Of a DNA stretch of 64,000 nt, positions 1-64,000 are shown piece after piece (the first letter of the stretch is position 1; every line of letters begins with the position of its first letter). The position numbers and the translations under genes are program-made. Origin of the DNA: an uncultured Burkholderiales bacterium (GTDB lineage: Bacteria > Pseudomonadota > Gammaproteobacteria > Burkholderiales > Burkholderiaceae_C); assembly GCA_945952065.1 (NCBI GenBank), contig CAMFGY010000030.1, forward strand, positions 1-64,000, read 5' to 3'. The notes beneath the pieces were generated by a model that saw nothing but the letters and a program-made list of their open reading frames with translations, did no database searches and had not been told where the DNA came from.

Positions 1-287
1 TCCTCGTTGGCAGCAGCACGGTCATGGCGATCAACGACTTTTTCAACGGAATTGGCACATTGCCGCAATTCATTTTCAACGTCCCGCAGGACCAGAATCA
101 CCGAAAGCGGCCACTTGCCAAGCCAAGATGCCCGCAAATGCGACTGGGCAGTCGCATCAACGAACGCCTGCCAGTCGCAAACGCGTGGCGCGAGTCGCAG
201 TTCATTTGGCGGCCTACGGTAGTGGCTCTGGCAGCACCGAACGCACCAGTTTCCATCGAAGCAACAAGCCCGGCAATTGTGGGCAAT
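1..287 (-). other. Open frame running off the left edge, no ATG
   Basis: A minus-strand frame stays open from just after a TAA at 288-290 to the window edge (about 95 codons). It has no ATG; the first plausible start is a GTG at 101, which would read VILVLRDVENELRQCANSVE and onward. The part before that is rich in Cys and Arg and looks less protein-like. It could be the 5' end of a gene whose body lies left of the window, or chance. The rest of 1-352 holds only the upstream region of the next gene. Confidence 0.2.
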
Positions 288-352
288 TTACACAGCACGG
301 ACGGCGCGGCTCGGCGTAGTATGGCTTCAAACCATCGCCGCAGGAGGTCGAC

Positions 353-1006
353 ATGAGCCGCGTTCCAAGCCCTCGTTTCCTCTCGACATTGAGTTGCTGC
401 CTGGGGCTGGCCGCCCTGCTCGCGGGCTTGAGCCCTGCGGTGCAGGCCGCCGAGCCCAGCCTGCCGGCTTTGCAAACCAGCCCGAGTTGGCAAGCCCGAT
501 TGCAGCTGAGCAGTTTGGCGCCAAGCGCCCTCCCCTTGTCCAGTGCTTGGGACACCGGCCCTAACAACAGCTCGCGACTGCTCAGCGCCAGCCTGCTGGG
601 CGACTATTACCTGACCGGCTCTGGCCTCGGCGGTGTGTACGGCGGCCTGCGCGCCACCGGGGGCCTGATGCTGGGCTCTTTGGCCCAAAACAACGCCAGC
701 CTGGCCTTGGGTTCCAGCAGCACAGGCTTGGCCCAAGGGCTGACGGTGGGGCAGCGCAGCCTGACGCCCTGGTCGGTGGAGCGTGAAGCCAATGATCCCT
801 TCACCTCGACGTCGTATTTGGGGATTGGCTACTCGGGGCGCTCCCTGCGCGGCGGCTGGGGCTTCAGCGCCGATCTCGGCCTGATGAGCGGCAATATGAG
901 CAACAGCCTGCGCTTGGGCAGCAACCGCGCTCAAAGCATGGAAGACCTGCTGCGCGATCTGCGCTTCAAACCCGTGCTGCAACTGGGCTTGTCGTACAGC
1001 TATTGA
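353..1006 (+). CDS. Putative small outer-membrane beta-barrel protein (217 aa)
   Basis: The start is preceded by a strong AGGAGG ribosome site six bases upstream. Residues 1-33 form a classic signal peptide (hydrophobic run, then VQAAE with cleavage after QAA or nearby). The mature part is rich in Gly, Ser and Leu with alternating polar/hydrophobic stretches (LGIGYSGRSLRGGWGFSADL) and ends in ...LGLSYSY, an aromatic C-terminus as used by the Bam machinery for outer-membrane barrels. The family is not recognised; it is probably a small barrel or OmpA/porin-like surface protein. It stands alone upstream of grxD, 97 bases away. Confidence 0.6.
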   Translation: MSRVPSPRFLSTLSCCLGLAALLAGLSPAVQAAEPSLPALQTSPSWQARLQLSSLAPSALPLSSAWDTGPNNSSRLLSASLLGDYYLTGSGLGGVYGGLRATGGLMLGSLAQNNASLALGSSSTGLAQGLTVGQRSLTPWSVEREANDPFTSTSYLGIGYSGRSLRGGWGFSADLGLMSGNMSNSLRLGSNRAQSMEDLLRDLRFKPVLQLGLSYSY

Positions 1007-1103
1007 AGTCGCCCTTCAGCGCTTTTGACCCGCACCTGCGCAGGTGAAATGGCGCTGACCGATAATCTCCCCCAAGATTTCCACTATTTGGGCGAGATGA
1101 TCC

Positions 1104-1418
1104 ATGAGCGACGTGCAGCAACGTATTGAAGACCTGGTGAAGAACAACCGCGTGATGCTCTTCATGAAGGGTTCGGCGCAATTCCCCATGTGCGGTTTTT
1201 CGGGCCGTGCGGTCCAGATCCTGAAGGCCTGCGGCGCCACCGATCTGAAGACCTTCAATGTGCTGGATGACGCCGAAGTTCGCCAAGGCATCAAGGACTA
1301 CGCCAACTGGCCCACCATCCCCCAGCTCTACATCAACGGTGAGTTCATTGGGGGCTCGGACATCATGATGGAGATGTACGAATCCGGCGAACTGCAGCAG
1401 GCCCTGGCGGCCCGTTGA
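1104..1418 (+). CDS. grxD: Monothiol glutaredoxin, Grx4/GrxD family
   Basis: This 104-aa protein is a class II monothiol glutaredoxin that binds and transfers [2Fe-2S] clusters using glutathione. The signature PMCGFS places the active cysteine at residue 30, and the WPTIPQLYINGEFIGGSDI segment holds the cis-proline and glutathione-binding residues. Length and the N-terminal VQQRIEDLVKNN match the family. Its TGA overlaps the ATG of ubiX (TGATG), so the two are translationally coupled. Confidence 0.95.
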   Translation: MSDVQQRIEDLVKNNRVMLFMKGSAQFPMCGFSGRAVQILKACGATDLKTFNVLDDAEVRQGIKDYANWPTIPQLYINGEFIGGSDIMMEMYESGELQQALAAR

Positions 1419-1990
1419 TGACCCCAACACGACTGGTTCTGGGCGTCACCGGCGCTACCGGTGCGGCCTACAGCCTGCGGCTGCTGCGGCGCAGCCGCGA
1501 ACTGGGCCTGGAAACGCATCTGATCATCACGCCCTCGGGCGTCATCAATGCGCACCATGAGCTGGGCCTGGATCGCAAGGCCTTGGAAGCCGAGGCCAGC
1601 CATGCCTACGCGCCGGGCGATATCGGGGCCTGCGTGGCCAGCGGCAGCTTTGCCACTGCGGCCATGGTGATCGCGCCTTGCTCGATGAAGACCCTGGCCT
1701 CGGTGGCACATGGCTTTGGCGACAACCTGCTGACGCGGGCTGCCGACGTCACGCTGAAAGAACGCCGCCGCCTGATTTTGATGGTGCGTGAGACGCCCTT
1801 CAATCTGGCGCATCTGCGCAATATGGTGGCCGCCACCGAAATGGGCGCCATTTGCTTCCCGCCTCTGCCGGCGTTTTATCACCACCCGCAAAGCATTGAG
1901 GAGTTGGTGAATGAAAGCGTGGAACGGGTGCTGGAGCTGGCCGGCGTGGCCGGAGCCCAGCCCAAAGCCTGGGGCGGCGTCAAAACCTGA
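1418..1990 (+). CDS. ubiX: Flavin prenyltransferase UbiX
   Basis: UbiX joins a dimethylallyl group to FMN to make the prenylated flavin used by the UbiD decarboxylase in ubiquinone synthesis. The 190-aa protein starts MTPTRLVLGVTGATGAAY, the flavin-binding glycine-rich loop, and continues with APCSMKTLASVAHGFGDNL and LILMVRETPFN, all conserved in UbiX/Pad1. I chose the ATG at 1418, which overlaps the grxD stop, over the in-frame TTG three bases earlier. It runs tail to tail with the lytic transglycosylase, only six bases between stops. Confidence 0.95.
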   Translation: MTPTRLVLGVTGATGAAYSLRLLRRSRELGLETHLIITPSGVINAHHELGLDRKALEAEASHAYAPGDIGACVASGSFATAAMVIAPCSMKTLASVAHGFGDNLLTRAADVTLKERRRLILMVRETPFNLAHLRNMVAATEMGAICFPPLPAFYHHPQSIEELVNESVERVLELAGVAGAQPKAWGGVKT

Positions 1991-1996
1991 ACGCGC

Positions 1997-2620
1997 TCAA
2001 ACCTCGCCGGGCATGAGCCATTGCTTGCGCGCAGCGAAGACGGCGCGCGGGTACTCCGGCCGCCCCCGGCTGCCGTTGTAACGCCCCAAGGCCAGATACA
2101 TATCGCCCTGCTCGCGGTCGAGATAGTGGCGAAGGATCACGCAGCCAAAGCGCAGATTGGTCTGCATATGGAAGAGCCGCGAGGCCTGCCCATCGCCAAT
2201 CGACTTGGCCCAAAAAGGCATTACCTGGGTGTAGCCCCGCGCGCCGGCGCTGCTGATCGCGTACTTGCGAAAGCCGCTCTCCACTTGCACCAAGCCCAGC
2301 ATCAGGCTCGGGTCCAGCCCGGCCCGCTTGGCCTCGTACCACACCGTTTCTAAAAACTCGATGCGGGTTTGGGGTTCGCTCTTTCGCGGCTTGAGCTTTT
2401 CACTCATCACGCCCAACCAGCGCAGATAGGCCAGCCGCGCCTCGACATCGTCAAAGCGCGGCTTCGGCGGCGCCGAATAGGCAATGGCCGCACTCAGGGC
2501 CGAGCGCACCGCGTCGGCCAAGGGTTCTTCAAGCTGAGCCCCGGCGTGACCCAAGCGCGGCCAAGACGCAAAGCCGGCGGCCAACGCGCCCAGCAGCAGG
2601 CCGCGTCGATCTCGCTGCAT
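1997..2620 (-). CDS. Lytic transglycosylase, SLT domain
   Basis: This 207-aa enzyme should cleave peptidoglycan between MurNAc and GlcNAc in the periplasm. An RDRRGLLLGALAAGF N-terminus gives a signal peptide with a twin-arginine flavour. The catalytic domain covers about residues 85-200: LMLGLVQVESGFRKYA carries the catalytic Glu, followed by GARGYTQVMPFW and a LALGRYNGSRG segment, all typical of the Slt/MltC fold. I prefer the ATG at 2620 over the TTG at 2629. The gene lies directly behind proS and is probably co-transcribed with it. Confidence 0.85.
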   Translation of the reverse strand: MQRDRRGLLLGALAAGFASWPRLGHAGAQLEEPLADAVRSALSAAIAYSAPPKPRFDDVEARLAYLRWLGVMSEKLKPRKSEPQTRIEFLETVWYEAKRAGLDPSLMLGLVQVESGFRKYAISSAGARGYTQVMPFWAKSIGDGQASRLFHMQTNLRFGCVILRHYLDREQGDMYLALGRYNGSRGRPEYPRAVFAARKQWLMPGEV

Positions 2621-2625
2621 CGCGG

Positions 2626-4371
2626 TCAAGTCGTCAGCTTGGCCTTGAGCTGCGCCAAGACCTCTTCCAGGCTCAGCTTGCTGGCGGCGGTGTCACGGCG
2701 GCCTTGATATTCAACTTGGCCTTCTTTCAAGCCGCGATCGGAGATCACCACGCGGTGCGGCACGCCCACCAACTCCCAGTCGGCAAACATCGCGCCCGGG
2801 CGCTCGCCACGGTCGTCCAGCAGCACATCAATGCCCAGCGCCGCCAAGTCGTCATGCAGCTTGTGCGCAGCGGCCTTGACCTCTTCGCTGCGGTCCATGC
2901 CGATCGGGCACACCACCACGCTGAAGGGCGCAATCGCGTCCGGCCAGATGATGCCGCGCTCGTCATGGCTTTGTTCGATGGCTGCGCCCAGGATGCGGGT
3001 CACCCCAATGCCGTAGCAGCCCATCACCATCAGCTGAGGCTTGCCGTTCTCGTCCAGGAAGGTGGCCTTCATATCGGCCGAGTACTTGGTGCCCAGCAAG
3101 AACACATGGCCCACTTCGATGCCGCGCTGGATCGCCAACACGCCCTTGCCATCCGGCGAGGGGTCACCGGCGACGACATTGCGGATGTCGGCCACCAGAT
3201 CGGGTTCAGGCAGGTCACGGCCCCAGTTCGCGCCGGTGAAGTGGAAGTCGGCCTCATTGGCGCCGCAGACAAAGTCGCTCATCAAAGCGACGGTGCGATC
3301 CGCCACGACCTTGACCGGCTTGCGCAACTGAATCGGGCCGAGGAAGCCCGGCTTGCTGCCAAAGTGCTCTTCAATTTCGCTGACCGTGGCAAAGCGGAAG
3401 CCGGCTTTCAGGCCTTCGATCTTGCCGGCTTTGACTTCGTTCAAGTCGTGGTCACCCCGCAGCAACAAGAGCCAAACAGTGCTCTTGACGATTTCGCCCT
3501 GCTCATTGAGCTCATCGCTGGCCAGCACAATGGACTTGACGGTTTGGGTCAGCGGCAGACCCAACAAAGCGGCCACGTCCTCGCAAGTGCTCTTGGCCGG
3601 CGTGGCGGTCTTGGTCAGCGGCTGCGTTGCGCCAGCGCGTTCGTTCAGCAAGGCCACACCTTCGGCCAACTCGATATTGGCGGCGTAGTCGCTGCTGGGG
3701 CAGTAGACGATGGCGTCTTCGCCGGTTTCTGCAATCACCTGGAACTCATGCGAGATCTCGCCGCCAATGGCGCCGGTGTCGGCCGCTACCGCACGGTACT
3801 GCAGACCAAAGCGATCAAAGATGCGCTGGTAGGCGGCATACATGCCCTGGTAGCTGACGGTGGCCGAGGCCACATCGCGGTCGAAGGAATAGGCATCCTT
3901 CATGGTGAACTCGCGCCCACGCATCACACCAAAGCGCGGACGGCGCTCATCACGGAACTTGGTCTGGATGTGGAAGAAGTTTTTCGGCAGCTGCTTGTAG
4001 CTGCGCAACTCCTGCCGCGCGATATCGGTCATCACCTCTTCGGAGGTGGGCTGGATGATGAAGTCGCGGCCATGGCGGTCTTTCACGCGCATCAGCTCGG
4101 GCCCCATCTTGTCGAAGCGGCCGGTTTCTTGCCACAACTCGGCCGGCTGCACCACCGGCATCAACAGCTCCACCGCCCCCGCGCGCGTCATTTCTTCGCG
4201 GATGATGGCCTCGACCTTGCGGATCACCCGCAAGCCCATGGGCATGTAGTTGTAAATGCCTGCGCCGATGCGTTTGATCATGCCGGCTCGCATCATCAGT
4301 TTGTGGCTGACAACCTCGGCGTCGGCGGGAGCTTCCTTGAGCGTGGAGACAAAAAACTGGCTGGCTTTCAT
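2626..4371 (-). CDS. proS: Prolyl-tRNA synthetase
   Basis: The 581-aa class II synthetase charges tRNA-Pro. It has the long bacterial form: motif 2 near [20 protein letters not shown], an inserted YbaK-like editing domain roughly from residue 230 to 400 that deacylates Ala-tRNA-Pro, motif 3 around [17 protein letters not shown], and a C-terminal anticodon-binding domain. The start [19 protein letters not shown] is the canonical one. It is divergent from rppH with 121 bases between the starts. Confidence 0.97.
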
Positions 4372-4492
4372 GGCGCTTGGCAGGGCTCGACCGTCAAGGA
4401 CGAGCGGGGTTCAGGTCTGAGGGTTAGCGAGGACGATGCCAGAAAGGCATCCCAATGCAATAATTGATCTAACTAAAGATTAGAGGTTGATT

Positions 4493-5149
4493 ATGCTCGA
4501 CCGTGACGGCTTCCGGCCCAACGTCGGCATCATCCTGCTCAACCACCGGAATGAAGTGTTTTGGGGCAAGCGCATCCGCACGCATTCTTGGCAGTTCCCG
4601 CAAGGGGGCATCAACTATGGTGAAACGCCTGAGCAGGCGATGTTTCGTGAGCTCCATGAAGAAGTGGGGCTGACTCCTGACCATGTGCAGATCATTGCGC
4701 GCACGCGCGACTGGCTGCGCTATGAGGTACCCGACCACTTCATCAGGCGTGATGCCCGCGGCCATTACCGCGGCCAAAAGCAGATCTGGTTCCTGCTGCA
4801 GATGCTGGGGCGCGACTCCGACATGAATCTGCGCGCCACCAATCACCCCGAGTTCGATGCCTGGCGTTGGAATGACTACTGGGTGCCGCTGGAGGCTGTG
4901 ATCGAGTTCAAACGCGGGGTGTATGAAAACGCGCTGACGGAGTTGGCGCGCTATTTGCCGCGCATCAACCATCACAACCGCTATCTGCGCGGCGGCATGC
5001 GCCCGCACCCGCAGCGCGGCGATGCAGCAGGCCATCATCACCCCAATCCGGGGGCTGATCGGCATGCGGATTCGGGCGGCGCCAATGCGCAAGGCGAGGC
5101 TTCTGCCCCCACTCAGCACAGCGACTCCGCGCCAAACAAAGCGGAGTAA
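4493..5149 (+). CDS. rppH: RNA pyrophosphohydrolase RppH (Nudix)
   Basis: RppH removes pyrophosphate from the 5' end of triphosphorylated RNA and so starts mRNA decay. The Nudix box is complete, running from GGINYGE through RELHEEVGL at about residues 37-60, after WQFPQGG. The start [17 protein letters not shown] at the ATG 4493 is the family start and has GAGG six bases upstream; a TTG at 4487 is less likely. The C-terminal 50 residues (His/Gln/Ala-rich) are longer than in E. coli and look disordered. Confidence 0.93.
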
Positions 5150-5223
5150 TAGACTGAGACTGCGTCTGGGGCCGCTTCAGCAGCCCCTCTTGTAGCTCAA
5201 GCAGGGCCGCGGGCTGATGCGGC

Positions 5224-7454
<2,231 letters not shown>

Positions 7455-7517
7455 TTAAGGCAAAGCCCTTCGCCACCCCAACCGGGCGCAAAGCGCTTTG
7501 CTGCAGCCTGAAAAAGC

Positions 7518-7544
7518 AAAAGCCCCAGCGAGCCGGGGCTTTTT
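7518..7544. terminator. Hairpin terminator between rpmA and obgE
   Basis: An inverted repeat AAAGCCCC ... GGGGCTTT with an 8-base loop is flanked by A- and T-runs, so it can work in both directions. Read on the minus strand it follows the rpmA stop by about 55 bases and would end or attenuate the rplU-rpmA message before obgE. Confidence 0.75.
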
Positions 7545-7600
7545 GTTCACCTGATGCAGGCGGTCGGCTGCTGCCCTCCGCCTGCGGTGCACATCGGCGA

Positions 7601-7858
7601 TCAGATGGCGGTCACGAAGACGGTCTGACGGCTCTTTTCACCCTTGACGGCAAACGAAACTTGGCCGTCAACCAGGGCGTACAAGGTGTGGTCCTTGCCG
7701 ATACCGACATTGGTGCCGGGATGGAACTTGGTACCGCGCTGACGCACGATGATGGAACCTGCAGAGATGGTCTGGCCACCGAAGGCCTTCACACCGAGCA
7801 TCTTAGGTTTGGAGTCGCGGCCGTTTCGCGTGGAACCGCCGCCCTTTTTCTGTGCCAT
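7601..7858 (-). CDS. rpmA: Ribosomal protein bL27
   Basis: The 85-aa protein of the large subunit sits near the peptidyl-transferase centre. [16 protein letters not shown] is the diagnostic N-terminus, followed by [22 protein letters not shown]. Its ATG lies 42 bases after the rplU stop with a GGAG ribosome site (AAGGAGCTAATCC). Confidence 0.98.
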
Positions 7859-7900
7859 GGATTAGCTCCTTGAGACTATTGGGGAAGAAGTCGGACTGGC

Positions 7901-8212
7901 TCAGCCGTTCACCGTGCTGATCAACAGCTCGGTGTACGTCTGGCGATGGCCTTGACTCTTCTTGTAGTGCTTACGACGACGCAACTTGAAGATGCGCACT
8001 TTGTCGTGCTTACCGTGAGCCACAACAGTGGCATTGACGCTAGCGCCCGTAACCAAGGGAGTGCCAACCTTCAACTCTGCGCCGCTACCCACGGCGAGAA
8101 CTTGGTCAATCACAATCTCTTGGCCAACATCCGCAGCAATCTGTTCTACCTTGATCTTTTCGCCAGCAGCAACTCGGTATTGCTTGCCGCCGGTTTTTAT
8201 GACCGCGTACAT
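7901..8212 (-). CDS. rplU: Ribosomal protein bL21
   Basis: The 103-aa large-subunit protein that binds 23S r[21 protein letters not shown] and the basic [17 protein letters not shown] segment are diagnostic. It is the first gene of rplU-rpmA(-obgE-proB), with a leader of roughly 105 nt from the promoter described at 8325-8353. Confidence 0.98.
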
Positions 8213-8324
8213 ATCAGCCCTTTCAATTAAACCTACCCGTTTTTTTGTTTCATTCGTTTAATCCACGAAGCAAAACCAAAACGGGCCTCAACTCAGCAGC
8301 CAAGTTTCGGCCGCAGAGCCCGCG

Positions 8325-8353
8325 ATGATAGCATGCTTAGTGGAAAACGCCAA
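8325..8353 (-). promoter_or_regulatory. Sigma-70 promoter of rplU-rpmA
   Basis: On the minus strand TTGGCG (8353-8348) and TATCAT (8330-8325) are separated by exactly 17 bases, a good sigma-70 match. Transcription would start near 8318 and leave a leader of about 105 nt before rplU. Confidence 0.65.
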
Positions 8354-8415
8354 GTCCGCCGCTTTGCGGCGGCGGCAGGGCGCCACACAGCGCACGCGTC
8401 AACACGGCGTCCTGC

Positions 8416-8444
8416 CTTTAGGGCTCTCGGGCTCTTCCTATAAT
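8416..8444 (+). promoter_or_regulatory. Likely promoter of ispB
   Basis: A perfect -10 hexamer TATAAT lies at 8439-8444, 28 bases before the GTG of ispB. The -35 position (CTTTAG at 17-base spacing) is poor, so the promoter may depend on the -10 region. It is divergent from the rplU promoter. Confidence 0.45.
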
Positions 8445-8472
8445 CCCAGCTTCGTTCAAAAGAGAGCCGAGA

Positions 8473-9477
8473 GTGCACGCCGCTTCTGCTTCGACCCCTT
8501 CTACCCTCCCCAGCGTTCGAGAGGCACTCACCCAACTTTCAGCAGAGATGCTGGAAGTGGATGCCGTCATTGCGCGTCGCCTGCAGTCGGACGTTGCATT
8601 GATCAACCAGATTGCCGGCTACATCGTGCATGCCGGCGGCAAGCGCATGCGCCCCAAGCTGGTGCTTCTGTTCGCCAACGCGCTTGGCTTTACAGGCGCA
8701 GAGCGCTTTGAGTTGGCCGCTGTGGTGGAGTTCATTCACACCGCCACCTTGCTGCATGACGATGTGGTGGACGAGTCTTCGCTGCGTCGCGGCAAACAAA
8801 CCGCCAACGCCCTGTTCGGCAATGCCGCCAGCGTCTTGGTGGGCGACTTTTTGTATTCGCGCGCTTTCCAGATGATGGTCTCGGCCAACCGCATGCGGGT
8901 GCTCGAGGTGCTGGCCGAAGCCACCAACATCATTGCGGAAGGCGAGGTGCTGCAGTTGATGAATATGCATGACCCCGATATCTCGGTGGAAAGCTATCTG
9001 CGTGTCATCCGCTTCAAAACCGCCAAACTGTTCGAAGCCAGCGCTCGTCTTGGTGCCGTGTTGGCGGACAGCAGCCCCGAGATCGAAGAAGCCTGCGCAG
9101 GCTATGGCCGCGCCTTGGGCACCGCCTTCCAGTTGATCGACGATGTGCTGGACTATGAAGGCGACAGCCAAGCCTTGGGCAAAAACGTCGGCGACGACTT
9201 GCGCGAAGGCAAGACCACCCTGCCCTTGCTGATCGCCATGGAGCGCGGCACCGAGGAACAGCGCCTCTTGATCCGTCACGCCATCGAACATGGCGAGTTG
9301 GAACGCTTGAGCGAGATTGTCGAAATCGTTCGCGCGACCGGCGCGCTTGAAGCCACCCGTGATGCGGCGCGCGCCGAGGCCCAGTTGGCCAAAGACTGTC
9401 TGCAGCGCCTGCCTGCCAATATGTGGCGTGAATCTCTGCTAGAATTCGCGGCTCAGTCGGTGGATCGCTCCTTTTAA
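8473..9477 (+). CDS. ispB: Octaprenyl/polyprenyl diphosphate synthase
   Basis: Makes the long isoprenoid side chain of ubiquinone. The 334-aa trans-prenyltransferase has the first aspartate-rich motif LLHDDVVDES near residue 95 and the second QLIDDVLDYEGD near residue 222, plus GGKRMRPKL and GNAASVLVGDFLYSRAF. The GTG start is chosen because the following VREALTQLSAEMLEVDAVIA aligns with the E. coli IspB N-terminus; the next ATG would cut this. It is divergent from rplU, a common arrangement. Confidence 0.95.
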   Translation: MHAASASTPSTLPSVREALTQLSAEMLEVDAVIARRLQSDVALINQIAGYIVHAGGKRMRPKLVLLFANALGFTGAERFELAAVVEFIHTATLLHDDVVDESSLRRGKQTANALFGNAASVLVGDFLYSRAFQMMVSANRMRVLEVLAEATNIIAEGEVLQLMNMHDPDISVESYLRVIRFKTAKLFEASARLGAVLADSSPEIEEACAGYGRALGTAFQLIDDVLDYEGDSQALGKNVGDDLREGKTTLPLLIAMERGTEEQRLLIRHAIEHGELERLSEIVEIVRATGALEATRDAARAEAQLAKDCLQRLPANMWRESLLEFAAQSVDRSF

Positions 9478-9546
9478 GCGAGTCATTCAACGACAAAACT
9501 TAAAGCCGGCTTTGAAGCAATAACAGACAAGGCCGGCGCAAAAATT

Positions 9547-9623
9547 CGGGGTGTAGCGTAGTCTGGTAGCGCGCCACGTTCGGGACGTGGAGGCCGGAGG
9601 TTCGAATCCTCTCACCCCGACCA
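9547..9623 (+). tRNA. tRNA-Pro (anticodon CGG)
   Basis: The 77-nt sequence folds as a full cloverleaf: acceptor CGGGGTG/CACCCCG, anticodon stem CCACG/CGTGG with loop TTCGGGA (anticodon CGG), T-arm GGAGG-TTCGAAT-CCTCT, and an encoded CCA. It reads CCG proline codons, common in this G+C-rich genome. Confidence 0.97.
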
Positions 9624-9651
9624 GTTTTTTCTGAGCTGATAGCTCATGTGC

Positions 9652-9675
9652 AAAGCCCCAGTCACTGGGGCTTTG
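9652..9675 (+). terminator. Hairpin terminator after tRNA-Pro
   Basis: AAAGCCCCAG and CTGGGGCTTT form an inverted repeat with a very short loop 28 bases after the tRNA. The T-run is short, so termination may be moderate. Confidence 0.55.
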
Positions 9676-9969
9676 TCGTTTCTGCCCCTCGAAAGGGCTG
9701 GGTTCAGCGGTTCACGCAAGCCCTGCCGAGCAACGCTTGTCGGCTCGCCTTGCCATCAGCCCTTTCTGCATCAGCTGGTGTCCACGCCCCCCAAAAAAGC
9801 GGCTGCGCCTGAGGGGTGCATGCCAACCGTACCGAACGGCCCGCGATCACGGGCGTCGGCGGGTGCGCAATCCAGGCCGCGTTCGCCCGCGCAAAAACAT
9901 CCGCCGGAGCCGACTCAACAGCAGCCAGAACAAAACATTAGCAAGCATCCGTCGAGCACAAAGCGTTCA
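9676..9969. other. Intergenic stretch with no recognised gene
   Basis: Frames here are Arg/Pro/Ser-rich, lack ribosome sites and resemble no family. I see no gene, tRNA or clear repeat between the tRNA terminator and the 3' end of the small membrane protein. Confidence 0.5.
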
Positions 9970-10164
9970 TCAAGACCAGCTGTAAAGCAGCAAGGCCGCC
10001 AGGGCGAACAGGCCCATCAAACCATACAGGCCGCGACGCAGCACTGCCGACAAGCGTCGCCGTGCACGTCGCGGCGCCTCGCCAGGCTCGAACAAGTCTT
10101 CGGCAAAGGCCTCACTGCGGTACAGCGAATTCATGGGATTGGATGTGGGGGGTTCGCTGAGCAT
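9970..10164 (-). CDS. Small single-pass membrane protein (64 aa)
   Basis: The ATG at 10164 follows an AGGAGG ribosome site with a four-base spacer, the main reason to believe this small gene. The first 45 residues are polar and end in a dense basic patch (RRARRRLSAVLRR); residues 45-62 form one hydrophobic helix (LYGLMGLFALAALLLYS). The topology suggests a cytoplasmic N-terminus and a C-terminal anchor. The family is not recognised. Confidence 0.55.
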   Translation of the reverse strand: MLSEPPTSNPMNSLYRSEAFAEDLFEPGEAPRRARRRLSAVLRRGLYGLMGLFALAALLLYSWS

Positions 10165-10531
10165 GACACCTCCTCTTGGCTAGGGCTCGGCCTCGTTCTC
10201 GTCCTGGTTTTCAGCCATCCCAACACTATCGCGGCCACTCACCCTGCCAAGGCTTGGCAAGCGGTAATCGGCCGGTTTCAATTGCAAGCAGATGTTGCAA
10301 GCGATGTGTTTGGAGCCGGCCTGTCTCAACGACGGTGGGGCTTCGAGACAGTGGCTAACGCTGCCCGTGCGGCCGCCAAACTCAAAGAGATCGAGATCGA
10401 TGTCAGCGCCAGCAAAAGCGCGGCAATGCCCCCAGCTGCAGGCCAATGCTCTACCGGCCTCAAACTGCCGTAAGCGGCCTATGTGCCAAGCAGCTGGATG
10501 CGCAAGCCTCTTGCGCGGACTGCGAAGTTCC
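10165..10531. other. Intergenic stretch, no supported gene
   Basis: It lies between the end of the LRR kinase and the start of the small membrane protein. Frames on either strand have no ribosome site and no protein-like composition. It probably contains the promoter of the small membrane gene, but I cannot point to a convincing -35/-10 pair. Confidence 0.45.
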
Positions 10532-11851
10532 TCAGCGCAAACCCGCCAAGGCCTTGGCCAAATCAGCAAACAGCGGCCGCGCCTCCACCTGCGCTTGAGT
10601 ACATGCCGCCTGCAAGCCTTGCAGGGGTGCGAGTTCGGCACTGCTGCCATCGCAGCGGGCCAAACACTCTTCCAGCAAATAGCCGAAGGCCAGCACCTCC
10701 AAACGCTCCAGCGACTCGCGCTGCGCCCGGCTCATATCCTCCGGCAATAGGCTGGCCGCACCAAAGTCACCCAACCAGATGTCACCGCGGCCATTCCACA
10801 AGAGGTTGTGCGCATAAAGATCGCCATGCGAGATGCCCCGCCCGTGCAAATACCAGGCCGCATCGACCACGCCTTGCGCCATGCGATAGAGCTGCTCAAC
10901 GTTGAACCGGACGCCATCGTCATACACATCGCGCGTGCAGGAGCTGAGGCTGGGGGGCCCCGCCAACACTCGGAACTCCGGCCCAATGCGCGGCATCACC
11001 AGCCCTTCGGCCCCCATGGGGTGAGCGATCAAACGTCCGCAGGCCGACATCAGATGCGGATGCTGGCCAGCCGCCAAGCTGGCCGCCCATTCGCTGTGCG
11101 GCCAGCCATCGCTGGTGACTTCGCCTTTGAAGACCTTCAAGGCCAGCTCGCGCAACTCGGGCGCGGCCAATGGGTCTTGGGCCGCGTAAATCACGCCCGA
11201 AGCCCCTTGCCCCAAGATCTCACCGACCAGCAGCCGCTCCCAGGCGAACTCCGGCATTTCCATCTGTGCCAAGACCTCGGACTCGCGGGCCGCGCCCCAG
11301 GGATTACCGCCCAGGGCCAACCAGGCGAGCTTGGGCATCTTCAGCAGCCAAGTCGGAATCTGCTCAAAACGATTGGCCGAAATGCGCAGCAGTCCCAGCG
11401 ACTGACATTGCTGCAAAGACTCCGGCAAGGCCCGCAAGCGATTGCCAGCCAAGGCCAGCTTTTGCAACTGAGGCCGCTCGCCCAAGGCCGCAGGCAGCAC
11501 GTCCAGTTGGTTGTCGGTCAAGATCAACCAGCGCAGCTGGGCGGGCAAGGCCGCAGCAGGCAGCTCGGTCAGTTGGTTTGCCTTGAAGCCCACCATGCTC
11601 AGCGAGGGGCAAGCCCCCACCACCTCGGGCACACGGCTGAAACGGTTGTCCGAGCAGAACAGCACTTTGAGCTTGTGCAAGCGCGGCAGGTCCGGCGGCA
11701 AATCGCTCAAGCGATTGCCCGAGAGGTTCAGCACCTCCAAGCTGTCAGCCAGCTCAAACACCTCGGGCGGCAGCTCGGTCAGGGCGCAGCTCAAATCCAG
11801 GCGGCGTGTGCCTGCCAGTTCGCCAGCGCGCAATTGGGCAAGGGTGTGCAT
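10532..11851 (-). CDS. Leucine-rich-repeat protein kinase
   Basis: The 439-aa protein joins two modules. Residues about 15-205 hold roughly eight leucine-rich repeats of the LPxxLxxLxxLxxLxLxxN type (LEVLNLSGNRLSDLPPDL, LQKLALAGNRLRALPESL). Residues about 215-435 form a Hanks-type kinase with glycine loop GQGASGVIY, Lys in ALKVFK, catalytic loop ISHGDLYAHNLLW (HGD in place of HRD) and LGDFGAA for metal binding. No signal peptide or membrane helix is visible, so it should be cytoplasmic. The ATG at 11851 (MHTLAQLRAGELAGTRRLDL) fits the family; an upstream in-frame ATG at 11953 would overlap the divergent LysR gene. Substrate unknown. Confidence 0.88.
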   Translation of the reverse strand: MHTLAQLRAGELAGTRRLDLSCALTELPPEVFELADSLEVLNLSGNRLSDLPPDLPRLHKLKVLFCSDNRFSRVPEVVGACPSLSMVGFKANQLTELPAAALPAQLRWLILTDNQLDVLPAALGERPQLQKLALAGNRLRALPESLQQCQSLGLLRISANRFEQIPTWLLKMPKLAWLALGGNPWGAARESEVLAQMEMPEFAWERLLVGEILGQGASGVIYAAQDPLAAPELRELALKVFKGEVTSDGWPHSEWAASLAAGQHPHLMSACGRLIAHPMGAEGLVMPRIGPEFRVLAGPPSLSSCTRDVYDDGVRFNVEQLYRMAQGVVDAAWYLHGRGISHGDLYAHNLLWNGRGDIWLGDFGAASLLPEDMSRAQRESLERLEVLAFGYLLEECLARCDGSSAELAPLQGLQAACTQAQVEARPLFADLAKALAGLR

Positions 11852-11942
11852 GCGAGAAAAATTGGGGTCCAGCCATTGGGGGCCTTGATTGTCACTCGCC
11901 CGCACCTTTTGGCCATGACGGCCTGCATTAGCATGCCCAGCC

Positions 11943-12842
11943 ATGCGTCGCAATCTTGCCCATCATCTCAACGGCCTGCGTTTTTTTGAGGCGGCCGCCC
12001 GGCATTTGTCTTTCACCCGCGCGGCGCAGGAGCTCTGCGTCACCCAGGCAGCAGTCAGCCATCAGGTGCGGGCGCTGGAAGAAGCCCTGGCGCTGCAGCT
12101 GTTTGAAAGACGGCCTCGGCAGGTGCTGCTCAGCCCCGCAGGCGCGCGCTTGCTGGCCGTGTTGAGCAGCAGCTTTGACCAGATGGAAACCGTGCTGCAT
12201 GACCTCAAGCACCAAGGCAGCAGCAGCTTGCAACTGGCCGTGACGCCCTCGTTCTCAAGCCGCTGGCTGATGCCGCGTCTGCCGCAGTTCTGGGACGCCC
12301 ACCCCACACTCGACTTGCATTTGCACCACACCGCGCAAGCCGATGCGCTGAACCGCGGCGCCGCCGACGCCGCCATCATCTGGACCGCACAGTCGCCCGA
12401 AAAGCCCGGCCGCCTGTGGGCGCAGCGCCTCTTCGGCACCGCTTTGAGCCCAGTGTGCGCCCCCAGCTTGCCCCGCGCCGATGCGCCGCTGAACCAGCCC
12501 CAGGCGTTGCGCCACTACCCCTTGCTGCATGAAGACAGTTTTGAAGATTGGCAGCGCTGGATGCAGGCCGCGGGCGTGAGCGACGCGCGCGTGCAGCAGG
12601 GCCCCGTCATCGACGACAGCAATGCCCTGTTGATGGCGGCCATGAGTGGCCGCGGCGTGGCCCTGGGCCGCTTGGCCCTGCTGGCCGATGATCTGCAAAG
12701 CGGCCGGCTGATCCGGCCTTTTGATTGCAGCATCGAGGCCGAGGGCGCTTACTGGCTGATCGCCTCGCCGGCCACCGCCGAATTGCCGCGCTTCAAAGCG
12801 CTGGCGGCGTTTTTGCAGGAGCAGGCGCAGGCTCAGTGCTAG
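11943..12842 (+). CDS. LysR-type regulator, GcvA-like
   Basis: The 299-aa protein has an N-terminal winged helix-turn-helix (LNGLRFFEAAARHLSFTRAA, then TQAAVSHQVRALEEAL) and a substrate-binding co-inducer domain from about residue 92. FTRAAQELCVTQAAVSHQVR is typical of the GcvA branch. It is divergent from the LRR kinase (91-base gap), which may be its target. Its last 50 bases overlap the end of the convergent AraC gene. The effector cannot be deduced. Confidence 0.88.
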   Translation: MRRNLAHHLNGLRFFEAAARHLSFTRAAQELCVTQAAVSHQVRALEEALALQLFERRPRQVLLSPAGARLLAVLSSSFDQMETVLHDLKHQGSSSLQLAVTPSFSSRWLMPRLPQFWDAHPTLDLHLHHTAQADALNRGAADAAIIWTAQSPEKPGRLWAQRLFGTALSPVCAPSLPRADAPLNQPQALRHYPLLHEDSFEDWQRWMQAAGVSDARVQQGPVIDDSNALLMAAMSGRGVALGRLALLADDLQSGRLIRPFDCSIEAEGAYWLIASPATAELPRFKALAAFLQEQAQAQC

Positions 12843-13896
12843 GCGCCGCTTGAGCTTGCAGGCCCGCCCGATAGTCCGTCGGCAGCTGCCCCGACCAACG
12901 TTTGAATGCCCGTCGGAATGCCCGTGCATCGGCATAGCCCACCAGCTCTGCGATTTCACGGATGGTCAAGCCCGAGTGGCTCAGCAAATCACGCGCCCGC
13001 TCGAATCGGGCCGCGTCACGCAAAGCCAAATAGCTGGTGGATTGTTCGCCCAGGCGGCGCCTCAAGGTACGCGCACTGATATTGACGGTTTGCGCCAAAT
13101 CCCCTTGGCGCGGCGGCTCCTCGATGGCCACACGCATGCCTTGGGCCAGCACTTCAATCAACTGATCTTGGCCCGGCCGGGGCTGCAGCAAGCGGCTGAG
13201 CTGCGCGCGCACCATTTCACTCGCACCCCGCTCATAGCCCGGCAGTTTTTCATCGAACCAGCGCAACTCCACCGACAGCCGATGCGCGGGGGCATTGAAA
13301 AGCACCGGGCAGCGAAAGAACTGCTGATACAGCGCCTCATGCCCATCGCTGGAAAAGGCAAAGGCCACCAAGGCAGGCTTGAAATGCGCCCCCACCATGG
13401 CACGCAAGATGGCCACCGAGCTGGCAAAAGACTCGGCCACCAGAAACACTTCAATCTGAGAATCGAACTGCCGAGGCTCGGCACTCAAGTGCGCCAGCTT
13501 GCCGCTCTGAGACAGGCGGTGCCCAAGAATGCTGCCCACCTGCGCTTGGTTTTCAAGCGCCAATTGAATGGCTTGACCCAAGGTCTCGCAAGTCTGCATG
13601 GCAACGCCGGTCAAGCCCCAAGCGTGCGGTGTTTGCACCGCACCCAACGCTAGACCCAAGGCCGGTTCCTGCGCCTTCAGCAAATGTTCTGCACGCAGGA
13701 TCAGGGTGCGTGCTTGCTGATGCGACAAAAGGAAGTCAGGCCGATTCAGGGCCTCGCAATCAAAGCCCAGACCGCGGCACAAGCGATCCGCCGGCACGCC
13801 ACGATCTTGCGCAAAAGCCAGCAAAGAGCGCGCGAGATAGGGGACAAAGCGCGCCTGATTGCGCAGCTCAATCAAAGCGCGTTCAGGAGTCGTCAC
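12793..13896 (-). CDS. AraC-family regulator with arabinose-binding-like domain
   Basis: The 367-aa protein has an N-terminal ligand domain (about 25-215, Arabinose_bd type as in OruR/ArgR-like regulators) and a C-terminal double helix-turn-helix (about 245-340: SARTLRRRLGEQSTSYLALRD, then LTIREIAELVGYADARAFRR). The last 20 residues are a Pro/Ala tail. The start is GTG. It stands divergent to the RND efflux operon across a 328-base region containing an inverted repeat, so control of that pump is a reasonable inference. Confidence 0.85.
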   Translation of the reverse strand: MTTPERALIELRNQARFVPYLARSLLAFAQDRGVPADRLCRGLGFDCEALNRPDFLLSHQQARTLILRAEHLLKAQEPALGLALGAVQTPHAWGLTGVAMQTCETLGQAIQLALENQAQVGSILGHRLSQSGKLAHLSAEPRQFDSQIEVFLVAESFASSVAILRAMVGAHFKPALVAFAFSSDGHEALYQQFFRCPVLFNAPAHRLSVELRWFDEKLPGYERGASEMVRAQLSRLLQPRPGQDQLIEVLAQGMRVAIEEPPRQGDLAQTVNISARTLRRRLGEQSTSYLALRDAARFERARDLLSHSGLTIREIAELVGYADARAFRRAFKRWSGQLPTDYRAGLQAQAAPSTEPAPAPAKTPPAL

Positions 13897-14224
13897 GGAA
13901 ACAAATGGATTCAGTCAAGAGAACGAACAAAACATGCACACAAGCCCTTTGCAAATCGCCGCGACACAGCGTATGAGTCGCCAAGGCTTCTTCAAATGCA
14001 TAACGAATATCCCAGACGGATCTCTCCAAGCCTACCCCAGTTTGATGTGCTTTTGATGAATCCAGCCCCCACCGCGATGGGGGGGACACAAAGGCCAGCA
14101 ATGCCCCTCACATGGCCGCAAATGTCCCCCGCATTCCAGCCCCCGCCCTCTAGAGTGCCGCCCTTGCATTGAGGGTCCACGCGGACCTGTTCTCAAGCGA
14201 GCGGCCACAGGCCTGGAGCGTGTT
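13897..14224. promoter_or_regulatory. Divergent regulatory region, AraC gene / RND operon
   Basis: No gene is seen. The region carries GGGGGACA at 14081-14088 and its inverted copy TGTCCCCC at 14123-14130, separated by 34 bases and lying about 95-145 bases before the adaptor start. Such spaced 8-base arms suit a dimeric AraC-type or looped operator. No confident -10/-35 was identified. Confidence 0.4.
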
Positions 14225-15361
14225 GTGAAACTTTTGTCCTCTGAATTGAAGCGGTCTTCGACCCTGAACCCCAGCTGGCTGATCTTGCCCGGCCTGTTGC
14301 TGGCCCTGTCGGCTTGCAAAGACGCAGGCAGTGAGTCGCATGCACCGGCCCTTCGTCCGGCGCTGGTCGCAACAGTGCGCGATGCGGATGCCAGCAGCCT
14401 GTCCTATGTGGGAGAAGTGCGGGCGGCGCAACGCGCCGAGCTTGCCTTTGCAGTGAATGGTGTGCTCAGCCGCGTGGTGGTCGATGTCGGCTCGCCCTTG
14501 CGCAAGGGCGACTTGCTCGCGCAATTGGACCCCCGCCCCCTGCAAGCGCAAGCCAAGGCCGCACAGGCCGACATGCTGCGCGCCCAGGCCCAAAGCAAGG
14601 AAGTGCAACTGCGCATGGAACGCATGCGCCAAGCGCAGGCTGCCGATGCCGCCAGCCACGCGGAGTGGAGCGCGGTGCAGGCCGAATGGGCCGCGGCACA
14701 AGCCAGCCTCAAAGCGGCCCAAGCCCAGCACGAAGTGGCGAGCTGGTCCTTGAAGCAAACGGAATTGCGCGCGCCTTTCGACGGCGTGCTGGCCACACGC
14801 AACCTTGAAGTGGGCCAAGCGGTCGCGCCCGGCGCTCCCGTGTTGACGGTGGACGGCGCGGGCCGTGAATTGCTGCTGAATGTGCCGCAACATCTTTCGT
14901 TCAAAGTGGGTCAGCCTGTGACCCTGATCCAAAGCCAAGAACGCCACGCCAGCCGGGTTCTGCGTCTTGGTGAGCGGCTCCAAGCCGGTGGCTTGCGGGC
15001 ACTTCATTTGTCCGCACCTGCCACTGCCGCCGTGGGTTCCACGGGGTCGGTGCAGCTGGCGGAGCCCGAGGCCCAGCCCGCGCTGCAAGTGCCGCTGCGG
15101 GCGGTGCAGGCTGGCAACTCGGCAGACAAAGCCCAGGTCCTGCGCTTGGCGGCGGATGGCCAACATCTGGAGGCGGTGACGGTACAACTGGGCCGCACCC
15201 ACGCGGACTGGGTTGAAATCAAGGCGGGCCTCAAGCGCGGTGATCGTGTGGTGCTGGCCGGCGCTCATCAATTGCAGGCGGGCCAGAGCATCAAGCCGGT
15301 GACCCAACTGGGCCAGGGCCAGGCACACCCCCAGACGCAGCCCCAGGAGCAGGCGCGATGA
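14225..15361 (+). CDS. RND efflux periplasmic adaptor (MFP) lipoprotein
   Basis: The 378-aa adaptor should link the inner-membrane pump to the outer-membrane channel. LLLALSAC near residues 24-31 is a lipobox, so it is probably lipid-anchored. Domains follow the HlyD/AcrA order: biotinyl-lipoyl half (VLSRVVVDVGSPLRKGDLLA), an alpha-helical hairpin rich in Ala/Gln (about 95-170), the second lipoyl half (LRAPFDGVLATRNLEVGQ), then beta-barrel and membrane-proximal domains. It starts at a GTG with TGGAG six bases before it; its end overlaps the pump start by four bases. Confidence 0.9.
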   Translation: MKLLSSELKRSSTLNPSWLILPGLLLALSACKDAGSESHAPALRPALVATVRDADASSLSYVGEVRAAQRAELAFAVNGVLSRVVVDVGSPLRKGDLLAQLDPRPLQAQAKAAQADMLRAQAQSKEVQLRMERMRQAQAADAASHAEWSAVQAEWAAAQASLKAAQAQHEVASWSLKQTELRAPFDGVLATRNLEVGQAVAPGAPVLTVDGAGRELLLNVPQHLSFKVGQPVTLIQSQERHASRVLRLGERLQAGGLRALHLSAPATAAVGSTGSVQLAEPEAQPALQVPLRAVQAGNSADKAQVLRLAADGQHLEAVTVQLGRTHADWVEIKAGLKRGDRVVLAGAHQLQAGQSIKPVTQLGQGQAHPQTQPQEQAR

Positions 15362-18300
15362 GCAGTTTGGCCGCCTTGGCGCTGCAACGCCCGCGCTTCA
15401 CCTTTTTGAGTGCCTTGGCCCTGGTTTTGAGCGGCCTGTGGCTGGCCTTGGACTTCCCCTCGACCGAAGAGCCGCAAATCACCATCCGCACCGCCACTGT
15501 GATGAGTTCAGTGGCGGGCGCCTCGGTGGAACGCATGGAACAGTTGGTCGCGCGCCCCACCGAAGAAAGCATTTTGTCTTTGCCCGAGGTCAAACGCGTC
15601 AAGACCACGGTGCGCCCCGGCTTTGCCTTCACCTATGTGGAGCTGGACGCGCACGTCAGCGCCGCCGCCCTGCCGGCCGTGTGGCAACGCCTGCGCACGC
15701 GCATGAACGAGCTCAAACCCAGCCTGCCCGAAGGCGCCAATGGCCCCTGGGTGGACGATGAATTCGGCCGCGTTGCGGTGCTCACGCTGGGGCTGACTGG
15801 CGCCGACTACAGTGCCGGCGAGTTGCGCACCCAAGCCCGCCAGATGCGCGACCAGCTCTACCAGCTGCCGGGCGTGGAGCGCGTGACCCTGCATGGCGTG
15901 CGCGATGAGCAGGTGCAGATCGTGCTGGACATGGCCGCACTCCAGGCCCGCGGCCTGAACCCCTTGCAGATCGCCCAAGCCGTGTCCAAGCGCAATGTGC
16001 TGGCCCCAGCCGGCTTTGTGCAAGTGGACGGGCGCGAATTGGCCTTGAACGTCAGCGGTGATGCTGAAAGCCCCGCACAACTGGGCAGCACGCCGATTGC
16101 CTTGCCGCGCGGCGGCTTTGTGCCCTTGGCTCGATTGGCCCGCATTGAACGTCTGCCGCAAGACCCGCCACAAACCGCCGCCTATGTGAACGGCCAGGCC
16201 GCTGTGGTTTTGGCGGTGTCCATGGACCCAGGCTTGAACGTCACCAGCTTTGCCGACCGGCTGCGCAGCAAGGTGCAAAGCCTGGAGCGGGAGCTGCCCG
16301 TGGGCATGGGTCTGGTGCCCATCACCGATCAGGCACAAATCGTCAAAAAGCAGCTCAAACAAGTGGGCCAGGTTTTCATGGAAACCACCCTCATCGTGAT
16401 GGGTGTGGTGGTCTTGTTCCTGGGTCTGCGCACCGGCTTGATCGTCGGCGCCATCGTGCCCACCACGGTCTTGGGCGCTTTGGTGGCCATGAAGCTGCTG
16501 GGCATTGACCTGCACATCATTTCCATCGGCGCCATCATCATCGCCCTGGGCCTGTTTGTGGACAACGCCATCGTGGTGGCCGAAGACATGGAACGTCGCC
16601 TCAGCTTGGGCCACTCCCGCGAAGCTGCGGCGGCTGAGGCGGGGCGCACCATGTTCGTGCCGCTGCTGGTGTCCTCGCTGGCCATTATCCTGACCTTCAT
16701 GCCCCTGGTGCTGAGCAAGACCGAAACCGGCGAGTACCTGCGCAGCATGGGCATCGTGATGGCCATTGCCCTGCTGCTCTCGCTGGTTTTGGCGGTGACC
16801 GTGACGCCGCTGCTGTGCCAGCGCTTCGCCCACCACCATGCCGAGCTCAGCCGCACGGCCCGCGCGGTGGAGGCGCTGACCGGTTGGTACCGCGGCAAAG
16901 TCCGCTGGGTGCTGGGCCATAAAACGCTCTATATCGGCGTCATGCTCGGCTTCTTGGCCCTGGCCGGCTATGTGTTCACCCAAGTTCCGTCTGAGCTGAT
17001 GCCCGCCTCGGAGCGCAAGCAGCTGCAAATGGCCATTGAGTTGAGCCCCGATGCCAGCACCCATCAAACCCTGGCCAGCACCGAGGCCATCAGCCGCGCC
17101 TTGAGCGACACCCAGGCCTTCCCTGAGCTGCAAAGCCACGCCGTCTACATGGGCGATGGCGGGCCGCGCTTCATCTTGGCGCTGAACCCACCCACGCCGG
17201 CCGGCCACCGCGCCTATGCGGTGCTGACCTTGACCCCCGAGAGCAACCACGCCGCCGCCATCGAACGGCTGCGCCAGGGCTTGTCCGAGCGCTTCCCAGA
17301 AATCCGTTTCGAACCCAAGCGCTTTTCGATGGGCTCCTCGGAGTCCGGGCTGGCCGTGTTCCGCCTGAGCAGCAGCGATGGGCAAAGCCACCGCGCCGCC
17401 GCCGACCGGCTGATGCAAGCCCTGCAAGCCCAAGCGGGCATGGTGGAGGTCAACAGCGACGCCGAGCGCCAGGTGCTGCGCGTGGATGTGCAAGTGGACC
17501 AGGTCAAGGCTGCGGCCGCCGGCGTCAGCAGCATCGACATCGCCCGCAGCCTGGAGATGCTGCTCTCCGGCAGCGTGGTGAGCAGCTACCGCGAGGGCGA
17601 CACCGTGCTGCCCGTGCTGCTGCGCGGCGACGGTGAATGGCGTCAACGCATCGAACAGCTCGCGGCCGCGCCCATCCCCAAAGCCGACGGCAGCGGCGCG
17701 GTGCCGCTGGGCCAAGTGGCCAAAGTGGCGCTGCGCCCCCAGCCCTCGGTCTTGCAGCGCTTCAACCAAGAGCGCACCGTCACCCTCAACGCCAAGCACC
17801 AAAGCCTGACGGCCGAAGGCCTGGCCGAGTCGGTCAAAGACCTGCTGGCCGAGTTGCAGTCCGATGGCCGCGTCAACATCGCGCTTGGCGGTGAGATCGA
17901 AGAGAACCAAAGCGCCAATGAGGCCATCCTGGCCTTGCTGCCGGTTTGTGTGATTGCCATGTTCCTGCTCTTCGTCTGGCAGTTCGAGAGCCTGCGCAAG
18001 AGCCTGATCGTGCTGGCCAGCATTCCCTTTGTCAGCATTGGCGCCGCCCTAGCACTCAAACTCAGCGGCACCACCCTGACCTTTGTGGGCACCTTGGGGC
18101 TGCTGGCACTGGCCGGCATCATCGTCAACAACGCGGTGCTGCTGCTGGACGCCATTGACGAAGCCATCGCGCAAGGCATGGCCAGCACCGAGGCGATTGA
18201 AGACGCGGCGTCCAAGCGTTTGCGCCCTATCGTGATGACCAAGATGGTGTGCATCTTGGGCCTGTTGCCGCTTTACCTCTTTGGCGGCTCGGTCTGGACC

Positions 18301-18423
18301 AGCCTGGCCGTGGTCATGATGGGCGGCCTGGCCTTGGGCACCTTGATCACCCTGGGTCTGATTCCGGCCCTTTACGCCACTTTCTATCGCGTGCCGGAGC
18401 CTCAAGCCCTGGCCAAGCGCTGA
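15358..18423 (+). CDS. RND efflux pump, inner-membrane permease
   Basis: The 1021-aa permease shows the RND layout of two repeats, each with a periplasmic loop and six helices (first cluster about 335-520, second about 850-1010). FVDNAIVVAEDMERR in TM4 is the proton-relay signature with an Asp pair variant, and GIIVNNAVLLLD is its second-half counterpart. It is of the HAE-1/MexK-TriC-like type rather than a CusA metal pump, since no Met-triad is obvious. The substrate cannot be told. It is translationally coupled to the adaptor and followed by the channel gene after 23 bases. Confidence 0.93.
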   Translation: MSSLAALALQRPRFTFLSALALVLSGLWLALDFPSTEEPQITIRTATVMSSVAGASVERMEQLVARPTEESILSLPEVKRVKTTVRPGFAFTYVELDAHVSAAALPAVWQRLRTRMNELKPSLPEGANGPWVDDEFGRVAVLTLGLTGADYSAGELRTQARQMRDQLYQLPGVERVTLHGVRDEQVQIVLDMAALQARGLNPLQIAQAVSKRNVLAPAGFVQVDGRELALNVSGDAESPAQLGSTPIALPRGGFVPLARLARIERLPQDPPQTAAYVNGQAAVVLAVSMDPGLNVTSFADRLRSKVQSLERELPVGMGLVPITDQAQIVKKQLKQVGQVFMETTLIVMGVVVLFLGLRTGLIVGAIVPTTVLGALVAMKLLGIDLHIISIGAIIIALGLFVDNAIVVAEDMERRLSLGHSREAAAAEAGRTMFVPLLVSSLAIILTFMPLVLSKTETGEYLRSMGIVMAIALLLSLVLAVTVTPLLCQRFAHHHAELSRTARAVEALTGWYRGKVRWVLGHKTLYIGVMLGFLALAGYVFTQVPSELMPASERKQLQMAIELSPDASTHQTLASTEAISRALSDTQAFPELQSHAVYMGDGGPRFILALNPPTPAGHRAYAVLTLTPESNHAAAIERLRQGLSERFPEIRFEPKRFSMGSSESGLAVFRLSSSDGQSHRAAADRLMQALQAQAGMVEVNSDAERQVLRVDVQVDQVKAAAAGVSSIDIARSLEMLLSGSVVSSYREGDTVLPVLLRGDGEWRQRIEQLAAAPIPKADGSGAVPLGQVAKVALRPQPSVLQRFNQERTVTLNAKHQSLTAEGLAESVKDLLAELQSDGRVNIALGGEIEENQSANEAILALLPVCVIAMFLLFVWQFESLRKSLIVLASIPFVSIGAALALKLSGTTLTFVGTLGLLALAGIIVNNAVLLLDAIDEAIAQGMASTEAIEDAASKRLRPIVMTKMVCILGLLPLYLFGGSVWTSLAVVMMGGLALGTLITLGLIPALYATFYRVPEPQALAKR

Positions 18424-18446
18424 ACCTGCCTAGCCGCCTTCATCCC

Positions 18447-19877
18447 ATGTTGTCGATACACCCTTGTTTCCTCCTCGCTCCACTGCTGTTGAGCGCCTGT
18501 GCTGCGGTAGCGCCGCCCAGCCAATTGGCTGTCGTCCAAGCCCGGCATGACAGCCAATTGCCCGCGGCAGCCAATGGCGCCCTTGGTGCCGCGGTCAGCC
18601 CATCGGCCGACTGGTGGCTGAGTCTGCAAGACCCGCAGCTCATTGCCCTGGTGCAGCAGGCCGTGAGCCGCAATCTGGAACTGAAAGCCACCTTGGCCAC
18701 CGTGCAAGAAGCGCGCGCCATGGCGGGCTTGGCCAGCCGCGAGGCCCTGCCCCAGGGCAGCTTGGGTATGAGCGCGCAGCGCCAACGTCTCTCCATGCCC
18801 GAGGTGAACCCCTACGGCCTCGACCAAGCCCGCCCCCCAGAACAAAACCTGATCAGCCTGAATCAAGGCCTGAGTTGGGAGCTGGACCTGTTCGGCCGCA
18901 TCGCCACCGCCCAAGCCGTGGCCGAGCGCGAGCTGGACATGGCGCTTGCCGACCAGCAAGCCGCGCAGGCCCTGCTGCAGGCCGAGGTGGTCAAGCGTTA
19001 TGTTCAACTGCGCGCCAGCCAGCAGCAGCTTGGCTTGAACGCCCAACAGCTGAGCTTGGCAGAGCTGCGGCGTGCGCAGCTGCAAGCCCGCCATCAGGCC
19101 GGCCTGGCCGATGCTCGCGAATGGCGCGGTGCCGAGGCCGAAGTGGCGCTGCGCCAAGCGGAACGCGCCGCATTGCAAGCGCAGACCCAACACGGCTTGG
19201 CCGTGCTGGCCCTGCTGTGCGGCCAGGCTCCTTCGACCTTGAACACCGAGTTGGCCCACTTGCGCGAGCCACGGGCACTCCCCAGCCTGCCGCTGCAGCA
19301 AGCCTTGCCCACGCCCGAGGGCCTGCTGCAAAGGCTGCCTCAGGTCGCCCGCGCTGACGCCGCATTGCGCGCCAGCATGGGCCAGCAGGTCTTGGCCGAA
19401 CGTGCCCATTTGCCCCGCCTGAGCCTGGCGGCCAGCGTGGGTTTGCTGGAGAGCCCCGCGCGCCTGAACAAGGCGGAGGCTGTGCGCTATGTCGCCGGCC
19501 CGGTGTTGCAATGGGACTGGCTGGACGCCGGCCGGCTGAAGGCGCGCGAACAGGCCGCGCTCGCGGGCAAAGAGCGCATGTGGCTGCAGTTCGAGCACAC
19601 CGTGCTGCAAGCCCTGGCCGAAGCCGAAACCTCGTTGCGCGGCTGGTCCGGCCTGCTGCAAGCCTGGCAAGACGCTCAAAGTGCCGAACGGGCTGCCGCC
19701 GAGGCCTCACGTTATGCGCAAGCCCGCCAGCGAGCGGGGCTGGAACCCCCGCTGCAGGCCTTGAATGCACAAGCCCAGTTGCTCGAAGCCCAGCAACGCA
19801 GCCTGGGCCAGCAAGCCCAAGCCTTGCAGGCCTTTGTGCAAGTGCAACTGGCCCTGGGCAGCTGGCAAGCCCGCTGA
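18447..19877 (+). CDS. RND efflux outer-membrane channel (OprM/NodT family)
   Basis: The 476-aa lipoprotein should form the TolC-like trimeric exit duct. The start ATG at 18447 gives MLSIHPCFLLAPLLLSAC with the lipobox LLSAC at residues 14-18; an earlier in-frame start would overlap the pump gene by 175 bases. Two OEP repeats follow (about 60-250 and 265-465) with WWLSLQDPQLIALVQQAV and LSWELDLFGRIATAQAVAER typical of the family. It ends 23 bases before the patatin gene. Confidence 0.9.
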   Translation: MLSIHPCFLLAPLLLSACAAVAPPSQLAVVQARHDSQLPAAANGALGAAVSPSADWWLSLQDPQLIALVQQAVSRNLELKATLATVQEARAMAGLASREALPQGSLGMSAQRQRLSMPEVNPYGLDQARPPEQNLISLNQGLSWELDLFGRIATAQAVAERELDMALADQQAAQALLQAEVVKRYVQLRASQQQLGLNAQQLSLAELRRAQLQARHQAGLADAREWRGAEAEVALRQAERAALQAQTQHGLAVLALLCGQAPSTLNTELAHLREPRALPSLPLQQALPTPEGLLQRLPQVARADAALRASMGQQVLAERAHLPRLSLAASVGLLESPARLNKAEAVRYVAGPVLQWDWLDAGRLKAREQAALAGKERMWLQFEHTVLQALAEAETSLRGWSGLLQAWQDAQSAERAAAEASRYAQARQRAGLEPPLQALNAQAQLLEAQQRSLGQQAQALQAFVQVQLALGSWQAR

Positions 19878-19900
19878 CCCCACCCAAGCCTCGCTTCGCC

Positions 19901-21337
19901 ATGCCCGGGAGCAAGACTTCAGGCCTGACTCATCGCCTCCTGGCGCTGCTGACCGCGGCAGCCCTGAGTGCCTGCTCCAGCGTCAAGCCTTGGATCAACC
20001 AACCCAAGGTGCAAACGAGCGCAGCAGAAGCAGCAGCCACAACAACAGCAGCAGCATCTGCATCAACAGCCCCACCCGCCCCAGCGGCAGCCGCGCGGCC
20101 CGTCGTAGTGGCAGTGGCGCTTTCAGGCGGCGGGGCCCGCGCCGCGGCCTTTGGTCTGGGCGTGCTGCAGGGCATGAAGAGCGCTGAGTTCGACTTGCCG
20201 GACCGCCGCACCAATCTGCTCGACGAGGTCCGCCTGATCAGCGGCGTTTCGGGCGGCAGCATCTTGGCGGCCCATTACGCCGCCTTTGGCGACGAGAGCC
20301 TGAGCCGCTTCGAAGACGACTTTTTGCTGGTGCCGTTTGAGGGCCAGCTCTTGCGTGAGCTGCTCTGGCCCAACCGGCTGTACCAGCTCAGCTCGCCCTG
20401 GTACGGGCGCAGCCAAATCTTGGCCGAGCGCCTTGATGTCTTGTACCGCGGCCTGCGCTTTGCCGACCTGCGTCGCCGCCCCGGTGCGCCCGAATTGATG
20501 ATCACCGCCACCGACCTCACCACGGGCGCGCCGTTTGACTTCACCGCCGAGCAGTTCGAACTGATTTGCTCCGATCTGGACAGCGTGCCGCTGTCCTTCG
20601 CGGTGGCTGCTTCATCGGCCGTGCCCTTGCTGCTCTCGCCGCTGACCGTGCGCAACCATGCCGCCCATTGCCCGGGCGGCGCACCCCGCGTCTTGCACGA
20701 GGGCGAACCCGGCTACCGCGCCCAACTCTTGCACCGCAGCGCGGAGGGCTACCGCAATGCCACCGAGCGGCCATTTGTGCATTTGGTGGACGGCGGCGTG
20801 ACCGACAACCTCGGCGTGCGCTTGCTGCTGGACCGTCTGGTAGCCAACGGCTCCATGCATGCCAATTTTGCGGATGCCCCGCGCGGCTCCATCCGCCAAC
20901 TGGTCTTGGTGACCGTGAACTCGGAGCGCGGACTGGCCGAACGCATTGACAGCAGCGATCGCGTGCCCAGCACCAGCCAAGTGCTGGAGTCCTTGATCTT
21001 TGGCGCAGGCGCACGCGATTCGCAAATCACCTTGGGCATCTTGAACGACGACCTGCGGCGCTGGCGACAAGAGCTGGCACGCACCCGCGGCCAGCCCGAC
21101 AGCCCGTTTGCAGCCGATGCGCAGATTCACGTCATTTCCCTGAGCCTGCACGACGAGCGCGATGACCGCATCCGCGACCGCCTGCTGCGTGTGCCCACCG
21201 CCTTCACCATCGAAGCCCAAGACGTGCGCGAGCTGCAAATCGCCGGCCGCCGCGCCCTGCACAGCGCCCCAAGCTTTGCGCAACTGCAAGAGGCCTTGGC
21301 CAGCTTGCGCATCGAGCCCGCAGCCAAGCAGCCCTGA
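19901..21337 (+). CDS. Patatin-like phospholipase lipoprotein
   Basis: The 478-aa protein is a predicted lipid acyl hydrolase with a Ser-Asp dyad. LLTAAALSAC near residues 16-25 is a lipobox, followed by an Ala/Thr-rich linker (about 38-65). The patatin domain begins with the oxyanion loop ALSGGGARAAAFG, has the nucleophile elbow GVSGGS and the catalytic Asp in VDGGVTDN. All key residues are present. The ATG at 19901 lies 23 bases after the efflux channel gene, so it is most likely the fourth gene of the RND operon, an unusual partner. It could act on outer-membrane phospholipid from the periplasmic side. Confidence 0.85.
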   Translation: MPGSKTSGLTHRLLALLTAAALSACSSVKPWINQPKVQTSAAEAAATTTAAASASTAPPAPAAAARPVVVAVALSGGGARAAAFGLGVLQGMKSAEFDLPDRRTNLLDEVRLISGVSGGSILAAHYAAFGDESLSRFEDDFLLVPFEGQLLRELLWPNRLYQLSSPWYGRSQILAERLDVLYRGLRFADLRRRPGAPELMITATDLTTGAPFDFTAEQFELICSDLDSVPLSFAVAASSAVPLLLSPLTVRNHAAHCPGGAPRVLHEGEPGYRAQLLHRSAEGYRNATERPFVHLVDGGVTDNLGVRLLLDRLVANGSMHANFADAPRGSIRQLVLVTVNSERGLAERIDSSDRVPSTSQVLESLIFGAGARDSQITLGILNDDLRRWRQELARTRGQPDSPFAADAQIHVISLSLHDERDDRIRDRLLRVPTAFTIEAQDVRELQIAGRRALHSAPSFAQLQEALASLRIEPAAKQP

Positions 21338-22423
21338 ACCGGGCGGCGCTTCGCTCGCATAGCCGCTGCCGATTCAAGCACCCAGAAGGCCTCAAGCAGG
21401 CCCACTCATGCCCGGCTTGCGTCACTTCGTCGCACGCCCGCCAGGGCGATATTTGCGCTGGCAAGCTCCCGTCAAAACGCAGCCCTCTCACAGGAGATGA
21501 GCTGCCACAAGCACCCGACTTTTCCGGCTCGGCGCCCCTCTCATTGATTGCGGCGCTTGCACCGGCCAGGTCGGCCAAGGAGTACGGATGAGGAGAGGCC
21601 TGTTTCATGCCGCAGCAAAGGCGCCCACCGAAGGGCGCTGGGTGCTGCTGGCAGGCCAGCTGTGCTGGCGGGTCGATGCGACCCTGGCCGGCGAAAGCGA
21701 AGGGCCAGTCAACACGCCAACTTGGCCCTCGGCGCCGCCGCGGCCCAGGCCTGTCGCAGCCGAGGAGTTGGTCGTTTTGGAGCCCGCCTCAAGCGAACGC
21801 GACGCCGCACCAATCCTCAGTCCTCTGACCCGGCCGAACCATCCCAATAGCCGCCCAAGCCCCTGCCCTTGTTCTCATCCCTGTTCTCGCCCCTGCTGCA
21901 CCCGTGCAGCCAACTCAACTTCACACCTCGCCGCTGGTTTTGTTCAACGCGAAACCCTGAGCGCCATCATTCACTACGCCCGCGATATTTAATCCAACAG
22001 AGCGCCCGGCCCTTTCGCCCGGCCGAAACGCTGCTGAAGCTTTGACACGGCAGCCCTTGCCCCAGGCCGCGCCTGTTGGCGCCACCTGATTGCGGCGTCA
22101 GCAAATCCTCTTTCTTGCACGACGACACGATGAAAATGCACTGACAGGTCAGACCGGCGTCGGGCAAACTCGACTAGCCCCTGGTGGAGCGGCCGCAAGG
22201 CCACAGCCACGCGACAGGAATGGAGCCTCGCTGAGCGGTTCGTATTTGGGTCCGCAGCCATTGCGCCACCTGCTGGCGCAAACGCTGCAACAAGGCCGTC
22301 TGTAGAGTGGCCGTCTGTTCTCTGTTCAGTCACTTCAGCATTCGTCGGCAGTTCAAGAGTTACCTGCATTGAAGGAAAGAACCCAATGCGAACTAGTTGC
22401 CTGCGGGAGAAGTCCCTGTAGGG
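21338..22423. other. 1.1-kb stretch without a supported gene
   Basis: Frames exist on both strands, the longest 134 codons at 21588-21992 with an AGGAG ribosome site, but their codon use and composition (Pro/Arg/Ser/Cys-rich) are unlike the neighbours. I see no tRNA, terminator with a T-run, or conserved domain. It separates the efflux operon from the integron-like patch and may be decayed sequence. Confidence 0.45.
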
Positions 22424-22430
22424 GTTAGGC
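22424..22430 (-). repeat. attC-type core site (R'') ending cassette 2
   Basis: On the minus strand GCCTAAC fits the RYYYAAC core of integron attC sites and lies 34 bases after the stop of the membrane-protein gene. The adjacent bases (GTGCGGCCTAAC) are the inverted copy, one base longer, of the start of the same cassette (TTAGCCGCAC at 22916-22907). The rest of this attC is not recognisable and may be truncated. Confidence 0.45.
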
Positions 22431-22464
22431 CGCACTCGATGTGGTACTGAGCTACGAATCGCGT

Positions 22465-22899
22465 TCATGACTTCTTCGATAGGCGATTGAGCGCAGGATT
22501 CCGATGCACAGCTAGCAAGCAGAAGATTAGCCCCCCTGCCGCGCCCAGTGCGAGCCAGGGATAGGCTGCGGCCAGGTACTCCATTCTGTAGTTCAGGCGC
22601 AGCCTCGAGTCACTGAGGACCGGCCACGCAGCACCCAGGACAGGCAGAAGTGCCGCCAAGAGACCAATGACTGCTGTGTTGAGAAAAGTGATTCGCACGA
22701 ACCGCGACGCCAACCAGAGCAAGGGCAAGAAGACTGCAATCATGACCACGCCAACCACGACGACAACTGCGAGTGGGCCAAGTTCAAACGTCGCAGCGGT
22801 CAGCCAGCCAAGCTTGCCATCTCGTAGCTCCATCGCGCCCGCAAGAAGCAGCTCGAGTACAAGTGGAACTGCTACAAGAGATGCGGCGAGGCGAAGCAT
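22465..22899 (-). CDS. Cassette-borne integral membrane protein (144 aa)
   Basis: Four hydrophobic segments are visible at about residues 2-22, 40-62, 72-92 and 112-132; the chain ends with a basic tail (NPALNRLSKKS). No family is recognised. The ATG follows the cassette boundary by only a dozen bases, as is typical of integron gene cassettes. G+C is clearly lower than in the neighbouring operons. Function unknown. Confidence 0.6.
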   Translation of the reverse strand: MLRLAASLVAVPLVLELLLAGAMELRDGKLGWLTAATFELGPLAVVVVVGVVMIAVFLPLLWLASRFVRITFLNTAVIGLLAALLPVLGAAWPVLSDSRLRLNYRMEYLAAAYPWLALGAAGGLIFCLLAVHRNPALNRLSKKS

Positions 22900-22910
22900 G
22901 TGTGTCGTGC

Positions 22911-23010
22911 GGCTAAATAGTTTGAGGTAACCGGCCGCCGGAGCGGCGAAGCCGCGGAGGGAACCTGCAAGCGCACTTGCAGGCGGTCCGAGTTGCCCGA
23001 GAGGTTAGAC
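22911..23010 (-). repeat. Complete attC recombination site (100 bp)
   Basis: On the minus strand the site starts with GTCTAAC (R'', 23010-23004) and ends at TTTAGCC (22917-22911), a degenerate R'. Inside, GGCGGTCCGAGTTGCC can pair with GGTAACCGGCCGCC leaving single T and A bases unpaired, matching the extrahelical bases of attC arms. The middle carries two smaller hairpins (TGCAAG/CTTGCA and GCGGC/GCCGC). The TAA stop of the upstream acetyltransferase lies inside R'', also a cassette habit. Confidence 0.65.
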
Positions 23011-23469
23011 CGCGGTTGTCGAAAGCCGAAGTTGCGGCCTTGTACGATTTTCATTACCAGCAATCGGGGCTGCAATATTGCCAACTACTTTAGCGCCACA
23101 TGCCAGATAGAACGCGGCGGCGTTGGGGTCTGAGTCGATAGCAATTTCGGTCTGGTCTCTGTTGCGCGCCAGGGTAACTATTTCGGTAAGCAATCGTCTT
23201 CCAATTCCATGCCGCATGTGGTGTGGGTGAACCCAAAGTGACGTGAGTTCCCATGGGCTGCTTGTTGGCGAAACCTGCGCAACGGCAACGACGTTCCCAT
23301 CAATTTCCGCGAGGATAGTTGGACATATGGCCAAAGAACCTTCGCTGATGATCAAGCTATCTCGCCAGATAGCCATCTGCTCATCCGTGTAACCCCAATA
23401 GCCCTTGGCGGCCAACACAATTTCATTGATTGCGTGGATTTCAGACTTGAGCGGGACCCGGAAACGCAT
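23005..23469 (-). CDS. Cassette-borne GNAT acetyltransferase (154 aa)
   Basis: The protein is a GCN5-type N-acetyltransferase: LTSLWVHPHHMRHGIGRRLL carries the acetyl-CoA pyrophosphate loop (R-H-G-I-G-R) and AAAFYLACGAKVVG the late conserved motif. The ATG at 23469 lies six bases after the core site GTTAGAC, leaving almost no 5' leader. The TAA stop is contributed by the attC. An in-frame upstream start at 23520 would read through the core site. Substrate unknown; could be a small molecule, peptide or antibiotic. Confidence 0.75.
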   Translation of the reverse strand: MRFRVPLKSEIHAINEIVLAAKGYWGYTDEQMAIWRDSLIISEGSLAICPTILAEIDGNVVAVAQVSPTSSPWELTSLWVHPHHMRHGIGRRLLTEIVTLARNRDQTEIAIDSDPNAAAFYLACGAKVVGNIAAPIAGNENRTRPQLRLSTTAV

Positions 23470-23474
23470 CTGCG

Positions 23475-23481
23475 GTCTAAC
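23475..23481 (-). repeat. attC core site (R') opening cassette 1
   Basis: On the minus strand GTTAGAC, followed by CGCAG and the ATG of the acetyltransferase. It is the exact inverted copy of the GTCTAAC that ends the cassette, and the match extends into the next bases (GTTAGACCGC). Just before it only a short right arm remains; the rest of that attC was replaced by the transposase remnant, whose reading frame ends at a TAG inside this core. Confidence 0.6.
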
Positions 23482-24070
23482 GAAGCTGTCCAATAACCCC
23501 AAACCCGCATGCACCCGCACCCCGTGAGGTGGGTGTCGACTTGCAAGCGGGAAAGTCTGGGTTCATCGGTGTGAAGGTTTGAATCTTTGCGCCGTAGTTC
23601 TCTTTAGCGCTGTCCTGGCGATTGTGCCGCTTATTGGCCGCGTTACTGGCCCTCATTTGCCCGAGCCCCGCATTCGAGAGCTTCTCGATGTTGTGCACCA
23701 TGCAGTACAGGCTCCACTGCGTTCGGACTTTCGCTTGCCCGCGATGCTTCAGGCGGCTCAGGCGTTTGTCGTGCCGCAGGTTCGCAAGCACCGGCTCCAC
23801 GGTGCCGATGCCTTGGCTGTACAGCTGGCGGCCGCGCGGTGAGTCAATCGCTTGGCGCATGCGTTCGCTGGGGTGACTGAGGTCCTGTGGCCTGGGGAAG
23901 AAGCGAGCGACTTGGCGGCCCCACTCGTCTTTGGCGTCCTTTTTGTCGCCCTCCTTGGTGCGCCGCTTCTTCAGGCATTGCCCGCGCAGCGCGCAAGCAG
24001 CGCAGTCGCTGGCCTGGGCGATGTAGGTCTGGTACGGGTGCCCGTTGGCCGAGACATGCACGCGGCCCAT
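23477..24070 (-). pseudogene. 3' remnant of an IS1182-type transposase
   Basis: The frame encodes the C-terminal third of a DDE transposase of the IS1182/IS1182-like group: CAACALRGQCLKK is the zinc-ribbon-like CxxC segment, then SPRGRQLYSQGIGTVEPVLA and RGQAKVRTQWSLYCMVHNIE, which include the catalytic Glu. The DDE aspartates and the whole N-terminus are missing; similarity fades upstream of about 24070. The last 40 residues (TPMNPDFPACKSTPT and on) probably read through the IS end. No full element or second inverted repeat was found. Confidence 0.75.
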
Positions 24071-24289
24071 TGCTGCCAAAAGGTCTGCCGGCCTCATAGA
24101 GGCGCCTTGCGTGCTCCCCGCCAAAAGCCCAAGCGCCAAAAACAAAGAAAAAGAAAGTGAAATGCAACTGAGTAACCCTTCAACGCAAGGGCTGCTTGCG
24201 CCCTTGCGCCGGGGCCGGGGCCGGGCCGCGTGGCCGTGATGAAAAGAACACGACCACGCGAATCCCCGTCTGGCCTGCTTTCCTTCGTT
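24071..24289. other. Junction between IS remnant and sugar locus
   Basis: A short stretch with A-rich (AACAAAGAAAAAGAAAGTG) and G+C-rich runs, and no gene. It probably marks the recombination point that joined the IS remnant to the host chromosome. Confidence 0.35.
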
Positions 24290-24679
24290 TTACTCCGCCT
24301 TGAAGCCAAACGCCCGTTCGTGCACATAGACCAGCTTGCAGTCCTGGGTGTATTGGGCATCGTGGATGCGGCCGGCGCTGACGTAGCCGGTTTGCCCGGC
24401 GTTCAGGGTCACCGGCGGGCCGTCGGGGTGCAAGGCGCCGGCGGCATCGCGGGTGAAAAACTGGATGCGCATTTGGCCTTGCACCACCACCGTCATGTCA
24501 TGGCCGGGGTGGCTGTGCGGCGGCTCGCTGCTGCCGGCCTGCCAGCGCTCCAGCATCACCTCCACCCCGTCCGGGTTGGCGGGCACGCAGGTGCGCACGG
24601 TGAAGCCCGGCGGGGCGCCGGGCGCTTCGACATGGTGAGACCAGATGGCACTCTGGCTTTGCTCTTGCAATGTGCTCAT
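24290..24679 (-). CDS. Small cupin-fold protein
   Basis: A 129-aa single-domain cupin. The metal motif GSSEPPHSHPGHDMTVVVQG supplies two or three His and Glu-like ligands, and the second motif (AGRIHDAQYTQDCKLVYVHE) a further His. It starts 15 bases after the TonB receptor gene, so the two are co-transcribed. Small cupins of this kind may bind or isomerise sugars or act as sensors; the specific role is unknown. Confidence 0.75.
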   Translation of the reverse strand: MSTLQEQSQSAIWSHHVEAPGAPPGFTVRTCVPANPDGVEVMLERWQAGSSEPPHSHPGHDMTVVVQGQMRIQFFTRDAAGALHPDGPPVTLNAGQTGYVSAGRIHDAQYTQDCKLVYVHERAFGFKAE

Positions 24680-24694
24680 GAAAACTCCTGCTCC

Positions 24695-27358
24695 TCAAAA
24701 GGTGTAGGTCAGTGACAACTGGGCGTTACGTCCCAGGATCGGGCGGGCGTAGTAGTAGTCGCTGCCGCCAGGCGCCTGCACAAAGCCGGAGCGCGGGTTG
24801 CCTTCGGTCAGGCCGATGGTGTTGGTGATGTTTTGCACGCTGGCGTTCACATACATCTTGGGCGTGAGCTCATAGCGCAGGCTCAAGTCCCAGGTTTGAT
24901 AGGCCGGCAACTTGACCGAGTTGGACACATCGGCAAAGCGCATGCCCATGTAGTGGTAGCCCAGCGTCAACTCGCCCTTGTTGTCATTGAAGTAGACCGT
25001 GGGCGCGATCGTGTAGTTGACATCCGGGGTGCGCTCGGGGCGGTTGCCGTTCCAGCTGGTGGCTTCTTTGCGCAAGTCTTCCAGTTCCTGGCCCGAGCCG
25101 CGCAGCACGCGCAAGTCATTGACGCTGAAGCGCGAGCGCTGCACCACGCCCACCGCATTGAGCTGCAGCCAGTTCAAGGGCCGCCAGTTCAGCTCGAACT
25201 CCAGACCATTGGACTTCACGCCTTGCAGCATTTCCACCTGCGAGTTGCCCACCTCGGCGCCATTCGGGTCGCCCTGGAAATCGGCCTTGTAATAGGTGAA
25301 GGTGCCGGTGAAACCACGCGTTTGGTAGCGCAGGCCCACTTCGGCAAATTGGATGCGCGTCACCGGCAACTCGCCGCTGGTTTGGTAGCTCTTGGCATAG
25401 CGGCCATAGACGGCCATATTGTCGTTCAGCAGGTAGTTGCCGCCCACGGTCCAGGAAGGCTCGCGCCAGTCATTGCTGATGGCGGTGGTTTGGCCATTGG
25501 TGGGGTAGGCCCAGCGGTTGTTGGCGATGATGTTGTCCACATCGCAAGCGGCGTCGCCCAGCTTGTCCACATCGCAGCCGGGCTTGAAGGCGCCGGGGAT
25601 GGCGGTGTACTCGTCATAGCCGCTACGCTGCTCGCGGTATTTGTAGTGCTCCATGCGCACGCCGGCATCCAGGCGCAGGCGCTCGTTGACCTTGAACTCG
25701 TTGTTCAAGTAAACCGAGGTCGAGGTGTTGTGGAAGCTGGAGTTGCCATCGCCCCAGGTGGAGTATTCGCGCACCCCGTTCTCGGTGTAGGCGCCGACCA
25801 CCTTGCCCGCTGGGTCCAGGGCCACGATGTCCATGCGGCGCGCATGGTTGCGCACATCGGTCACAAAGCGCGCGGTGGCCGGGCTGCCGCTCTTGCTGAT
25901 GCGGGTATCAAAAGCCAAGAGGCCCAGGGTCAGGCTGTTGTTGGGCGTGTTCCAACTCACCGACAAATCATTCACCGCCTCGCGCTGCGCCTGCTTGTCG
26001 GCCTGCAGCACATTGTCAGACAGCAGGCCATTGCCATTGAGGGCATTCAGCTGCGCCGGGGTGGACAAAATCTCGCCGGTGGACACCACCCGCAGCGCCG
26101 GGGTGCATGCACCACCGCAGGCGCTGGCAAAGCGATCCAACATCTCTTGCACATAGCTGAACTTGCTGGGGTCGAGCCGGTTGACGGCCGGACGCAGGCT
26201 GTTGTTGCTGGAGGAGAAGACCACGCTGGCGGTCACATCACTGTCGGTGTAGCGGCCTTTGGAGCGCAGCGTCAGCTCTTGGCTCAGGGCTTTTTCGAAG
26301 CTGTAGCCGATGGCGCTGGCCTTGACGTGGTAGCCGTCGCGCGAGTCGTTGAGCTGGCTGAAGCTGCCCGGCACCAGCGAGGTGCGCACGTTTTGCACGC
26401 CTGAATCCAGGCCGATCATGGTGCCGTAATTGGCATTGATGCCGGGCAGGCTGCGCGGATTGTCTTTGCCCTGCACGGGAATCGGCAGGTAGAAGGTGTT
26501 GTGGTCATCCACCAGCTTGGCGTTGAGGCTCCATTCGCCGCCCTCGATCTTCTTGCCCACATGGGCGCGCAAGGTGCCGCCGAAGTTGGCGGTGAACTCG
26601 GGGTTGCGCACGCCGTCATCGCGGCGGTAAAAGCCCGAGGCCCCGGCAAACCAGCCATCGCCCAATCCGCCGGCATAGCGCAAGTCCACGCGGCGGGTGC
26701 CGTAGTCCGAGGTGCTGAGGCGCACCGCGCCTTCGGGCGCGCCCTTGTTGCGGTAGGTCAGGAAGTTGATGGTGGCGCCCGCGCCATTGGTGGTCAAAAT
26801 GGCCGAGGTGCCGCCGCGCACCGCTTCCAGCCGGTCAATGCCGATCTCTTGCTTGACCAGGCCATCGGCGGTCCAGCTCGGGTAGTAAAACACCGGCAGG
26901 CCGTCTTCTTGCAGCTGCACCCAGCGCTGGTTGCCGCCCGACATGCCGCGCACCGAGTAGTTGTTCGACATCTCGCCGCCCGAGGCTTCCACATACATGC
27001 CCGGAATCAGCTCCATGGCCTCGGCGGTGGAGCGCGGCGCCTTGCGGTCCAGCTCGTCACGATCCGCCACGGTGACCGCCACCGAGCTGTCGCGCAGCGT
27101 GCGGTTCAAGCCGGTGTTGCCGGTGACGACCACGCGATCGAGCTGGCTGGCTTCGTCTTTCTTGTCGGCCTTGGTGTCAGCCTTGCTGTCGGCTTTGCTT
27201 TCAGCCGCAGCCCCTTGCTGGGCCAGGGCCGGCGCCAAGCCCAGGCTGAGCAGGGCCGCCATGCAGATCGCGCTGGGCCGCAAGCGTGTGCTTGAAGCCA
27301 AGGGCAGGGATTGAGATTGGGCCCGTGCGAGCCTGCGGTTCTTTTGAATAGTCTCCAT
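24695..27358 (-). CDS. TonB-dependent outer-membrane receptor, likely for a sugar
   Basis: The 887-aa receptor has a long signal region (about residues 1-45 ending PALAQQ), a Lys/Asp/Ala-rich linker, a plug domain (LDRVVVTGNTGLNRTLRDS, then MELIPGMYVEASGG and LEAVRGGTSAILTTNGAGATI) and a 22-strand barrel ending in LSLTYTF. The ATG at 27358 is chosen because GGAG lies eight bases upstream; starts at 27364 or 27418 fit less well. Position behind the sugar operon suggests outer-membrane uptake of its substrate rather than of iron. A 189-base gap separates it from glk, so it may have its own promoter. Confidence 0.88.
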   Translation of the reverse strand: METIQKNRRLARAQSQSLPLASSTRLRPSAICMAALLSLGLAPALAQQGAAAESKADSKADTKADKKDEASQLDRVVVTGNTGLNRTLRDSSVAVTVADRDELDRKAPRSTAEAMELIPGMYVEASGGEMSNNYSVRGMSGGNQRWVQLQEDGLPVFYYPSWTADGLVKQEIGIDRLEAVRGGTSAILTTNGAGATINFLTYRNKGAPEGAVRLSTSDYGTRRVDLRYAGGLGDGWFAGASGFYRRDDGVRNPEFTANFGGTLRAHVGKKIEGGEWSLNAKLVDDHNTFYLPIPVQGKDNPRSLPGINANYGTMIGLDSGVQNVRTSLVPGSFSQLNDSRDGYHVKASAIGYSFEKALSQELTLRSKGRYTDSDVTASVVFSSSNNSLRPAVNRLDPSKFSYVQEMLDRFASACGGACTPALRVVSTGEILSTPAQLNALNGNGLLSDNVLQADKQAQREAVNDLSVSWNTPNNSLTLGLLAFDTRISKSGSPATARFVTDVRNHARRMDIVALDPAGKVVGAYTENGVREYSTWGDGNSSFHNTSTSVYLNNEFKVNERLRLDAGVRMEHYKYREQRSGYDEYTAIPGAFKPGCDVDKLGDAACDVDNIIANNRWAYPTNGQTTAISNDWREPSWTVGGNYLLNDNMAVYGRYAKSYQTSGELPVTRIQFAEVGLRYQTRGFTGTFTYYKADFQGDPNGAEVGNSQVEMLQGVKSNGLEFELNWRPLNWLQLNAVGVVQRSRFSVNDLRVLRGSGQELEDLRKEATSWNGNRPERTPDVNYTIAPTVYFNDNKGELTLGYHYMGMRFADVSNSVKLPAYQTWDLSLRYELTPKMYVNASVQNITNTIGLTEGNPRSGFVQAPGGSDYYYARPILGRNAQLSLTYTF

Positions 27359-27547
27359 CTTCATGTCTCCAGTGGTTTTGCTTTTGGCGAGGGAAAGAAA
27401 GAAAAGAAGGAACAACAAGGGACGAAAAACAGACGAAAGCAGCCCCCCAGCACGCTGCGAAAAATCGCCGCGCGATGCGGTTTTGCTTGCATGCTGAAAG
27501 TCGGTCGCGCCTCGCCCAGGCGCGCCGGAACTAGTGAGGCGGCGGCG
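27359..27547 (-). promoter_or_regulatory. Gap before the TonB receptor gene
   Basis: The 189-base spacer holds no gene. An imperfect dyad with GCGAAAAATCG on one side and CGATGCGGTTTTGC on the other lies around 27456-27485 and could be an operator, but the match is weak. No clear sigma-70 hexamers were identified. Confidence 0.25.
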
Positions 27548-28576
27548 TCATAGCGCTCGACTCGCACCCAGCAGAGCCGGTGGCTCCGGGCTGGCAATCA
27601 CATAACTGGGCACGGCGGCCAGATAGCCCGCCATGCGGCCCTTGGCTTCAAAGCGCGCCCGAAAGCGCGAAGCCCGAATCCACGCCGCCCCCAATCGCGG
27701 CACGATGCCGCCACCGATGAAGACCCCGGCCCGCGCACCCAGCGACAAGACCAGATCACCCGCCACGTCGCCGAGAAAGGCGCCAAACAAGTCCAGCGCC
27801 TCCACACATTGCCGCTGCGACTGATGCTGCGACTGACCTTGGGCAGATTCGATCAGCGCCGCTGGCGTGAGGCCCGCAGGCAAGGCGCAGCCGTCCAACT
27901 CGCACAAGGCCTGGGCCAGGTTCAAGAGCCCCGGCCCCGACAACACCCGCTCGGCCGACACATGCCCAAACCGCTTTGCCAACTGCTGCACCACGCGGTA
28001 TTCGCGCTCGCTGTGCGCCGCCAAGCTGACATGCCCGCCCTCGGTTTGCAGCGCGGTCCACTGCCGCTCGCCGCAAGACACCAAACCCGACACGCCCAAG
28101 CCCGTGCCCGGCCCCAGCAAGGCCAGGGTGCCCGCCTGAGCCACGGCGACCGGCGCTTGCGGCCCGCCGCAATGCCAAAAGTCCGCCTGCGGCAAGGCCG
28201 GTATCGCCAAGGCCAGGGCGGTGAAGTCATTCATCACCACCAGTCTTTGCAAGTCCAGCGCGCTGCGCAGCGCCTGGGCCGAGAAGCTCCAGTCGCGGTT
28301 GGTCAGGCTGATTTGGTCTTGCAAAACCGGCGTGGCCACACCCAAAGCCGCTTGACGGGGCCAGGCCAAGCCCTCATGGCGCAAGCCGCTGAGGTAATCC
28401 TGTATGCAAGCGGTGAGGTTGGGAAAGTCCGCGCAAGGCATCACCCGCACCCGCTCGATGCAAGCCCCTGCCCCGCCCTGCCAGGCCAGGCGCACATTGC
28501 TGCCGCCCACATCGCCCAGCAAGCGGGGGATGGCTGGAGCCTCGCCCTGGTGGGCTTTGCTGCCGATCTCAATCAT
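27548..28576 (-). CDS. glk: Glucokinase
   Basis: The 342-aa enzyme phosphorylates glucose with ATP. It has the proteobacterial Glk pattern: LLGDVGGSNVRLAW (phosphate-1), VMNDFTALALAIP, LLGPGTGLGVSGL and TEGGHVSLA. The ATG at 28576 overlaps the TGA of the Gfo/Idh gene, so the two are translationally coupled. Within this operon it would trap glucose freed from the imported glucoside and feed glycolysis or the Entner-Doudoroff route. Confidence 0.92.
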   Translation of the reverse strand: MIEIGSKAHQGEAPAIPRLLGDVGGSNVRLAWQGGAGACIERVRVMPCADFPNLTACIQDYLSGLRHEGLAWPRQAALGVATPVLQDQISLTNRDWSFSAQALRSALDLQRLVVMNDFTALALAIPALPQADFWHCGGPQAPVAVAQAGTLALLGPGTGLGVSGLVSCGERQWTALQTEGGHVSLAAHSEREYRVVQQLAKRFGHVSAERVLSGPGLLNLAQALCELDGCALPAGLTPAALIESAQGQSQHQSQRQCVEALDLFGAFLGDVAGDLVLSLGARAGVFIGGGIVPRLGAAWIRASRFRARFEAKGRMAGYLAAVPSYVIASPEPPALLGASRAL

Positions 28577-29745
28577 GCCCCGGCCTCCTGCTCCACCCGC
28601 GTCCAAATGCCGCCCGCCTGGGCGCTGCGCAGCGCCGCATCCACCAGGGCCAAACCGTCCAGCCCATCAGCCACCTGCGGCAGGCACTGGCTTTCGGGTG
28701 CGGGAGATCGCCCTTGCTGGCGCGCGCGGATGTGCTCGGCGGCCTCGCGATACAGCTGCGCAAACGCTTCCAAATAGCCCTCCGGGTGGCCGGGTGGCAA
28801 GCGGGTGGCGGCGCGTGCGGCGGCGCTGTCCAGCCGGCCGCGCGTCAGAATTTCGCTCTTGCCGCCTTGGTGGCTCAGGCGCAGCTGATTGGGCTGCTCC
28901 TGGTCAAACGCCAGGCCGGCCTTGCTGCCGTAAAGGCGCAGGCGCAAAGCGTTTTCGCAGCCGCTGGCCACCTGGCTGGCCCACAGCGCACCCCGCGCGC
29001 CACCGGCAAAGCGCAGCATCAGCTGGGCGTTGTCGTCCAAGCGCCGGCCCGGCACAAAGCTGCTCAGCTCTGCACACACCGAGGCCGCCCGCAAGCCGCT
29101 GACGAAGCTGGCCAGCTGATACGCATGCGTGCCGATATCGCCCAGCGCCCCGGCCGGCCCGGCCAGCGCGGGGTCGCAGCGCCATTGGGCCTGCTTTTGC
29201 CCCTGCTGCTCCAGCGGCTCGGCCAGCCAATCTTGCGCGTACTCCACTTGCACCAGGCGCAGGTCGCCCAAGACGCCGGCCCGTACCAACTCCCGCGCAT
29301 GGCGCACCGCCGGGTAGGCGCTGTAGTTGTAAGTCACGGCCAAGAGCCTTTGGCGCGTGCGCGCCAAGGCCGCCAACTCGCGCCCTTCGCGCAAAGAAAT
29401 CGCCAGCGGCTTGTCGCAGATTACATCGATGCCGCCCTGCAAAAAGGCCTGGGCCACCGGCGCATGCAAATGATTGGGCGTGACGATGGCCACGGCCTCG
29501 ATGCCATCGGGCCGGTCGGCCTCGCGCCGGGCCATCTCGCGCCAGTCGGCATAGCAGCGCTCCGCGCTCAGGCCGAGTGCCGCGCCGCTGGCCGCGCTGC
29601 GCTCCGGCGTGCTGGAGAAGGCGCCGGCCACCAGCTCAAAAGCCCCGTCCAGTCGGGCGGCGATGCGGTGCACCGCGCCGATGAAGGCGTCTTGCCCGCC
29701 GCCCACCATGCCCAGGCGCAAAGGGCGCTGATAGCTCGCACTCAT
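28573..29745 (-). CDS. Gfo/Idh/MocA sugar oxidoreductase (second copy)
   Basis: The 390-aa NAD(P)-dependent dehydrogenase has an N-terminal Rossmann fold (LGMVGGGQDAFIGAVHR), the family motif CDKPLAI with catalytic Lys near residue 123, and the C-terminal GDIGTHAYQLASF with the usual Asp and His. Members oxidise sugar hydroxyls, often at C3, or reduce the ketone. It overlaps both neighbours by four bases and pairs with the TIM-barrel epimerase upstream. Substrate inferred only from context. Confidence 0.9.
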   Translation of the reverse strand: MSASYQRPLRLGMVGGGQDAFIGAVHRIAARLDGAFELVAGAFSSTPERSAASGAALGLSAERCYADWREMARREADRPDGIEAVAIVTPNHLHAPVAQAFLQGGIDVICDKPLAISLREGRELAALARTRQRLLAVTYNYSAYPAVRHARELVRAGVLGDLRLVQVEYAQDWLAEPLEQQGQKQAQWRCDPALAGPAGALGDIGTHAYQLASFVSGLRAASVCAELSSFVPGRRLDDNAQLMLRFAGGARGALWASQVASGCENALRLRLYGSKAGLAFDQEQPNQLRLSHQGGKSEILTRGRLDSAAARAATRLPPGHPEGYLEAFAQLYREAAEHIRARQQGRSPAPESQCLPQVADGLDGLALVDAALRSAQAGGIWTRVEQEAGA

Positions 29746-30833
29746 GGCCGCCCTCCTTCACATGGGCCTTCGCTCCCGGCCAGGCCCAACCAGGCGCGCA
29801 GCTCGGTGCGCGGCGTGCCGCCGTCGGCGAAGTCATCAAAGGCCTTGTCGGCCACGCGGATCAAATGCCGCTGAATGAAGGCGGCACCCTCGCGCGCGCC
29901 GTCCTCCGGGTGCTTCAGGCAGCACTCCCACTCCAGCACCGCCCAGCCCGGGTAGCCGTAGCGGGTCAGCTTGGAGAAGATGGCGCCAAAGTCGATCTGC
30001 CCATCGCCCAGCGAGCGGAAGCGCCCGGCCCGGTCGGCCCAATCGGCATAGCCGCCATACACGCCTTGCCGGCCATTCGGGCGGAACTCCGCGTCTTTGA
30101 CATGGAAGGCGCGGATGCGGGCGTGGTAGAGGTCGATGAAAGTCAGATAGTCAAGTTGCTGCAGCAGGAAGTGACTGGGGTCGTAGAGGATGCAAGCGCG
30201 CGGGTGCTGCTGCACCGCGTCGAGAAAGCGCTCGAAGGTCACACCGTCGAACAAGTCTTCGCCCGGATGCAGCTCGTAGCAGACATCGACACCGGCCTCG
30301 TCAAAGGCGTGGAGGATGGGCGTCCAGCGCCGCCCCAGCTCGGCAAAAGCCTCGTCGACCAAACCGGCCGGGCGCGGCGGCCAGGGGTAGAGATAGGGCC
30401 AGGCCAAGGCCCCGGAAAAGGTCGCATGGGCTTTGAGGCCCAAGCGCGCCGAGGCCCGGGCCGCCAGCTTGAGCTGCTCGGCCGCCCAAGCCTGGCGGGC
30501 CTCGGACGAGCCGCGCACCGCCGCGGCGGCAAAGCCGTCAAAAGGCCGGTCATAAGCCGGGTGCACCGCCAGCAGCTGGCCTTGCAAATGGGTGGACAGC
30601 TCGCTGATCTGCAAGCCCAGCTCGGCCAGGCGGCCACGCAGATCGTCGCAGTAACTTTGACTCTCAGCGGCGAGTGCCAGGTCAAACAAGCGGGCGTCCC
30701 AGCTGGGGATTTGCAGCGCCTTGAAGCCCAGACCGGCGGCCCAGCGGGCGATGTTGTCCAGGCTGTTGAAGGGCGCGTGGTCGCCCGCGAACTGGGCCAG
30801 AAAGAGGCCGGGGCCTTGCAAGGTTTTCATCAT
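29742..30833 (-). CDS. Sugar epimerase/isomerase-like TIM barrel (second copy)
   Basis: The 363-aa protein belongs to the AP-endonuclease-2/xylose-isomerase-like superfamily. Metal ligands are visible: Glu in ELHPGED, Asp/His in YDPSHF, His in FHVKDAEF and Glu in LEWECCLK. Such proteins act beside Gfo/Idh enzymes as 3-keto-sugar epimerases or lyases. The start is one of two adjacent ATGs (30833, 30830), giving MMKTLQGPGLFLAQ. It follows the LacI gene by 20 bases and overlaps the next gene. Confidence 0.88.
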   Translation of the reverse strand: MMKTLQGPGLFLAQFAGDHAPFNSLDNIARWAAGLGFKALQIPSWDARLFDLALAAESQSYCDDLRGRLAELGLQISELSTHLQGQLLAVHPAYDRPFDGFAAAAVRGSSEARQAWAAEQLKLAARASARLGLKAHATFSGALAWPYLYPWPPRPAGLVDEAFAELGRRWTPILHAFDEAGVDVCYELHPGEDLFDGVTFERFLDAVQQHPRACILYDPSHFLLQQLDYLTFIDLYHARIRAFHVKDAEFRPNGRQGVYGGYADWADRAGRFRSLGDGQIDFGAIFSKLTRYGYPGWAVLEWECCLKHPEDGAREGAAFIQRHLIRVADKAFDDFADGGTPRTELRAWLGLAGSEGPCEGGRP

Positions 30834-30853
30834 GGTTGGCTGTTCTTCATTGA

Positions 30854-31921
30854 TCAAAGCTGCGGGGCGTGATCGCTTTGGCGCTCGATCAACTCGGCGC
30901 GCTCCAAGAGCTGCAAGCGCTCGGGCGCTTCGCCGTCCAGCCGACGCAGCAAGAGGCTGCCGAGCTGGCGCCCGGCGTGGTGCAGCGAGGCAAAGTAGGT
31001 GCTGATGGGCGGCACAAAGTAGGCGCTGATATTGCTGTCGTCGGTGGCCACCACCACGGCCTCGCGGCCGGCCTGCCAACCCAGCTCCGCAAAGGCCGAC
31101 AAAGCCCCCAGGGCGGTGAATTCATTGGCGCAGACAAAGGCCGTAGGGCGCTCGGCACCTTGGGCTAAGTCCAGCACGATGCGCCGCCCATCGCCCGCCG
31201 AGAGGCCCGAGCTGCGCAAGAGTTCGGCCTCATAGGGCAAGCCCGCCTCGGCCAGCGCGCGCCGGTAGCCCTGCTCGCGGTGCTGGGCATACATCAGCTC
31301 GGGGCTGGGGTTGAGCATGGCAATGCGGCGGTGGCCGCGCGCCAGCAGGCGGCGCGTCGCTTGGTAGGCCATGTCTTCATGGTCGGTGTCGTAGCTGGGA
31401 TGCGGCTGCGCCAGCTCGCTGCGGCCATAGCTGACAAAGGGAAAGTCTTGCGCCAGCAGGTATTGAATGCGCTCGTCCTGCGGGCGGGTTTGGGTCAGGA
31501 TCAGGCCGTCCACCCGGCGCGATTCGACCAGGCTGCGCAAGCCTTCCAGCGGGTCCACGCCGGGCAGCTGCGGATGCACCACCAGGCTGTAATAACTGCC
31601 CGCCAATGCGGCATACAGGCCCGACACCAGCGCCATATAGCCGCTGTCGCTGAAGTCCTGCTGCGCGTCTTCCACCGGCAAGACGATGCACAGGGTGTAG
31701 GTCTTGCCGGTGCGCAGCTTCACCCCAGCCAGGTTGACGCTGTAGCCCAGCTCGGCGGCGGCGCGTTTGACACGCTCGCGGGTCTCGGGCTTGACCTCGG
31801 GCGCATCCTTCAATGCCCGCGACACCGTGCCCAGCGACAAGCCGGTGTGCCGCACCAGGGTCTTCAAGGTGACATTGGGGTTGGCGCCGGCCGCTGCCGG
31901 GCTGTCCAGTTCATTCGACAT
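30854..31921 (-). CDS. LacI-family transcriptional regulator
   Basis: The 355-aa repressor has an N-terminal helix-turn-helix and hinge (VTLKTLVRHTGLSLGTVSRAL, then ELGYSVNLAGVKLRTGK) and a periplasmic-binding-like sensor domain from about residue 72. The ATG at 31921 has AGGAG seven bases upstream and overlaps the end of the glycoside hydrolase gene by 11 bases. Its place inside the sugar operon implies local control and autoregulation, most likely through the palindrome at 42044-42067. Confidence 0.9.
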   Translation of the reverse strand: MSNELDSPAAAGANPNVTLKTLVRHTGLSLGTVSRALKDAPEVKPETRERVKRAAAELGYSVNLAGVKLRTGKTYTLCIVLPVEDAQQDFSDSGYMALVSGLYAALAGSYYSLVVHPQLPGVDPLEGLRSLVESRRVDGLILTQTRPQDERIQYLLAQDFPFVSYGRSELAQPHPSYDTDHEDMAYQATRRLLARGHRRIAMLNPSPELMYAQHREQGYRRALAEAGLPYEAELLRSSGLSAGDGRRIVLDLAQGAERPTAFVCANEFTALGALSAFAELGWQAGREAVVVATDDSNISAYFVPPISTYFASLHHAGRQLGSLLLRRLDGEAPERLQLLERAELIERQSDHAPQL

Positions 31922-33656
31922 CAACAAGCTCCTGTGCGGCGACCGACTCCTGCTGGCGACTCAACAAACGCTGGCCGAGCAAGAGAAAGACGCTGGAGGT
32001 CCAGGTAAAAGCGGGGTCGCGCAGGCCGGCACCGGTTTGCGCATCGAAGTTCTCGGCCATGCCGCTGCGCGCGGCCATGGCGGTGTAGCGGCGCGCCAGC
32101 TCGTCGCCCAAGTCGGCGCGGCCGCAGCGGTCCATGGCGTCGACAAAGAGCAGCATCGTCGGCGCCCAGATCGGGCCGCGCCAATAGCCATCGGCACGGT
32201 AAAACGGGCTTTGCTGGGACTCGGTGGCCAGGCCATGCGGGCTCAAGAAGCGGCCCGGCGCCAGCAGGCCTTGCAGCAGCGTTTGGCGCTGCGCCTCGCT
32301 CAGGCGCGGGCCCAGGATCAGGGGCAGAAAAGCAATCAGGCTGTCGGCGCCGGGCTCGGCCGGGGCGCCGCCTTCGCAGAGGGCGACAAAGCGCTCGCCA
32401 TCCCAGAGCTTGGCCATCAAGCGCGCAAACAAGGCGTCGGCGCGCTGCAGCCATTGCTGCGCGGCCTGGGGTTCTTGCAAGCGCGTGGCAAGGGCCGCCA
32501 ACTCCTCCATCTGCAGAATCAAAAAGCAGCTGAGGTCGGGGCTTTGCAGCGGGGTGCCGGGCAAGAAGGATGTGGCGTTGTCCCAGCCGGCATCGTTGCC
32601 GTGGTCATAGGCGGGCAGGCCGTTCTCTGTGGCGCTGGCCATCCAACTCTCGACCTGGGCCGCCAGCCAGCCATAGGCTTGGGCGCAGCGCTCGGGCGTC
32701 CAGAACTCGGGCGCCATGCGGCGCAGCTGGCCCAGGGTCCAGCCATGCACCGGCGGCTTGGTGAAGCGCCAGTAGGCAAAGCGGTCGTTGACGAAATCCG
32801 GCAGCCGGCCGCTGGCATGTTGGTGGGCAAACAGCAGCGCCAGCTGTTGCCAGGCCCGCTCGGGCTGGGCCGCGCCCAGGGCCAGGGCGTTGAAGCAATG
32901 GTCCCAGCTCCAGATATTGGTCATCCAGTTCTTGGACATATACATGGCCGGATAGGCCAGCTGCCCTTCGGCCGGCACCAGGCAAGACCAGGTGATGTAG
33001 GCCGCCAGCTGGCGCGCTGCCTGCAGCTCGGGCGGCACCGGCGGGCACAGGGCCAGCCAGGCGGCAAAGTCGGCAGCAGCGCTCTGCTGGGCTGCTTCAA
33101 AGCCCGGCCCATCCAGCCGCAAGGGTTGCACCCGGTACAGATGCAAGGCGGCGCGCGCCTGGCCCTGCGCATCGGGCAGCAAGCGGCATTCAATGCGCTC
33201 GGCGCGCTGGCCTTGCCAAGGGGCATCCAGCTGCCACTGGCCCTGGGCCAGGGTCAGGCGGGCCGAGAGGTCTTGGCTGGCGCAGCTGATGTGCAGCGCA
33301 TCGGGGCGGCGCTGGGCGTAGTCATAACGTTTCGATTGCAGGGACAAAGAAAGCGCGATGCCATGGCAAGCGATTGCCAAGGTGTCGGCATCGGCAAAGG
33401 CCAGGGCCAGATACCCGGCTTCGGAGTAAAAGCTCAGCGCCTCGGGGCTCAGGCGCCAAGCGCCTTGCAGCGCCTGACCGGCGGCGTCCACCGGGGTGAG
33501 GCGGAACAAGCGCCCCAGGTCGGTGTGTTCATCGCCGCCGCGCAGATTGCGCAGCCAGAAAGCCCCGTCCTCCGACAGGAAGGACACGCACAGCCAGCTC
33601 TCGCGCCGCGAGAAAGGCACACGCTGCGGGTCCATCAAGAAAAGCTCGTCGTTCAT
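31911..33656 (-). CDS. MGH1-like glycoside hydrolase
   Basis: The 581-aa protein has the (alpha/alpha)6-barrel signature of the GH63/GH37-like MGH1 group: YMSKNWMTNIWSWDHCFNAL, AYDHGNDAGWDNATSFLPG with the probable acid Asp, and FYRADGYWRGPIWAPTML with the distal motif. About 230 N-terminal residues form a beta-rich domain. There is no signal peptide, so it should act in the cytoplasm on the imported glycoside. The ATG at 33656 lies five bases after the permease stop. Related enzymes cleave alpha-glucosides such as glucosylglycerate; the substrate here is unknown. Confidence 0.82.
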   Translation of the reverse strand: MNDELFLMDPQRVPFSRRESWLCVSFLSEDGAFWLRNLRGGDEHTDLGRLFRLTPVDAAGQALQGAWRLSPEALSFYSEAGYLALAFADADTLAIACHGIALSLSLQSKRYDYAQRRPDALHISCASQDLSARLTLAQGQWQLDAPWQGQRAERIECRLLPDAQGQARAALHLYRVQPLRLDGPGFEAAQQSAAADFAAWLALCPPVPPELQAARQLAAYITWSCLVPAEGQLAYPAMYMSKNWMTNIWSWDHCFNALALGAAQPERAWQQLALLFAHQHASGRLPDFVNDRFAYWRFTKPPVHGWTLGQLRRMAPEFWTPERCAQAYGWLAAQVESWMASATENGLPAYDHGNDAGWDNATSFLPGTPLQSPDLSCFLILQMEELAALATRLQEPQAAQQWLQRADALFARLMAKLWDGERFVALCEGGAPAEPGADSLIAFLPLILGPRLSEAQRQTLLQGLLAPGRFLSPHGLATESQQSPFYRADGYWRGPIWAPTMLLFVDAMDRCGRADLGDELARRYTAMAARSGMAENFDAQTGAGLRDPAFTWTSSVFLLLGQRLLSRQQESVAAQELVDVE

Positions 33657-33661
33657 GCAAA

Positions 33662-34498
33662 TCAACCTTTGACGGCGGCGCTGGTGGCGCCATCCATGAT
33701 GTGGCGCTGGGCCAGGAAGAACAGGATCAAAGGCGCCAGACACAAGAGCACCGTCATGGCGGCAATGGCGCTCACATTGTTTGAATGCAGGCCCTTGAAC
33801 TGGGCCAGGCCCAGCGGCAAGGTGTACTGGCTTTGGTCGTTCAAAAAGATCAGCGGGCCCAGGTAGTCGTTCCAGCTGCCCAGGAACTGAAAGGTGCCCA
33901 CCAGCACCAGGGCCGGCGCCATCAAGGGCAAATGGATGCGCCAGTAGATTTGCCAGGCATTGGCGCCGTCCATGCGCGCGGCCTCGTCCAACTCGCGCGG
34001 AATGCTCATGATGAACTGGCGCAGCAAGAAGATGAAAAACGGCGCCGCAAAGAAGTTGGGCACGATCAGCGGCTTGAGCGTGTTGATCCAGCCCAGGGCG
34101 TTGAACTCCATATAGAGCGGGATCATGGTCACGTCCCAGGGAATCATCATCGAGCCCAGCACCACCATGAAGAGCACATTGCGGCCCCGGAAATCAAAGC
34201 GCGCAAAGCCATAGGCCACCAGGCTGGAGGAGAAAATTTGCCCCACGGTGGAGAGCAGCGCCACCCAGACCGAGTTGCGCAGGAACAGCGCAAAGGGCTG
34301 GGCCTGCCAGGCCTCGAGGAAATTGCGCCAATGCGGCTCGGCCGGCCACCAGACCGGCGGCCAGGCATAGAGCTCGCTCTTGGCCTTGAGCGCGGTCAGC
34401 AGCGTCCAGTACAGCGGCGCGGCAAAGGCAAAACACAGCACCAGCATCAGGCTGTAAAACGCCAGACGGCGGCTGCGGGTCTGCAGGCTGCTGTTCAT
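33662..34498 (-). CDS. ABC sugar permease, MalG type
   Basis: The 278-aa inner-membrane permease of a CUT1 importer has six helices and the EAA loop RELDEAARMDGANAWQIYWR near residue 170, which docks the ATPase. It starts MNSSLQTRSRRLAFYSLML and its ATG overlaps the stop of the MalF-type gene by four bases. It forms the channel with that partner. Confidence 0.92.
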   Translation of the reverse strand: MNSSLQTRSRRLAFYSLMLVLCFAFAAPLYWTLLTALKAKSELYAWPPVWWPAEPHWRNFLEAWQAQPFALFLRNSVWVALLSTVGQIFSSSLVAYGFARFDFRGRNVLFMVVLGSMMIPWDVTMIPLYMEFNALGWINTLKPLIVPNFFAAPFFIFLLRQFIMSIPRELDEAARMDGANAWQIYWRIHLPLMAPALVLVGTFQFLGSWNDYLGPLIFLNDQSQYTLPLGLAQFKGLHSNNVSAIAAMTVLLCLAPLILFFLAQRHIMDGATSAAVKG

Positions 34499-35517
34499 GC
34501 GCGGCCCCCCTTCTTGGCCGCTTGGCCCTCGGCCTTCACCTCGTTCTCATAAAACACCCAGAGGCTGGAGAAGCGCATCACCGAGGCCGAGAGCAGCAAG
34601 ATCAGCGCAAACATCAGCCAAGACATGGCCGAGGCATAGCCCATGTCGAAGTACTTGAAGGCGGTGTCGTAGATGTACATGGCCAACATATAGGTGGACT
34701 TCATCGGCCCGCCGCCGGTCAGCAGCAGAGCCAGGGTCAGCTGCTGAAACGCCGCGATCAAGGTGGTGACCAGGTTGAACAACAAGACCGGCGACAGCAG
34801 CGGCAGCGTGATGTGGGTGAACTGCTGCAGCTTGGAAACGCCGCTCATCTCGGCCGCCTCATACAGCTCCACCGAGATGCCTTTGAGCCCGGCCAAGAAC
34901 ACCAGCATGGTGCCGCCCAAGCTCCACAAGCTGGCGATCACCACCGCGCTCATGGCCCAGTCCGGGCTGCCCAGCCAGTCCACCGCCGGCAGGCCCACGA
35001 GCGAGAGCAAATAGTTCAAAAGCCCATACTCGCGGCTGTAAATCCAGGACCAAATGCTGACCAGGGCCACGCCGGACAGCATGGAGGGCAGATAAAACAC
35101 GGTGCGAAAAAAGCCCTCGCCCCGGCAGCGCCGGTTCAAGAGCAAAGCCAGGCCCAAAGCCCCGGCCAGATGGGTGGGCACATAGAGCAGCGCGAAGCGC
35201 GCGGTCACGCCCAGGGCCTCCCAGAAGTCCTCGTCCTGGCTCAAGATGCGCTGGTAGTTCTGCAGCCCGACAAAGCGCTCGCCGCCCATCAAAGGCCAAT
35301 CGAAGAAACTGATGTAAAGCGAGTAAAGCAGCGGCCCGACGGTGAAGGCCACAAAGCCCAGAACCCAGGGCGCAATGAAGAGATAGGGCAAGACCTGGCC
35401 CCAAGCGCGCGAGCGCGACAGGCGCCGAGGGGTCGGCCGCTGCTCCGGCCTCGCGGCCTCGGCCTTGAGCGGCATCAGCATCTCGCTTTGAGCATCCATG
35501 TGTTGAGACTTGTGCAT
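34495..35517 (-). CDS. ABC sugar permease, MalF type
   Basis: The 340-aa permease has a cytoplasmic N-tail, six predicted helices (first LPYLFIAPWVLGFVAFTVG) and the coupling loop ELYEAAEMSGVSKLQQFTHI. It follows the solute-binding protein by 31 bases. Two in-frame ATGs (35517 and 35499) are possible starts; the first is used. Confidence 0.92.
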   Translation of the reverse strand: MHKSQHMDAQSEMLMPLKAEAARPEQRPTPRRLSRSRAWGQVLPYLFIAPWVLGFVAFTVGPLLYSLYISFFDWPLMGGERFVGLQNYQRILSQDEDFWEALGVTARFALLYVPTHLAGALGLALLLNRRCRGEGFFRTVFYLPSMLSGVALVSIWSWIYSREYGLLNYLLSLVGLPAVDWLGSPDWAMSAVVIASLWSLGGTMLVFLAGLKGISVELYEAAEMSGVSKLQQFTHITLPLLSPVLLFNLVTTLIAAFQQLTLALLLTGGGPMKSTYMLAMYIYDTAFKYFDMGYASAMSWLMFALILLLSASVMRFSSLWVFYENEVKAEGQAAKKGGRA

Positions 35518-35548
35518 GGCCTGGGTCCTGAAAAGCGCCTTGCAGGCA

Positions 35549-36879
35549 TCAGCGCAAGCGCCGCTCGGCCTTCAAGGCGGCGCGGTCCAGAATGGCCCCG
35601 CTGTCGCCTTGCGGGCTGAGAAAAACTTCTTGGATGGCGTCGCGCACCACATCCTGGGCGCGCATCCAACGCGGGTTGAGCAAATGCGCCGGGCTTTCTT
35701 TCATGCTCTCGGCCATGGCGTAAAACGGCCGCACCTGCGGGTCTTGGGCCAAGCCTTGTTCAGCCGCCACGCTGAGCAAGACCGGCAGATCGTTGCCCCG
35801 CATGCGCACCGCCTCGGCGCTGCTGAAGAATTGGATGAAATCCCAGGCCAGCTCTTTTTGCCGGCTGTGCTTGGCCATGGCCAGGGCCGACACGCTGAGC
35901 ACGCTTTGCGGCGGCCGCCCTTGAAAGCTCGGCAGTCCGACCACGCCAAAGCGCTTGCGGTCCTGCGCCAACTCCAGGCGGAAGGCACTGCCGTCCAACA
36001 ACATGGCCACCTTGTCGGAGACAAACATCTGGCGCTGATTGCGCCCATCGCCCACGCCCAAAGCAGCCACCACATCGCTGCGCAGCAGGCCTTGCAGATA
36101 GGCAAACAAGGCCTTGCTCTCGGGGCTGTTCAGATGACCTTGCACGCTGTGCCCATCCGGCCCCAGCATGCGGCCGCCCGCGCTCCAGAGATAGCTCTGG
36201 AAGTCATAGGGGTCGGGATTCACATCGAGGCCAAAGCCGTAGGCCTTGGCCGCCGGATTGCGCAGGCGCTGCGCCATCTGGCGCAAATCATCCCAGCTCC
36301 AGCCCTCTTGCGGATAGGCGAGCCCGGCACGGTCCAGCATGTCTTTGTTGTAGTAGATGACCTGGGCGGTGAAGCCGGCCGGCACGCCGTAGATGCGGGC
36401 CTCGCCCTGCGGCTGCCCGGCATCGCGAACCGTGGAGAAGCGCCACAGCCCCGGCACAAAGTCGCGTGGCTTGATGCGCGCATCGCGGGCCAGGTAGGCA
36501 TCGAGCGGCTCCAAGACCCGCTGGTACTGCGGAAAGTTCCACATATACATCACGTCCGGCGGATGGCCCGCGCCAAAGGCCGCGGAGAGCTTTTGGTTGT
36601 AGCCGCCGCCATAGGCCTCCACCTGCACCTTGACGCCCGGATGGCGCGCCTCAAAGGCGGCGGCAATGCGCTGCTGGATCAAGAGGCTTTCGCTGCCGTC
36701 CCAGGTGGCAAAGCGCAGCACGCGCGGGGTGGACGCGTCGGCATTGCCCGGCCCCTCAGCCTGCCCTTCAGCCTGAGCATTGGCCGCCGCGCTGGCCCGC
36801 CAGACGCCCGCGCCCAGCAAGCTCAGGCCCAGGCCGGCCAAGAGGCCACGTCTCAGAACTTGTGCGCGCATCGGCGGCT

Positions 36880-36883
<4 letters not shown>
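35549..36883 (-). CDS. ABC sugar solute-binding protein (CUT1)
   Basis: The 444-aa protein has an RRGLLAGLGLSLLGAGVWRASA signal sequence with two arginines, then a family-1 extracellular binding fold (LRFATWDGSESLLIQQRIAA, FGAGHPPDVMYMWNFPQY, YGVPAGFTAQVIYYNKDML). It captures the sugar in the periplasm. Its start overlaps the stop of the ATPase gene by four bases, so importer subunits are made in one coupled block. Confidence 0.92.
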
Positions 36884-38016
<1,133 letters not shown>

Positions 38017-38044
38017 GGTGAGGTGGGGCTCCGGTTCGCTGGGT

Positions 38045-38836
38045 TCAGTTCAACAACAGGGTCTGCAAATAGGCTTGACCGGCGGCCGCCGTGCGGGCCG
38101 GCTCGCTGGGCTGGTCGTGCTCGACGATGAAGGTGTCGAGCCGCTGGCGCAGCCAGGGCAGCCAGGCCGGCCAGTCCAGCCGCCCCTCGCCCAGCGTGGC
38201 CCAGCCCTGCTCGGCCTCAGCCAGCGCGGCGCCGGGCCTGGCCAGGTCTTTCACATGCACCGACTGCAAGCGCTCGGCATAGCGCTGCAGCCAGCGCATC
38301 GGCAGCTCCCCGGCCCGCGCCACCCAGGCCACATCGGGCTGCCAACGCAAAGCCGGCGCGGCGTCCAACACGGTCTCCAACACGCTGCGTCCATCGTCAG
38401 CAAGCCGCTCAAATTCAAAGGCATGGTTGTGATAGGCCAGCGTGATGCCCTGCGCCTGCAGGCTCAGCGCATGGGCTTGCAAGCGCGCGGCCAGCGCCAG
38501 CCAGCCGGCCCGATCGCTGGGCCGCTCGGCCTCGTCCAGCCAGGGCATGACCAGTTGACGGCAGCCGCAGCCCTGCAAGGCGGCGACCACTTCATCCAGG
38601 CGCTCGCCCAGATCACTCATCTCCACATGCATGGAGGCCAGGCCCAGGCCCGCATCGCGCAGGGTGGCGACGAAGGCTTCAGCACTCAGCCCATGCAGCG
38701 CCTCGCTCTCCACCCAAGGGAAGCCCGCCTGACGCGCCACTTGCAAACGCGCGGCCAAGTCACCGGCACTGCGCACTGTGTAGAGCTGCAAGGCGATGCG
38801 CGGCGCGCAAGCCTGGGCATTGCTGTGGGGACTCAT
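38045..38836 (-). CDS. Sugar epimerase/isomerase-like TIM barrel (first copy)
   Basis: The 263-aa protein is a compact member of the xylose-isomerase-like superfamily. Probable metal ligands are Glu in YHNHAFEFER, Asp in WQPDVAW, His in VHVKDLA and a late Glu (FIVEHDQ). It overlaps the upstream Gfo/Idh gene by four bases, repeating the oxidoreductase-epimerase pairing seen again at 28573-30833. The two epimerase copies are clearly different in length (263 vs 363 aa), so they probably have different reactions. Confidence 0.87.
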   Translation of the reverse strand: MSPHSNAQACAPRIALQLYTVRSAGDLAARLQVARQAGFPWVESEALHGLSAEAFVATLRDAGLGLASMHVEMSDLGERLDEVVAALQGCGCRQLVMPWLDEAERPSDRAGWLALAARLQAHALSLQAQGITLAYHNHAFEFERLADDGRSVLETVLDAAPALRWQPDVAWVARAGELPMRWLQRYAERLQSVHVKDLARPGAALAEAEQGWATLGEGRLDWPAWLPWLRQRLDTFIVEHDQPSEPARTAAAGQAYLQTLLLN

Positions 38837-39999
38837 GCGCGCTGCTCCTGCTTGGGGCTGCTCTTGAATTGCAGGGCTTCGGCAAAGCCCGGGTTGACGG
38901 GGTCAGGTCTTGCGCAGCGGGTGCGCAGCGAGACCGGCGCGTTTTTCTCAGCGGCGCGCAGCACGGCGTCCATGGCTTCCAACACATGCAGAGCCATCTC
39001 ACCATTGGCACGGTGCTGGCGGCCGCTGCGCAGGGCCTCGGCCATATCGGCCACACCCAGGCCGCGATGCCGGCCGGTGAAGCTTTGCGGCGCATGCGCC
39101 TGCCAATCGCCATCGGCCTCGCAGCTTTCCAACACGCCGCCGAACTGGTTCGGGTCGGGCAGGACCAAGCTGCCGCGCTCGCCATACAGCTCCAGATGGC
39201 TGCTCTTGTGCTTCCACACATCAAAGCTGGTGCTCAGGGTGATGAAAGCGCCTTGCTCAAACTCCAGGCCGGCGACCAGATGGGTGGGGGTCTCGACCTG
39301 GATGCTCTCGCCCTGGCGCGGACCACGCGGAATCTGCCGGATCGGCCAGCTGGTGTGGGCCATGCCTTTGACCCGGGTGATGGGACCCAGCAATTGCACC
39401 AGCTGGGTCAGGTAGTACACGCCCATGTCCATCAAGGGGCCGGCGCCGGGGCGGTAGAAAAAGCCCGGGTTGGGGTGCCAGTCATCCGGGCCGCGCTCCA
39501 TCATGGTGGCCTGGCCGGCCACGATGCGGCCGAGCTGCCCAGCGTCCACCAGGCTGCGCGCCAGCTGACCGGCGCCGCCCAAGAAAGTGTCGGGCGCACA
39601 GCCAATGCGCAGGCCCAGGGCGGTGGCCAGTTCCATCAGTTCAGCGCCATCGGCAAAGCTGCCGGCCAGGGGCTTCTCGGTGTAGAGATGCTTGCCGGCT
39701 TTGAGCACCGCCTCGCCCACTGCGCGGTGGGCTTGCGGAGGGGTCAGGTTGATGACGATTTGCGCCTCTCCCGCGAGCAGCTCATCCACACTCAGCGCCG
39801 GCAGGCCCAGGGCCTGCGCTTGGGCGGCCGCCGCCTCGGGGCGCGCATCGGCCACGCCCACCAATCGCAGCGTGCCAAACTGCGCCAGGCCGGCCGCATA
39901 GGCCGGGAAGATGTCGCCCGCGCCGATGATGGCCACTGGCGTGGCCATGCCGGGCTGCGTTGGCGTCTCGGGCTTGAGTTGGAGTTCGTTCATCTTCAT
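38833..39999 (-). CDS. Gfo/Idh/MocA sugar oxidoreductase (first copy)
   Basis: The 388-aa enzyme has the Rossmann start PVAIIGAGDIFPAYAAGLA, the EKP motif (YTEKPLAGSF) with the catalytic Lys and PLMDMGVYYLTQL, where the second active-site residue is Tyr rather than His. It is a candidate 3-dehydrogenase for the imported glycoside. The ATG at 39999 overlaps the fusion gene's TGA; upstream frame extension to 40380 lies inside that gene and is not real. Confidence 0.88.
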   Translation of the reverse strand: MKMNELQLKPETPTQPGMATPVAIIGAGDIFPAYAAGLAQFGTLRLVGVADARPEAAAAQAQALGLPALSVDELLAGEAQIVINLTPPQAHRAVGEAVLKAGKHLYTEKPLAGSFADGAELMELATALGLRIGCAPDTFLGGAGQLARSLVDAGQLGRIVAGQATMMERGPDDWHPNPGFFYRPGAGPLMDMGVYYLTQLVQLLGPITRVKGMAHTSWPIRQIPRGPRQGESIQVETPTHLVAGLEFEQGAFITLSTSFDVWKHKSSHLELYGERGSLVLPDPNQFGGVLESCEADGDWQAHAPQSFTGRHRGLGVADMAEALRSGRQHRANGEMALHVLEAMDAVLRAAEKNAPVSLRTRCARPDPVNPGFAEALQFKSSPKQEQRA

Positions 40000-42038
40000 G
40001 CGGGTGACCCTTGTTCGGCCAGATCCAGCCAGGCCATTTCTTCGGCACTCAAGCGCACGGTCAGCCCGCGCATGGAGCTGGCGGTTTCGGCAATCGAGCG
40101 CGGCCCAATCAGGCTGAAGGCCGGGAAGCGCTGGCCCAGCACCCAGGCCAGGGCGATATTGATGGCATGCACGCCCTTCTCCGCCGCGAGCTTTTGCGCC
40201 CGTGCGCGGCGCTCGAAATTGGCGGGGCTGTACCAGCAGCGCACCAGCTCCTCGTCCTCGCGCAGGTCCGGGCCGGCCCGGTCGGTGAAGAAGCCGCGCG
40301 CCTGCGAGGACCAGGCAAACAGCGCCATGCCCTGCTCGGCCAGCCACTGGCGCGAGGCCGGGTCGCCCGCCGAGACACAACCGCGCCAGATCGGTGCCTG
40401 CATGCGCGCCAGGCTGAGCTGGTTGTTGAGCAAAGAAAAGCCTTGCAAGCCCTTGGCCGCCGCATAAGCGTTGGCGGCCTGCACCCGCTCAATTGACCAG
40501 TTAGAGCCCCCAAAAGCCTGGAAGCGGCCCAGCCGGCCTTGCTCATTCAAGGCCTCAACGAACTCGCCCACCGGCACCTCGGGGTTGTCGCGATGCAGGA
40601 TGTAGAGATCGGCGTGGTCGGTCTGCAAACGCTCCAGGCTCTCGGCCAGCTCGCGGCGCATGCCCTCGGGCGTGCAATGGGGCGTGTGGGCGCCTTTGGC
40701 GATCAGCACGATCTCGTCACGAATGCCGCGCGCCCGCAACCATTGGCCCAGGATGGCCTCGCTGTGGCCGCCTTCGAAGTCATAGACCCAGGCGGTGTCA
40801 AAGGTGTTGCCGCCGCGCTCGATGTAGTCGTCAAACAGGGCCGCGGCATGCGGCAGGGTCTCTTGGTTGTCCACGCCCATGATCAGGCGCGAGACCTGCT
40901 TGCCCTGCAGGCCCGGCACCTGGCCATAAGTCATCAGCGCATCGGTGCGGCGCGCAATCGGCAGGCCTGCCAATGTGTTGCGGCCTTGCAGGGCGGCCTC
41001 GGCTTCCTTGGGATAGCTCAGGCCGATGGCGCGGCGCCAGCGGTCCATCACCGCCAAGGTGCCCAAGGAGTCGGCAGGGCTCATGGCCGGATGCGGCACC
41101 GCGCCGGCCTGCACCGCTTGGGCAAAGACATCGGCCTCATAGGCGTACAGGCCGCGATCGGTGGGGATGGTCCAGGTCTGCGCCAGGGCCTCGTCCACAT
41201 AGAGCTCGATGCGGCTCTCGCCGGCCTCGGCCCCGGCGCCATACCATGGCTTGGAGACCACCAGCGCGCCCTTGCTGCCGCCAATGCGCAGCGATTCTTC
41301 CTGCTCGAAACGCACCGCGGTGCTGAGCTGCGCCACGATGTCCCCCGGGAAGCGCAAGGTGGCCGTGGCCCATTCATCCACCGGGCCGCTGGCGCTTGGG
41401 TAGAGCTGGCCCATGGCCTGCAGCTCGATCGGTTCAGCAAAGGGCAAGTTGCGCGCCACACCGGCGATCAGCCGCGCCATCGACACCGGGTAGCAGCCCA
41501 CATCCAGAATGCCGCCACCCGCCAGCGCGGCCTCCCAGGTGCGCGAGCCCGCACGCGGCGTGGAGCTGTAGCAAAAAGACGCCTGGATGTGCCGAACATC
41601 GCCAATCGTGCCGGCGCGCAGCAGCTCCAGCAGCTTGGCCGTTTGCGGCAGGCAGCGGTACATAAAGGCTTCCATCAGCACGCGGCCGGCGCGCTCGGCC
41701 TCGTCAAAAGCGATCATGGCCTCGGCATGGTTCAGCCCCAGCGGCTTTTCGCACAGCACATGCTTGCCGGCCCGCAGGGCCTGCACCGTCCAGTGCAGAT
41801 GCTCGGTGTGCGGCAGGCCGATATAGACCGCCTGCACCGACGCATCAGCCAACAAAGCCGCGTAAGAGCCATAGGCTTTGGCCGGGCAAGCGGCCTGGCC
41901 ATATTGATCGGCAAAGGCCTGCGCCTTGGCCGCGTCACGGCTGGCCACCGCCACCAAAGCGCCACTGTCGGTCTGCTTTAGACCCGCTGCGAAAGCGCCC
42001 GAGATGTTCCCGGCGCCGATGATTCCCCAGTTCAGCAT
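39996..42038 (-). CDS. Gfo/Idh oxidoreductase fused to an aldo/keto reductase
   Basis: One 680-aa chain holds two oxidoreductases. Residues 1-345 are Gfo/Idh/MocA (GIIGAGNISGAFAAGLK, CEKPLGLNHAEA, GGGILDVGCYPVSMARL). After a linker (about 345-375) residues 375-680 are an aldo/keto reductase with the tetrad Asp-Tyr-Lys-His visible in GNTFDTAWVYDFEGGHSE, LIAKGAH and LYILHRDNP. Both active sites look intact. It is the first gene of the operon, with the palindromic operator immediately upstream. The pairing suggests one half oxidises and the other reduces the same sugar, recycling the cofactor. Confidence 0.88.
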   Translation of the reverse strand: MLNWGIIGAGNISGAFAAGLKQTDSGALVAVASRDAAKAQAFADQYGQAACPAKAYGSYAALLADASVQAVYIGLPHTEHLHWTVQALRAGKHVLCEKPLGLNHAEAMIAFDEAERAGRVLMEAFMYRCLPQTAKLLELLRAGTIGDVRHIQASFCYSSTPRAGSRTWEAALAGGGILDVGCYPVSMARLIAGVARNLPFAEPIELQAMGQLYPSASGPVDEWATATLRFPGDIVAQLSTAVRFEQEESLRIGGSKGALVVSKPWYGAGAEAGESRIELYVDEALAQTWTIPTDRGLYAYEADVFAQAVQAGAVPHPAMSPADSLGTLAVMDRWRRAIGLSYPKEAEAALQGRNTLAGLPIARRTDALMTYGQVPGLQGKQVSRLIMGVDNQETLPHAAALFDDYIERGGNTFDTAWVYDFEGGHSEAILGQWLRARGIRDEIVLIAKGAHTPHCTPEGMRRELAESLERLQTDHADLYILHRDNPEVPVGEFVEALNEQGRLGRFQAFGGSNWSIERVQAANAYAAAKGLQGFSLLNNQLSLARMQAPIWRGCVSAGDPASRQWLAEQGMALFAWSSQARGFFTDRAGPDLREDEELVRCWYSPANFERRARAQKLAAEKGVHAINIALAWVLGQRFPAFSLIGPRSIAETASSMRGLTVRLSAEEMAWLDLAEQGSPA

Positions 42039-42043
42039 GATGT

Positions 42044-42067
42044 GTAAATTGAAACGTTATGATTTAC
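42044..42067 (-). promoter_or_regulatory. Predicted LacI-type operator
   Basis: A 24-bp dyad GTAAAT-3-AACGTT-3-ATTTAC, with the central CG of LacI-family operators, sits five bases before the start codon of the first operon gene. Upstream on the minus strand A+T-rich AAATATATTT (about 42078-42088) can serve as the -10 region. A half-similar site (CATAACGTTTC) lies inside the hydrolase gene near 33323-33333 and may be a second contact or chance. Confidence 0.65.
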
Positions 42068-42159
42068 GAGCAAGGCAAATATATTTTCGGCATGCACTTC
42101 AGAACAGGGGGAGAAACCCGCTGTGACGGGAGGCATGGCCGCCAATGACAACTTGGCGC

Positions 42160-42957
42160 TCACGCCGACCCCGCCAGCCCGCCGCCGTCCACCACATAGG
42201 CGGAGCCGGTGACGAAGGAAGAACGATCGCTGGCCAAGAACAGCACCACCTGGGCAATCTCCTGGGCCTGGCCCACGCGCATCAAAGGGCGCGCATTGCC
42301 GGCCTCCACCAAGGCCAGTTCGGCCAACCCCAGTTGCTGCGCTTCGTTGCGCAGCATGGCGGTGTCGGTGTCGCCCGGGCAGACGCTGTTGACGCGGATG
42401 CGCTGCGGCCCATGGTCAACCGCCATGGCACGCGTCATGTTCACCACCGCGCCTTTGGAGGCGCAGTAAGACACCGCATCCTTGCCGCCCACCAAGCCCC
42501 AGCCCGAGCCGGAGTTGATGATGCTGCCGCCACCCTGCTCGGCCATCACCGGCACCGCATACTTGCTCATCAGGAAGATCGATTTGACGTTGACCGCCAT
42601 CACCGCGTCCCAATCGGCTTCGCTGGTGTCCACTACATTGGCCCGCCGGGTGATGCCGGCGTTGTTGAACAAGACATCGAGCCGGCCAAAGCGCTTCAGC
42701 GTCTCGGCCACGCTGCGCTGGCAATCGGCGGCCTGGGCCACATTCGCCTGCAGGGCCAGGCCGACGCCGCCGAGCGCCTCGATCTCACGCACGGTGGCCG
42801 CCGCGCTTTCGGCATTCAGATCACACACCACCACCTGCGCGCCCTCTTGCGCGAACAGCAGCGCCGTGGCCCGGCCAATGCCGGAGCCCGCGCCGGTGAT
42901 CAGTGCCACCTTGCCGCGCAGCTCGCCGGCGGGCTTGAGTCCTTGGGTTTGCGTCAT
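42160..42957 (-). CDS. SDR-family dehydrogenase
   Basis: The 265-aa short-chain dehydrogenase has the cofactor motif TGAGSGIGRA, the acidic residue of VVVCDLNAE that suggests NAD preference, NNAGI, catalytic Ser in NSGSGWG and the YCASK active-site Tyr-Lys. An AAGGAG ribosome site precedes the ATG. It lies 47 bases after the AcoX-like gene and 121 bases before the sugar operon, so it most likely ends the gcvPA-gcvPB operon. Substrate unknown. Confidence 0.88.
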   Translation of the reverse strand: MTQTQGLKPAGELRGKVALITGAGSGIGRATALLFAQEGAQVVVCDLNAESAAATVREIEALGGVGLALQANVAQAADCQRSVAETLKRFGRLDVLFNNAGITRRANVVDTSEADWDAVMAVNVKSIFLMSKYAVPVMAEQGGGSIINSGSGWGLVGGKDAVSYCASKGAVVNMTRAMAVDHGPQRIRVNSVCPGDTDTAMLRNEAQQLGLAELALVEAGNARPLMRVGQAQEIAQVVLFLASDRSSFVTGSAYVVDGGGLAGSA

Positions 42958-43004
42958 GTGTCTTGTCTCCTTTTGTTTGTTTGTTCTGAGGCCGCAGCCG
43001 AGGG

Positions 43005-44132
43005 CTACTCTGCCACCAATCGCAATACCGCCCGGTCACGCGGGCCGGTCAACACCTGCACCGGGCCGCTGAACAAGGCGTCCACCTCGGCGCAGGCGCT
43101 GTCCACCCGCAAGATGCCGCCGAAACTGGCCGTCAGGCTTTGCAGCTTGGCGGGCGTCATCAAGACCGTCAAGACCTGCGGCCCCAGGGCCCGCAAGACG
43201 CGTGCGCTCAGCGGCGCATTGCCGCGCCCGATCACATGGCCCTGCCCGCCAATCGCCGTCAACCACAAGCGCGCCCGGCCCGGCATGGCCTGCAGCAAGT
43301 CCAGCAGCTGCGCCTCGTTGGCATCGCGCAGCCAGAGCTGGCCCTCCACCACGACGTCCAAGCCGATCAGGCTGCCCTTCAATTGCAAAGCCTGCTTCAA
43401 GGCCCAGGTGGTGGAGCCCGGGCCGATCAGGTGCACGCCCTGGGCCAGTTCCGCGCGCAGGCTCTGCGCCAAAGCTGCCGCGGCCTGTGCATCCGTGGGT
43501 GGGCTGCGGGTCTTGCGGCCTTGCAGGCAGCGCGGGTCCAGCGGCGTGGGCAAATAGCCAAACAGCCGAGGCAAGACCTGACCCTCACGCAGCGCCGCTT
43601 CGTCCAAATCCATCACCTCGCGCAGCTCCAGCGGCCGCGCGGCGGAAGCCAGAAAAGCGGCCGCCAAGCGCCCGGCTGCCGCTGGGCTGTGACCAAAACA
43701 AGCCGACTGCATCTTCACTCCCGCCGGGATGCCCAAGACCGGCAAGCCGCAGGCCTCCCCCAGGCCCAACATCACATCGCGCGCCGTGCCGTCGCCACCG
43801 GCGAAGAGCAGCAAGTCCAGGCCCAGGGCCGCCATCTGCCGCGCCAGTGTTTGCGTGTCTTGCGCAGAGCTTGGGGCCGATGGCCCTGGCAGCGCCAGCA
43901 CCTCGGATTCATATCCTTGGGTCCCTTGCGAGCGCAGGAGCGCCTCGCCCATGGCGCCCGGCCCGCACACCCATTGCAGCGGCCCGGACCCCATCAAACT
44001 GGCCAGGGCCACGCCGGCCCGCTCGGCCGACCAGGCCGAGGCCAAGCCCAAGCCGTCGCTGCCATGCCGGGCCAGCACGCCGCCGGCACCCGCCATGGGG
44101 TTGAGGATCAGACCGATGCGCGCAGCCGGCAT
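43005..44132 (-). CDS. ATP-NAD kinase / AcoX-like protein
   Basis: The 375-aa protein belongs to the diacylglycerol/NAD-kinase fold group that includes AcoX. IGLILNPMAGAGG and LLLFAGGDGTARDVM are the two nucleotide-binding motifs, with GIPAGVKMQSACFG and GPGSTTWA further on. The ATG at 44132 lies one base after the gcvPB stop, so the genes are tightly linked. Its job in acetoin or glycine-cleavage operons is not established; true NAD kinase activity is uncertain. Confidence 0.82.
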   Translation of the reverse strand: MPAARIGLILNPMAGAGGVLARHGSDGLGLASAWSAERAGVALASLMGSGPLQWVCGPGAMGEALLRSQGTQGYESEVLALPGPSAPSSAQDTQTLARQMAALGLDLLLFAGGDGTARDVMLGLGEACGLPVLGIPAGVKMQSACFGHSPAAAGRLAAAFLASAARPLELREVMDLDEAALREGQVLPRLFGYLPTPLDPRCLQGRKTRSPPTDAQAAAALAQSLRAELAQGVHLIGPGSTTWALKQALQLKGSLIGLDVVVEGQLWLRDANEAQLLDLLQAMPGRARLWLTAIGGQGHVIGRGNAPLSARVLRALGPQVLTVLMTPAKLQSLTASFGGILRVDSACAEVDALFSGPVQVLTGPRDRAVLRLVAE

Positions 44133-44133
44133 C

Positions 44134-45789
44134 TCAATCCCCCTGGCCGCGACCCGCTGGGGCTGCCCCATGCTCGGCCAGCTTGCGCTGCCAGGCCCGC
44201 CAGGTGATGGCCCAGCGTTTGGGGTCGTCCAGATAAGACTCGTCGACCCGGCGCGTCGGGCAGTTGTGCGGCGCGGTACGCAGCAGCTCCGGCGTGGCCC
44301 GGGCCTCCTCGGCCACGCGGCTCATGATTTGCGCAAACTCGTCCAGATCGGCCCGCGAGTAAGACTCGGTGGGCTCGATGGTGGCGGGCTCGGGCACCAC
44401 ATAGGGGTGGTGGCTGGTCCAGTAGTGCACGCCGTAGTCGGCGGCGCGCAGGCCGATATCGCCGGAGTGCACCCCGGTCTCGGCGCAAAGCTCGGCCCAG
44501 CTGTAGCGCACCTGCTCGATGCGGCGCTTGCCCGGCGCATAGGGCGCCGTGAGGCCGCGAATCTTCAGCAGCTGGCTCATCATGTAGTTGTTGTTGAGCA
44601 CCGCCACCTCGGCCACCTCGCGCAAACCGGCCGCGCCCAAGTTCATCACCCAAGCGTAGGCGCGCAACACAATACCCGCCGTGCCCATGAAGGCCGCCAC
44701 CTTGCCGATCGATAGCGCATCGCCCGCGTCGATGCGGTAGCGCCCATCGTCCTGCTTGACGACCCGGGGCCGGGGCAAAAACGGCGCCAGCGCCTGCGTC
44801 ACCGCACAAGCCCCCACCGCCGGGCCGCCGCAGGCATGCGGGGTGGAGAAGGTTTTGTGCAGATTGAAGTGGCACAGATCAAAGCCCGCCTCGCGCGCCC
44901 GGGTGATGCCCAAGAGGCCGTTGGCATTGGCTTGGTCATAGCAGGCCAAGGCGCCCACCGAATGCGCCGCCGCCACAAACTCACGGATCTTGGCATTGAA
45001 GATGCCGGTGTCTTCCGGGTTGGTGATGATGAGCGCGGCGGTGCGTGGCCCCACCGCCGCTTGCATGGCGGCCAGATCGGGGTAGCCCTGCGCATCGGGG
45101 TACAGGGTGATGACCTTGTACCCCAGCACCTTGGCGCAGGCCGCATCTGAAGGGTGGCTGAAGATGGTGGTGATGATCTCGTCGCGTTGATCGGCCTCGC
45201 CGCGCGACTCAAACCAAGCGCGGATCATGGCGATATTGGCGTAGATCGCTTGCGAGCCCGAGCGCGGCTGCAGGCTCACCGCGTCCATGCCCGAGACCTC
45301 TTTGAGCACCTCTTCCATCGCATGCATGACTTGCAAAATGCCTTGCACCGTGCTCTCGTCTTGCAGCGGGTGCAGCTCGCTCATGCGCGCATCGCGGGCC
45401 AGCTGCTCATTGATCTTGGGGTTGTACTTCATGGTGCACGTGCCCTGGCCGACGTCCACATTGAAGTCGGCGCCGAGGTTCTCTTGCGAGAGGCGCAGAT
45501 AGTGGCGCAGCACTCGGTTCTGGCTCAACTCCGGCAAGGCCGGCGCTTGCGCGCGGCGCATGCCGGGCGGCAGCGTGAACAAGACATCGTGGGCCGCGGC
45601 CTCGATGGCCGGTTCCAGCTCCGGCGTCAGAATGGCACGCTCGCCAGGCTGGCTGAGCTCAAAGATCACCGGCTCGTCCCAGCGCGCTTGCTGGTAGCGG
45701 CGCAGATTGGGCTGACCCTCGGTGAAGCGGTGGGCGGAGATGTTTTCCATCATGCGGGGCTCTGAAGAGTGGGGGCGGTGAGCGTTCAT
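44134..45789 (-). CDS. gcvPB: Glycine decarboxylase subunit 2 (GcvPB)
   Basis: The 551-aa subunit carries the pyridoxal phosphate of the P-protein: FNLHKTFSTPHACGGPA contains the Schiff-base Lys. It decarboxylates glycine and passes the aminomethyl group to lipoyl H-protein. It is in the split two-gene form; most Betaproteobacteria use one long GcvP. The start overlaps the gcvPA stop by four bases. A shorter start at MMENISAHRF is possible. No gcvH, gcvT or lpd is nearby. Confidence 0.92.
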   Translation of the reverse strand: MNAHRPHSSEPRMMENISAHRFTEGQPNLRRYQQARWDEPVIFELSQPGERAILTPELEPAIEAAAHDVLFTLPPGMRRAQAPALPELSQNRVLRHYLRLSQENLGADFNVDVGQGTCTMKYNPKINEQLARDARMSELHPLQDESTVQGILQVMHAMEEVLKEVSGMDAVSLQPRSGSQAIYANIAMIRAWFESRGEADQRDEIITTIFSHPSDAACAKVLGYKVITLYPDAQGYPDLAAMQAAVGPRTAALIITNPEDTGIFNAKIREFVAAAHSVGALACYDQANANGLLGITRAREAGFDLCHFNLHKTFSTPHACGGPAVGACAVTQALAPFLPRPRVVKQDDGRYRIDAGDALSIGKVAAFMGTAGIVLRAYAWVMNLGAAGLREVAEVAVLNNNYMMSQLLKIRGLTAPYAPGKRRIEQVRYSWAELCAETGVHSGDIGLRAADYGVHYWTSHHPYVVPEPATIEPTESYSRADLDEFAQIMSRVAEEARATPELLRTAPHNCPTRRVDESYLDDPKRWAITWRAWQRKLAEHGAAPAGRGQGD

Positions 45790-47183
45790 TGAGACAAGAC
45801 CTCGCGCAGGGCAGACACCAGCGCGTCGATATCGGCTTGGGCATGCACTTCGGTGAAGGCGTAGAGCGCCGCCTGCCCCAGCGCGGGGAAGGCGCCGGAC
45901 AGATCGTGGCCACCAAAAATACCGCGCTCGCGCAGGGCGGCATTGATCTCGCCCACCGACTTGCCGCTGGGTGAAAAGTCCAGCACAAACTCCTTGAAGT
46001 GCACGGTCTTGGGGTGCATCAGGCGCAGGCCCGGCACGGCGGCCAGTTGCTGGCGCGCATAGGCCACGCGCTTCATGATGCCCTCGCCCAGCTCCTGCAT
46101 GCCTTGCGGCCCTTGGCAGGCCAAGAACACGCCGGCGGTGATGCCCCAGAGCGCGGCGGCCGTGCCCACAAACTCATTGCCCTGCTCGCGCTTGTCAAAG
46201 GAGGTGCGGTGGTAGGCCACATCGCCAAAGCCGTACTGCCCCGGCACCGAGGTGGGCGCCAAGCCAAACAGGCGCGAGGGGTATTGCAGCACCAGGGCTT
46301 CTTCGTCGCGGCTGGCGATGAAGCCCCCGTGGCCGCCGCCATAACTCATATGCATGCCCAAGGGCTGGATGTCGCCGCAGACGATGTCGGCGCCATAGTC
46401 GGCCGGCGGGGTCAGCACGCCCAGCGAGAGCGGGTCCACGCCGACCACCAACAGGGCCCCCACCGACTTGAGCATGGCGGCAATGGCGCCGCCTTCTTCA
46501 ATGCCGCCGAAGTAATTGGGTACATCCAGATAGAGCGCCGCCACCTGATCGCTGAGCTTGGCGCGCAAGTCGGCACGGTCCAGCAGACCGGTCTCGCGGT
46601 CGAAGCCGACCTCGATGAATTCAATCTCGCTGCGCCCATAGGTCTGGATGTGGGAGCGCTTGTCGGCACTGGTATTGCCCGCCAGCAGCACCTGGCGGCG
46701 GCCGCTGTAGCGCGCGGCCATGCAGCAGGCGGTAGCGGCGGCCTGCATGCCGTCGTAGGTGGGCACGCTGACCACCTCGAGATTGAGCAGCTCGCCCATC
46801 ATTGAGCAGTACTCCCACAGCGCCTGGAAGCGGCCATGGTCGTCATAGGGCTCACCGGCATAGGCGGTCAAGAACTCGCTGCGGCCATTGATCTCATCGC
46901 AGATCGAGGGCACATGGTGCTGGTAACAGCCGCCGCCGAGAAAGCTCAAGACCTCGCCGCAATGCTGGTTGCGCGCCAAGATGCCTTGCACATGGCGCTT
47001 CAGCCGCGCCTCGGACAAGATGGGCTCGGGCAGATTCATCGGCCGGCCCAGACGCAGTTCCGCCGGCACATCGGCATAGAACTCGTCGACCGAGGCCGCG
47101 CCGGTGGCCGCCAACATGGCCGCCTTGACGGCCGGCACGGAATTGGGGATGTAGGGATAGACGGGCTGGGGCTTGGCTTTCAT
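45786..47183 (-). CDS. gcvPA: Glycine decarboxylase subunit 1 (GcvPA)
   Basis: The 465-aa subunit is the N-terminal half-equivalent of GcvP and completes the alpha2-beta2 enzyme. FLGGGCYQHHVPSICDEING and YQAEIS-like TAYAGEPYDDHGRFQALWEY are diagnostic, as is PLGMHMSYGGGHGGFIA. It is the first gene of the operon; a palindrome with CTAAT arms lies about 95 bases upstream and no glycine riboswitch was recognised there. Confidence 0.93.
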   Translation of the reverse strand: MKAKPQPVYPYIPNSVPAVKAAMLAATGAASVDEFYADVPAELRLGRPMNLPEPILSEARLKRHVQGILARNQHCGEVLSFLGGGCYQHHVPSICDEINGRSEFLTAYAGEPYDDHGRFQALWEYCSMMGELLNLEVVSVPTYDGMQAAATACCMAARYSGRRQVLLAGNTSADKRSHIQTYGRSEIEFIEVGFDRETGLLDRADLRAKLSDQVAALYLDVPNYFGGIEEGGAIAAMLKSVGALLVVGVDPLSLGVLTPPADYGADIVCGDIQPLGMHMSYGGGHGGFIASRDEEALVLQYPSRLFGLAPTSVPGQYGFGDVAYHRTSFDKREQGNEFVGTAAALWGITAGVFLACQGPQGMQELGEGIMKRVAYARQQLAAVPGLRLMHPKTVHFKEFVLDFSPSGKSVGEINAALRERGIFGGHDLSGAFPALGQAALYAFTEVHAQADIDALVSALREVLSQ

Positions 47184-47484
47184 CGCGGCGCTTCGTTTCT
47201 CGGAGTCTGTGAATAGCGTGGCAAGGACTGCATTTCACGCCGCAGGCGCTGCCATGACAAACGAGAAATCGATGCGCATGAATTAGCTGAGCTAATCCAT
47301 GAGCCACGCCCTGGCCTCGCTTTGATGGCGCGCGCTGCGCCGCTGCTGAGCAGGCCAAGCGCGCGCCAAACAAGGCCCCGGATGCCGCTGCCTCAGGCCT
47401 GCAGGCAAAATCCAGCGGATTTGGGGCAAGCTGGGCATCAGGCCTGGCGCGCAGCCCCCACCCTCGAAGCATGGAGCAGCATCA
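47184..47484 (-). promoter_or_regulatory. Upstream region of gcvPA with palindromic operator
   Basis: The 300-base region has no gene. At 47277-47301 a dyad centred on G47289 reads CATG, ATTAGCT, G, AGCTAAT, CATG. It contains a T-N11-A pattern and two CTAAT half-sites, the features of LysR-type operators; as I recall, E. coli GcvA sites also share CTAAT. The regulator is unidentified. Confidence 0.55.
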
Positions 47485-47925
47485 ATGGCACTGACGAAAA
47501 AGGGCGAGTTCTGGTACGGGACGACCTCGGGCGACACCCAAGCCGAGCTGCGCAGCTACAGCATTGCGAATCGCCATGAGGCGACCCGGTTTGCCGCGTC
47601 CAAATGCGACTGCGGGTGCCGCACCTTCGCCTTGCAGACCGATGAAGAGGCCGGCGTGGCCATACGCACCTGCACCGACTGCGGGCAGGAACATCTGATG
47701 GGCAACAGCGCAGACCATGTTCAAGAGGCCATGCCCGAGACCCACGAATGCGTGTGCGAGAACGAAGTGTTTGAACTGATGTCCGGCGTCTGCGTGCACA
47801 AGGGCACACATGATGTGCGCTGGTACTACATCGCTTGCCACTGCGTGGAATGCAATCTGGTCGGCGTCTTCGCAGACTGGCAATGTGAAGCCGGTGATGC
47901 AGCGGCCTTTCTTGCCAAGGTGTGA
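47485..47925 (+). CDS. Cysteine-rich protein of unknown function (146 aa)
   Basis: The chain has eleven cysteines in pairs (CDCGC, CTDCG, CVCEN, ACHCVEC), suggesting one or two zinc ribbons. No signal peptide or membrane segment is visible and the rest is acidic. GGAG precedes the ATG by about eight bases. It is divergent from gcvPA. I do not recognise the family; RNA/DNA binding or a small regulatory role is possible. Confidence 0.6.
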   Translation: MALTKKGEFWYGTTSGDTQAELRSYSIANRHEATRFAASKCDCGCRTFALQTDEEAGVAIRTCTDCGQEHLMGNSADHVQEAMPETHECVCENEVFELMSGVCVHKGTHDVRWYYIACHCVECNLVGVFADWQCEAGDAAAFLAKV

Positions 47926-48015
47926 CGGTGTGACGGGCCAAGCCTCCCGACAGCAAAAAATTCGCGCTCTGCTGAGAGCCGCGCTGCGGCATGGGGCGCC
48001 CTCAGTCGGCTGCCC

Positions 48016-48504
48016 TCATTCGGCTGCCTTCGGCAAAGCCAGCTTGAAGCTCAGGCCATGTTGCTCAAAGCCCAAGTGTTGGTAGAAGGCATGGGCCTCT
48101 AGGCGCCGCAGATTGGACGACAGCGCCAGCTTGTAGCAACCCGCCTGAGCGGCCAGGTGCAGGGCGTCTTGCATCAAAGCACGGCCCACACCCTGCCCCT
48201 GCAAGCCCGCATCAACACCAACGCTTTCGACCACGGCACAAGGCGTGGCCTGGTGCGAGAGCATGGGCAAGATGAACAGGGTCAAGGTGCCGACGATGCG
48301 AGCTCCCTCCCCTTCAGCAGACTCCGCAAGCTCCGCCACACGCACCCGCGCGCCCGGCCAGGCGCGCAATTGCTGCCAGGCCCGGTGCAGGCTTTGCAAG
48401 TCAGCTTGCCCGGCCGGGTCCAAGCCACTGCTTTCAAACAACTGCAAGAGGCCGGGGAGGTCTGCCTCGACCGCATCGCGGATCTGCAGCGCCGCCACGC
48501 TCAC
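48016..48504 (-). CDS. GNAT-family N-acetyltransferase
   Basis: The 162-aa protein has the acetyl-CoA loop VESVGVDAGLQGQGVGRALM (Q-G-x-G-x-G-R) and YKLALSSNLRRLEAHAFYQHLGFE. It is in the PhnO/AAC-like part of the family. It starts at a GTG overlapping the EF-hand gene's TGA (GTGA), so it is translated in tandem with it. Substrate unknown. Confidence 0.8.
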   Translation of the reverse strand: MSVAALQIRDAVEADLPGLLQLFESSGLDPAGQADLQSLHRAWQQLRAWPGARVRVAELAESAEGEGARIVGTLTLFILPMLSHQATPCAVVESVGVDAGLQGQGVGRALMQDALHLAAQAGCYKLALSSNLRRLEAHAFYQHLGFEQHGLSFKLALPKAAE

Positions 48505-49118
48505 TTCTTGGCAGCGGCCGCTTTGGCGGCTTCGCGTTTGTGCTCCGCCAGCGACTCTTTGAACATGGCCCGATGCTTGGACTCGAACTCCAAGACTTCG
48601 CTCAGGCTGAGGCGGTCGTCATGATTGGCATCGGCTTCATCGAAAAAAGCCATGCGGGCTTCAACCAACTCCTTGAAGCTGAGCTTCAAGTCCCCATTGC
48701 TATCGCTGCGTTGGAGCAAGCGCAGCATTGCCCGCACCGCGCCGCGGTCGGGAATCGACTCCAACTCGGCCTTGGTGATCTCGCCGTTGTGGTCCAGATC
48801 CAGCGCGCGCCATGACTTGAGGATGTCTTTGTGGAATTCATCCAAGCTGATCACGCCGTCGTTGTCACGATCAGAAGCCGCGAACGCTTTTTGGGTGGCG
48901 CTGGGCGATGTGCTGCCCAAGACTTCCAACACGGCTTTTTGATCCGCTTTTTGACCGGCCTTTTTATGGGCGGCGCCAGGGTGGGCGGCCGAAGCGGATG
49001 CCGCCGTCGCTGCCGCACCCTCGGCCAGTGCGGGCATCGCCACCCAGCCCCAGGCTGAACAAACCGCACCGGCCAACAGGGCGCGCCCCAGGTTTTGCTT
49101 CAAGGTTTTCATTGCCAT
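48501..49118 (-). CDS. Secreted protein with four EF-hands
   Basis: The 205-aa protein has an N-terminal signal peptide (about 1-32, ending PALAEG), an Ala/Lys-rich linker, then four calcium-binding loops: DRDNDGVISLDEF, DLDHNGEITKAEL, DSNGDLKLSFKEL and DANHDDRLSLSEV at about residues 82-175. The C-terminus is Lys/Ala-rich (AKAAAAKK). It probably buffers or senses calcium in the periplasm. The ATG at 49118 has GAGGG upstream. Confidence 0.82.
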   Translation of the reverse strand: MAMKTLKQNLGRALLAGAVCSAWGWVAMPALAEGAAATAASASAAHPGAAHKKAGQKADQKAVLEVLGSTSPSATQKAFAASDRDNDGVISLDEFHKDILKSWRALDLDHNGEITKAELESIPDRGAVRAMLRLLQRSDSNGDLKLSFKELVEARMAFFDEADANHDDRLSLSEVLEFESKHRAMFKESLAEHKREAAKAAAAKK

Positions 49119-49129
49119 ATGCCCTCGCC

Positions 49130-49954
49130 TTACCACCACCAACGTTGATTGGGGCCCCCACTGCAGCGCCACATCAAGACCTGCTGACCGGGTCGGGCAT
49201 TGCCATCGCGGATGTCCAGGCATTTGCCGTTCATCTGGCTGCGGATTTGGTTGCCGCTGCGAACCCAGCGCTGATTCGGCCCGCCACTGCAACGCCAGGC
49301 CAAGACCCGTGCGCCGTCGTTGTTGCTGCCGCCATCGATGTCCAAGCACATATCGCCCACGCGCAACTCACCGTTGCGGCTGAAGCTGAAGCGCTGGTTG
49401 TCGCCGCCCGAGCAGCGGTAGACGATCAGGCCATTGCCCTGGCGCACGCCCCCTTCGATGTCCAGGCACAAATTGTTCATGCCGCGAATCTGCCGACCCC
49501 AGCCTCCACCGCCGGGGCGGTTGGGGTAGTTGTCATCGGGGTAGTAGCCGTTGTTGTCCGATTGATCGCGGTCTTTGCTGACCTGGTTGGCGATCAGGGC
49601 CAAACCAGCAATCGCAGCCACGGCGGCGATGGCCGCGCCGGTATTGGAGCTGCTGGACGAATCGCTGGACTCGGCGTTGGTCACGACCTTGAAGCGCGCC
49701 GCGCAGCCGCTGTTGACCCACAGCTCCATATTGCTCAGGTCATAGCCCCAGCTGCGGTTGAAGCGGCAAGTTCCGGAGAGCTGCTGCTCCAGCTCAACTT
49801 CGGTGGTGCCACTGGGCAAGCGGGTGGACTCATAGCCGCCCCGCGAACGCAATTCCATGCTTTGTTCCGCTGCACGCGCAGGCGCCGCCGCCAAAGTGAC
49901 GGCAGCTGCCGTCAGGCCACACATCCACTTGCTTTGTTTGAAGAGTTTATTCAC
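49130..49954 (-). CDS. DUF3011 / ricin-type beta-trefoil lectin protein
   Basis: After a signal peptide (about 1-29) the 274-aa protein has a DUF3011-like segment (SMELRSRGGYESTRLP ... RFNRSWGYDLSNMELWVNSGC), a hydrophobic stretch with Asp/Ser-rich flank, and a C-terminal lectin of three repeats, each with CLDI and QRW/QRF (GGDNQRFSF, GGPNQRWVR, GGPNQRWWW). It should bind a carbohydrate at the cell surface or periplasm. It is separated from the EF-hand gene by 11 bases and likely co-transcribed with it. Confidence 0.82.
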   Translation of the reverse strand: MNKLFKQSKWMCGLTAAAVTLAAAPARAAEQSMELRSRGGYESTRLPSGTTEVELEQQLSGTCRFNRSWGYDLSNMELWVNSGCAARFKVVTNAESSDSSSSSNTGAAIAAVAAIAGLALIANQVSKDRDQSDNNGYYPDDNYPNRPGGGGWGRQIRGMNNLCLDIEGGVRQGNGLIVYRCSGGDNQRFSFSRNGELRVGDMCLDIDGGSNNDGARVLAWRCSGGPNQRWVRSGNQIRSQMNGKCLDIRDGNARPGQQVLMWRCSGGPNQRWWW

Positions 49955-50078
49955 TGCTACTCACCCTTGATTGACCGTTAGGCGAGCGTAGGTTAGCAGT
50001 TTTTAGCTCGCCCCTGAGGCCTTGCGCCGCAGGGCCTGCCGCGCTGGGGCAGGCTGCGCTGCCCTGGCCCTGGGGGGC

Positions 50079-52106
50079 TCAAAGCACCATGGCATAGCGG
50101 GTGTAGAAGCGCCGGCCTGAGGCGTCTTGGGCAATCAACCAGAGTTCGCTGCGCACCGGGCTGAAGTTGCCCGGCAGCGCCAGCGCAGGCAAGACCAAAC
50201 TGGTTTTGCCGCCGGTGGGCGCGGCACTGTCCACAATCCAGGGCACCAAGGCGCCAAGCACCACCGTGCGCACCTGCAGCATGCGCAGATCGGGGTTGGC
50301 GGCAGCCCATGCGCTCCAGTTCAGGGTCCAGTCGCTCTTCAAGGCATCAAACCGAAGCGGTTTGTCGGTGCTGACGCCGTCCAGCACCGGGAAGCGCGCG
50401 TTGGCCACCTCGCTCAAGACATCGGCCCGCAAATAGACCGCACGAGTTTCCGCCGCACCTGCCAGGCTGTAGGCCACCGTGTATTTGCCCCCGCGCTGGC
50501 CATCGGCCGGGCCGATCCAGGCCACATTGGCTTTTTGCACGGCGGTGTCACTGATGTCCCCGGTGGGGTCTTGCAAGGTGGCACCGGGCGTTTTGGCAAA
50601 GCACAGCAGCGCACGCCGGCAATAGGCGAAGCCCAGGCCAAAGCCTCCCGGCGTCTGCACCGTGGCGCTGTCCAGCAGCTTGCTGGGCAAGGCATCACCC
50701 TGCGCCGGCTTTTGCGCCTGAATTTCGAACTGCAAGCCCAGGCTGGGGTTGGGGGTTTGGCTGCTGCTCAAGGCCCCACTGCCCTCCAGCGCCAAATAGG
50801 CCATGGGATAGACCGCCACCTCGAGCTTTTTGCCGTTGCCGACCAGATTCCACTTGCTGCCCGTGGTGGAGCTTTTGTTGTAGCTGAGGGCGTCGCTGAA
50901 GACGCCTTGCACCGTGCCGCTGGCATCGGTCACCAAAGAAGAGAACAAGACCTTCACGCACAGCCCGCTGCTGATGCTGTCGTCTGCACAAGCAGTCGCC
51001 TGCACTTTGCCCAGCTGCAAGCCGCGTGCGGCATAACTGGCCAACAAGGCGGCAAGGTCCGCCTTTTGACGACCGTTGTGCTGCACATAGGCGGCCAGCA
51101 AAGGGTGCGCCGCAATCGTGGTGGCGCTCTGGGACTGCAGCATCAATTGATTGATGGCCGCACTGAATTCATCCAAAGAGCCCATATTGGCCAGGGTTGC
51201 CGTGGGGCTGGTGGCGGCTTTCAAGACCGAGCTGATCGCATTGGCGGGCACACCGCTGGCGGCTTTCAACAACTCGGCCTGCGCTTGTGGCAACTCCACC
51301 ACCACCTCGGGCGACGCGCCCACCATCAGCTTGTTGGAGAGCTGCAGCTGAGCGACACCTCGGCTGCTCTTGGCCAGATCCACCCGCAAAGACTCGAGCA
51401 AAAGGTCTTGCGCCCCTTTATTGGCCACAAAAGCCGGGTCGCCCAACAAGTCCAAGGTCTTGGGGTCGGTGATCTTCAGGTCGGTCAGCTGGGTTTTGAC
51501 CAGGGTTTTGACAAAGTCGCCCGCAGCACTGGCGGCTGTGGCCACTTGGGCAATGGTCGATTTGTTCTGATCAGCGGCAGCGAACACCGGCTTGGGGTCG
51601 CCGCCCATGGCCAGGGCCACGATGGCGTCGCTCAGCGGCGTCACATTGGCCACCATGGCCGCGCTGGCCGCACTCATCACCGGCACTGCGGAATGCAAGA
51701 CCTGCGGCATGCCGGCGGCATCCACCCCACGCACCTGCACCAAGAGCGGCGCCGTCAGGGTCTTGCTGCTCAGGGTCAGCGCATATGAGCCATCACTGGC
51801 CAAGGTGCTGGCGCTGCCAACGGCCGTGCCGGTGCCGTCCAACACTTTGACCTGCGCACCGGTCAGCGGCGCAGCCACTGCAGCCACACCACTGAGCGTT
51901 GGCGGGGCACTGAACACAATGGCCGCGCCGCTGGAGGCGCTGCTGCTGTCTGTGCTGCTGCCACCGCCGCCACCGCCCCCGCAGGCGCTCATGCCCAGGC
52001 CCAGCGCCAAGGCCAGCAGCAGGCCGCAGCTCGGCCCGAGAACAGGCTGAACCCGGGGCGAGGCAGAAGCCAAAGACAAGAAGGGACGCAAAGACTGATT
52101 CAGCAT
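50079..52106 (-). CDS. Large lipoprotein of unknown function (675 aa)
   Basis: The N-terminus ends in GMSACGGGGGGGSS, a lipobox at about residues 38-41 and a glycine spacer typical of outer-membrane lipoproteins. The mature part is Ala/Ser-rich with a beta-sandwich-like start (VKVLDGTGTAVGSASTLASD). A Cys pair or two lies later (ATACADDSISSGLC, YCRRALLC) but no enzyme motif is visible. It stands alone between the lectin and the dipeptide-binding protein. Role unknown. Confidence 0.6.
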   Translation of the reverse strand: MLNQSLRPFLSLASASPRVQPVLGPSCGLLLALALGLGMSACGGGGGGGSSTDSSSASSGAAIVFSAPPTLSGVAAVAAPLTGAQVKVLDGTGTAVGSASTLASDGSYALTLSSKTLTAPLLVQVRGVDAAGMPQVLHSAVPVMSAASAAMVANVTPLSDAIVALAMGGDPKPVFAAADQNKSTIAQVATAASAAGDFVKTLVKTQLTDLKITDPKTLDLLGDPAFVANKGAQDLLLESLRVDLAKSSRGVAQLQLSNKLMVGASPEVVVELPQAQAELLKAASGVPANAISSVLKAATSPTATLANMGSLDEFSAAINQLMLQSQSATTIAAHPLLAAYVQHNGRQKADLAALLASYAARGLQLGKVQATACADDSISSGLCVKVLFSSLVTDASGTVQGVFSDALSYNKSSTTGSKWNLVGNGKKLEVAVYPMAYLALEGSGALSSSQTPNPSLGLQFEIQAQKPAQGDALPSKLLDSATVQTPGGFGLGFAYCRRALLCFAKTPGATLQDPTGDISDTAVQKANVAWIGPADGQRGGKYTVAYSLAGAAETRAVYLRADVLSEVANARFPVLDGVSTDKPLRFDALKSDWTLNWSAWAAANPDLRMLQVRTVVLGALVPWIVDSAAPTGGKTSLVLPALALPGNFSPVRSELWLIAQDASGRRFYTRYAMVL

Positions 52107-52198
52107 GGACGGCTCGACACAAAGCTAGGCTCGCCCATGCTAAGTGCCCCTGCCGCCGGGCCAAACCTCAAAAACCGCGAGGCTTTCGGCGCTTTCGC

Positions 52199-53812
52199 TC
52201 ACTTGCCCATCTTCACCCAGGAGATTTCCAGCCAGTTGTCTTCGCGGTGCACCGCGGTGACCGGGTTGCGCGCCGCCCAGGGGATCATCTGGCGGTGCAG
52301 GGGCAGCACATGGAACTGTTCCTTGTATTCGGTCAAGGCGGCCTTGATCAATTGCTCGCGTTTTTTAGGGTCAGGCTCCACCGAGGACTGGGCCGCCAAG
52401 GCGTCGAATTTTTCGTTGTGCACGCCGCCATGGTTGTAAGTGCCCACGCCGCGCTCGCCCCGGCTGCGAAACACCGGGGTCAAAATCGCCTCGGCATCAT
52501 TGATCGGCCCACCCCAGCCGTGCAAAAACAGGCTGGTGTCGGACTTCTCCAGTTTGGGGAAGTAAGTGACCCGCGGCATCGCCGACACCCTCACCTTGAC
52601 CTTGATCTGCGCCCACATGGCGGCCAAGGCCTGGCAAATTTCTTCATCATTGATGTAGCGGTTGTTCGGGCAGTCCAAGGTGACCGCAAAGCCTTCGCCA
52701 TAGCCGGCCTCCTGCATCAGCTTGCGGGCGGCAGCCAGATCAAAGGGATAACGGGCTTCCAGCGCGGCATCATGAAAGCTCGCCGTCGCGGACGGCGTGG
52801 GGCTGCCGGTGGGCACACTCAAACCATTCATCAGCTTGAGCCGCAAAGCCTCCACGTCCACGGCTTGGTACAGGGCGCGCCGCACCCTCAGGTCTTTGAA
52901 AGGGTTTTTGTCGGCATGGGGCGCGGGCACTTGGCCGTACAAGAGCTTGTCGCGGGCCTGGTCCATGCCAATGAAGATGAGCCGGTTCTCCGGGCCTTCG
53001 ATGACCTTGATGCCGCTGGTGGCACGCAGGCGCGGCACATCGCGCGGCGCGGGGTCCAGCACAAAGTCGATCTCCCCCGAGACCAGCGCGGCCAAGCGGG
53101 TGGCGTCATTGGCGATGGGGGTGAACACCGCCTGCTGCACATCGCCTTCGAATGCCCCCCACCAAGCGGTGTTGCGCTTGAAGACCGTCTTGACGCCGGG
53201 CTGGCGCGACACCAGCACATAGGGGCCGGTGCCGTTGGCGTTCATGCTGGTGTAGCTCTCTTCCTTGTTTTTGAAGTCCAAGGGCCGCGTGACTCGGTGC
53301 TTTTCAGACCAGCTCTTGCTCATCATCCAGAGCGTGTCAAGGTGCTGCAAAAACACCGGGTTGTAGCTGCTGAGTTGAAACTCCACCGTGAGGTCGTCGA
53401 TCTTGCGCGGCGTGCCCACCGCATGGGCGTACACCGCCAGTTGCGAGGTCGGCGCTGCGGCGCGTTGGATGGAGAACAGCACATCATCGGCATTGAAGGG
53501 CTGGCCGTCATGGAACTTCACCCCGGGGCGCAGTTTGAAGCGCCACAGCAACGGCGACAGCTGGGTCCATTCGCTGGCCAGGCCGGGCACGATTTTCAAA
53601 TGGCGATCGCGCCGGGTCAGGCGTTCATAGACCTGGCCATTGACCATATTGGTCAAGTTCTCGTTTTGAGAATGCGGGTCCATGGTCTGCGGATCCCCCT
53701 GGCTGGCCCAGCGCAGGGTCTGCGCCTGCAGCGCCCCACTGCTCAGACCCAAAGCCAGCAGCAGCACCGCCGCCAAGCCCACCGAACGCAACAAGCGCAG
53801 ACGCAGATTCAT
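52199..53812 (-). CDS. Family-5 extracellular substrate-binding protein (peptide/nickel type)
   Basis: The 537-aa protein has a signal peptide (LLRSVGLAAVLLLALGLSSGALQAQ) and the DppA/OppA fold (LRWASQGDPQTMDPHSQNEN, LKPGVKFHDGQPFNADDV-like KFHDGQPFNADDVLFS). The ATG at 53812 has GGAGGGAG seven bases upstream. No permease or ATPase genes are adjacent, so it either serves a transporter elsewhere or is an orphan binding protein for peptides. Confidence 0.88.
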   Translation of the reverse strand: MNLRLRLLRSVGLAAVLLLALGLSSGALQAQTLRWASQGDPQTMDPHSQNENLTNMVNGQVYERLTRRDRHLKIVPGLASEWTQLSPLLWRFKLRPGVKFHDGQPFNADDVLFSIQRAAAPTSQLAVYAHAVGTPRKIDDLTVEFQLSSYNPVFLQHLDTLWMMSKSWSEKHRVTRPLDFKNKEESYTSMNANGTGPYVLVSRQPGVKTVFKRNTAWWGAFEGDVQQAVFTPIANDATRLAALVSGEIDFVLDPAPRDVPRLRATSGIKVIEGPENRLIFIGMDQARDKLLYGQVPAPHADKNPFKDLRVRRALYQAVDVEALRLKLMNGLSVPTGSPTPSATASFHDAALEARYPFDLAAARKLMQEAGYGEGFAVTLDCPNNRYINDEEICQALAAMWAQIKVKVRVSAMPRVTYFPKLEKSDTSLFLHGWGGPINDAEAILTPVFRSRGERGVGTYNHGGVHNEKFDALAAQSSVEPDPKKREQLIKAALTEYKEQFHVLPLHRQMIPWAARNPVTAVHREDNWLEISWVKMGK

Positions 53813-53919
53813 AGGCGCACTCCCTCCCCTCGAAGCAGGCCGAGTGTAGGCAGGCGTCTTGGCTCGCAAAGCCTGGGCTTACCCGGGGGCGCAAGCCGCC
53901 AGCCCTGCACGCCACTCGC

Positions 53920-55134
53920 TCAGGCTTGGCGCCAGATGTCTTCCAGATGCGGAAAGCCCCAGTCCTGCGGCGACTCGCGCCCGAGCACCCGATCCTTGCC
54001 GCCGCTGGCCGACAGGTCCAAGGTTTGCACCGGGATCGGCATCTTGGAGCGGGTCGAGTAAAACACCCGCACCACCGGTGCCGCCAAATTCTGCGGATTC
54101 AAATCACTCACCACGGCAAGCCGGCCCGACTCGAGCCGGACCAAGCTGCCCACCGGGTAGATGCCCACGCTGCTGACAAAGGCTTTGAAGATGAGGGGAT
54201 CGAAATGCCCCTTCCAACCCGCCATGCGCTGGATCGAACCGGCCGGGTCCCAAGCCGCCTTGTAAGGCCGTGTCGACGTGATGGCGTCATACACATCACA
54301 AACCGCCCCCATGCGGGCCAGCAGACTGATTTGCTCGCCCTGCAGCTTGTGCGGGTAGCCGCTGCCGTCGATCTTTTCGTGATGGTGCAAACACACCTCC
54401 AGCGCCGCCTCCGGCACCGCCGAGCCTTGCTTGAGCATCTCCAAACCCCGCTCCGGATGGGTGCGGATGACATTGAACTCTGAATCGCTGAGCTGACCCG
54501 GCTTGTTCAACACCTCCTGGGGCATGGCCATCTTGCCTATATCGTGCAAAAGCCCGGCCAAGCCCGCTTCACGCGACTGCGCCTCATCCATGCCAAGTCG
54601 GCGTGCCAACGAAACCATCAAGGCACACACGGCCACCGAGTGCATATAGGTGTAGTTGTCCTTGGTCTTGAGCCTGGCCAGGCTGATCAGGGCCGAGGGG
54701 TTGCGCGCCACCGAGTCCGCCACCTCTTCCACAATCGGCAGGCATTGCTCGGTATCGACCGCACGCCCCATGCGGGCCTCGCCAAACAGCGACATCACCG
54801 CCTGACGGGAGCGATTCACCAACTGCGAAGCGCGCTCGACTTCATCCCCCAAGCTCAGGCGTGCACTGGCCACTGGCGCCGGCGCCAAAGCCGTTGGTGG
54901 CGGGGCAGGCACGGCGGGCAAGACCGCCGCTGCAGGTCGGTCGGCCTCAACATCCTCGCCCTTGTGGCAATCGATCCAGACCATGGCCACGCCGCTGCTT
55001 TGCAAGAGTTGCAGGTCCACCGGGTCTTGCAAAAAGAACTTGGTCTTCCAAAACGGATGCGACAGCCATGAACCTTCCAAGGACTGGATGTACATGCCCA
55101 AGCGGACCTGTTGGGTGGGGATTTTCTTGAGCAT
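53920..55134 (-). CDS. HD-GYP protein with DUF3391 domain (A)
   Basis: The 404-aa protein probably degrades or senses cyclic di-GMP. Residues about 1-50 are a DUF3391-type start (MLKKIPTQQVRLGMYIQSLE), then a Pro/Ala linker, and an HD-GYP domain with LLHDIGKMAMP and HHHEKIDGSGYP, both intact. No membrane segment is seen. It lies 121 bases downstream of a close paralogue of the same layout. Confidence 0.9.
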   Translation of the reverse strand: MLKKIPTQQVRLGMYIQSLEGSWLSHPFWKTKFFLQDPVDLQLLQSSGVAMVWIDCHKGEDVEADRPAAAVLPAVPAPPPTALAPAPVASARLSLGDEVERASQLVNRSRQAVMSLFGEARMGRAVDTEQCLPIVEEVADSVARNPSALISLARLKTKDNYTYMHSVAVCALMVSLARRLGMDEAQSREAGLAGLLHDIGKMAMPQEVLNKPGQLSDSEFNVIRTHPERGLEMLKQGSAVPEAALEVCLHHHEKIDGSGYPHKLQGEQISLLARMGAVCDVYDAITSTRPYKAAWDPAGSIQRMAGWKGHFDPLIFKAFVSSVGIYPVGSLVRLESGRLAVVSDLNPQNLAAPVVRVFYSTRSKMPIPVQTLDLSASGGKDRVLGRESPQDWGFPHLEDIWRQA

Positions 55135-55255
55135 GGGCGAGGATGGCGACGGCTTCTCGGACTGGAACGCCTCGCAGTATCGCCCCAACAAGACCAATTC
55201 AAGACCAAATCAGCCGAGCTTTCGCTGCTCACATTGGCCGATGCCGCCCTGGCAC

Positions 55256-56539
55256 TCAGGCCTTGCGCCAGATATCGTCCAGATGGGTAAAGCCCCAGTC
55301 TTGCGGCGACTCGCGGGACACCACCCGGTCGCCCGCATTGGGCTCGGACAAATCCATGGTTTGCACCGAAATCGGCAATTTGGAGCGGGTGGAGAAAAAC
55401 ACCCGCACCACCGGCGCCGCCAAGTTCTGCTGGTTCAAATCCACCACCACGGCCAAGCGCCCAGACTCCAGCCTCACCAAGCTGCCCACCGGGTAGATGC
55501 CCACACACATGACAAAGGCCTTGAACACCACCGGGTCGAAGTGTCCCGTCCACTGCGCCATGCGCTGAATGGAGCCGGCCGGGTCCCAGGCGCTTTTGTA
55601 GGGGCGCGTCGAGGTGATGGCGTCATACACATCACACACCGCCCCCATGCGCGCAAGCAAACTGATCTGATCGCCTTTGAGCCGCTTGGGGTAGCCGGTG
55701 CCATCGACTTTTTCGTGGTGGTGCAAGCACACATCCAAGGCCGCGGGCGTGACGCCACCGCTGTCTTTCAAGATTTGGTAGCCCCGCACCGGGTGGGAAC
55801 GGATCACCTGGAACTCCGCATCGGTCAGCTGACCGGCCTTGTTGAGGATTTCCAGCGGCATGGCCATCTTGCCAATGTCATGCAGCAAACCCGCCATGCC
55901 GGCCTCGCGCATTTCATCTTCATTCATGCCAAGTTGGCGACCCAAAGACACCATCAGGGCGCAGACCGCCACCGAGTGCATATAGGTGTAATCGTCCTTG
56001 GTCTTGAGCCGGGCCAGGCTGATCAAGGCCGAGGGGTTGCGAGACACCGAATTGGCAATCTCTTCCACCAGCGGCAGGCATTGCTCGGCATCCACCGAGT
56101 TGCCCATGCGTGCCTCGCCAAACAAGGCCATCACCTGCTCGCGCGAGCGGTTCATCAGCTGCGTGGCATGTTCGATTTCGGCGCTCAGGCTGACCTTGGC
56201 CTGGGCTTTGTGGGCTTCGACCGGCGCGGGCTTGGGGCTCGGGAAAATGGGCGCGGGGGCGGGAGCCGGTGTGGGCGCGGGCGTGGTCGGCGCAGCTTCT
56301 GCGGCCACACTCACCTCGACCGGCTTGGCCGGAGCGGGCGGCGCCGCATGGCCCACATCCGAGCCCTTGCTGACGTCAATCCACACCGCAGGCACGCCGC
56401 TGTTCTTCAGCGCCGCAAGATCGGCAGCGTCGCGCAACACGAACTTGGTCTTCCAGAACGGGTGAGACAGCCATGAACCCTCCATGGACTGGAGATACAT
56501 GCCCAGCTCGACTTGTTCGGTCAGGATTCTTTTGAGCAT
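55256..56539 (-). CDS. HD-GYP protein with DUF3391 domain (B)
   Basis: The 427-aa paralogue has the start MLKRILTEQVELGMYLQSME, a longer Pro/Ala-rich linker (about 85-125) and an HD-GYP domain with GLLHDIGKMAMPLEIL and HHHEKVDGTGYP. Most of the C-terminal half is near-identical to protein A, so a recent tandem duplication is likely. The ATG at 56539 gives the paralogue-matched start; the 56695 start is too far upstream. Confidence 0.9.
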   Translation of the reverse strand: MLKRILTEQVELGMYLQSMEGSWLSHPFWKTKFVLRDAADLAALKNSGVPAVWIDVSKGSDVGHAAPPAPAKPVEVSVAAEAAPTTPAPTPAPAPAPIFPSPKPAPVEAHKAQAKVSLSAEIEHATQLMNRSREQVMALFGEARMGNSVDAEQCLPLVEEIANSVSRNPSALISLARLKTKDDYTYMHSVAVCALMVSLGRQLGMNEDEMREAGMAGLLHDIGKMAMPLEILNKAGQLTDAEFQVIRSHPVRGYQILKDSGGVTPAALDVCLHHHEKVDGTGYPKRLKGDQISLLARMGAVCDVYDAITSTRPYKSAWDPAGSIQRMAQWTGHFDPVVFKAFVMCVGIYPVGSLVRLESGRLAVVVDLNQQNLAAPVVRVFFSTRSKLPISVQTMDLSEPNAGDRVVSRESPQDWGFTHLDDIWRKA

Positions 56540-56617
56540 CGATCGCCAAAAATCTGAGGGTCCGCGCAGGCCGCAAGTATCGCCCGGACGCGGCCCGGAC
56601 GATTTATCAGAATGCAT

Positions 56618-56646
56618 AAAAAAGCCGCCCTTGCGGCGGCTTTTTT
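56618..56646. terminator. Bidirectional hairpin terminator
   Basis: AAAAAAGCCGCC and GGCGGCTTTTTT form a strong stem with a five-base loop between cytochrome c4 and HD-GYP B. It ends the c4 transcript on the minus strand. Confidence 0.85.
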
Positions 56647-56702
56647 CTCGGAGGGAGGCCTCAGCGCCGCAAAGCGGCATGAGGCACAGCCTCAATCACA
56701 AA

Positions 56703-57362
56703 TCAGCGGAACTTGCTTTGCGGCACCGTGCGCAGCTCGCCGGGCAGCGAGGCCAGGTACTTGGCCAGGGCCTTCAGTTCAGCATGGCTGAATTGCTTGA
56801 CCTGCCCTGCCATGATGGCGTTGCTGCGGCCAACAACGGCCTGACCTTCGGTCTGGTAGGACTTCAGGGCCACGGTCAGATAGTCGGCATGCTGGCCGGC
56901 AATCTTGGGATAGGCGCCGTCAATCGGCTTGCTGAAGTTGGCACCGTGGCAAGACACGCAAGCGCCCTTGGTCAGCAGCTCAGCCACCTGGGCCGAAGGG
57001 GCGGGCACGGTGTCAGCCACCGGCGGCACACCTGCCTGGGTTTCGTAGAAGGCAGAGATGTCGGCAATGTCTTGCTCGCTCAAGCTCAAAGCAATGCCGC
57101 GCATGGTGGGGTGCTTGCGCTCACCCTTGGCATAAGCCGTCAGCGCAGAGGCGATGTACTTGGCGTTTTGGCCCGCAATCATCGGCACTTTGTGCACTTC
57201 GGGGAAGCTGGCTTGGTAGCCCGGGATGCCGTGGCAGCCGATGCACATGGCAATCTTGGTCTGCACCGCAGGCGCGGTGGAGGCCGCCTCCTTGGCTTGA
57301 ACGGTAGCGGCGGCGCCCATCAGCGTGGCCAAGGCGAGCGAGATCTGCAGCAGTTTTTTCAT
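56703..57362 (-). CDS. Cytochrome c4 (dihaem)
   Basis: The 219-aa protein has a signal peptide (LLQISLALATLMGAAATVQA) and two CXXCH haem sites, CIGCH near residue 41 and CVSCH near residue 135, in two similar halves with late Met ligands. It is a periplasmic electron carrier, usually to cytochrome c oxidase. The ATG at 57362 gives the family start; a longer frame has no ribosome site. It is divergent from the MoxR gene. Confidence 0.93.
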   Translation of the reverse strand: MKKLLQISLALATLMGAAATVQAKEAASTAPAVQTKIAMCIGCHGIPGYQASFPEVHKVPMIAGQNAKYIASALTAYAKGERKHPTMRGIALSLSEQDIADISAFYETQAGVPPVADTVPAPSAQVAELLTKGACVSCHGANFSKPIDGAYPKIAGQHADYLTVALKSYQTEGQAVVGRSNAIMAGQVKQFSHAELKALAKYLASLPGELRTVPQSKFR

Positions 57363-57449
57363 AGTCCCGAGTGTCTTGATCTTGTACCGGCGGGCATTAT
57401 AGGGGGGCACTTATACTGAATCGTCACCTTTTAGAGTTTGATCTAAACC

Positions 57450-58304
57450 ATGAAATTTGAAGGCTCGGACCAATACGTCGCCACACCCGATCTGATGCTG
57501 GCTGTCAACGCCGCCGCAACGCTGCAAAGACCGCTGCTGATCAAGGGCGAACCGGGCACCGGCAAGACCATGTTGGCCGAGGAAGTGGCCCGCGCATTGA
57601 ACATGCCCTTGTTGCAGTGGCATATCAAGTCCACCACCAAGGCCCAACAAGGGCTGTATGAATACGACGCCGTGAGTCGGCTGCGCGACAGCCAGCTCTC
57701 CGGCATCGAAGGCGCCGAGAAGGTGCGCAATATCGAGAACTACATCGTCAAGGGTGTGCTCTGGCAAGCCTTTGAAGCGGATCGCCCGGTGGTGCTTCTG
57801 ATCGATGAGATCGACAAGGCCGATATCGAATTCCCCAACGATCTCTTGCGCGAGATCGACCGCATGGAGTTCTATGTGTACGAAACGCGCCAGCTGATCA
57901 AGGCGCGGCACCGGCCGCTGGTGGTCATCACCTCGAACAACGAAAAAGAACTGCCCGACGCCTTTTTGCGCCGCTGCTTCTTCCACTACATCAAGTTCCC
58001 CGAGGCCAAGACCATGCAGGCCATCGTGGATGTGCACTTCCCCGGCCTGAAGCAAGACTTGCTGGCGGCGGCCCTGCGGACCTTTTTTGAGGTGCGCGGC
58101 CTGCCCGGCCTGAAGAAAAAACCCTCCACCTCAGAACTGCTCGACTGGCTCAAGCTGCTGGTGGCCGAAGACATTCCGGCCGAAACGCTTTTGCTCAAGG
58201 ACGACAAGGTCAGCGTGCCGCCGCTGGTGGGCGCCCTGCTGAAAAACGAGCAAGACCTGACCCTGTTTGAGAAACTGGTGCAAATGCAGCGCCACAACCG
58301 TTGA
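57450..58304 (+). CDS. MoxR-family AAA+ ATPase
   Basis: The 284-aa ATPase has Walker A KGEPGTGKTMLAEEVA, Walker B VVLLIDEIDKADIEFPN, sensor 1 (VITSNNEKELPDAFLRR) and a C-terminal lid. MoxR proteins act as chaperones in the maturation of membrane or redox complexes, usually with a VWA partner; no VWA gene follows here. A TTTAGAGTTTGA ribosome-site-like stretch precedes the ATG. Confidence 0.9.
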   Translation: MKFEGSDQYVATPDLMLAVNAAATLQRPLLIKGEPGTGKTMLAEEVARALNMPLLQWHIKSTTKAQQGLYEYDAVSRLRDSQLSGIEGAEKVRNIENYIVKGVLWQAFEADRPVVLLIDEIDKADIEFPNDLLREIDRMEFYVYETRQLIKARHRPLVVITSNNEKELPDAFLRRCFFHYIKFPEAKTMQAIVDVHFPGLKQDLLAAALRTFFEVRGLPGLKKKPSTSELLDWLKLLVAEDIPAETLLLKDDKVSVPPLVGALLKNEQDLTLFEKLVQMQRHNR

Positions 58305-58327
58305 AGGCAGCGCGCATGGAGCCACAA

Positions 58328-58528
58328 ATGAAAAAAGCCGCGCTCGAAGGCGTGGCAGACGCGGCCGGCTTTGTGCTGGGCGCGCTGGCGGGCTGGCAAC
58401 TCGGTGCCGCCTTGGGCTATGACTGCATCAATACGCCCGGCTGGGCCTTGCCGCAGCTGATTGGACTGGTGCTGATCGTGGCGGGCTGCGGCGCGGGGCG
58501 CTGGCTGTTCCGGCGCCTGTTGGCCTGA
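58328..58528 (+). CDS. Small membrane protein (66 aa)
   Basis: Two hydrophobic segments (GFVLGALAGWQLGAALG and LPQLIGLVLIVAGCGAG) flank a short loop and a basic tail (RWLFRRLLA). The ATG at 58328 has GGAG six bases upstream; an ATG at 58316 is also in frame. It lies 23 bases after moxR and is probably co-transcribed. Family unknown. Confidence 0.6.
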   Translation: MKKAALEGVADAAGFVLGALAGWQLGAALGYDCINTPGWALPQLIGLVLIVAGCGAGRWLFRRLLA

Positions 58529-58566
58529 TTGTTTTGCAAACCCCCAGCTCAAAAGCGGAGTCCCCC

Positions 58567-60621
58567 ATGGCGAAAAGCAAGGCCGCAAAAATGTCCACGT
58601 TTGATGTGCAAGCGCTGTGGCAGATGCAACGCGTGGGCGCCCCCAGTCTGTCGCCCGACGGGGCCCAGGTGGTGGCCGGTGTCACGCAGTATTCGATGGA
58701 CAGCAACAAAAGCCAGTCCAGCCTGTATCTGCTGTCCACCTTTGGTGGCGAGCCGCGCCGCCTGACCAGCGCCGGCGACAAAGACGGCGCGCCGCAATGG
58801 AGCCCCAGCGGAGAGCAGATTGCCTTCATTGCCAAGCGCGAGCAAGAAGGCCGCAAAGACGAAGCGCCTCAGCTCTATGTGATCGCCCCCGACGGCGGCG
58901 AAGCCCGCCGCGTCTGCGAGATCGCCACCGGGGTAGAGGCCTTCAAATGGTTCCCCGATGGCCGCCGCATCGCCTGCATCTCCTGGGTCTGGCCCGAGCT
59001 GAAAGGCCAAAAAGCGCAGGCCCAGGCCATGGCCGCCTTCAAGGCGCGCAAGGAGACGGGCTACGTCACCAGCGAGGCGTTTTACCGCTACTGGGACCGC
59101 AACCTCCCGATGGGCCGCGTGGCGCATCTCTTGATCGTGGATGTGCGCAGCGGCAAGGTGCAAGATTTGTTTGAAGGCAGCGACTTCGAGCTCAGCCGCG
59201 CCGACCCTGACGCCCACAGCTTCGACATCTCGCCCGACGGCCGCCGCATCGTCTTTGCCTTTGACCCGGCCGCGGAAAAGAAAGTCGGCAACAACTTGGC
59301 CCTGGTCGAGTTGGAGCTCAAGCGCAAAAGCTTTCGCACTCTGCTGCAAGACCCGGCCTGGAGTTTCCAAGCGCCGCGCTACAGCCATGCAGGTCAGCAT
59401 CTGGCCTTTTTGTCCAGCCACAAAGGGCTCAAGCACACCATGCCTTGGCAGCTGGCCGTGCTGGACACGCATGGCCATTGGGCCGTGGTCTCGGAGCACT
59501 GGGATCGGGAGGTGGCCGCGCCGCTGCAGTGGGCGGATGACGATGCCTCGCTGCTGTTTTGCGCCGAAGAAACCGGCCGCCGGCACCTCTGGCGCTTCAC
59601 GCTGCCGATCGCCGGTGCCCTGCCCCAAGCGCGGGTGGAGTTTGAAGGCGGTCATACCGCCAGCTTTGCCAGCGCCGCCGGTGTGATCGTGGTCAACCAC
59701 GACAGCGCGCGCTTCCCGGCGCGCCTGTCGGTGCTGGACGAATTGCAACTGCCGCAGCGCATCGAGTCCTTCAATCAAGATTTGCTCGCCACCTGCGACA
59801 TGCCCGCGGCGGAGGAAGTCTTTTTCAAAGGCGCACAAGGCGATTCGGTGCAGATGTGGCTGAGCTACCCACCGGACTTTGATGCCAAGAAGAAGTACCC
59901 ACTGATGCATGTGATTCACGGCGGCCCGCACACGGCGGCCGGCGATGTTTGGCATTGGCGTTGGAACACACAGGTCTTTGCCGCCCAAGGCTATGTGGTG
60001 GCGCAGGTCAACTACCACGGCTCCTCCAGCTTTGGCCATGCTTTCGCGGACGCCATCACCCACCGCTGGGGCGAGTTGGAACTGCAAGACATCGAAGCCG
60101 CGACCGACCACCTGCTGCGCCAGCCCTGGGCCGACAAGCAGCGCGTCTTCGCCACCGGGGGCAGCTATGGCGGCTATATGGTGGCCTGGATGAATGGGCA
60201 CGTCGAGCCCGGCCGTTATCAAGCCTATGTCTGCCACGCCGGTTGCTTTGATTGGCAGGCCATGTTTGCCGACGACGCCTACACCTGGCATGCCAAAGAG
60301 CTGGGCGCGAACTACTGGGACGACCCGGCAAAAATCGCCGCGCAAAGCCCGCACAGCTTTGCCCAGCACATGCACACGCCCACCTTGGTGATCCACGGCG
60401 CGCAAGACTTCCGCGTGCCGGATGCACAAGGCCTGGCCTACTACAACACCTTGAAGGCGCGCGGCGTCGACGCCCGCTTGCTCTGGTTTCCCGATGAAAA
60501 CCATTGGGTGCTCCAAGCCCAGAACAGCCGGCTCTGGTACGGCGAGTTTTTTGATTGGCTGAAAAAGCACGACCCCCAGCACGCCAAGCCCAGCAAGCCT
60601 AGCAAGCGCAAGAAGAACTGA
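58567..60621 (+). CDS. S9-family prolyl-oligopeptidase-like peptidase
   Basis: The 684-aa serine peptidase has an N-terminal beta-propeller (about 30-410, with repeated SPDG/PDGRR segments) and a C-terminal alpha/beta-hydrolase. The nucleophile is in GGSYGGYM near residue 530, the Asp in DFRVPDAQG and the His in DENHWV. It is of the acylaminoacyl/dipeptidyl-peptidase group and has no signal peptide, so it should be cytoplasmic. The ATG at 58567 has GGAG six bases upstream. The C-terminal Lys/Pro tail is unusual but short. Confidence 0.9.
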   Translation: MAKSKAAKMSTFDVQALWQMQRVGAPSLSPDGAQVVAGVTQYSMDSNKSQSSLYLLSTFGGEPRRLTSAGDKDGAPQWSPSGEQIAFIAKREQEGRKDEAPQLYVIAPDGGEARRVCEIATGVEAFKWFPDGRRIACISWVWPELKGQKAQAQAMAAFKARKETGYVTSEAFYRYWDRNLPMGRVAHLLIVDVRSGKVQDLFEGSDFELSRADPDAHSFDISPDGRRIVFAFDPAAEKKVGNNLALVELELKRKSFRTLLQDPAWSFQAPRYSHAGQHLAFLSSHKGLKHTMPWQLAVLDTHGHWAVVSEHWDREVAAPLQWADDDASLLFCAEETGRRHLWRFTLPIAGALPQARVEFEGGHTASFASAAGVIVVNHDSARFPARLSVLDELQLPQRIESFNQDLLATCDMPAAEEVFFKGAQGDSVQMWLSYPPDFDAKKKYPLMHVIHGGPHTAAGDVWHWRWNTQVFAAQGYVVAQVNYHGSSSFGHAFADAITHRWGELELQDIEAATDHLLRQPWADKQRVFATGGSYGGYMVAWMNGHVEPGRYQAYVCHAGCFDWQAMFADDAYTWHAKELGANYWDDPAKIAAQSPHSFAQHMHTPTLVIHGAQDFRVPDAQGLAYYNTLKARGVDARLLWFPDENHWVLQAQNSRLWYGEFFDWLKKHDPQHAKPSKPSKRKKN

Positions 60622-60650
60622 GGTGCGGCGGCGGATCGACGCGGCGAGCT

Positions 60651-61931
60651 CTACTCGGCTTGGCCCCAGTCGGCATCGCCACACAAAACCCGTAAGCGCC
60701 CTTCCTGCCAGAAGGCCACCGAAACGGTGATGCACAGGCGCGCGCCATGCAGACTCAGATACGGGCGCGTGACTTGCACCTCGCCGATGCTGGCGAGCGC
60801 ACGCCGAAAATAAGGGCGGCGTGCCCAGCGCGCGTCACCGGCGCGCTCCAGGGGCGCAAAGCGCTCATCAAGGTCTTGTTGCACGCCGTCCGGCAGTTCG
60901 CGCAAGCCCAGCTCGCGGCCCTGTTCATCCAGCAAATAGCAGAGCTGCGCGCCCTGCAAGCGCAAAAAGGCCTCACAGGCGGCCCGCAAATCACGCCCCT
61001 GCTGCAAGGGCAACAGCGCCAAAGCCATGGCGGTGCGATACGGGGCCACACGCTCTTCATAGCGCTGGCGCCCCTGCGCATGGCTGCTGTCAAACAAGGC
61101 CCAAACGTCTTCAATCAGCGGAGAAATTTCACCCGCCGCGCGCAAATCGGCCTGCGGTCGACCAAAGGCATAGCCTTGCACCAGATCGATGTCGGCATCC
61201 AAGGCCAGCTGCGCTTCTTCTTGGTTCTCAACGCCTTCCAGCAACACCAGCGCACCGCATTCGTGCAGCAGTGACACGATGTGCATCAACACCCGCGCCA
61301 TGCGCGGCGAATGGCGGGCTTGCTGGAGCAAGCTGCGGTCGAGCTTGACGATCTCGGGCTTGATGCGCCAGATGCGGTCGAAATTGGAATGCCCGGCGCC
61401 AAAATCATCCAGCGCCAGCAGGCAGCCCGTTCGGCGTGCCGCCTCTACCGCTTCTTCGAACTTTTGGTCCTGGGCCATCACGTCTTCGGTCACTTCGAAG
61501 ACCAATCTGTGCATGGGCAGCCCCATCTGCTCCACCACTTCAACCGCCTGGGTCAACATGGCGACATGGCGGGCCGCATGCACAAACACCGCCGGGTGCA
61601 CATTCAGGAACAACCAGCAATCGGGGATGCGCTGCTCAATGAAGTTATGCACATGCAGCAGGCGGCACAGGCGATCCAGATGGACCTGCTCTTCAAAACT
61701 ACCCACCCGCTCAAACGCATGCACTGGGGACAGGGGCTGGCCCTGCGTGTCGCTGACCCGAATCAGGGCCTCATAGCCCACCGGGCGCCGATGGGGGAAG
61801 CTGTAGATGGGCTGGAATGCACTGCGCAAGACCTGCCCCCCGTGCTGGGCCTGCCAGCGGCCGGGCTGACCGGGTTCGTCCTTCATGGCGCCGTACAGCG
61901 CGGTCAACATCTGCTCGACCTCTGGGTTCAT
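60651..61931 (-). CDS. EAL-domain cyclic-di-GMP phosphodiesterase
   Basis: The 426-aa protein has an N-terminal EAL domain (about 35-285): YEALIRV (the EAL), FLNVHPAVF, VFEVTEDV, LALDDFGAGHSN, EIVKLDRSLL, LEGVENQEEA and LVQGYAFGRPQA. Metal and catalytic residues are all visible, so it should be active. The C-terminal 140 residues are a separate GAF/Cache-like region (GAQLCYLLDEQGRELG). The ATG at 61931 is preceded by AAAGGG. It lies tail to tail with the S9 peptidase gene and adds to the local cyclic-di-GMP genes. Confidence 0.88.
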   Translation of the reverse strand: MNPEVEQMLTALYGAMKDEPGQPGRWQAQHGGQVLRSAFQPIYSFPHRRPVGYEALIRVSDTQGQPLSPVHAFERVGSFEEQVHLDRLCRLLHVHNFIEQRIPDCWLFLNVHPAVFVHAARHVAMLTQAVEVVEQMGLPMHRLVFEVTEDVMAQDQKFEEAVEAARRTGCLLALDDFGAGHSNFDRIWRIKPEIVKLDRSLLQQARHSPRMARVLMHIVSLLHECGALVLLEGVENQEEAQLALDADIDLVQGYAFGRPQADLRAAGEISPLIEDVWALFDSSHAQGRQRYEERVAPYRTAMALALLPLQQGRDLRAACEAFLRLQGAQLCYLLDEQGRELGLRELPDGVQQDLDERFAPLERAGDARWARRPYFRRALASIGEVQVTRPYLSLHGARLCITVSVAFWQEGRLRVLCGDADWGQAE

Positions 61932-62023
61932 GCATCGCCCTTTCATGCCGTGCTTGCAGTCTGGCACAAGAGGACGAGCAGGTCACGTCGGCTGAGGCCG
62001 CGCTTGCCAAGCGCCGCTGCCGA

Positions 62024-63721
62024 TCAGATCCGGTAGTTCACGCTGATCCAAGCCTGCGGCTGTTTGCTCGTACTGGTGTCCGCCTGCGGCGCTCCGCCGT
62101 GGCCACGCCAGGCCAGACTGGCGTCCAGATCCAGGCCCATGAATTGCGCCCGCAGGCCCACACCCGCCGCGCTGAGCATGCGGCTGTTGGACAGGGTGTT
62201 GGGCGCCGCGGCCTTGTTGATCTGCACCTTGCCGGCGTCGTAGAGCACATAGGGCGCAACCGGGCCGAGCGCATAGCGCAGCTCCAGCTGCGTCAGCCAG
62301 CCTTGATCACCGGTGGCTTCGCCATTGGGATAGCTGCGCACACCGCTGGCGCCGCCCAGGGTGATGCGCTCACTGGAATCGAGATTCTTGTCGGCCATCT
62401 GAGCGCTCAGGCGGCCATACACGCTCAAGCCCGCCACCGGCAAGTTCTGCATGCGAATCAGATCCAGGTTGAGCTTCGAATAGCGGCCCAGCGTGCGGTT
62501 TTCATCCACCGGCACTTGCGGGCCTACGAACTTGAGTCGCCCCAGGCTCAGGGTCAGATTGCCAAAGCTGAGTCCGCCCTCGCCCCAGCTGTCGCGCCGG
62601 TCGAAGTCAAAGCTCAGCACAGCGGCATCGGTGGCCTTGCCCTCGCTGACACTGCCCTTGTCGTCTTGCAAGCGCTTGTGCTGATAGGCCGCCGAGGCCT
62701 TCAAATTCGCTTGATTGGAGCGCAGCAGCGGATAGCTCAGGCCAATACTGCTGACCTTGGCGGTGCCGGTGGCCTGGGCGCTGGCGAATTCCTTGCCCAG
62801 TTGGTAGTCGGTGTGGGCATAGCTCAGGACCGCGCGCAAGCCTTGCGAACCCAGCGGCGCGCTGTAGGCCAAGCTGCCCAACCAAAGCTTTTCATCGCTG
62901 GCCAAGGTGCGCAGGCTCAGTTGATCGCCCAAGCGCAGCGGGCTGTTCCAGTCCGCATTGAACTGCAGGCGATTGCGGCCGCTGTAGCGGTTGCCATGGT
63001 TATCGAAGCCTACGCTGAGGTCCCAACTGGACGCGCGCGTCAGTTCCACCTCCAGGTCACCACTGCCCACCTTGCTGCCTGGCTGCATCAAAGGCACCGC
63101 GCGCACACCGGGCAAATCCCCCAACAGCAAGGTGGCGCGCTCCAGAGGCGCGCTGGCAATCACGCTGCCGGCTTGCAAGGCGCTCAAAAAGGGCTCGGCC
63201 TGGGCTGCCCAGGACGGATCGGCCGCGGTGACGCGAACCTGCCCATACTCACCTTCCAACACCTGGATGCGCAGCACCCCTTCGCTGATGTCTTGCGGCG
63301 GCAAATAGGCGCGGGCAAACAAAAAGCCGCGTTGCTGATACAGGGCGCTGACGCGATCGGCCAAGTCCCGCAGCCCCGCCAAATCAAAAGACTGGCCCTG
63401 CGCATCGGCCAACTGGGCCGTCAGCGTGGCGCTGTCGACGACTGTGTTGCCACTCACCTGCAAATCGCGCACCAGCACCTTGCGACCACCGGGCAAGACC
63501 AGATCGACCTGCGGCTTTGGCATGTCGATCTTGGGCGCCTGACGCTGCGGCTCGGGCAGTCGCTTCAGCTCCTGCGACAGTTGTCCGGCATCCGGCGCGG
63601 TCTGCGCCTTGGCGGCGGGCAGTGCCAAGCTGGCGATCAAGGCCAAGCTGGCCATGCGGACGATTGGAGCGCGTGCGGGCGTCATGGTGTTCATGGTTTT
63701 CATTGCTGTTGTTGTTCTCAT
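62024..63721 (-). CDS. TpsB outer-membrane transporter (ShlB/FhaC/HecB)
   Basis: The 565-aa protein secretes a partner exoprotein by the two-partner route. A signal peptide (about 1-40, ASLALIASLALPAAKAQ) precedes two POTRA domains (VRDLQVSGNTVVDSATL, then IQVLEGEYGQVRV) and a 16-strand barrel with the lock-loop motif VRSYPNGEATGDQ and C-terminus AWISVNYRI. Its ATG shares a base with the stop of the upstream gene (TAATG), so the two are coupled. Confidence 0.9.
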   Translation of the reverse strand: MRTTTAMKTMNTMTPARAPIVRMASLALIASLALPAAKAQTAPDAGQLSQELKRLPEPQRQAPKIDMPKPQVDLVLPGGRKVLVRDLQVSGNTVVDSATLTAQLADAQGQSFDLAGLRDLADRVSALYQQRGFLFARAYLPPQDISEGVLRIQVLEGEYGQVRVTAADPSWAAQAEPFLSALQAGSVIASAPLERATLLLGDLPGVRAVPLMQPGSKVGSGDLEVELTRASSWDLSVGFDNHGNRYSGRNRLQFNADWNSPLRLGDQLSLRTLASDEKLWLGSLAYSAPLGSQGLRAVLSYAHTDYQLGKEFASAQATGTAKVSSIGLSYPLLRSNQANLKASAAYQHKRLQDDKGSVSEGKATDAAVLSFDFDRRDSWGEGGLSFGNLTLSLGRLKFVGPQVPVDENRTLGRYSKLNLDLIRMQNLPVAGLSVYGRLSAQMADKNLDSSERITLGGASGVRSYPNGEATGDQGWLTQLELRYALGPVAPYVLYDAGKVQINKAAAPNTLSNSRMLSAAGVGLRAQFMGLDLDASLAWRGHGGAPQADTSTSKQPQAWISVNYRI

Positions 63722-64000
63722 TATTCTTTCCCGCCTTCTTGAGGCTTGCTTACCGCGCTGTTGAACTCAGGCAGCTTGATACCCCCGGCCACCACCATCA
63801 TCCGCAGCGTGCCTGCCGTAGTGACACCCGGCCCGCTGACTGCAGGGGGCGAACTGCTCTCACCAGACTTGGCCGTGACGGGGCTGGATGCCGGTGTGTT
63901 CGCTTCGTTGGTGGCCTGGGGTGACTGAGGCACTGGCAATGCCGAAGGCGACGGCACTTCCACCAAGGTGAAACCGCCGTTGCCAAACGAGGGCACGCTG
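63721..64000 (-). CDS. C-terminal end of the presumed TpsA exoprotein (partial)
   Basis: The open frame ends here with about 90 codons in the window and continues right of it. Its sequence is Pro/Ser/Thr-rich (PSPSALPVPQSPQATNEANT) and ends VSKPQEGGKE, the sort of disordered C-terminus seen in large secreted exoproteins. It overlaps the TpsB start by one base. Identification as the cargo rests on position alone. Confidence 0.55.
   Translation of the reverse strand, partial: SVPSFGNGGFTLVEVPSPSALPVPQSPQATNEANTPASSPVTAKSGESSSPPAVSGPGVTTAGTLRMMVVAGGIKLPEFNSAVSKPQEGGKE

What the first reader, a model, noticed from the sequence alone, without database searches (positions are those of the whole stretch)
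24290..42067. Complete glucoside uptake and 3-keto-sugar breakdown operon
Thirteen consecutive minus-strand genes (27548-42038), most with overlapping start/stop codons, join a CUT1 importer, two different Gfo/Idh oxidoreductases plus a Gfo-AKR fusion, two xylose-isomerase-like epimerases, an MGH1-like hydrolase, a LacI regulator and glucokinase; a TonB receptor and cupin follow. The oxidoreductase-epimerase pairing recalls the E. coli ycj system (glucoside 3-dehydrogenases with a 3-keto-sugar epimerase), but here a hydrolase replaces the phosphorylases and an outer-membrane receptor is added. The substrate is not known from sequence.
Basis: partly seen in the sequence, partly recalled or inferred. 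Interest (0 to 1): 0.7.

Follow-up and report, generated by a model that had tools for sequence, protein, structure and literature searches.

The report
Oxidative glucoside breakdown operon
This bacterium carries a gene set that seems to import glucosides and split them inside the cell by first oxidising the sugar, a known kind of chemistry run here with a different first enzyme and apparently in a different cell compartment, beside a puzzling set of glycine-enzyme genes inherited with it.

Summary
The operon is real: 12 (not 13) same-strand genes, 42038-27548, then a TonB receptor and a cupin. All 14 recur in the same order in 8 of 9 same-family relatives read; the ninth lacks two.

The ycj comparison fails: YcjR and YcjQ match nothing here, and YcjS lies outside all three Gfo clades. 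The two 'epimerases' match the Agrobacterium beta-eliminase AtOGE (8BVK) and a 2-hydroxy-3-keto-glucal hydratase (8RO4); one Gfo matches their partner reductase. Best reading: import, C3 oxidation, elimination, hydration, reduction to glucose, phosphorylation.

It differs from Agrobacterium in that a Gfo enzyme (GfoB) replaces the flavin (GMC) dehydrogenase. Eliminases beside GMC genes carry an export signal (17 of 18); those beside GfoB do not (0 of 16), and the latter form two separate clades.

Four upstream genes (gcvPA, gcvPB, NAD-kinase-like, SDR) belong to the conserved block: gcvPB orthologues occur in exactly the 6 of 250 family genomes that have the operon marker.

No activity was tested. 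Substrate and the roles of Gfo-AKR, the GH63-like hydrolase and the Gcv genes remain unknown.

The parts
45786..47183 (-). gcvPA, split glycine dehydrogenase subunit 1
   Evidence: NCBIfam NF001696, 463 bits, over cut-off 364; upstream of the operon in 8 of 8 relatives read that far
44134..45789 (-). gcvPB, split glycine dehydrogenase subunit 2
   Evidence: NCBIfam NF003346, 578 bits, over cut-off 441; co-occurs with the operon marker in 6 of 250 family genomes
43005..44171 (-). NAD-kinase-like protein
   Evidence: Pfam NAD_kinase, 50 bits; conserved in 8 of 8
42160..42957 (-). SDR oxidoreductase
   Evidence: Pfam adh_short_C2; found in 10 of 10 relatives upstream of GfoAKR
42049..42059 (-). 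Probable LacI-family operator, TAACGTTTCAA
   Evidence: Only match in the window, 0.02 expected; AACGTTTCAA upstream of GfoAKR in 10 of 10 relatives
39996..42038 (-). GfoAKR: Gfo/Idh domain fused to an aldo/keto reductase domain
   Evidence: Pfam; clade of its own
38833..39999 (-). GfoB: proposed NAD-linked glucoside C3-dehydrogenase
   Evidence: Pfam; beside OGE where GMC is absent; one clade, 100/99
38045..38836 (-). OGE: proposed 3-keto-O-glucoside beta-eliminase, no export signal
   Evidence: 8BVK (AtOGE), E=3e-45; histidines aligned with His134 and His189 kept in 19 of 19 rows; start seen
36880..38016 (-). CUT1 importer ATPase
   Evidence: Pfam ABC_tran and TOBE_2
35549..36883 (-). Solute-binding protein (SBP)
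   Evidence: Pfam SBP_bac_1; weak matches to solved sugar-binding proteins
34495..35517 (-). Permease F
   Evidence: Pfam BPD_transp_1
33662..34498 (-). Permease G
   Evidence: Pfam BPD_transp_1
31911..33656 (-). GH63-like (MGH1-like) hydrolase, probably cytoplasmic
   Evidence: Pfam PF22422, E=1.8e-49; GWDN and EN motifs kept in 13 of 13 readable rows of 14
30854..31921 (-). LacI-family regulator
   Evidence: Pfam
29742..30830 (-). HYD: proposed 2-hydroxy-3-keto-glucal hydratase
   Evidence: 8RO4, E=3.6e-175
28573..29745 (-). GfoC: proposed 3-keto-glucose reductase
   Evidence: Same clade as the Gfo next to HYD in Agrobacterium locus L016; match in 69 of 80 HYD loci
27548..28576 (-). Glucokinase (Glk)
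   Evidence: Pfam Glucokinase E=1.3e-92; TIGR00749 over cut-off
24695..27364 (-). TonB-dependent receptor
   Evidence: Pfam Plug and beta-barrel; in 9 of 9 same-family relatives read
24290..24679 (-). Cupin
   Evidence: Pfam Cupin_2; in 9 of 9 same-family relatives read

Best explanation
A LacI-controlled operon imports a glucoside and splits it in the cytoplasm by oxidation, elimination, hydration and reduction. The TonB receptor and CUT1 importer bring the intact glucoside in. GfoB oxidises C3 with NAD+. OGE, a metal-dependent TIM barrel, removes the aglycone by beta-elimination, leaving 2-hydroxy-3-keto-glucal. HYD hydrates this to 3-keto-glucose. GfoC reduces that to glucose with the reducing power gained in the first step, and the operon's glucokinase makes glucose 6-phosphate. 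The GH63-like hydrolase probably cuts a related or longer glycoside by plain hydrolysis; the role of GfoAKR is open. Shown here: gene content, homology, motifs, synteny, tree positions and crude signal-peptide calls. Inferred: every activity, the cofactor, the compartment and the substrate.
For: OGE matches 8BVK (E=3e-45), which PMC10628242 gives as AtOGE, an Mn2+ beta-eliminase of 3-keto-glucosides (passages); the histidines aligned with AtOGE His134 and His189 are kept in 19 of 19 rows. HYD matches 8RO4, deposited as 2-hydroxy-3-keto-glucal hydratase (E=3.6e-175). GfoC is in one clade with the Gfo next to HYD and OGE in Agrobacterium locus L016; the paper turned 3-keto-phlorizin into glucose with the Gfo, AtOGE, AtHYD and NADH. 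Among 80 HYD loci 22 hold OGE: 16 with GMC, 4 with GfoB, 2 with neither, none with both. GfoB is one clade (100/99) although its OGE partners fall in two. OGE has an export signal in 17 of 18 copies beside GMC and 0 of 16 beside GfoB. Glucokinase fits glucose as end product.
Against: No activity was measured. GfoB has no close solved relative (best E about 1e-14) and matches no curated 3-dehydrogenase model over cut-off. AtOGE does not cleave alpha-linked 3'-keto-maltose, while the hydrolase beside it is of a family known mostly for alpha-linkages (recalled). L109 keeps GfoB and OGE but has lost HYD and GfoC, though a distant HYD-like gene (36-37%) with a GfoC-like and a GMC-like gene lies elsewhere in that genome. 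One GMC locus, L063, has an OGE without an export signal. The signal call is a hydropathy rule, not a trained predictor. GfoAKR does not fit the scheme.
Confidence: 0.68

Rival explanations
1. A ycj-type system: oxidoreductases and an epimerase invert a rare-sugar glycoside to a glucoside, which a hydrolase then cuts.
For: Same broad make-up: CUT1 importer, Gfo enzyme, TIM barrel, LacI, outer-membrane protein. YcjN, YcjO and YcjP match the importer proteins, YcjS the Gfo proteins weakly. GfoAKR, with two oxidoreductase domains, could be such an inverting enzyme.
Against: YcjR and YcjQ, the epimerase and second dehydrogenase, have no BLAST match here; YcjR sits on a very long branch outside OGE; YcjS lies outside the three Gfo clades; both TIM barrels have much closer relatives of other function.
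Confidence: 0.07
2. Two functions share one operon: the importer, GH63-like hydrolase and LacI handle one glycoside by hydrolysis, and the oxidative enzymes handle another.
For: Sinorhizobium meliloti pSymB has ATP-SBP-PermF-PermG-GH63-LacI counterparts without OGE, HYD or Gfo matches in the 20 kb read; Phaeobacter has the oxidative set with its own importer.
Against: The joint set keeps its order in 8 of 9 same-family relatives and stays together, rearranged, in G013; one probable operator lies in front of it.
Confidence: 0.2
3. GfoAKR, not GfoB, makes the 3-keto-glucoside, and GfoB does another step.
For: GfoAKR is the first gene; its Gfo half resembles KijD10, deposited as a sugar 3-ketoreductase (E=1.3e-29).
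Against: GfoB sits beside OGE and HYD in 4 of 80 HYD loci and in Phaeobacter without GfoAKR matches; in five rhizobial-type stretches GfoAKR has no OGE or HYD match nearby.
Confidence: 0.2
4. An inositol-glycoside or inositol pathway.
For: Gfo and TIM-barrel families shared with IolG and IolE, weak NCBIfam matches.
Against: IolG 44-89 bits against 355 and IolE 34-62 bits against 290.
Confidence: 0.03

Closest known systems
Agrobacterium tumefaciens GlycDH-OGE-HYD-Gfo operon (PMC10628242; 8BVK)
   Same: Eliminase, hydratase and Gfo reductase relatives; HYD 69%, GfoC 53%, OGE 37% identical in the Agrobacterium locus L016.
   Different: There a flavin (GMC) dehydrogenase with a TAT-pathway partner and an OGE with an export signal; here GfoB and an OGE without one. 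The window also has a CUT1 importer in the operon, GfoAKR, GH63-like hydrolase, glucokinase, TonB receptor and cupin. No GMC close to that enzyme was found among three GMC places of the window's genome: only one matched, at 26% over 53%.
Bacillus smithii levoglucosan (lgdA-B1-B2-C) cluster (PMC7676230)
   Same: NAD-linked Gfo dehydrogenase, two TIM-barrel enzymes, Gfo reductase to glucose, with LacI and a sugar ABC importer nearby (passages).
   Different: None of the three Gfo proteins reaches the levoglucosan dehydrogenase cut-off (45-126 bits against 650). Direct comparison with LgdB1, LgdB2 and LgdC was not made.
Phaeobacter inhibens plasmid pPGA1_78 cluster (L122)
   Same: Importer-OGE-GfoB, with LacI-HYD-GfoC divergent; OGE without export signal.
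   Different: Its OGE lies in the other GfoB-linked clade; no GfoAKR, GH63-like, glucokinase, TonB or gcv match in the stretch (for the first four; gcv). No test of its function was found or sought.
E. coli ycj cluster
   Same: CUT1 importer, Gfo enzyme, TIM barrel, LacI, outer-membrane protein.
   Different: YcjR, YcjQ and the phosphorylases YcjM and YcjT have no match here; YcjS outside the three clades.

Membership tests
Oxidation-elimination-hydration-reduction pathway (Agrobacterium type) | AtOGE-type beta-eliminase with its metal-site and catalytic histidines | tested here: met
   8BVK E=3e-45; both histidines kept in 19 of 19 rows. By sequence only.
Oxidation-elimination-hydration-reduction pathway (Agrobacterium type) | 2-hydroxy-3-keto-glucal hydratase | tested here: met
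   8RO4 E=3.6e-175 over residues 2-351. By sequence only.
Oxidation-elimination-hydration-reduction pathway (Agrobacterium type) | Gfo 3-keto-glucose reductase beside the hydratase | tested here: met
   GfoC overlaps HYD by 4 bases and is in the clade of L016 GfoC
Oxidation-elimination-hydration-reduction pathway (Agrobacterium type) | GMC flavin glucoside dehydrogenase and TAT partner | tested here: not met
   None in the operon; three GMC places in the genome, none close. GfoB is proposed to stand in.
Oxidation-elimination-hydration-reduction pathway (Agrobacterium type) | Measured conversion of a glucoside to glucose via 3-keto intermediates | not testable with these tools
   Needs enzymes in hand
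E. coli ycj system | YcjR-type 4-epimerase and YcjQ-type dehydrogenase | tested here: not met
   No BLAST match at 1e-4
E. coli ycj system | YcjS-type 3-dehydrogenase | tested here: not met
   28-30% to all three Gfo proteins; outside their clades, long branch
Inositol catabolism (IolG, IolE) | Scores over the curated NCBIfam cut-offs | tested here: not met
   44-89 bits against 355; 34 and 62 bits against 290
Levoglucosan dehydrogenase | Score over cut-off 650 | tested here: not met
   126, 61 and 45 bits
Glucosylglycerate hydrolase (GH63) | Score over cut-off 550 | tested here: not met
   48 bits; it does pass the broader MGH1-like Pfam model, 170 bits against 27

The most novel reading that the evidence does not exclude
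The functional unit is the whole 18-gene block 24290-47183: the glucoside carries an amino-acid-like or amino-alcohol aglycone, which the split GcvP pair, the NAD-kinase-like protein and the SDR break down after the oxidative sugar pathway has released it, so that one inherited set handles both halves of an unknown conjugate.
Probability: 0.12. Interest if true: 0.75.

Novelty: new variant of a known kind. Interest (0 to 1): 0.5.

Why it matters
If right, oxidative cleavage of glucosides exists in two forms that can be told apart from sequence: a flavin form whose first steps lie outside the cytoplasm, and an NAD-linked form inside it, coupled to import and redox-neutral, with the GfoB pairing falling in two separate eliminase clades. 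That would let annotators replace 'sugar phosphate isomerase/epimerase' and 'Gfo/Idh/MocA oxidoreductase' in such operons with testable steps. The co-inherited gcv genes may be a clue to the unknown substrate.

Tried and rejected
Tested and rejected: ycj homology, inositol, levoglucosan and glucosylglycerate-hydrolase assignments. The substrate could not be fixed: the SBP has only weak relatives among solved structures, and paper searches with S. meliloti locus names guessed from memory gave nothing on the cassette (passages concern another importer). A second copy of the operator before TonB was looked for and not found in the window. The generic promoter scan gave 2 sites against 2.2 in shuffles and the terminator scan 21 against 16.0, sd 4.4. 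Base composition shows no clear foreign stretch. A paper search on the GcvP and NAD-kinase pairing gave a listing with nothing that links them.

Limits: structure prediction was not obtained (for the GH63-like protein, 96 for GfoB: queue full; GfoAKR was not submitted). The GH63 acid and base residues are recalled; one search shows only that the motifs are kept, with 1 of 14 rows (L119) unreadable. In one search the window row was read in the wrong frame; its start is taken. In one search a comparison with L016 gave no output (identities are), and a lysine-motif check searched the wrong letters; neither is used. The DNA read beyond the cupin in relatives is short, so lack of conservation on that side is little tested.
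Full report
WHAT IS THERE. Fourteen genes on the minus strand run from 42038 to 24290: GfoAKR, GfoB, OGE, importer ATPase, SBP, permease F, permease G, GH63-like hydrolase, LacI, HYD, GfoC, glucokinase, TonB receptor, cupin (the short names are mine). The tight run to glucokinase has 12 genes, not 13. Seven of its 11 junctions overlap and the rest have gaps of 5 to 31 bases; TonB follows after 183 bases.

CONSERVATION. The GH63-like gene, used as a marker, was found in 2 of 300 genomes drawn from the order, 6 of 250 from the family and 5 of 18 from the genus; each count includes the window's own genome. Of nine same-family relatives read, eight hold all 14 genes in the same order (L107, L108, L110, L111; L134-L137) and L109 lacks HYD and GfoC. 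In G013, of another family, GfoAKR to LacI are present with HYD moved between ATPase and SBP and GfoC turned round; glucokinase, TonB and cupin had no match in the 36 kb searched. The set is patchy among species but holds together.

THE ENZYMES. OGE matches 8BVK over residues 14-259, E=3e-45. PMC10628242 (passages seen) gives 8BVK as AtOGE, an Mn2+-dependent eliminase of 3-keto-O-glucosides; changing His189 abolished nearly all activity, and the enzyme cleaves 3'-keto-cellobiose but not 3'-keto-maltose. The aligned His134 and His189 are kept in 19 of 19 rows. HYD matches 8RO4, deposited as 2-hydroxy-3-keto-glucal hydratase, E=3.6e-175 (the source organism was not shown). In the Agrobacterium locus L016 the order is HYD, GfoC, OGE, GMC, GMC partner, and its HYD and OGE read, by eye, nearly like 8RO4 and 8BVK. 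The paper brought 3-keto-phlorizin to glucose with the Gfo reductase, AtOGE, AtHYD and NADH, and calls the hydratase evidence preliminary. A related NAD-linked route is published for levoglucosan (PMC7676230, passages). Two further papers on such pathways, in Nature and Angewandte Chemie (2024), are recalled; they are not held and were not read.

THE FIRST STEP. Among 80 HYD loci (the best of at least 594 places), 69 hold a GfoC match and 22 an OGE. Of these 22, 16 hold a GMC dehydrogenase (13 with its partner), 4 hold GfoB, 2 hold neither and none holds both; one further locus, L079, has GMC without OGE. GfoB is one clade (100/99), apart from GfoA and GfoC. Its rows show an Asp after strand beta-2, which by general knowledge of Rossmann folds favours NAD, the Lys of the EKP motif, and a Tyr where most GfoC rows have His. 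No curated 3-dehydrogenase model is passed by any of the three Gfo proteins.

THE COMPARTMENT. By a simple hydropathy rule, OGE copies carry an N-terminal signal in 17 of 18 cases in GMC loci (exception L063), 0 of 16 in GfoB loci and 2 of 2 with neither (the window row was misread there and is judged, where OGE starts a few residues before its first conserved motif). In the OGE tree the GfoB-linked rows form two clades: one with the window, sister to the signal-bearing Agrobacterium and Xanthomonas-type rows (97/92), and one with Phaeobacter, Marinomonas, Pelagibacterium and L003; supported branches force two changes. So the pairing with GfoB, and the lack of a signal, changed at least twice on this tree, in one direction or the other. 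I infer that the window's pathway is wholly cytoplasmic, fed by the importer, and redox-neutral.

REGULATION. AACGTTTCAA lies upstream of GfoAKR in the window and in 10 of 10 relatives; the window and the nine of its family also have AATATATT before it. WAACGTTTCAA occurs once in the window, at 42049-42059, with 0.02 expected. It resembles LacI-family operators as I recall them, and LacI is in the operon.

WHERE THE PARTS COME FROM. Importer, GH63-like gene and LacI have counterparts in the same order in S. meliloti pSymB at 41-66% identity. GfoAKR occurs in 12 of 398 genomes across the phylum and in 195 plasmid records, 189 of them Rhizobium or Sinorhizobium. In five stretches (L113, L115-L117, L120) it sits beside importer genes with no OGE or HYD match; in L114 no importer matched. 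The operon joins cassettes that also live apart.

THE UPSTREAM GENES. gcvPA, gcvPB, a NAD-kinase-like gene and an SDR precede the operon on the same strand. The SDR was found in 10 of 10 relatives and all four genes in 8 of 8 relatives read that far, where the window genes tested from beyond gcvPA had no match. In the family, gcvPB orthologues of 86% or more occur in exactly the 6 of 250 genomes with the operon marker; two others have 47-49% relatives. The genome also has a one-chain GcvP. NAD-kinase-like, gcvPA and gcvPB occur together without the sugar genes on plasmids of Rhodococcus, Sphingomonas and Gemmobacter, and none of the 80 HYD loci has them. Physical linkage alone could explain the co-occurrence; a shared substrate is the bolder reading.

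VERDICT. It is a new variant of a known pathway, with a testable compartment rule and an unexplained co-inherited gene set.

Noticed in passing
window 42160-47183: Split GcvP pair, NAD-kinase-like gene and SDR directly upstream, co-inherited with the operon although the genome has a normal GcvP elsewhere.
   Followed up: partly
window 23480-24145: Piece of an IS1182-type transposase (70 bits against a cut-off of 270) just beyond the cupin end of the block.
   Followed up: no
L109 and L138 (G405): This relative has lost HYD and GfoC from the operon; a distant HYD-like gene with a GfoC-like and a GMC-like gene lies elsewhere in its genome.
   Followed up: partly
L120, L113, L115-L117: Gfo-AKR fusions next to a CUT1 importer without eliminase or hydratase, common on rhizobial plasmids; function unknown.
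   Followed up: partly
L119 (S. meliloti pSymB): Importer, 'amylo-alpha-1,6-glucosidase' and LacI cassette related to the window's, near exoP and with a beta-galactosidase gene just behind.
   Followed up: partly
window 53923-56695: Two neighbouring HD-domain proteins with DUF3391.
   Followed up: no
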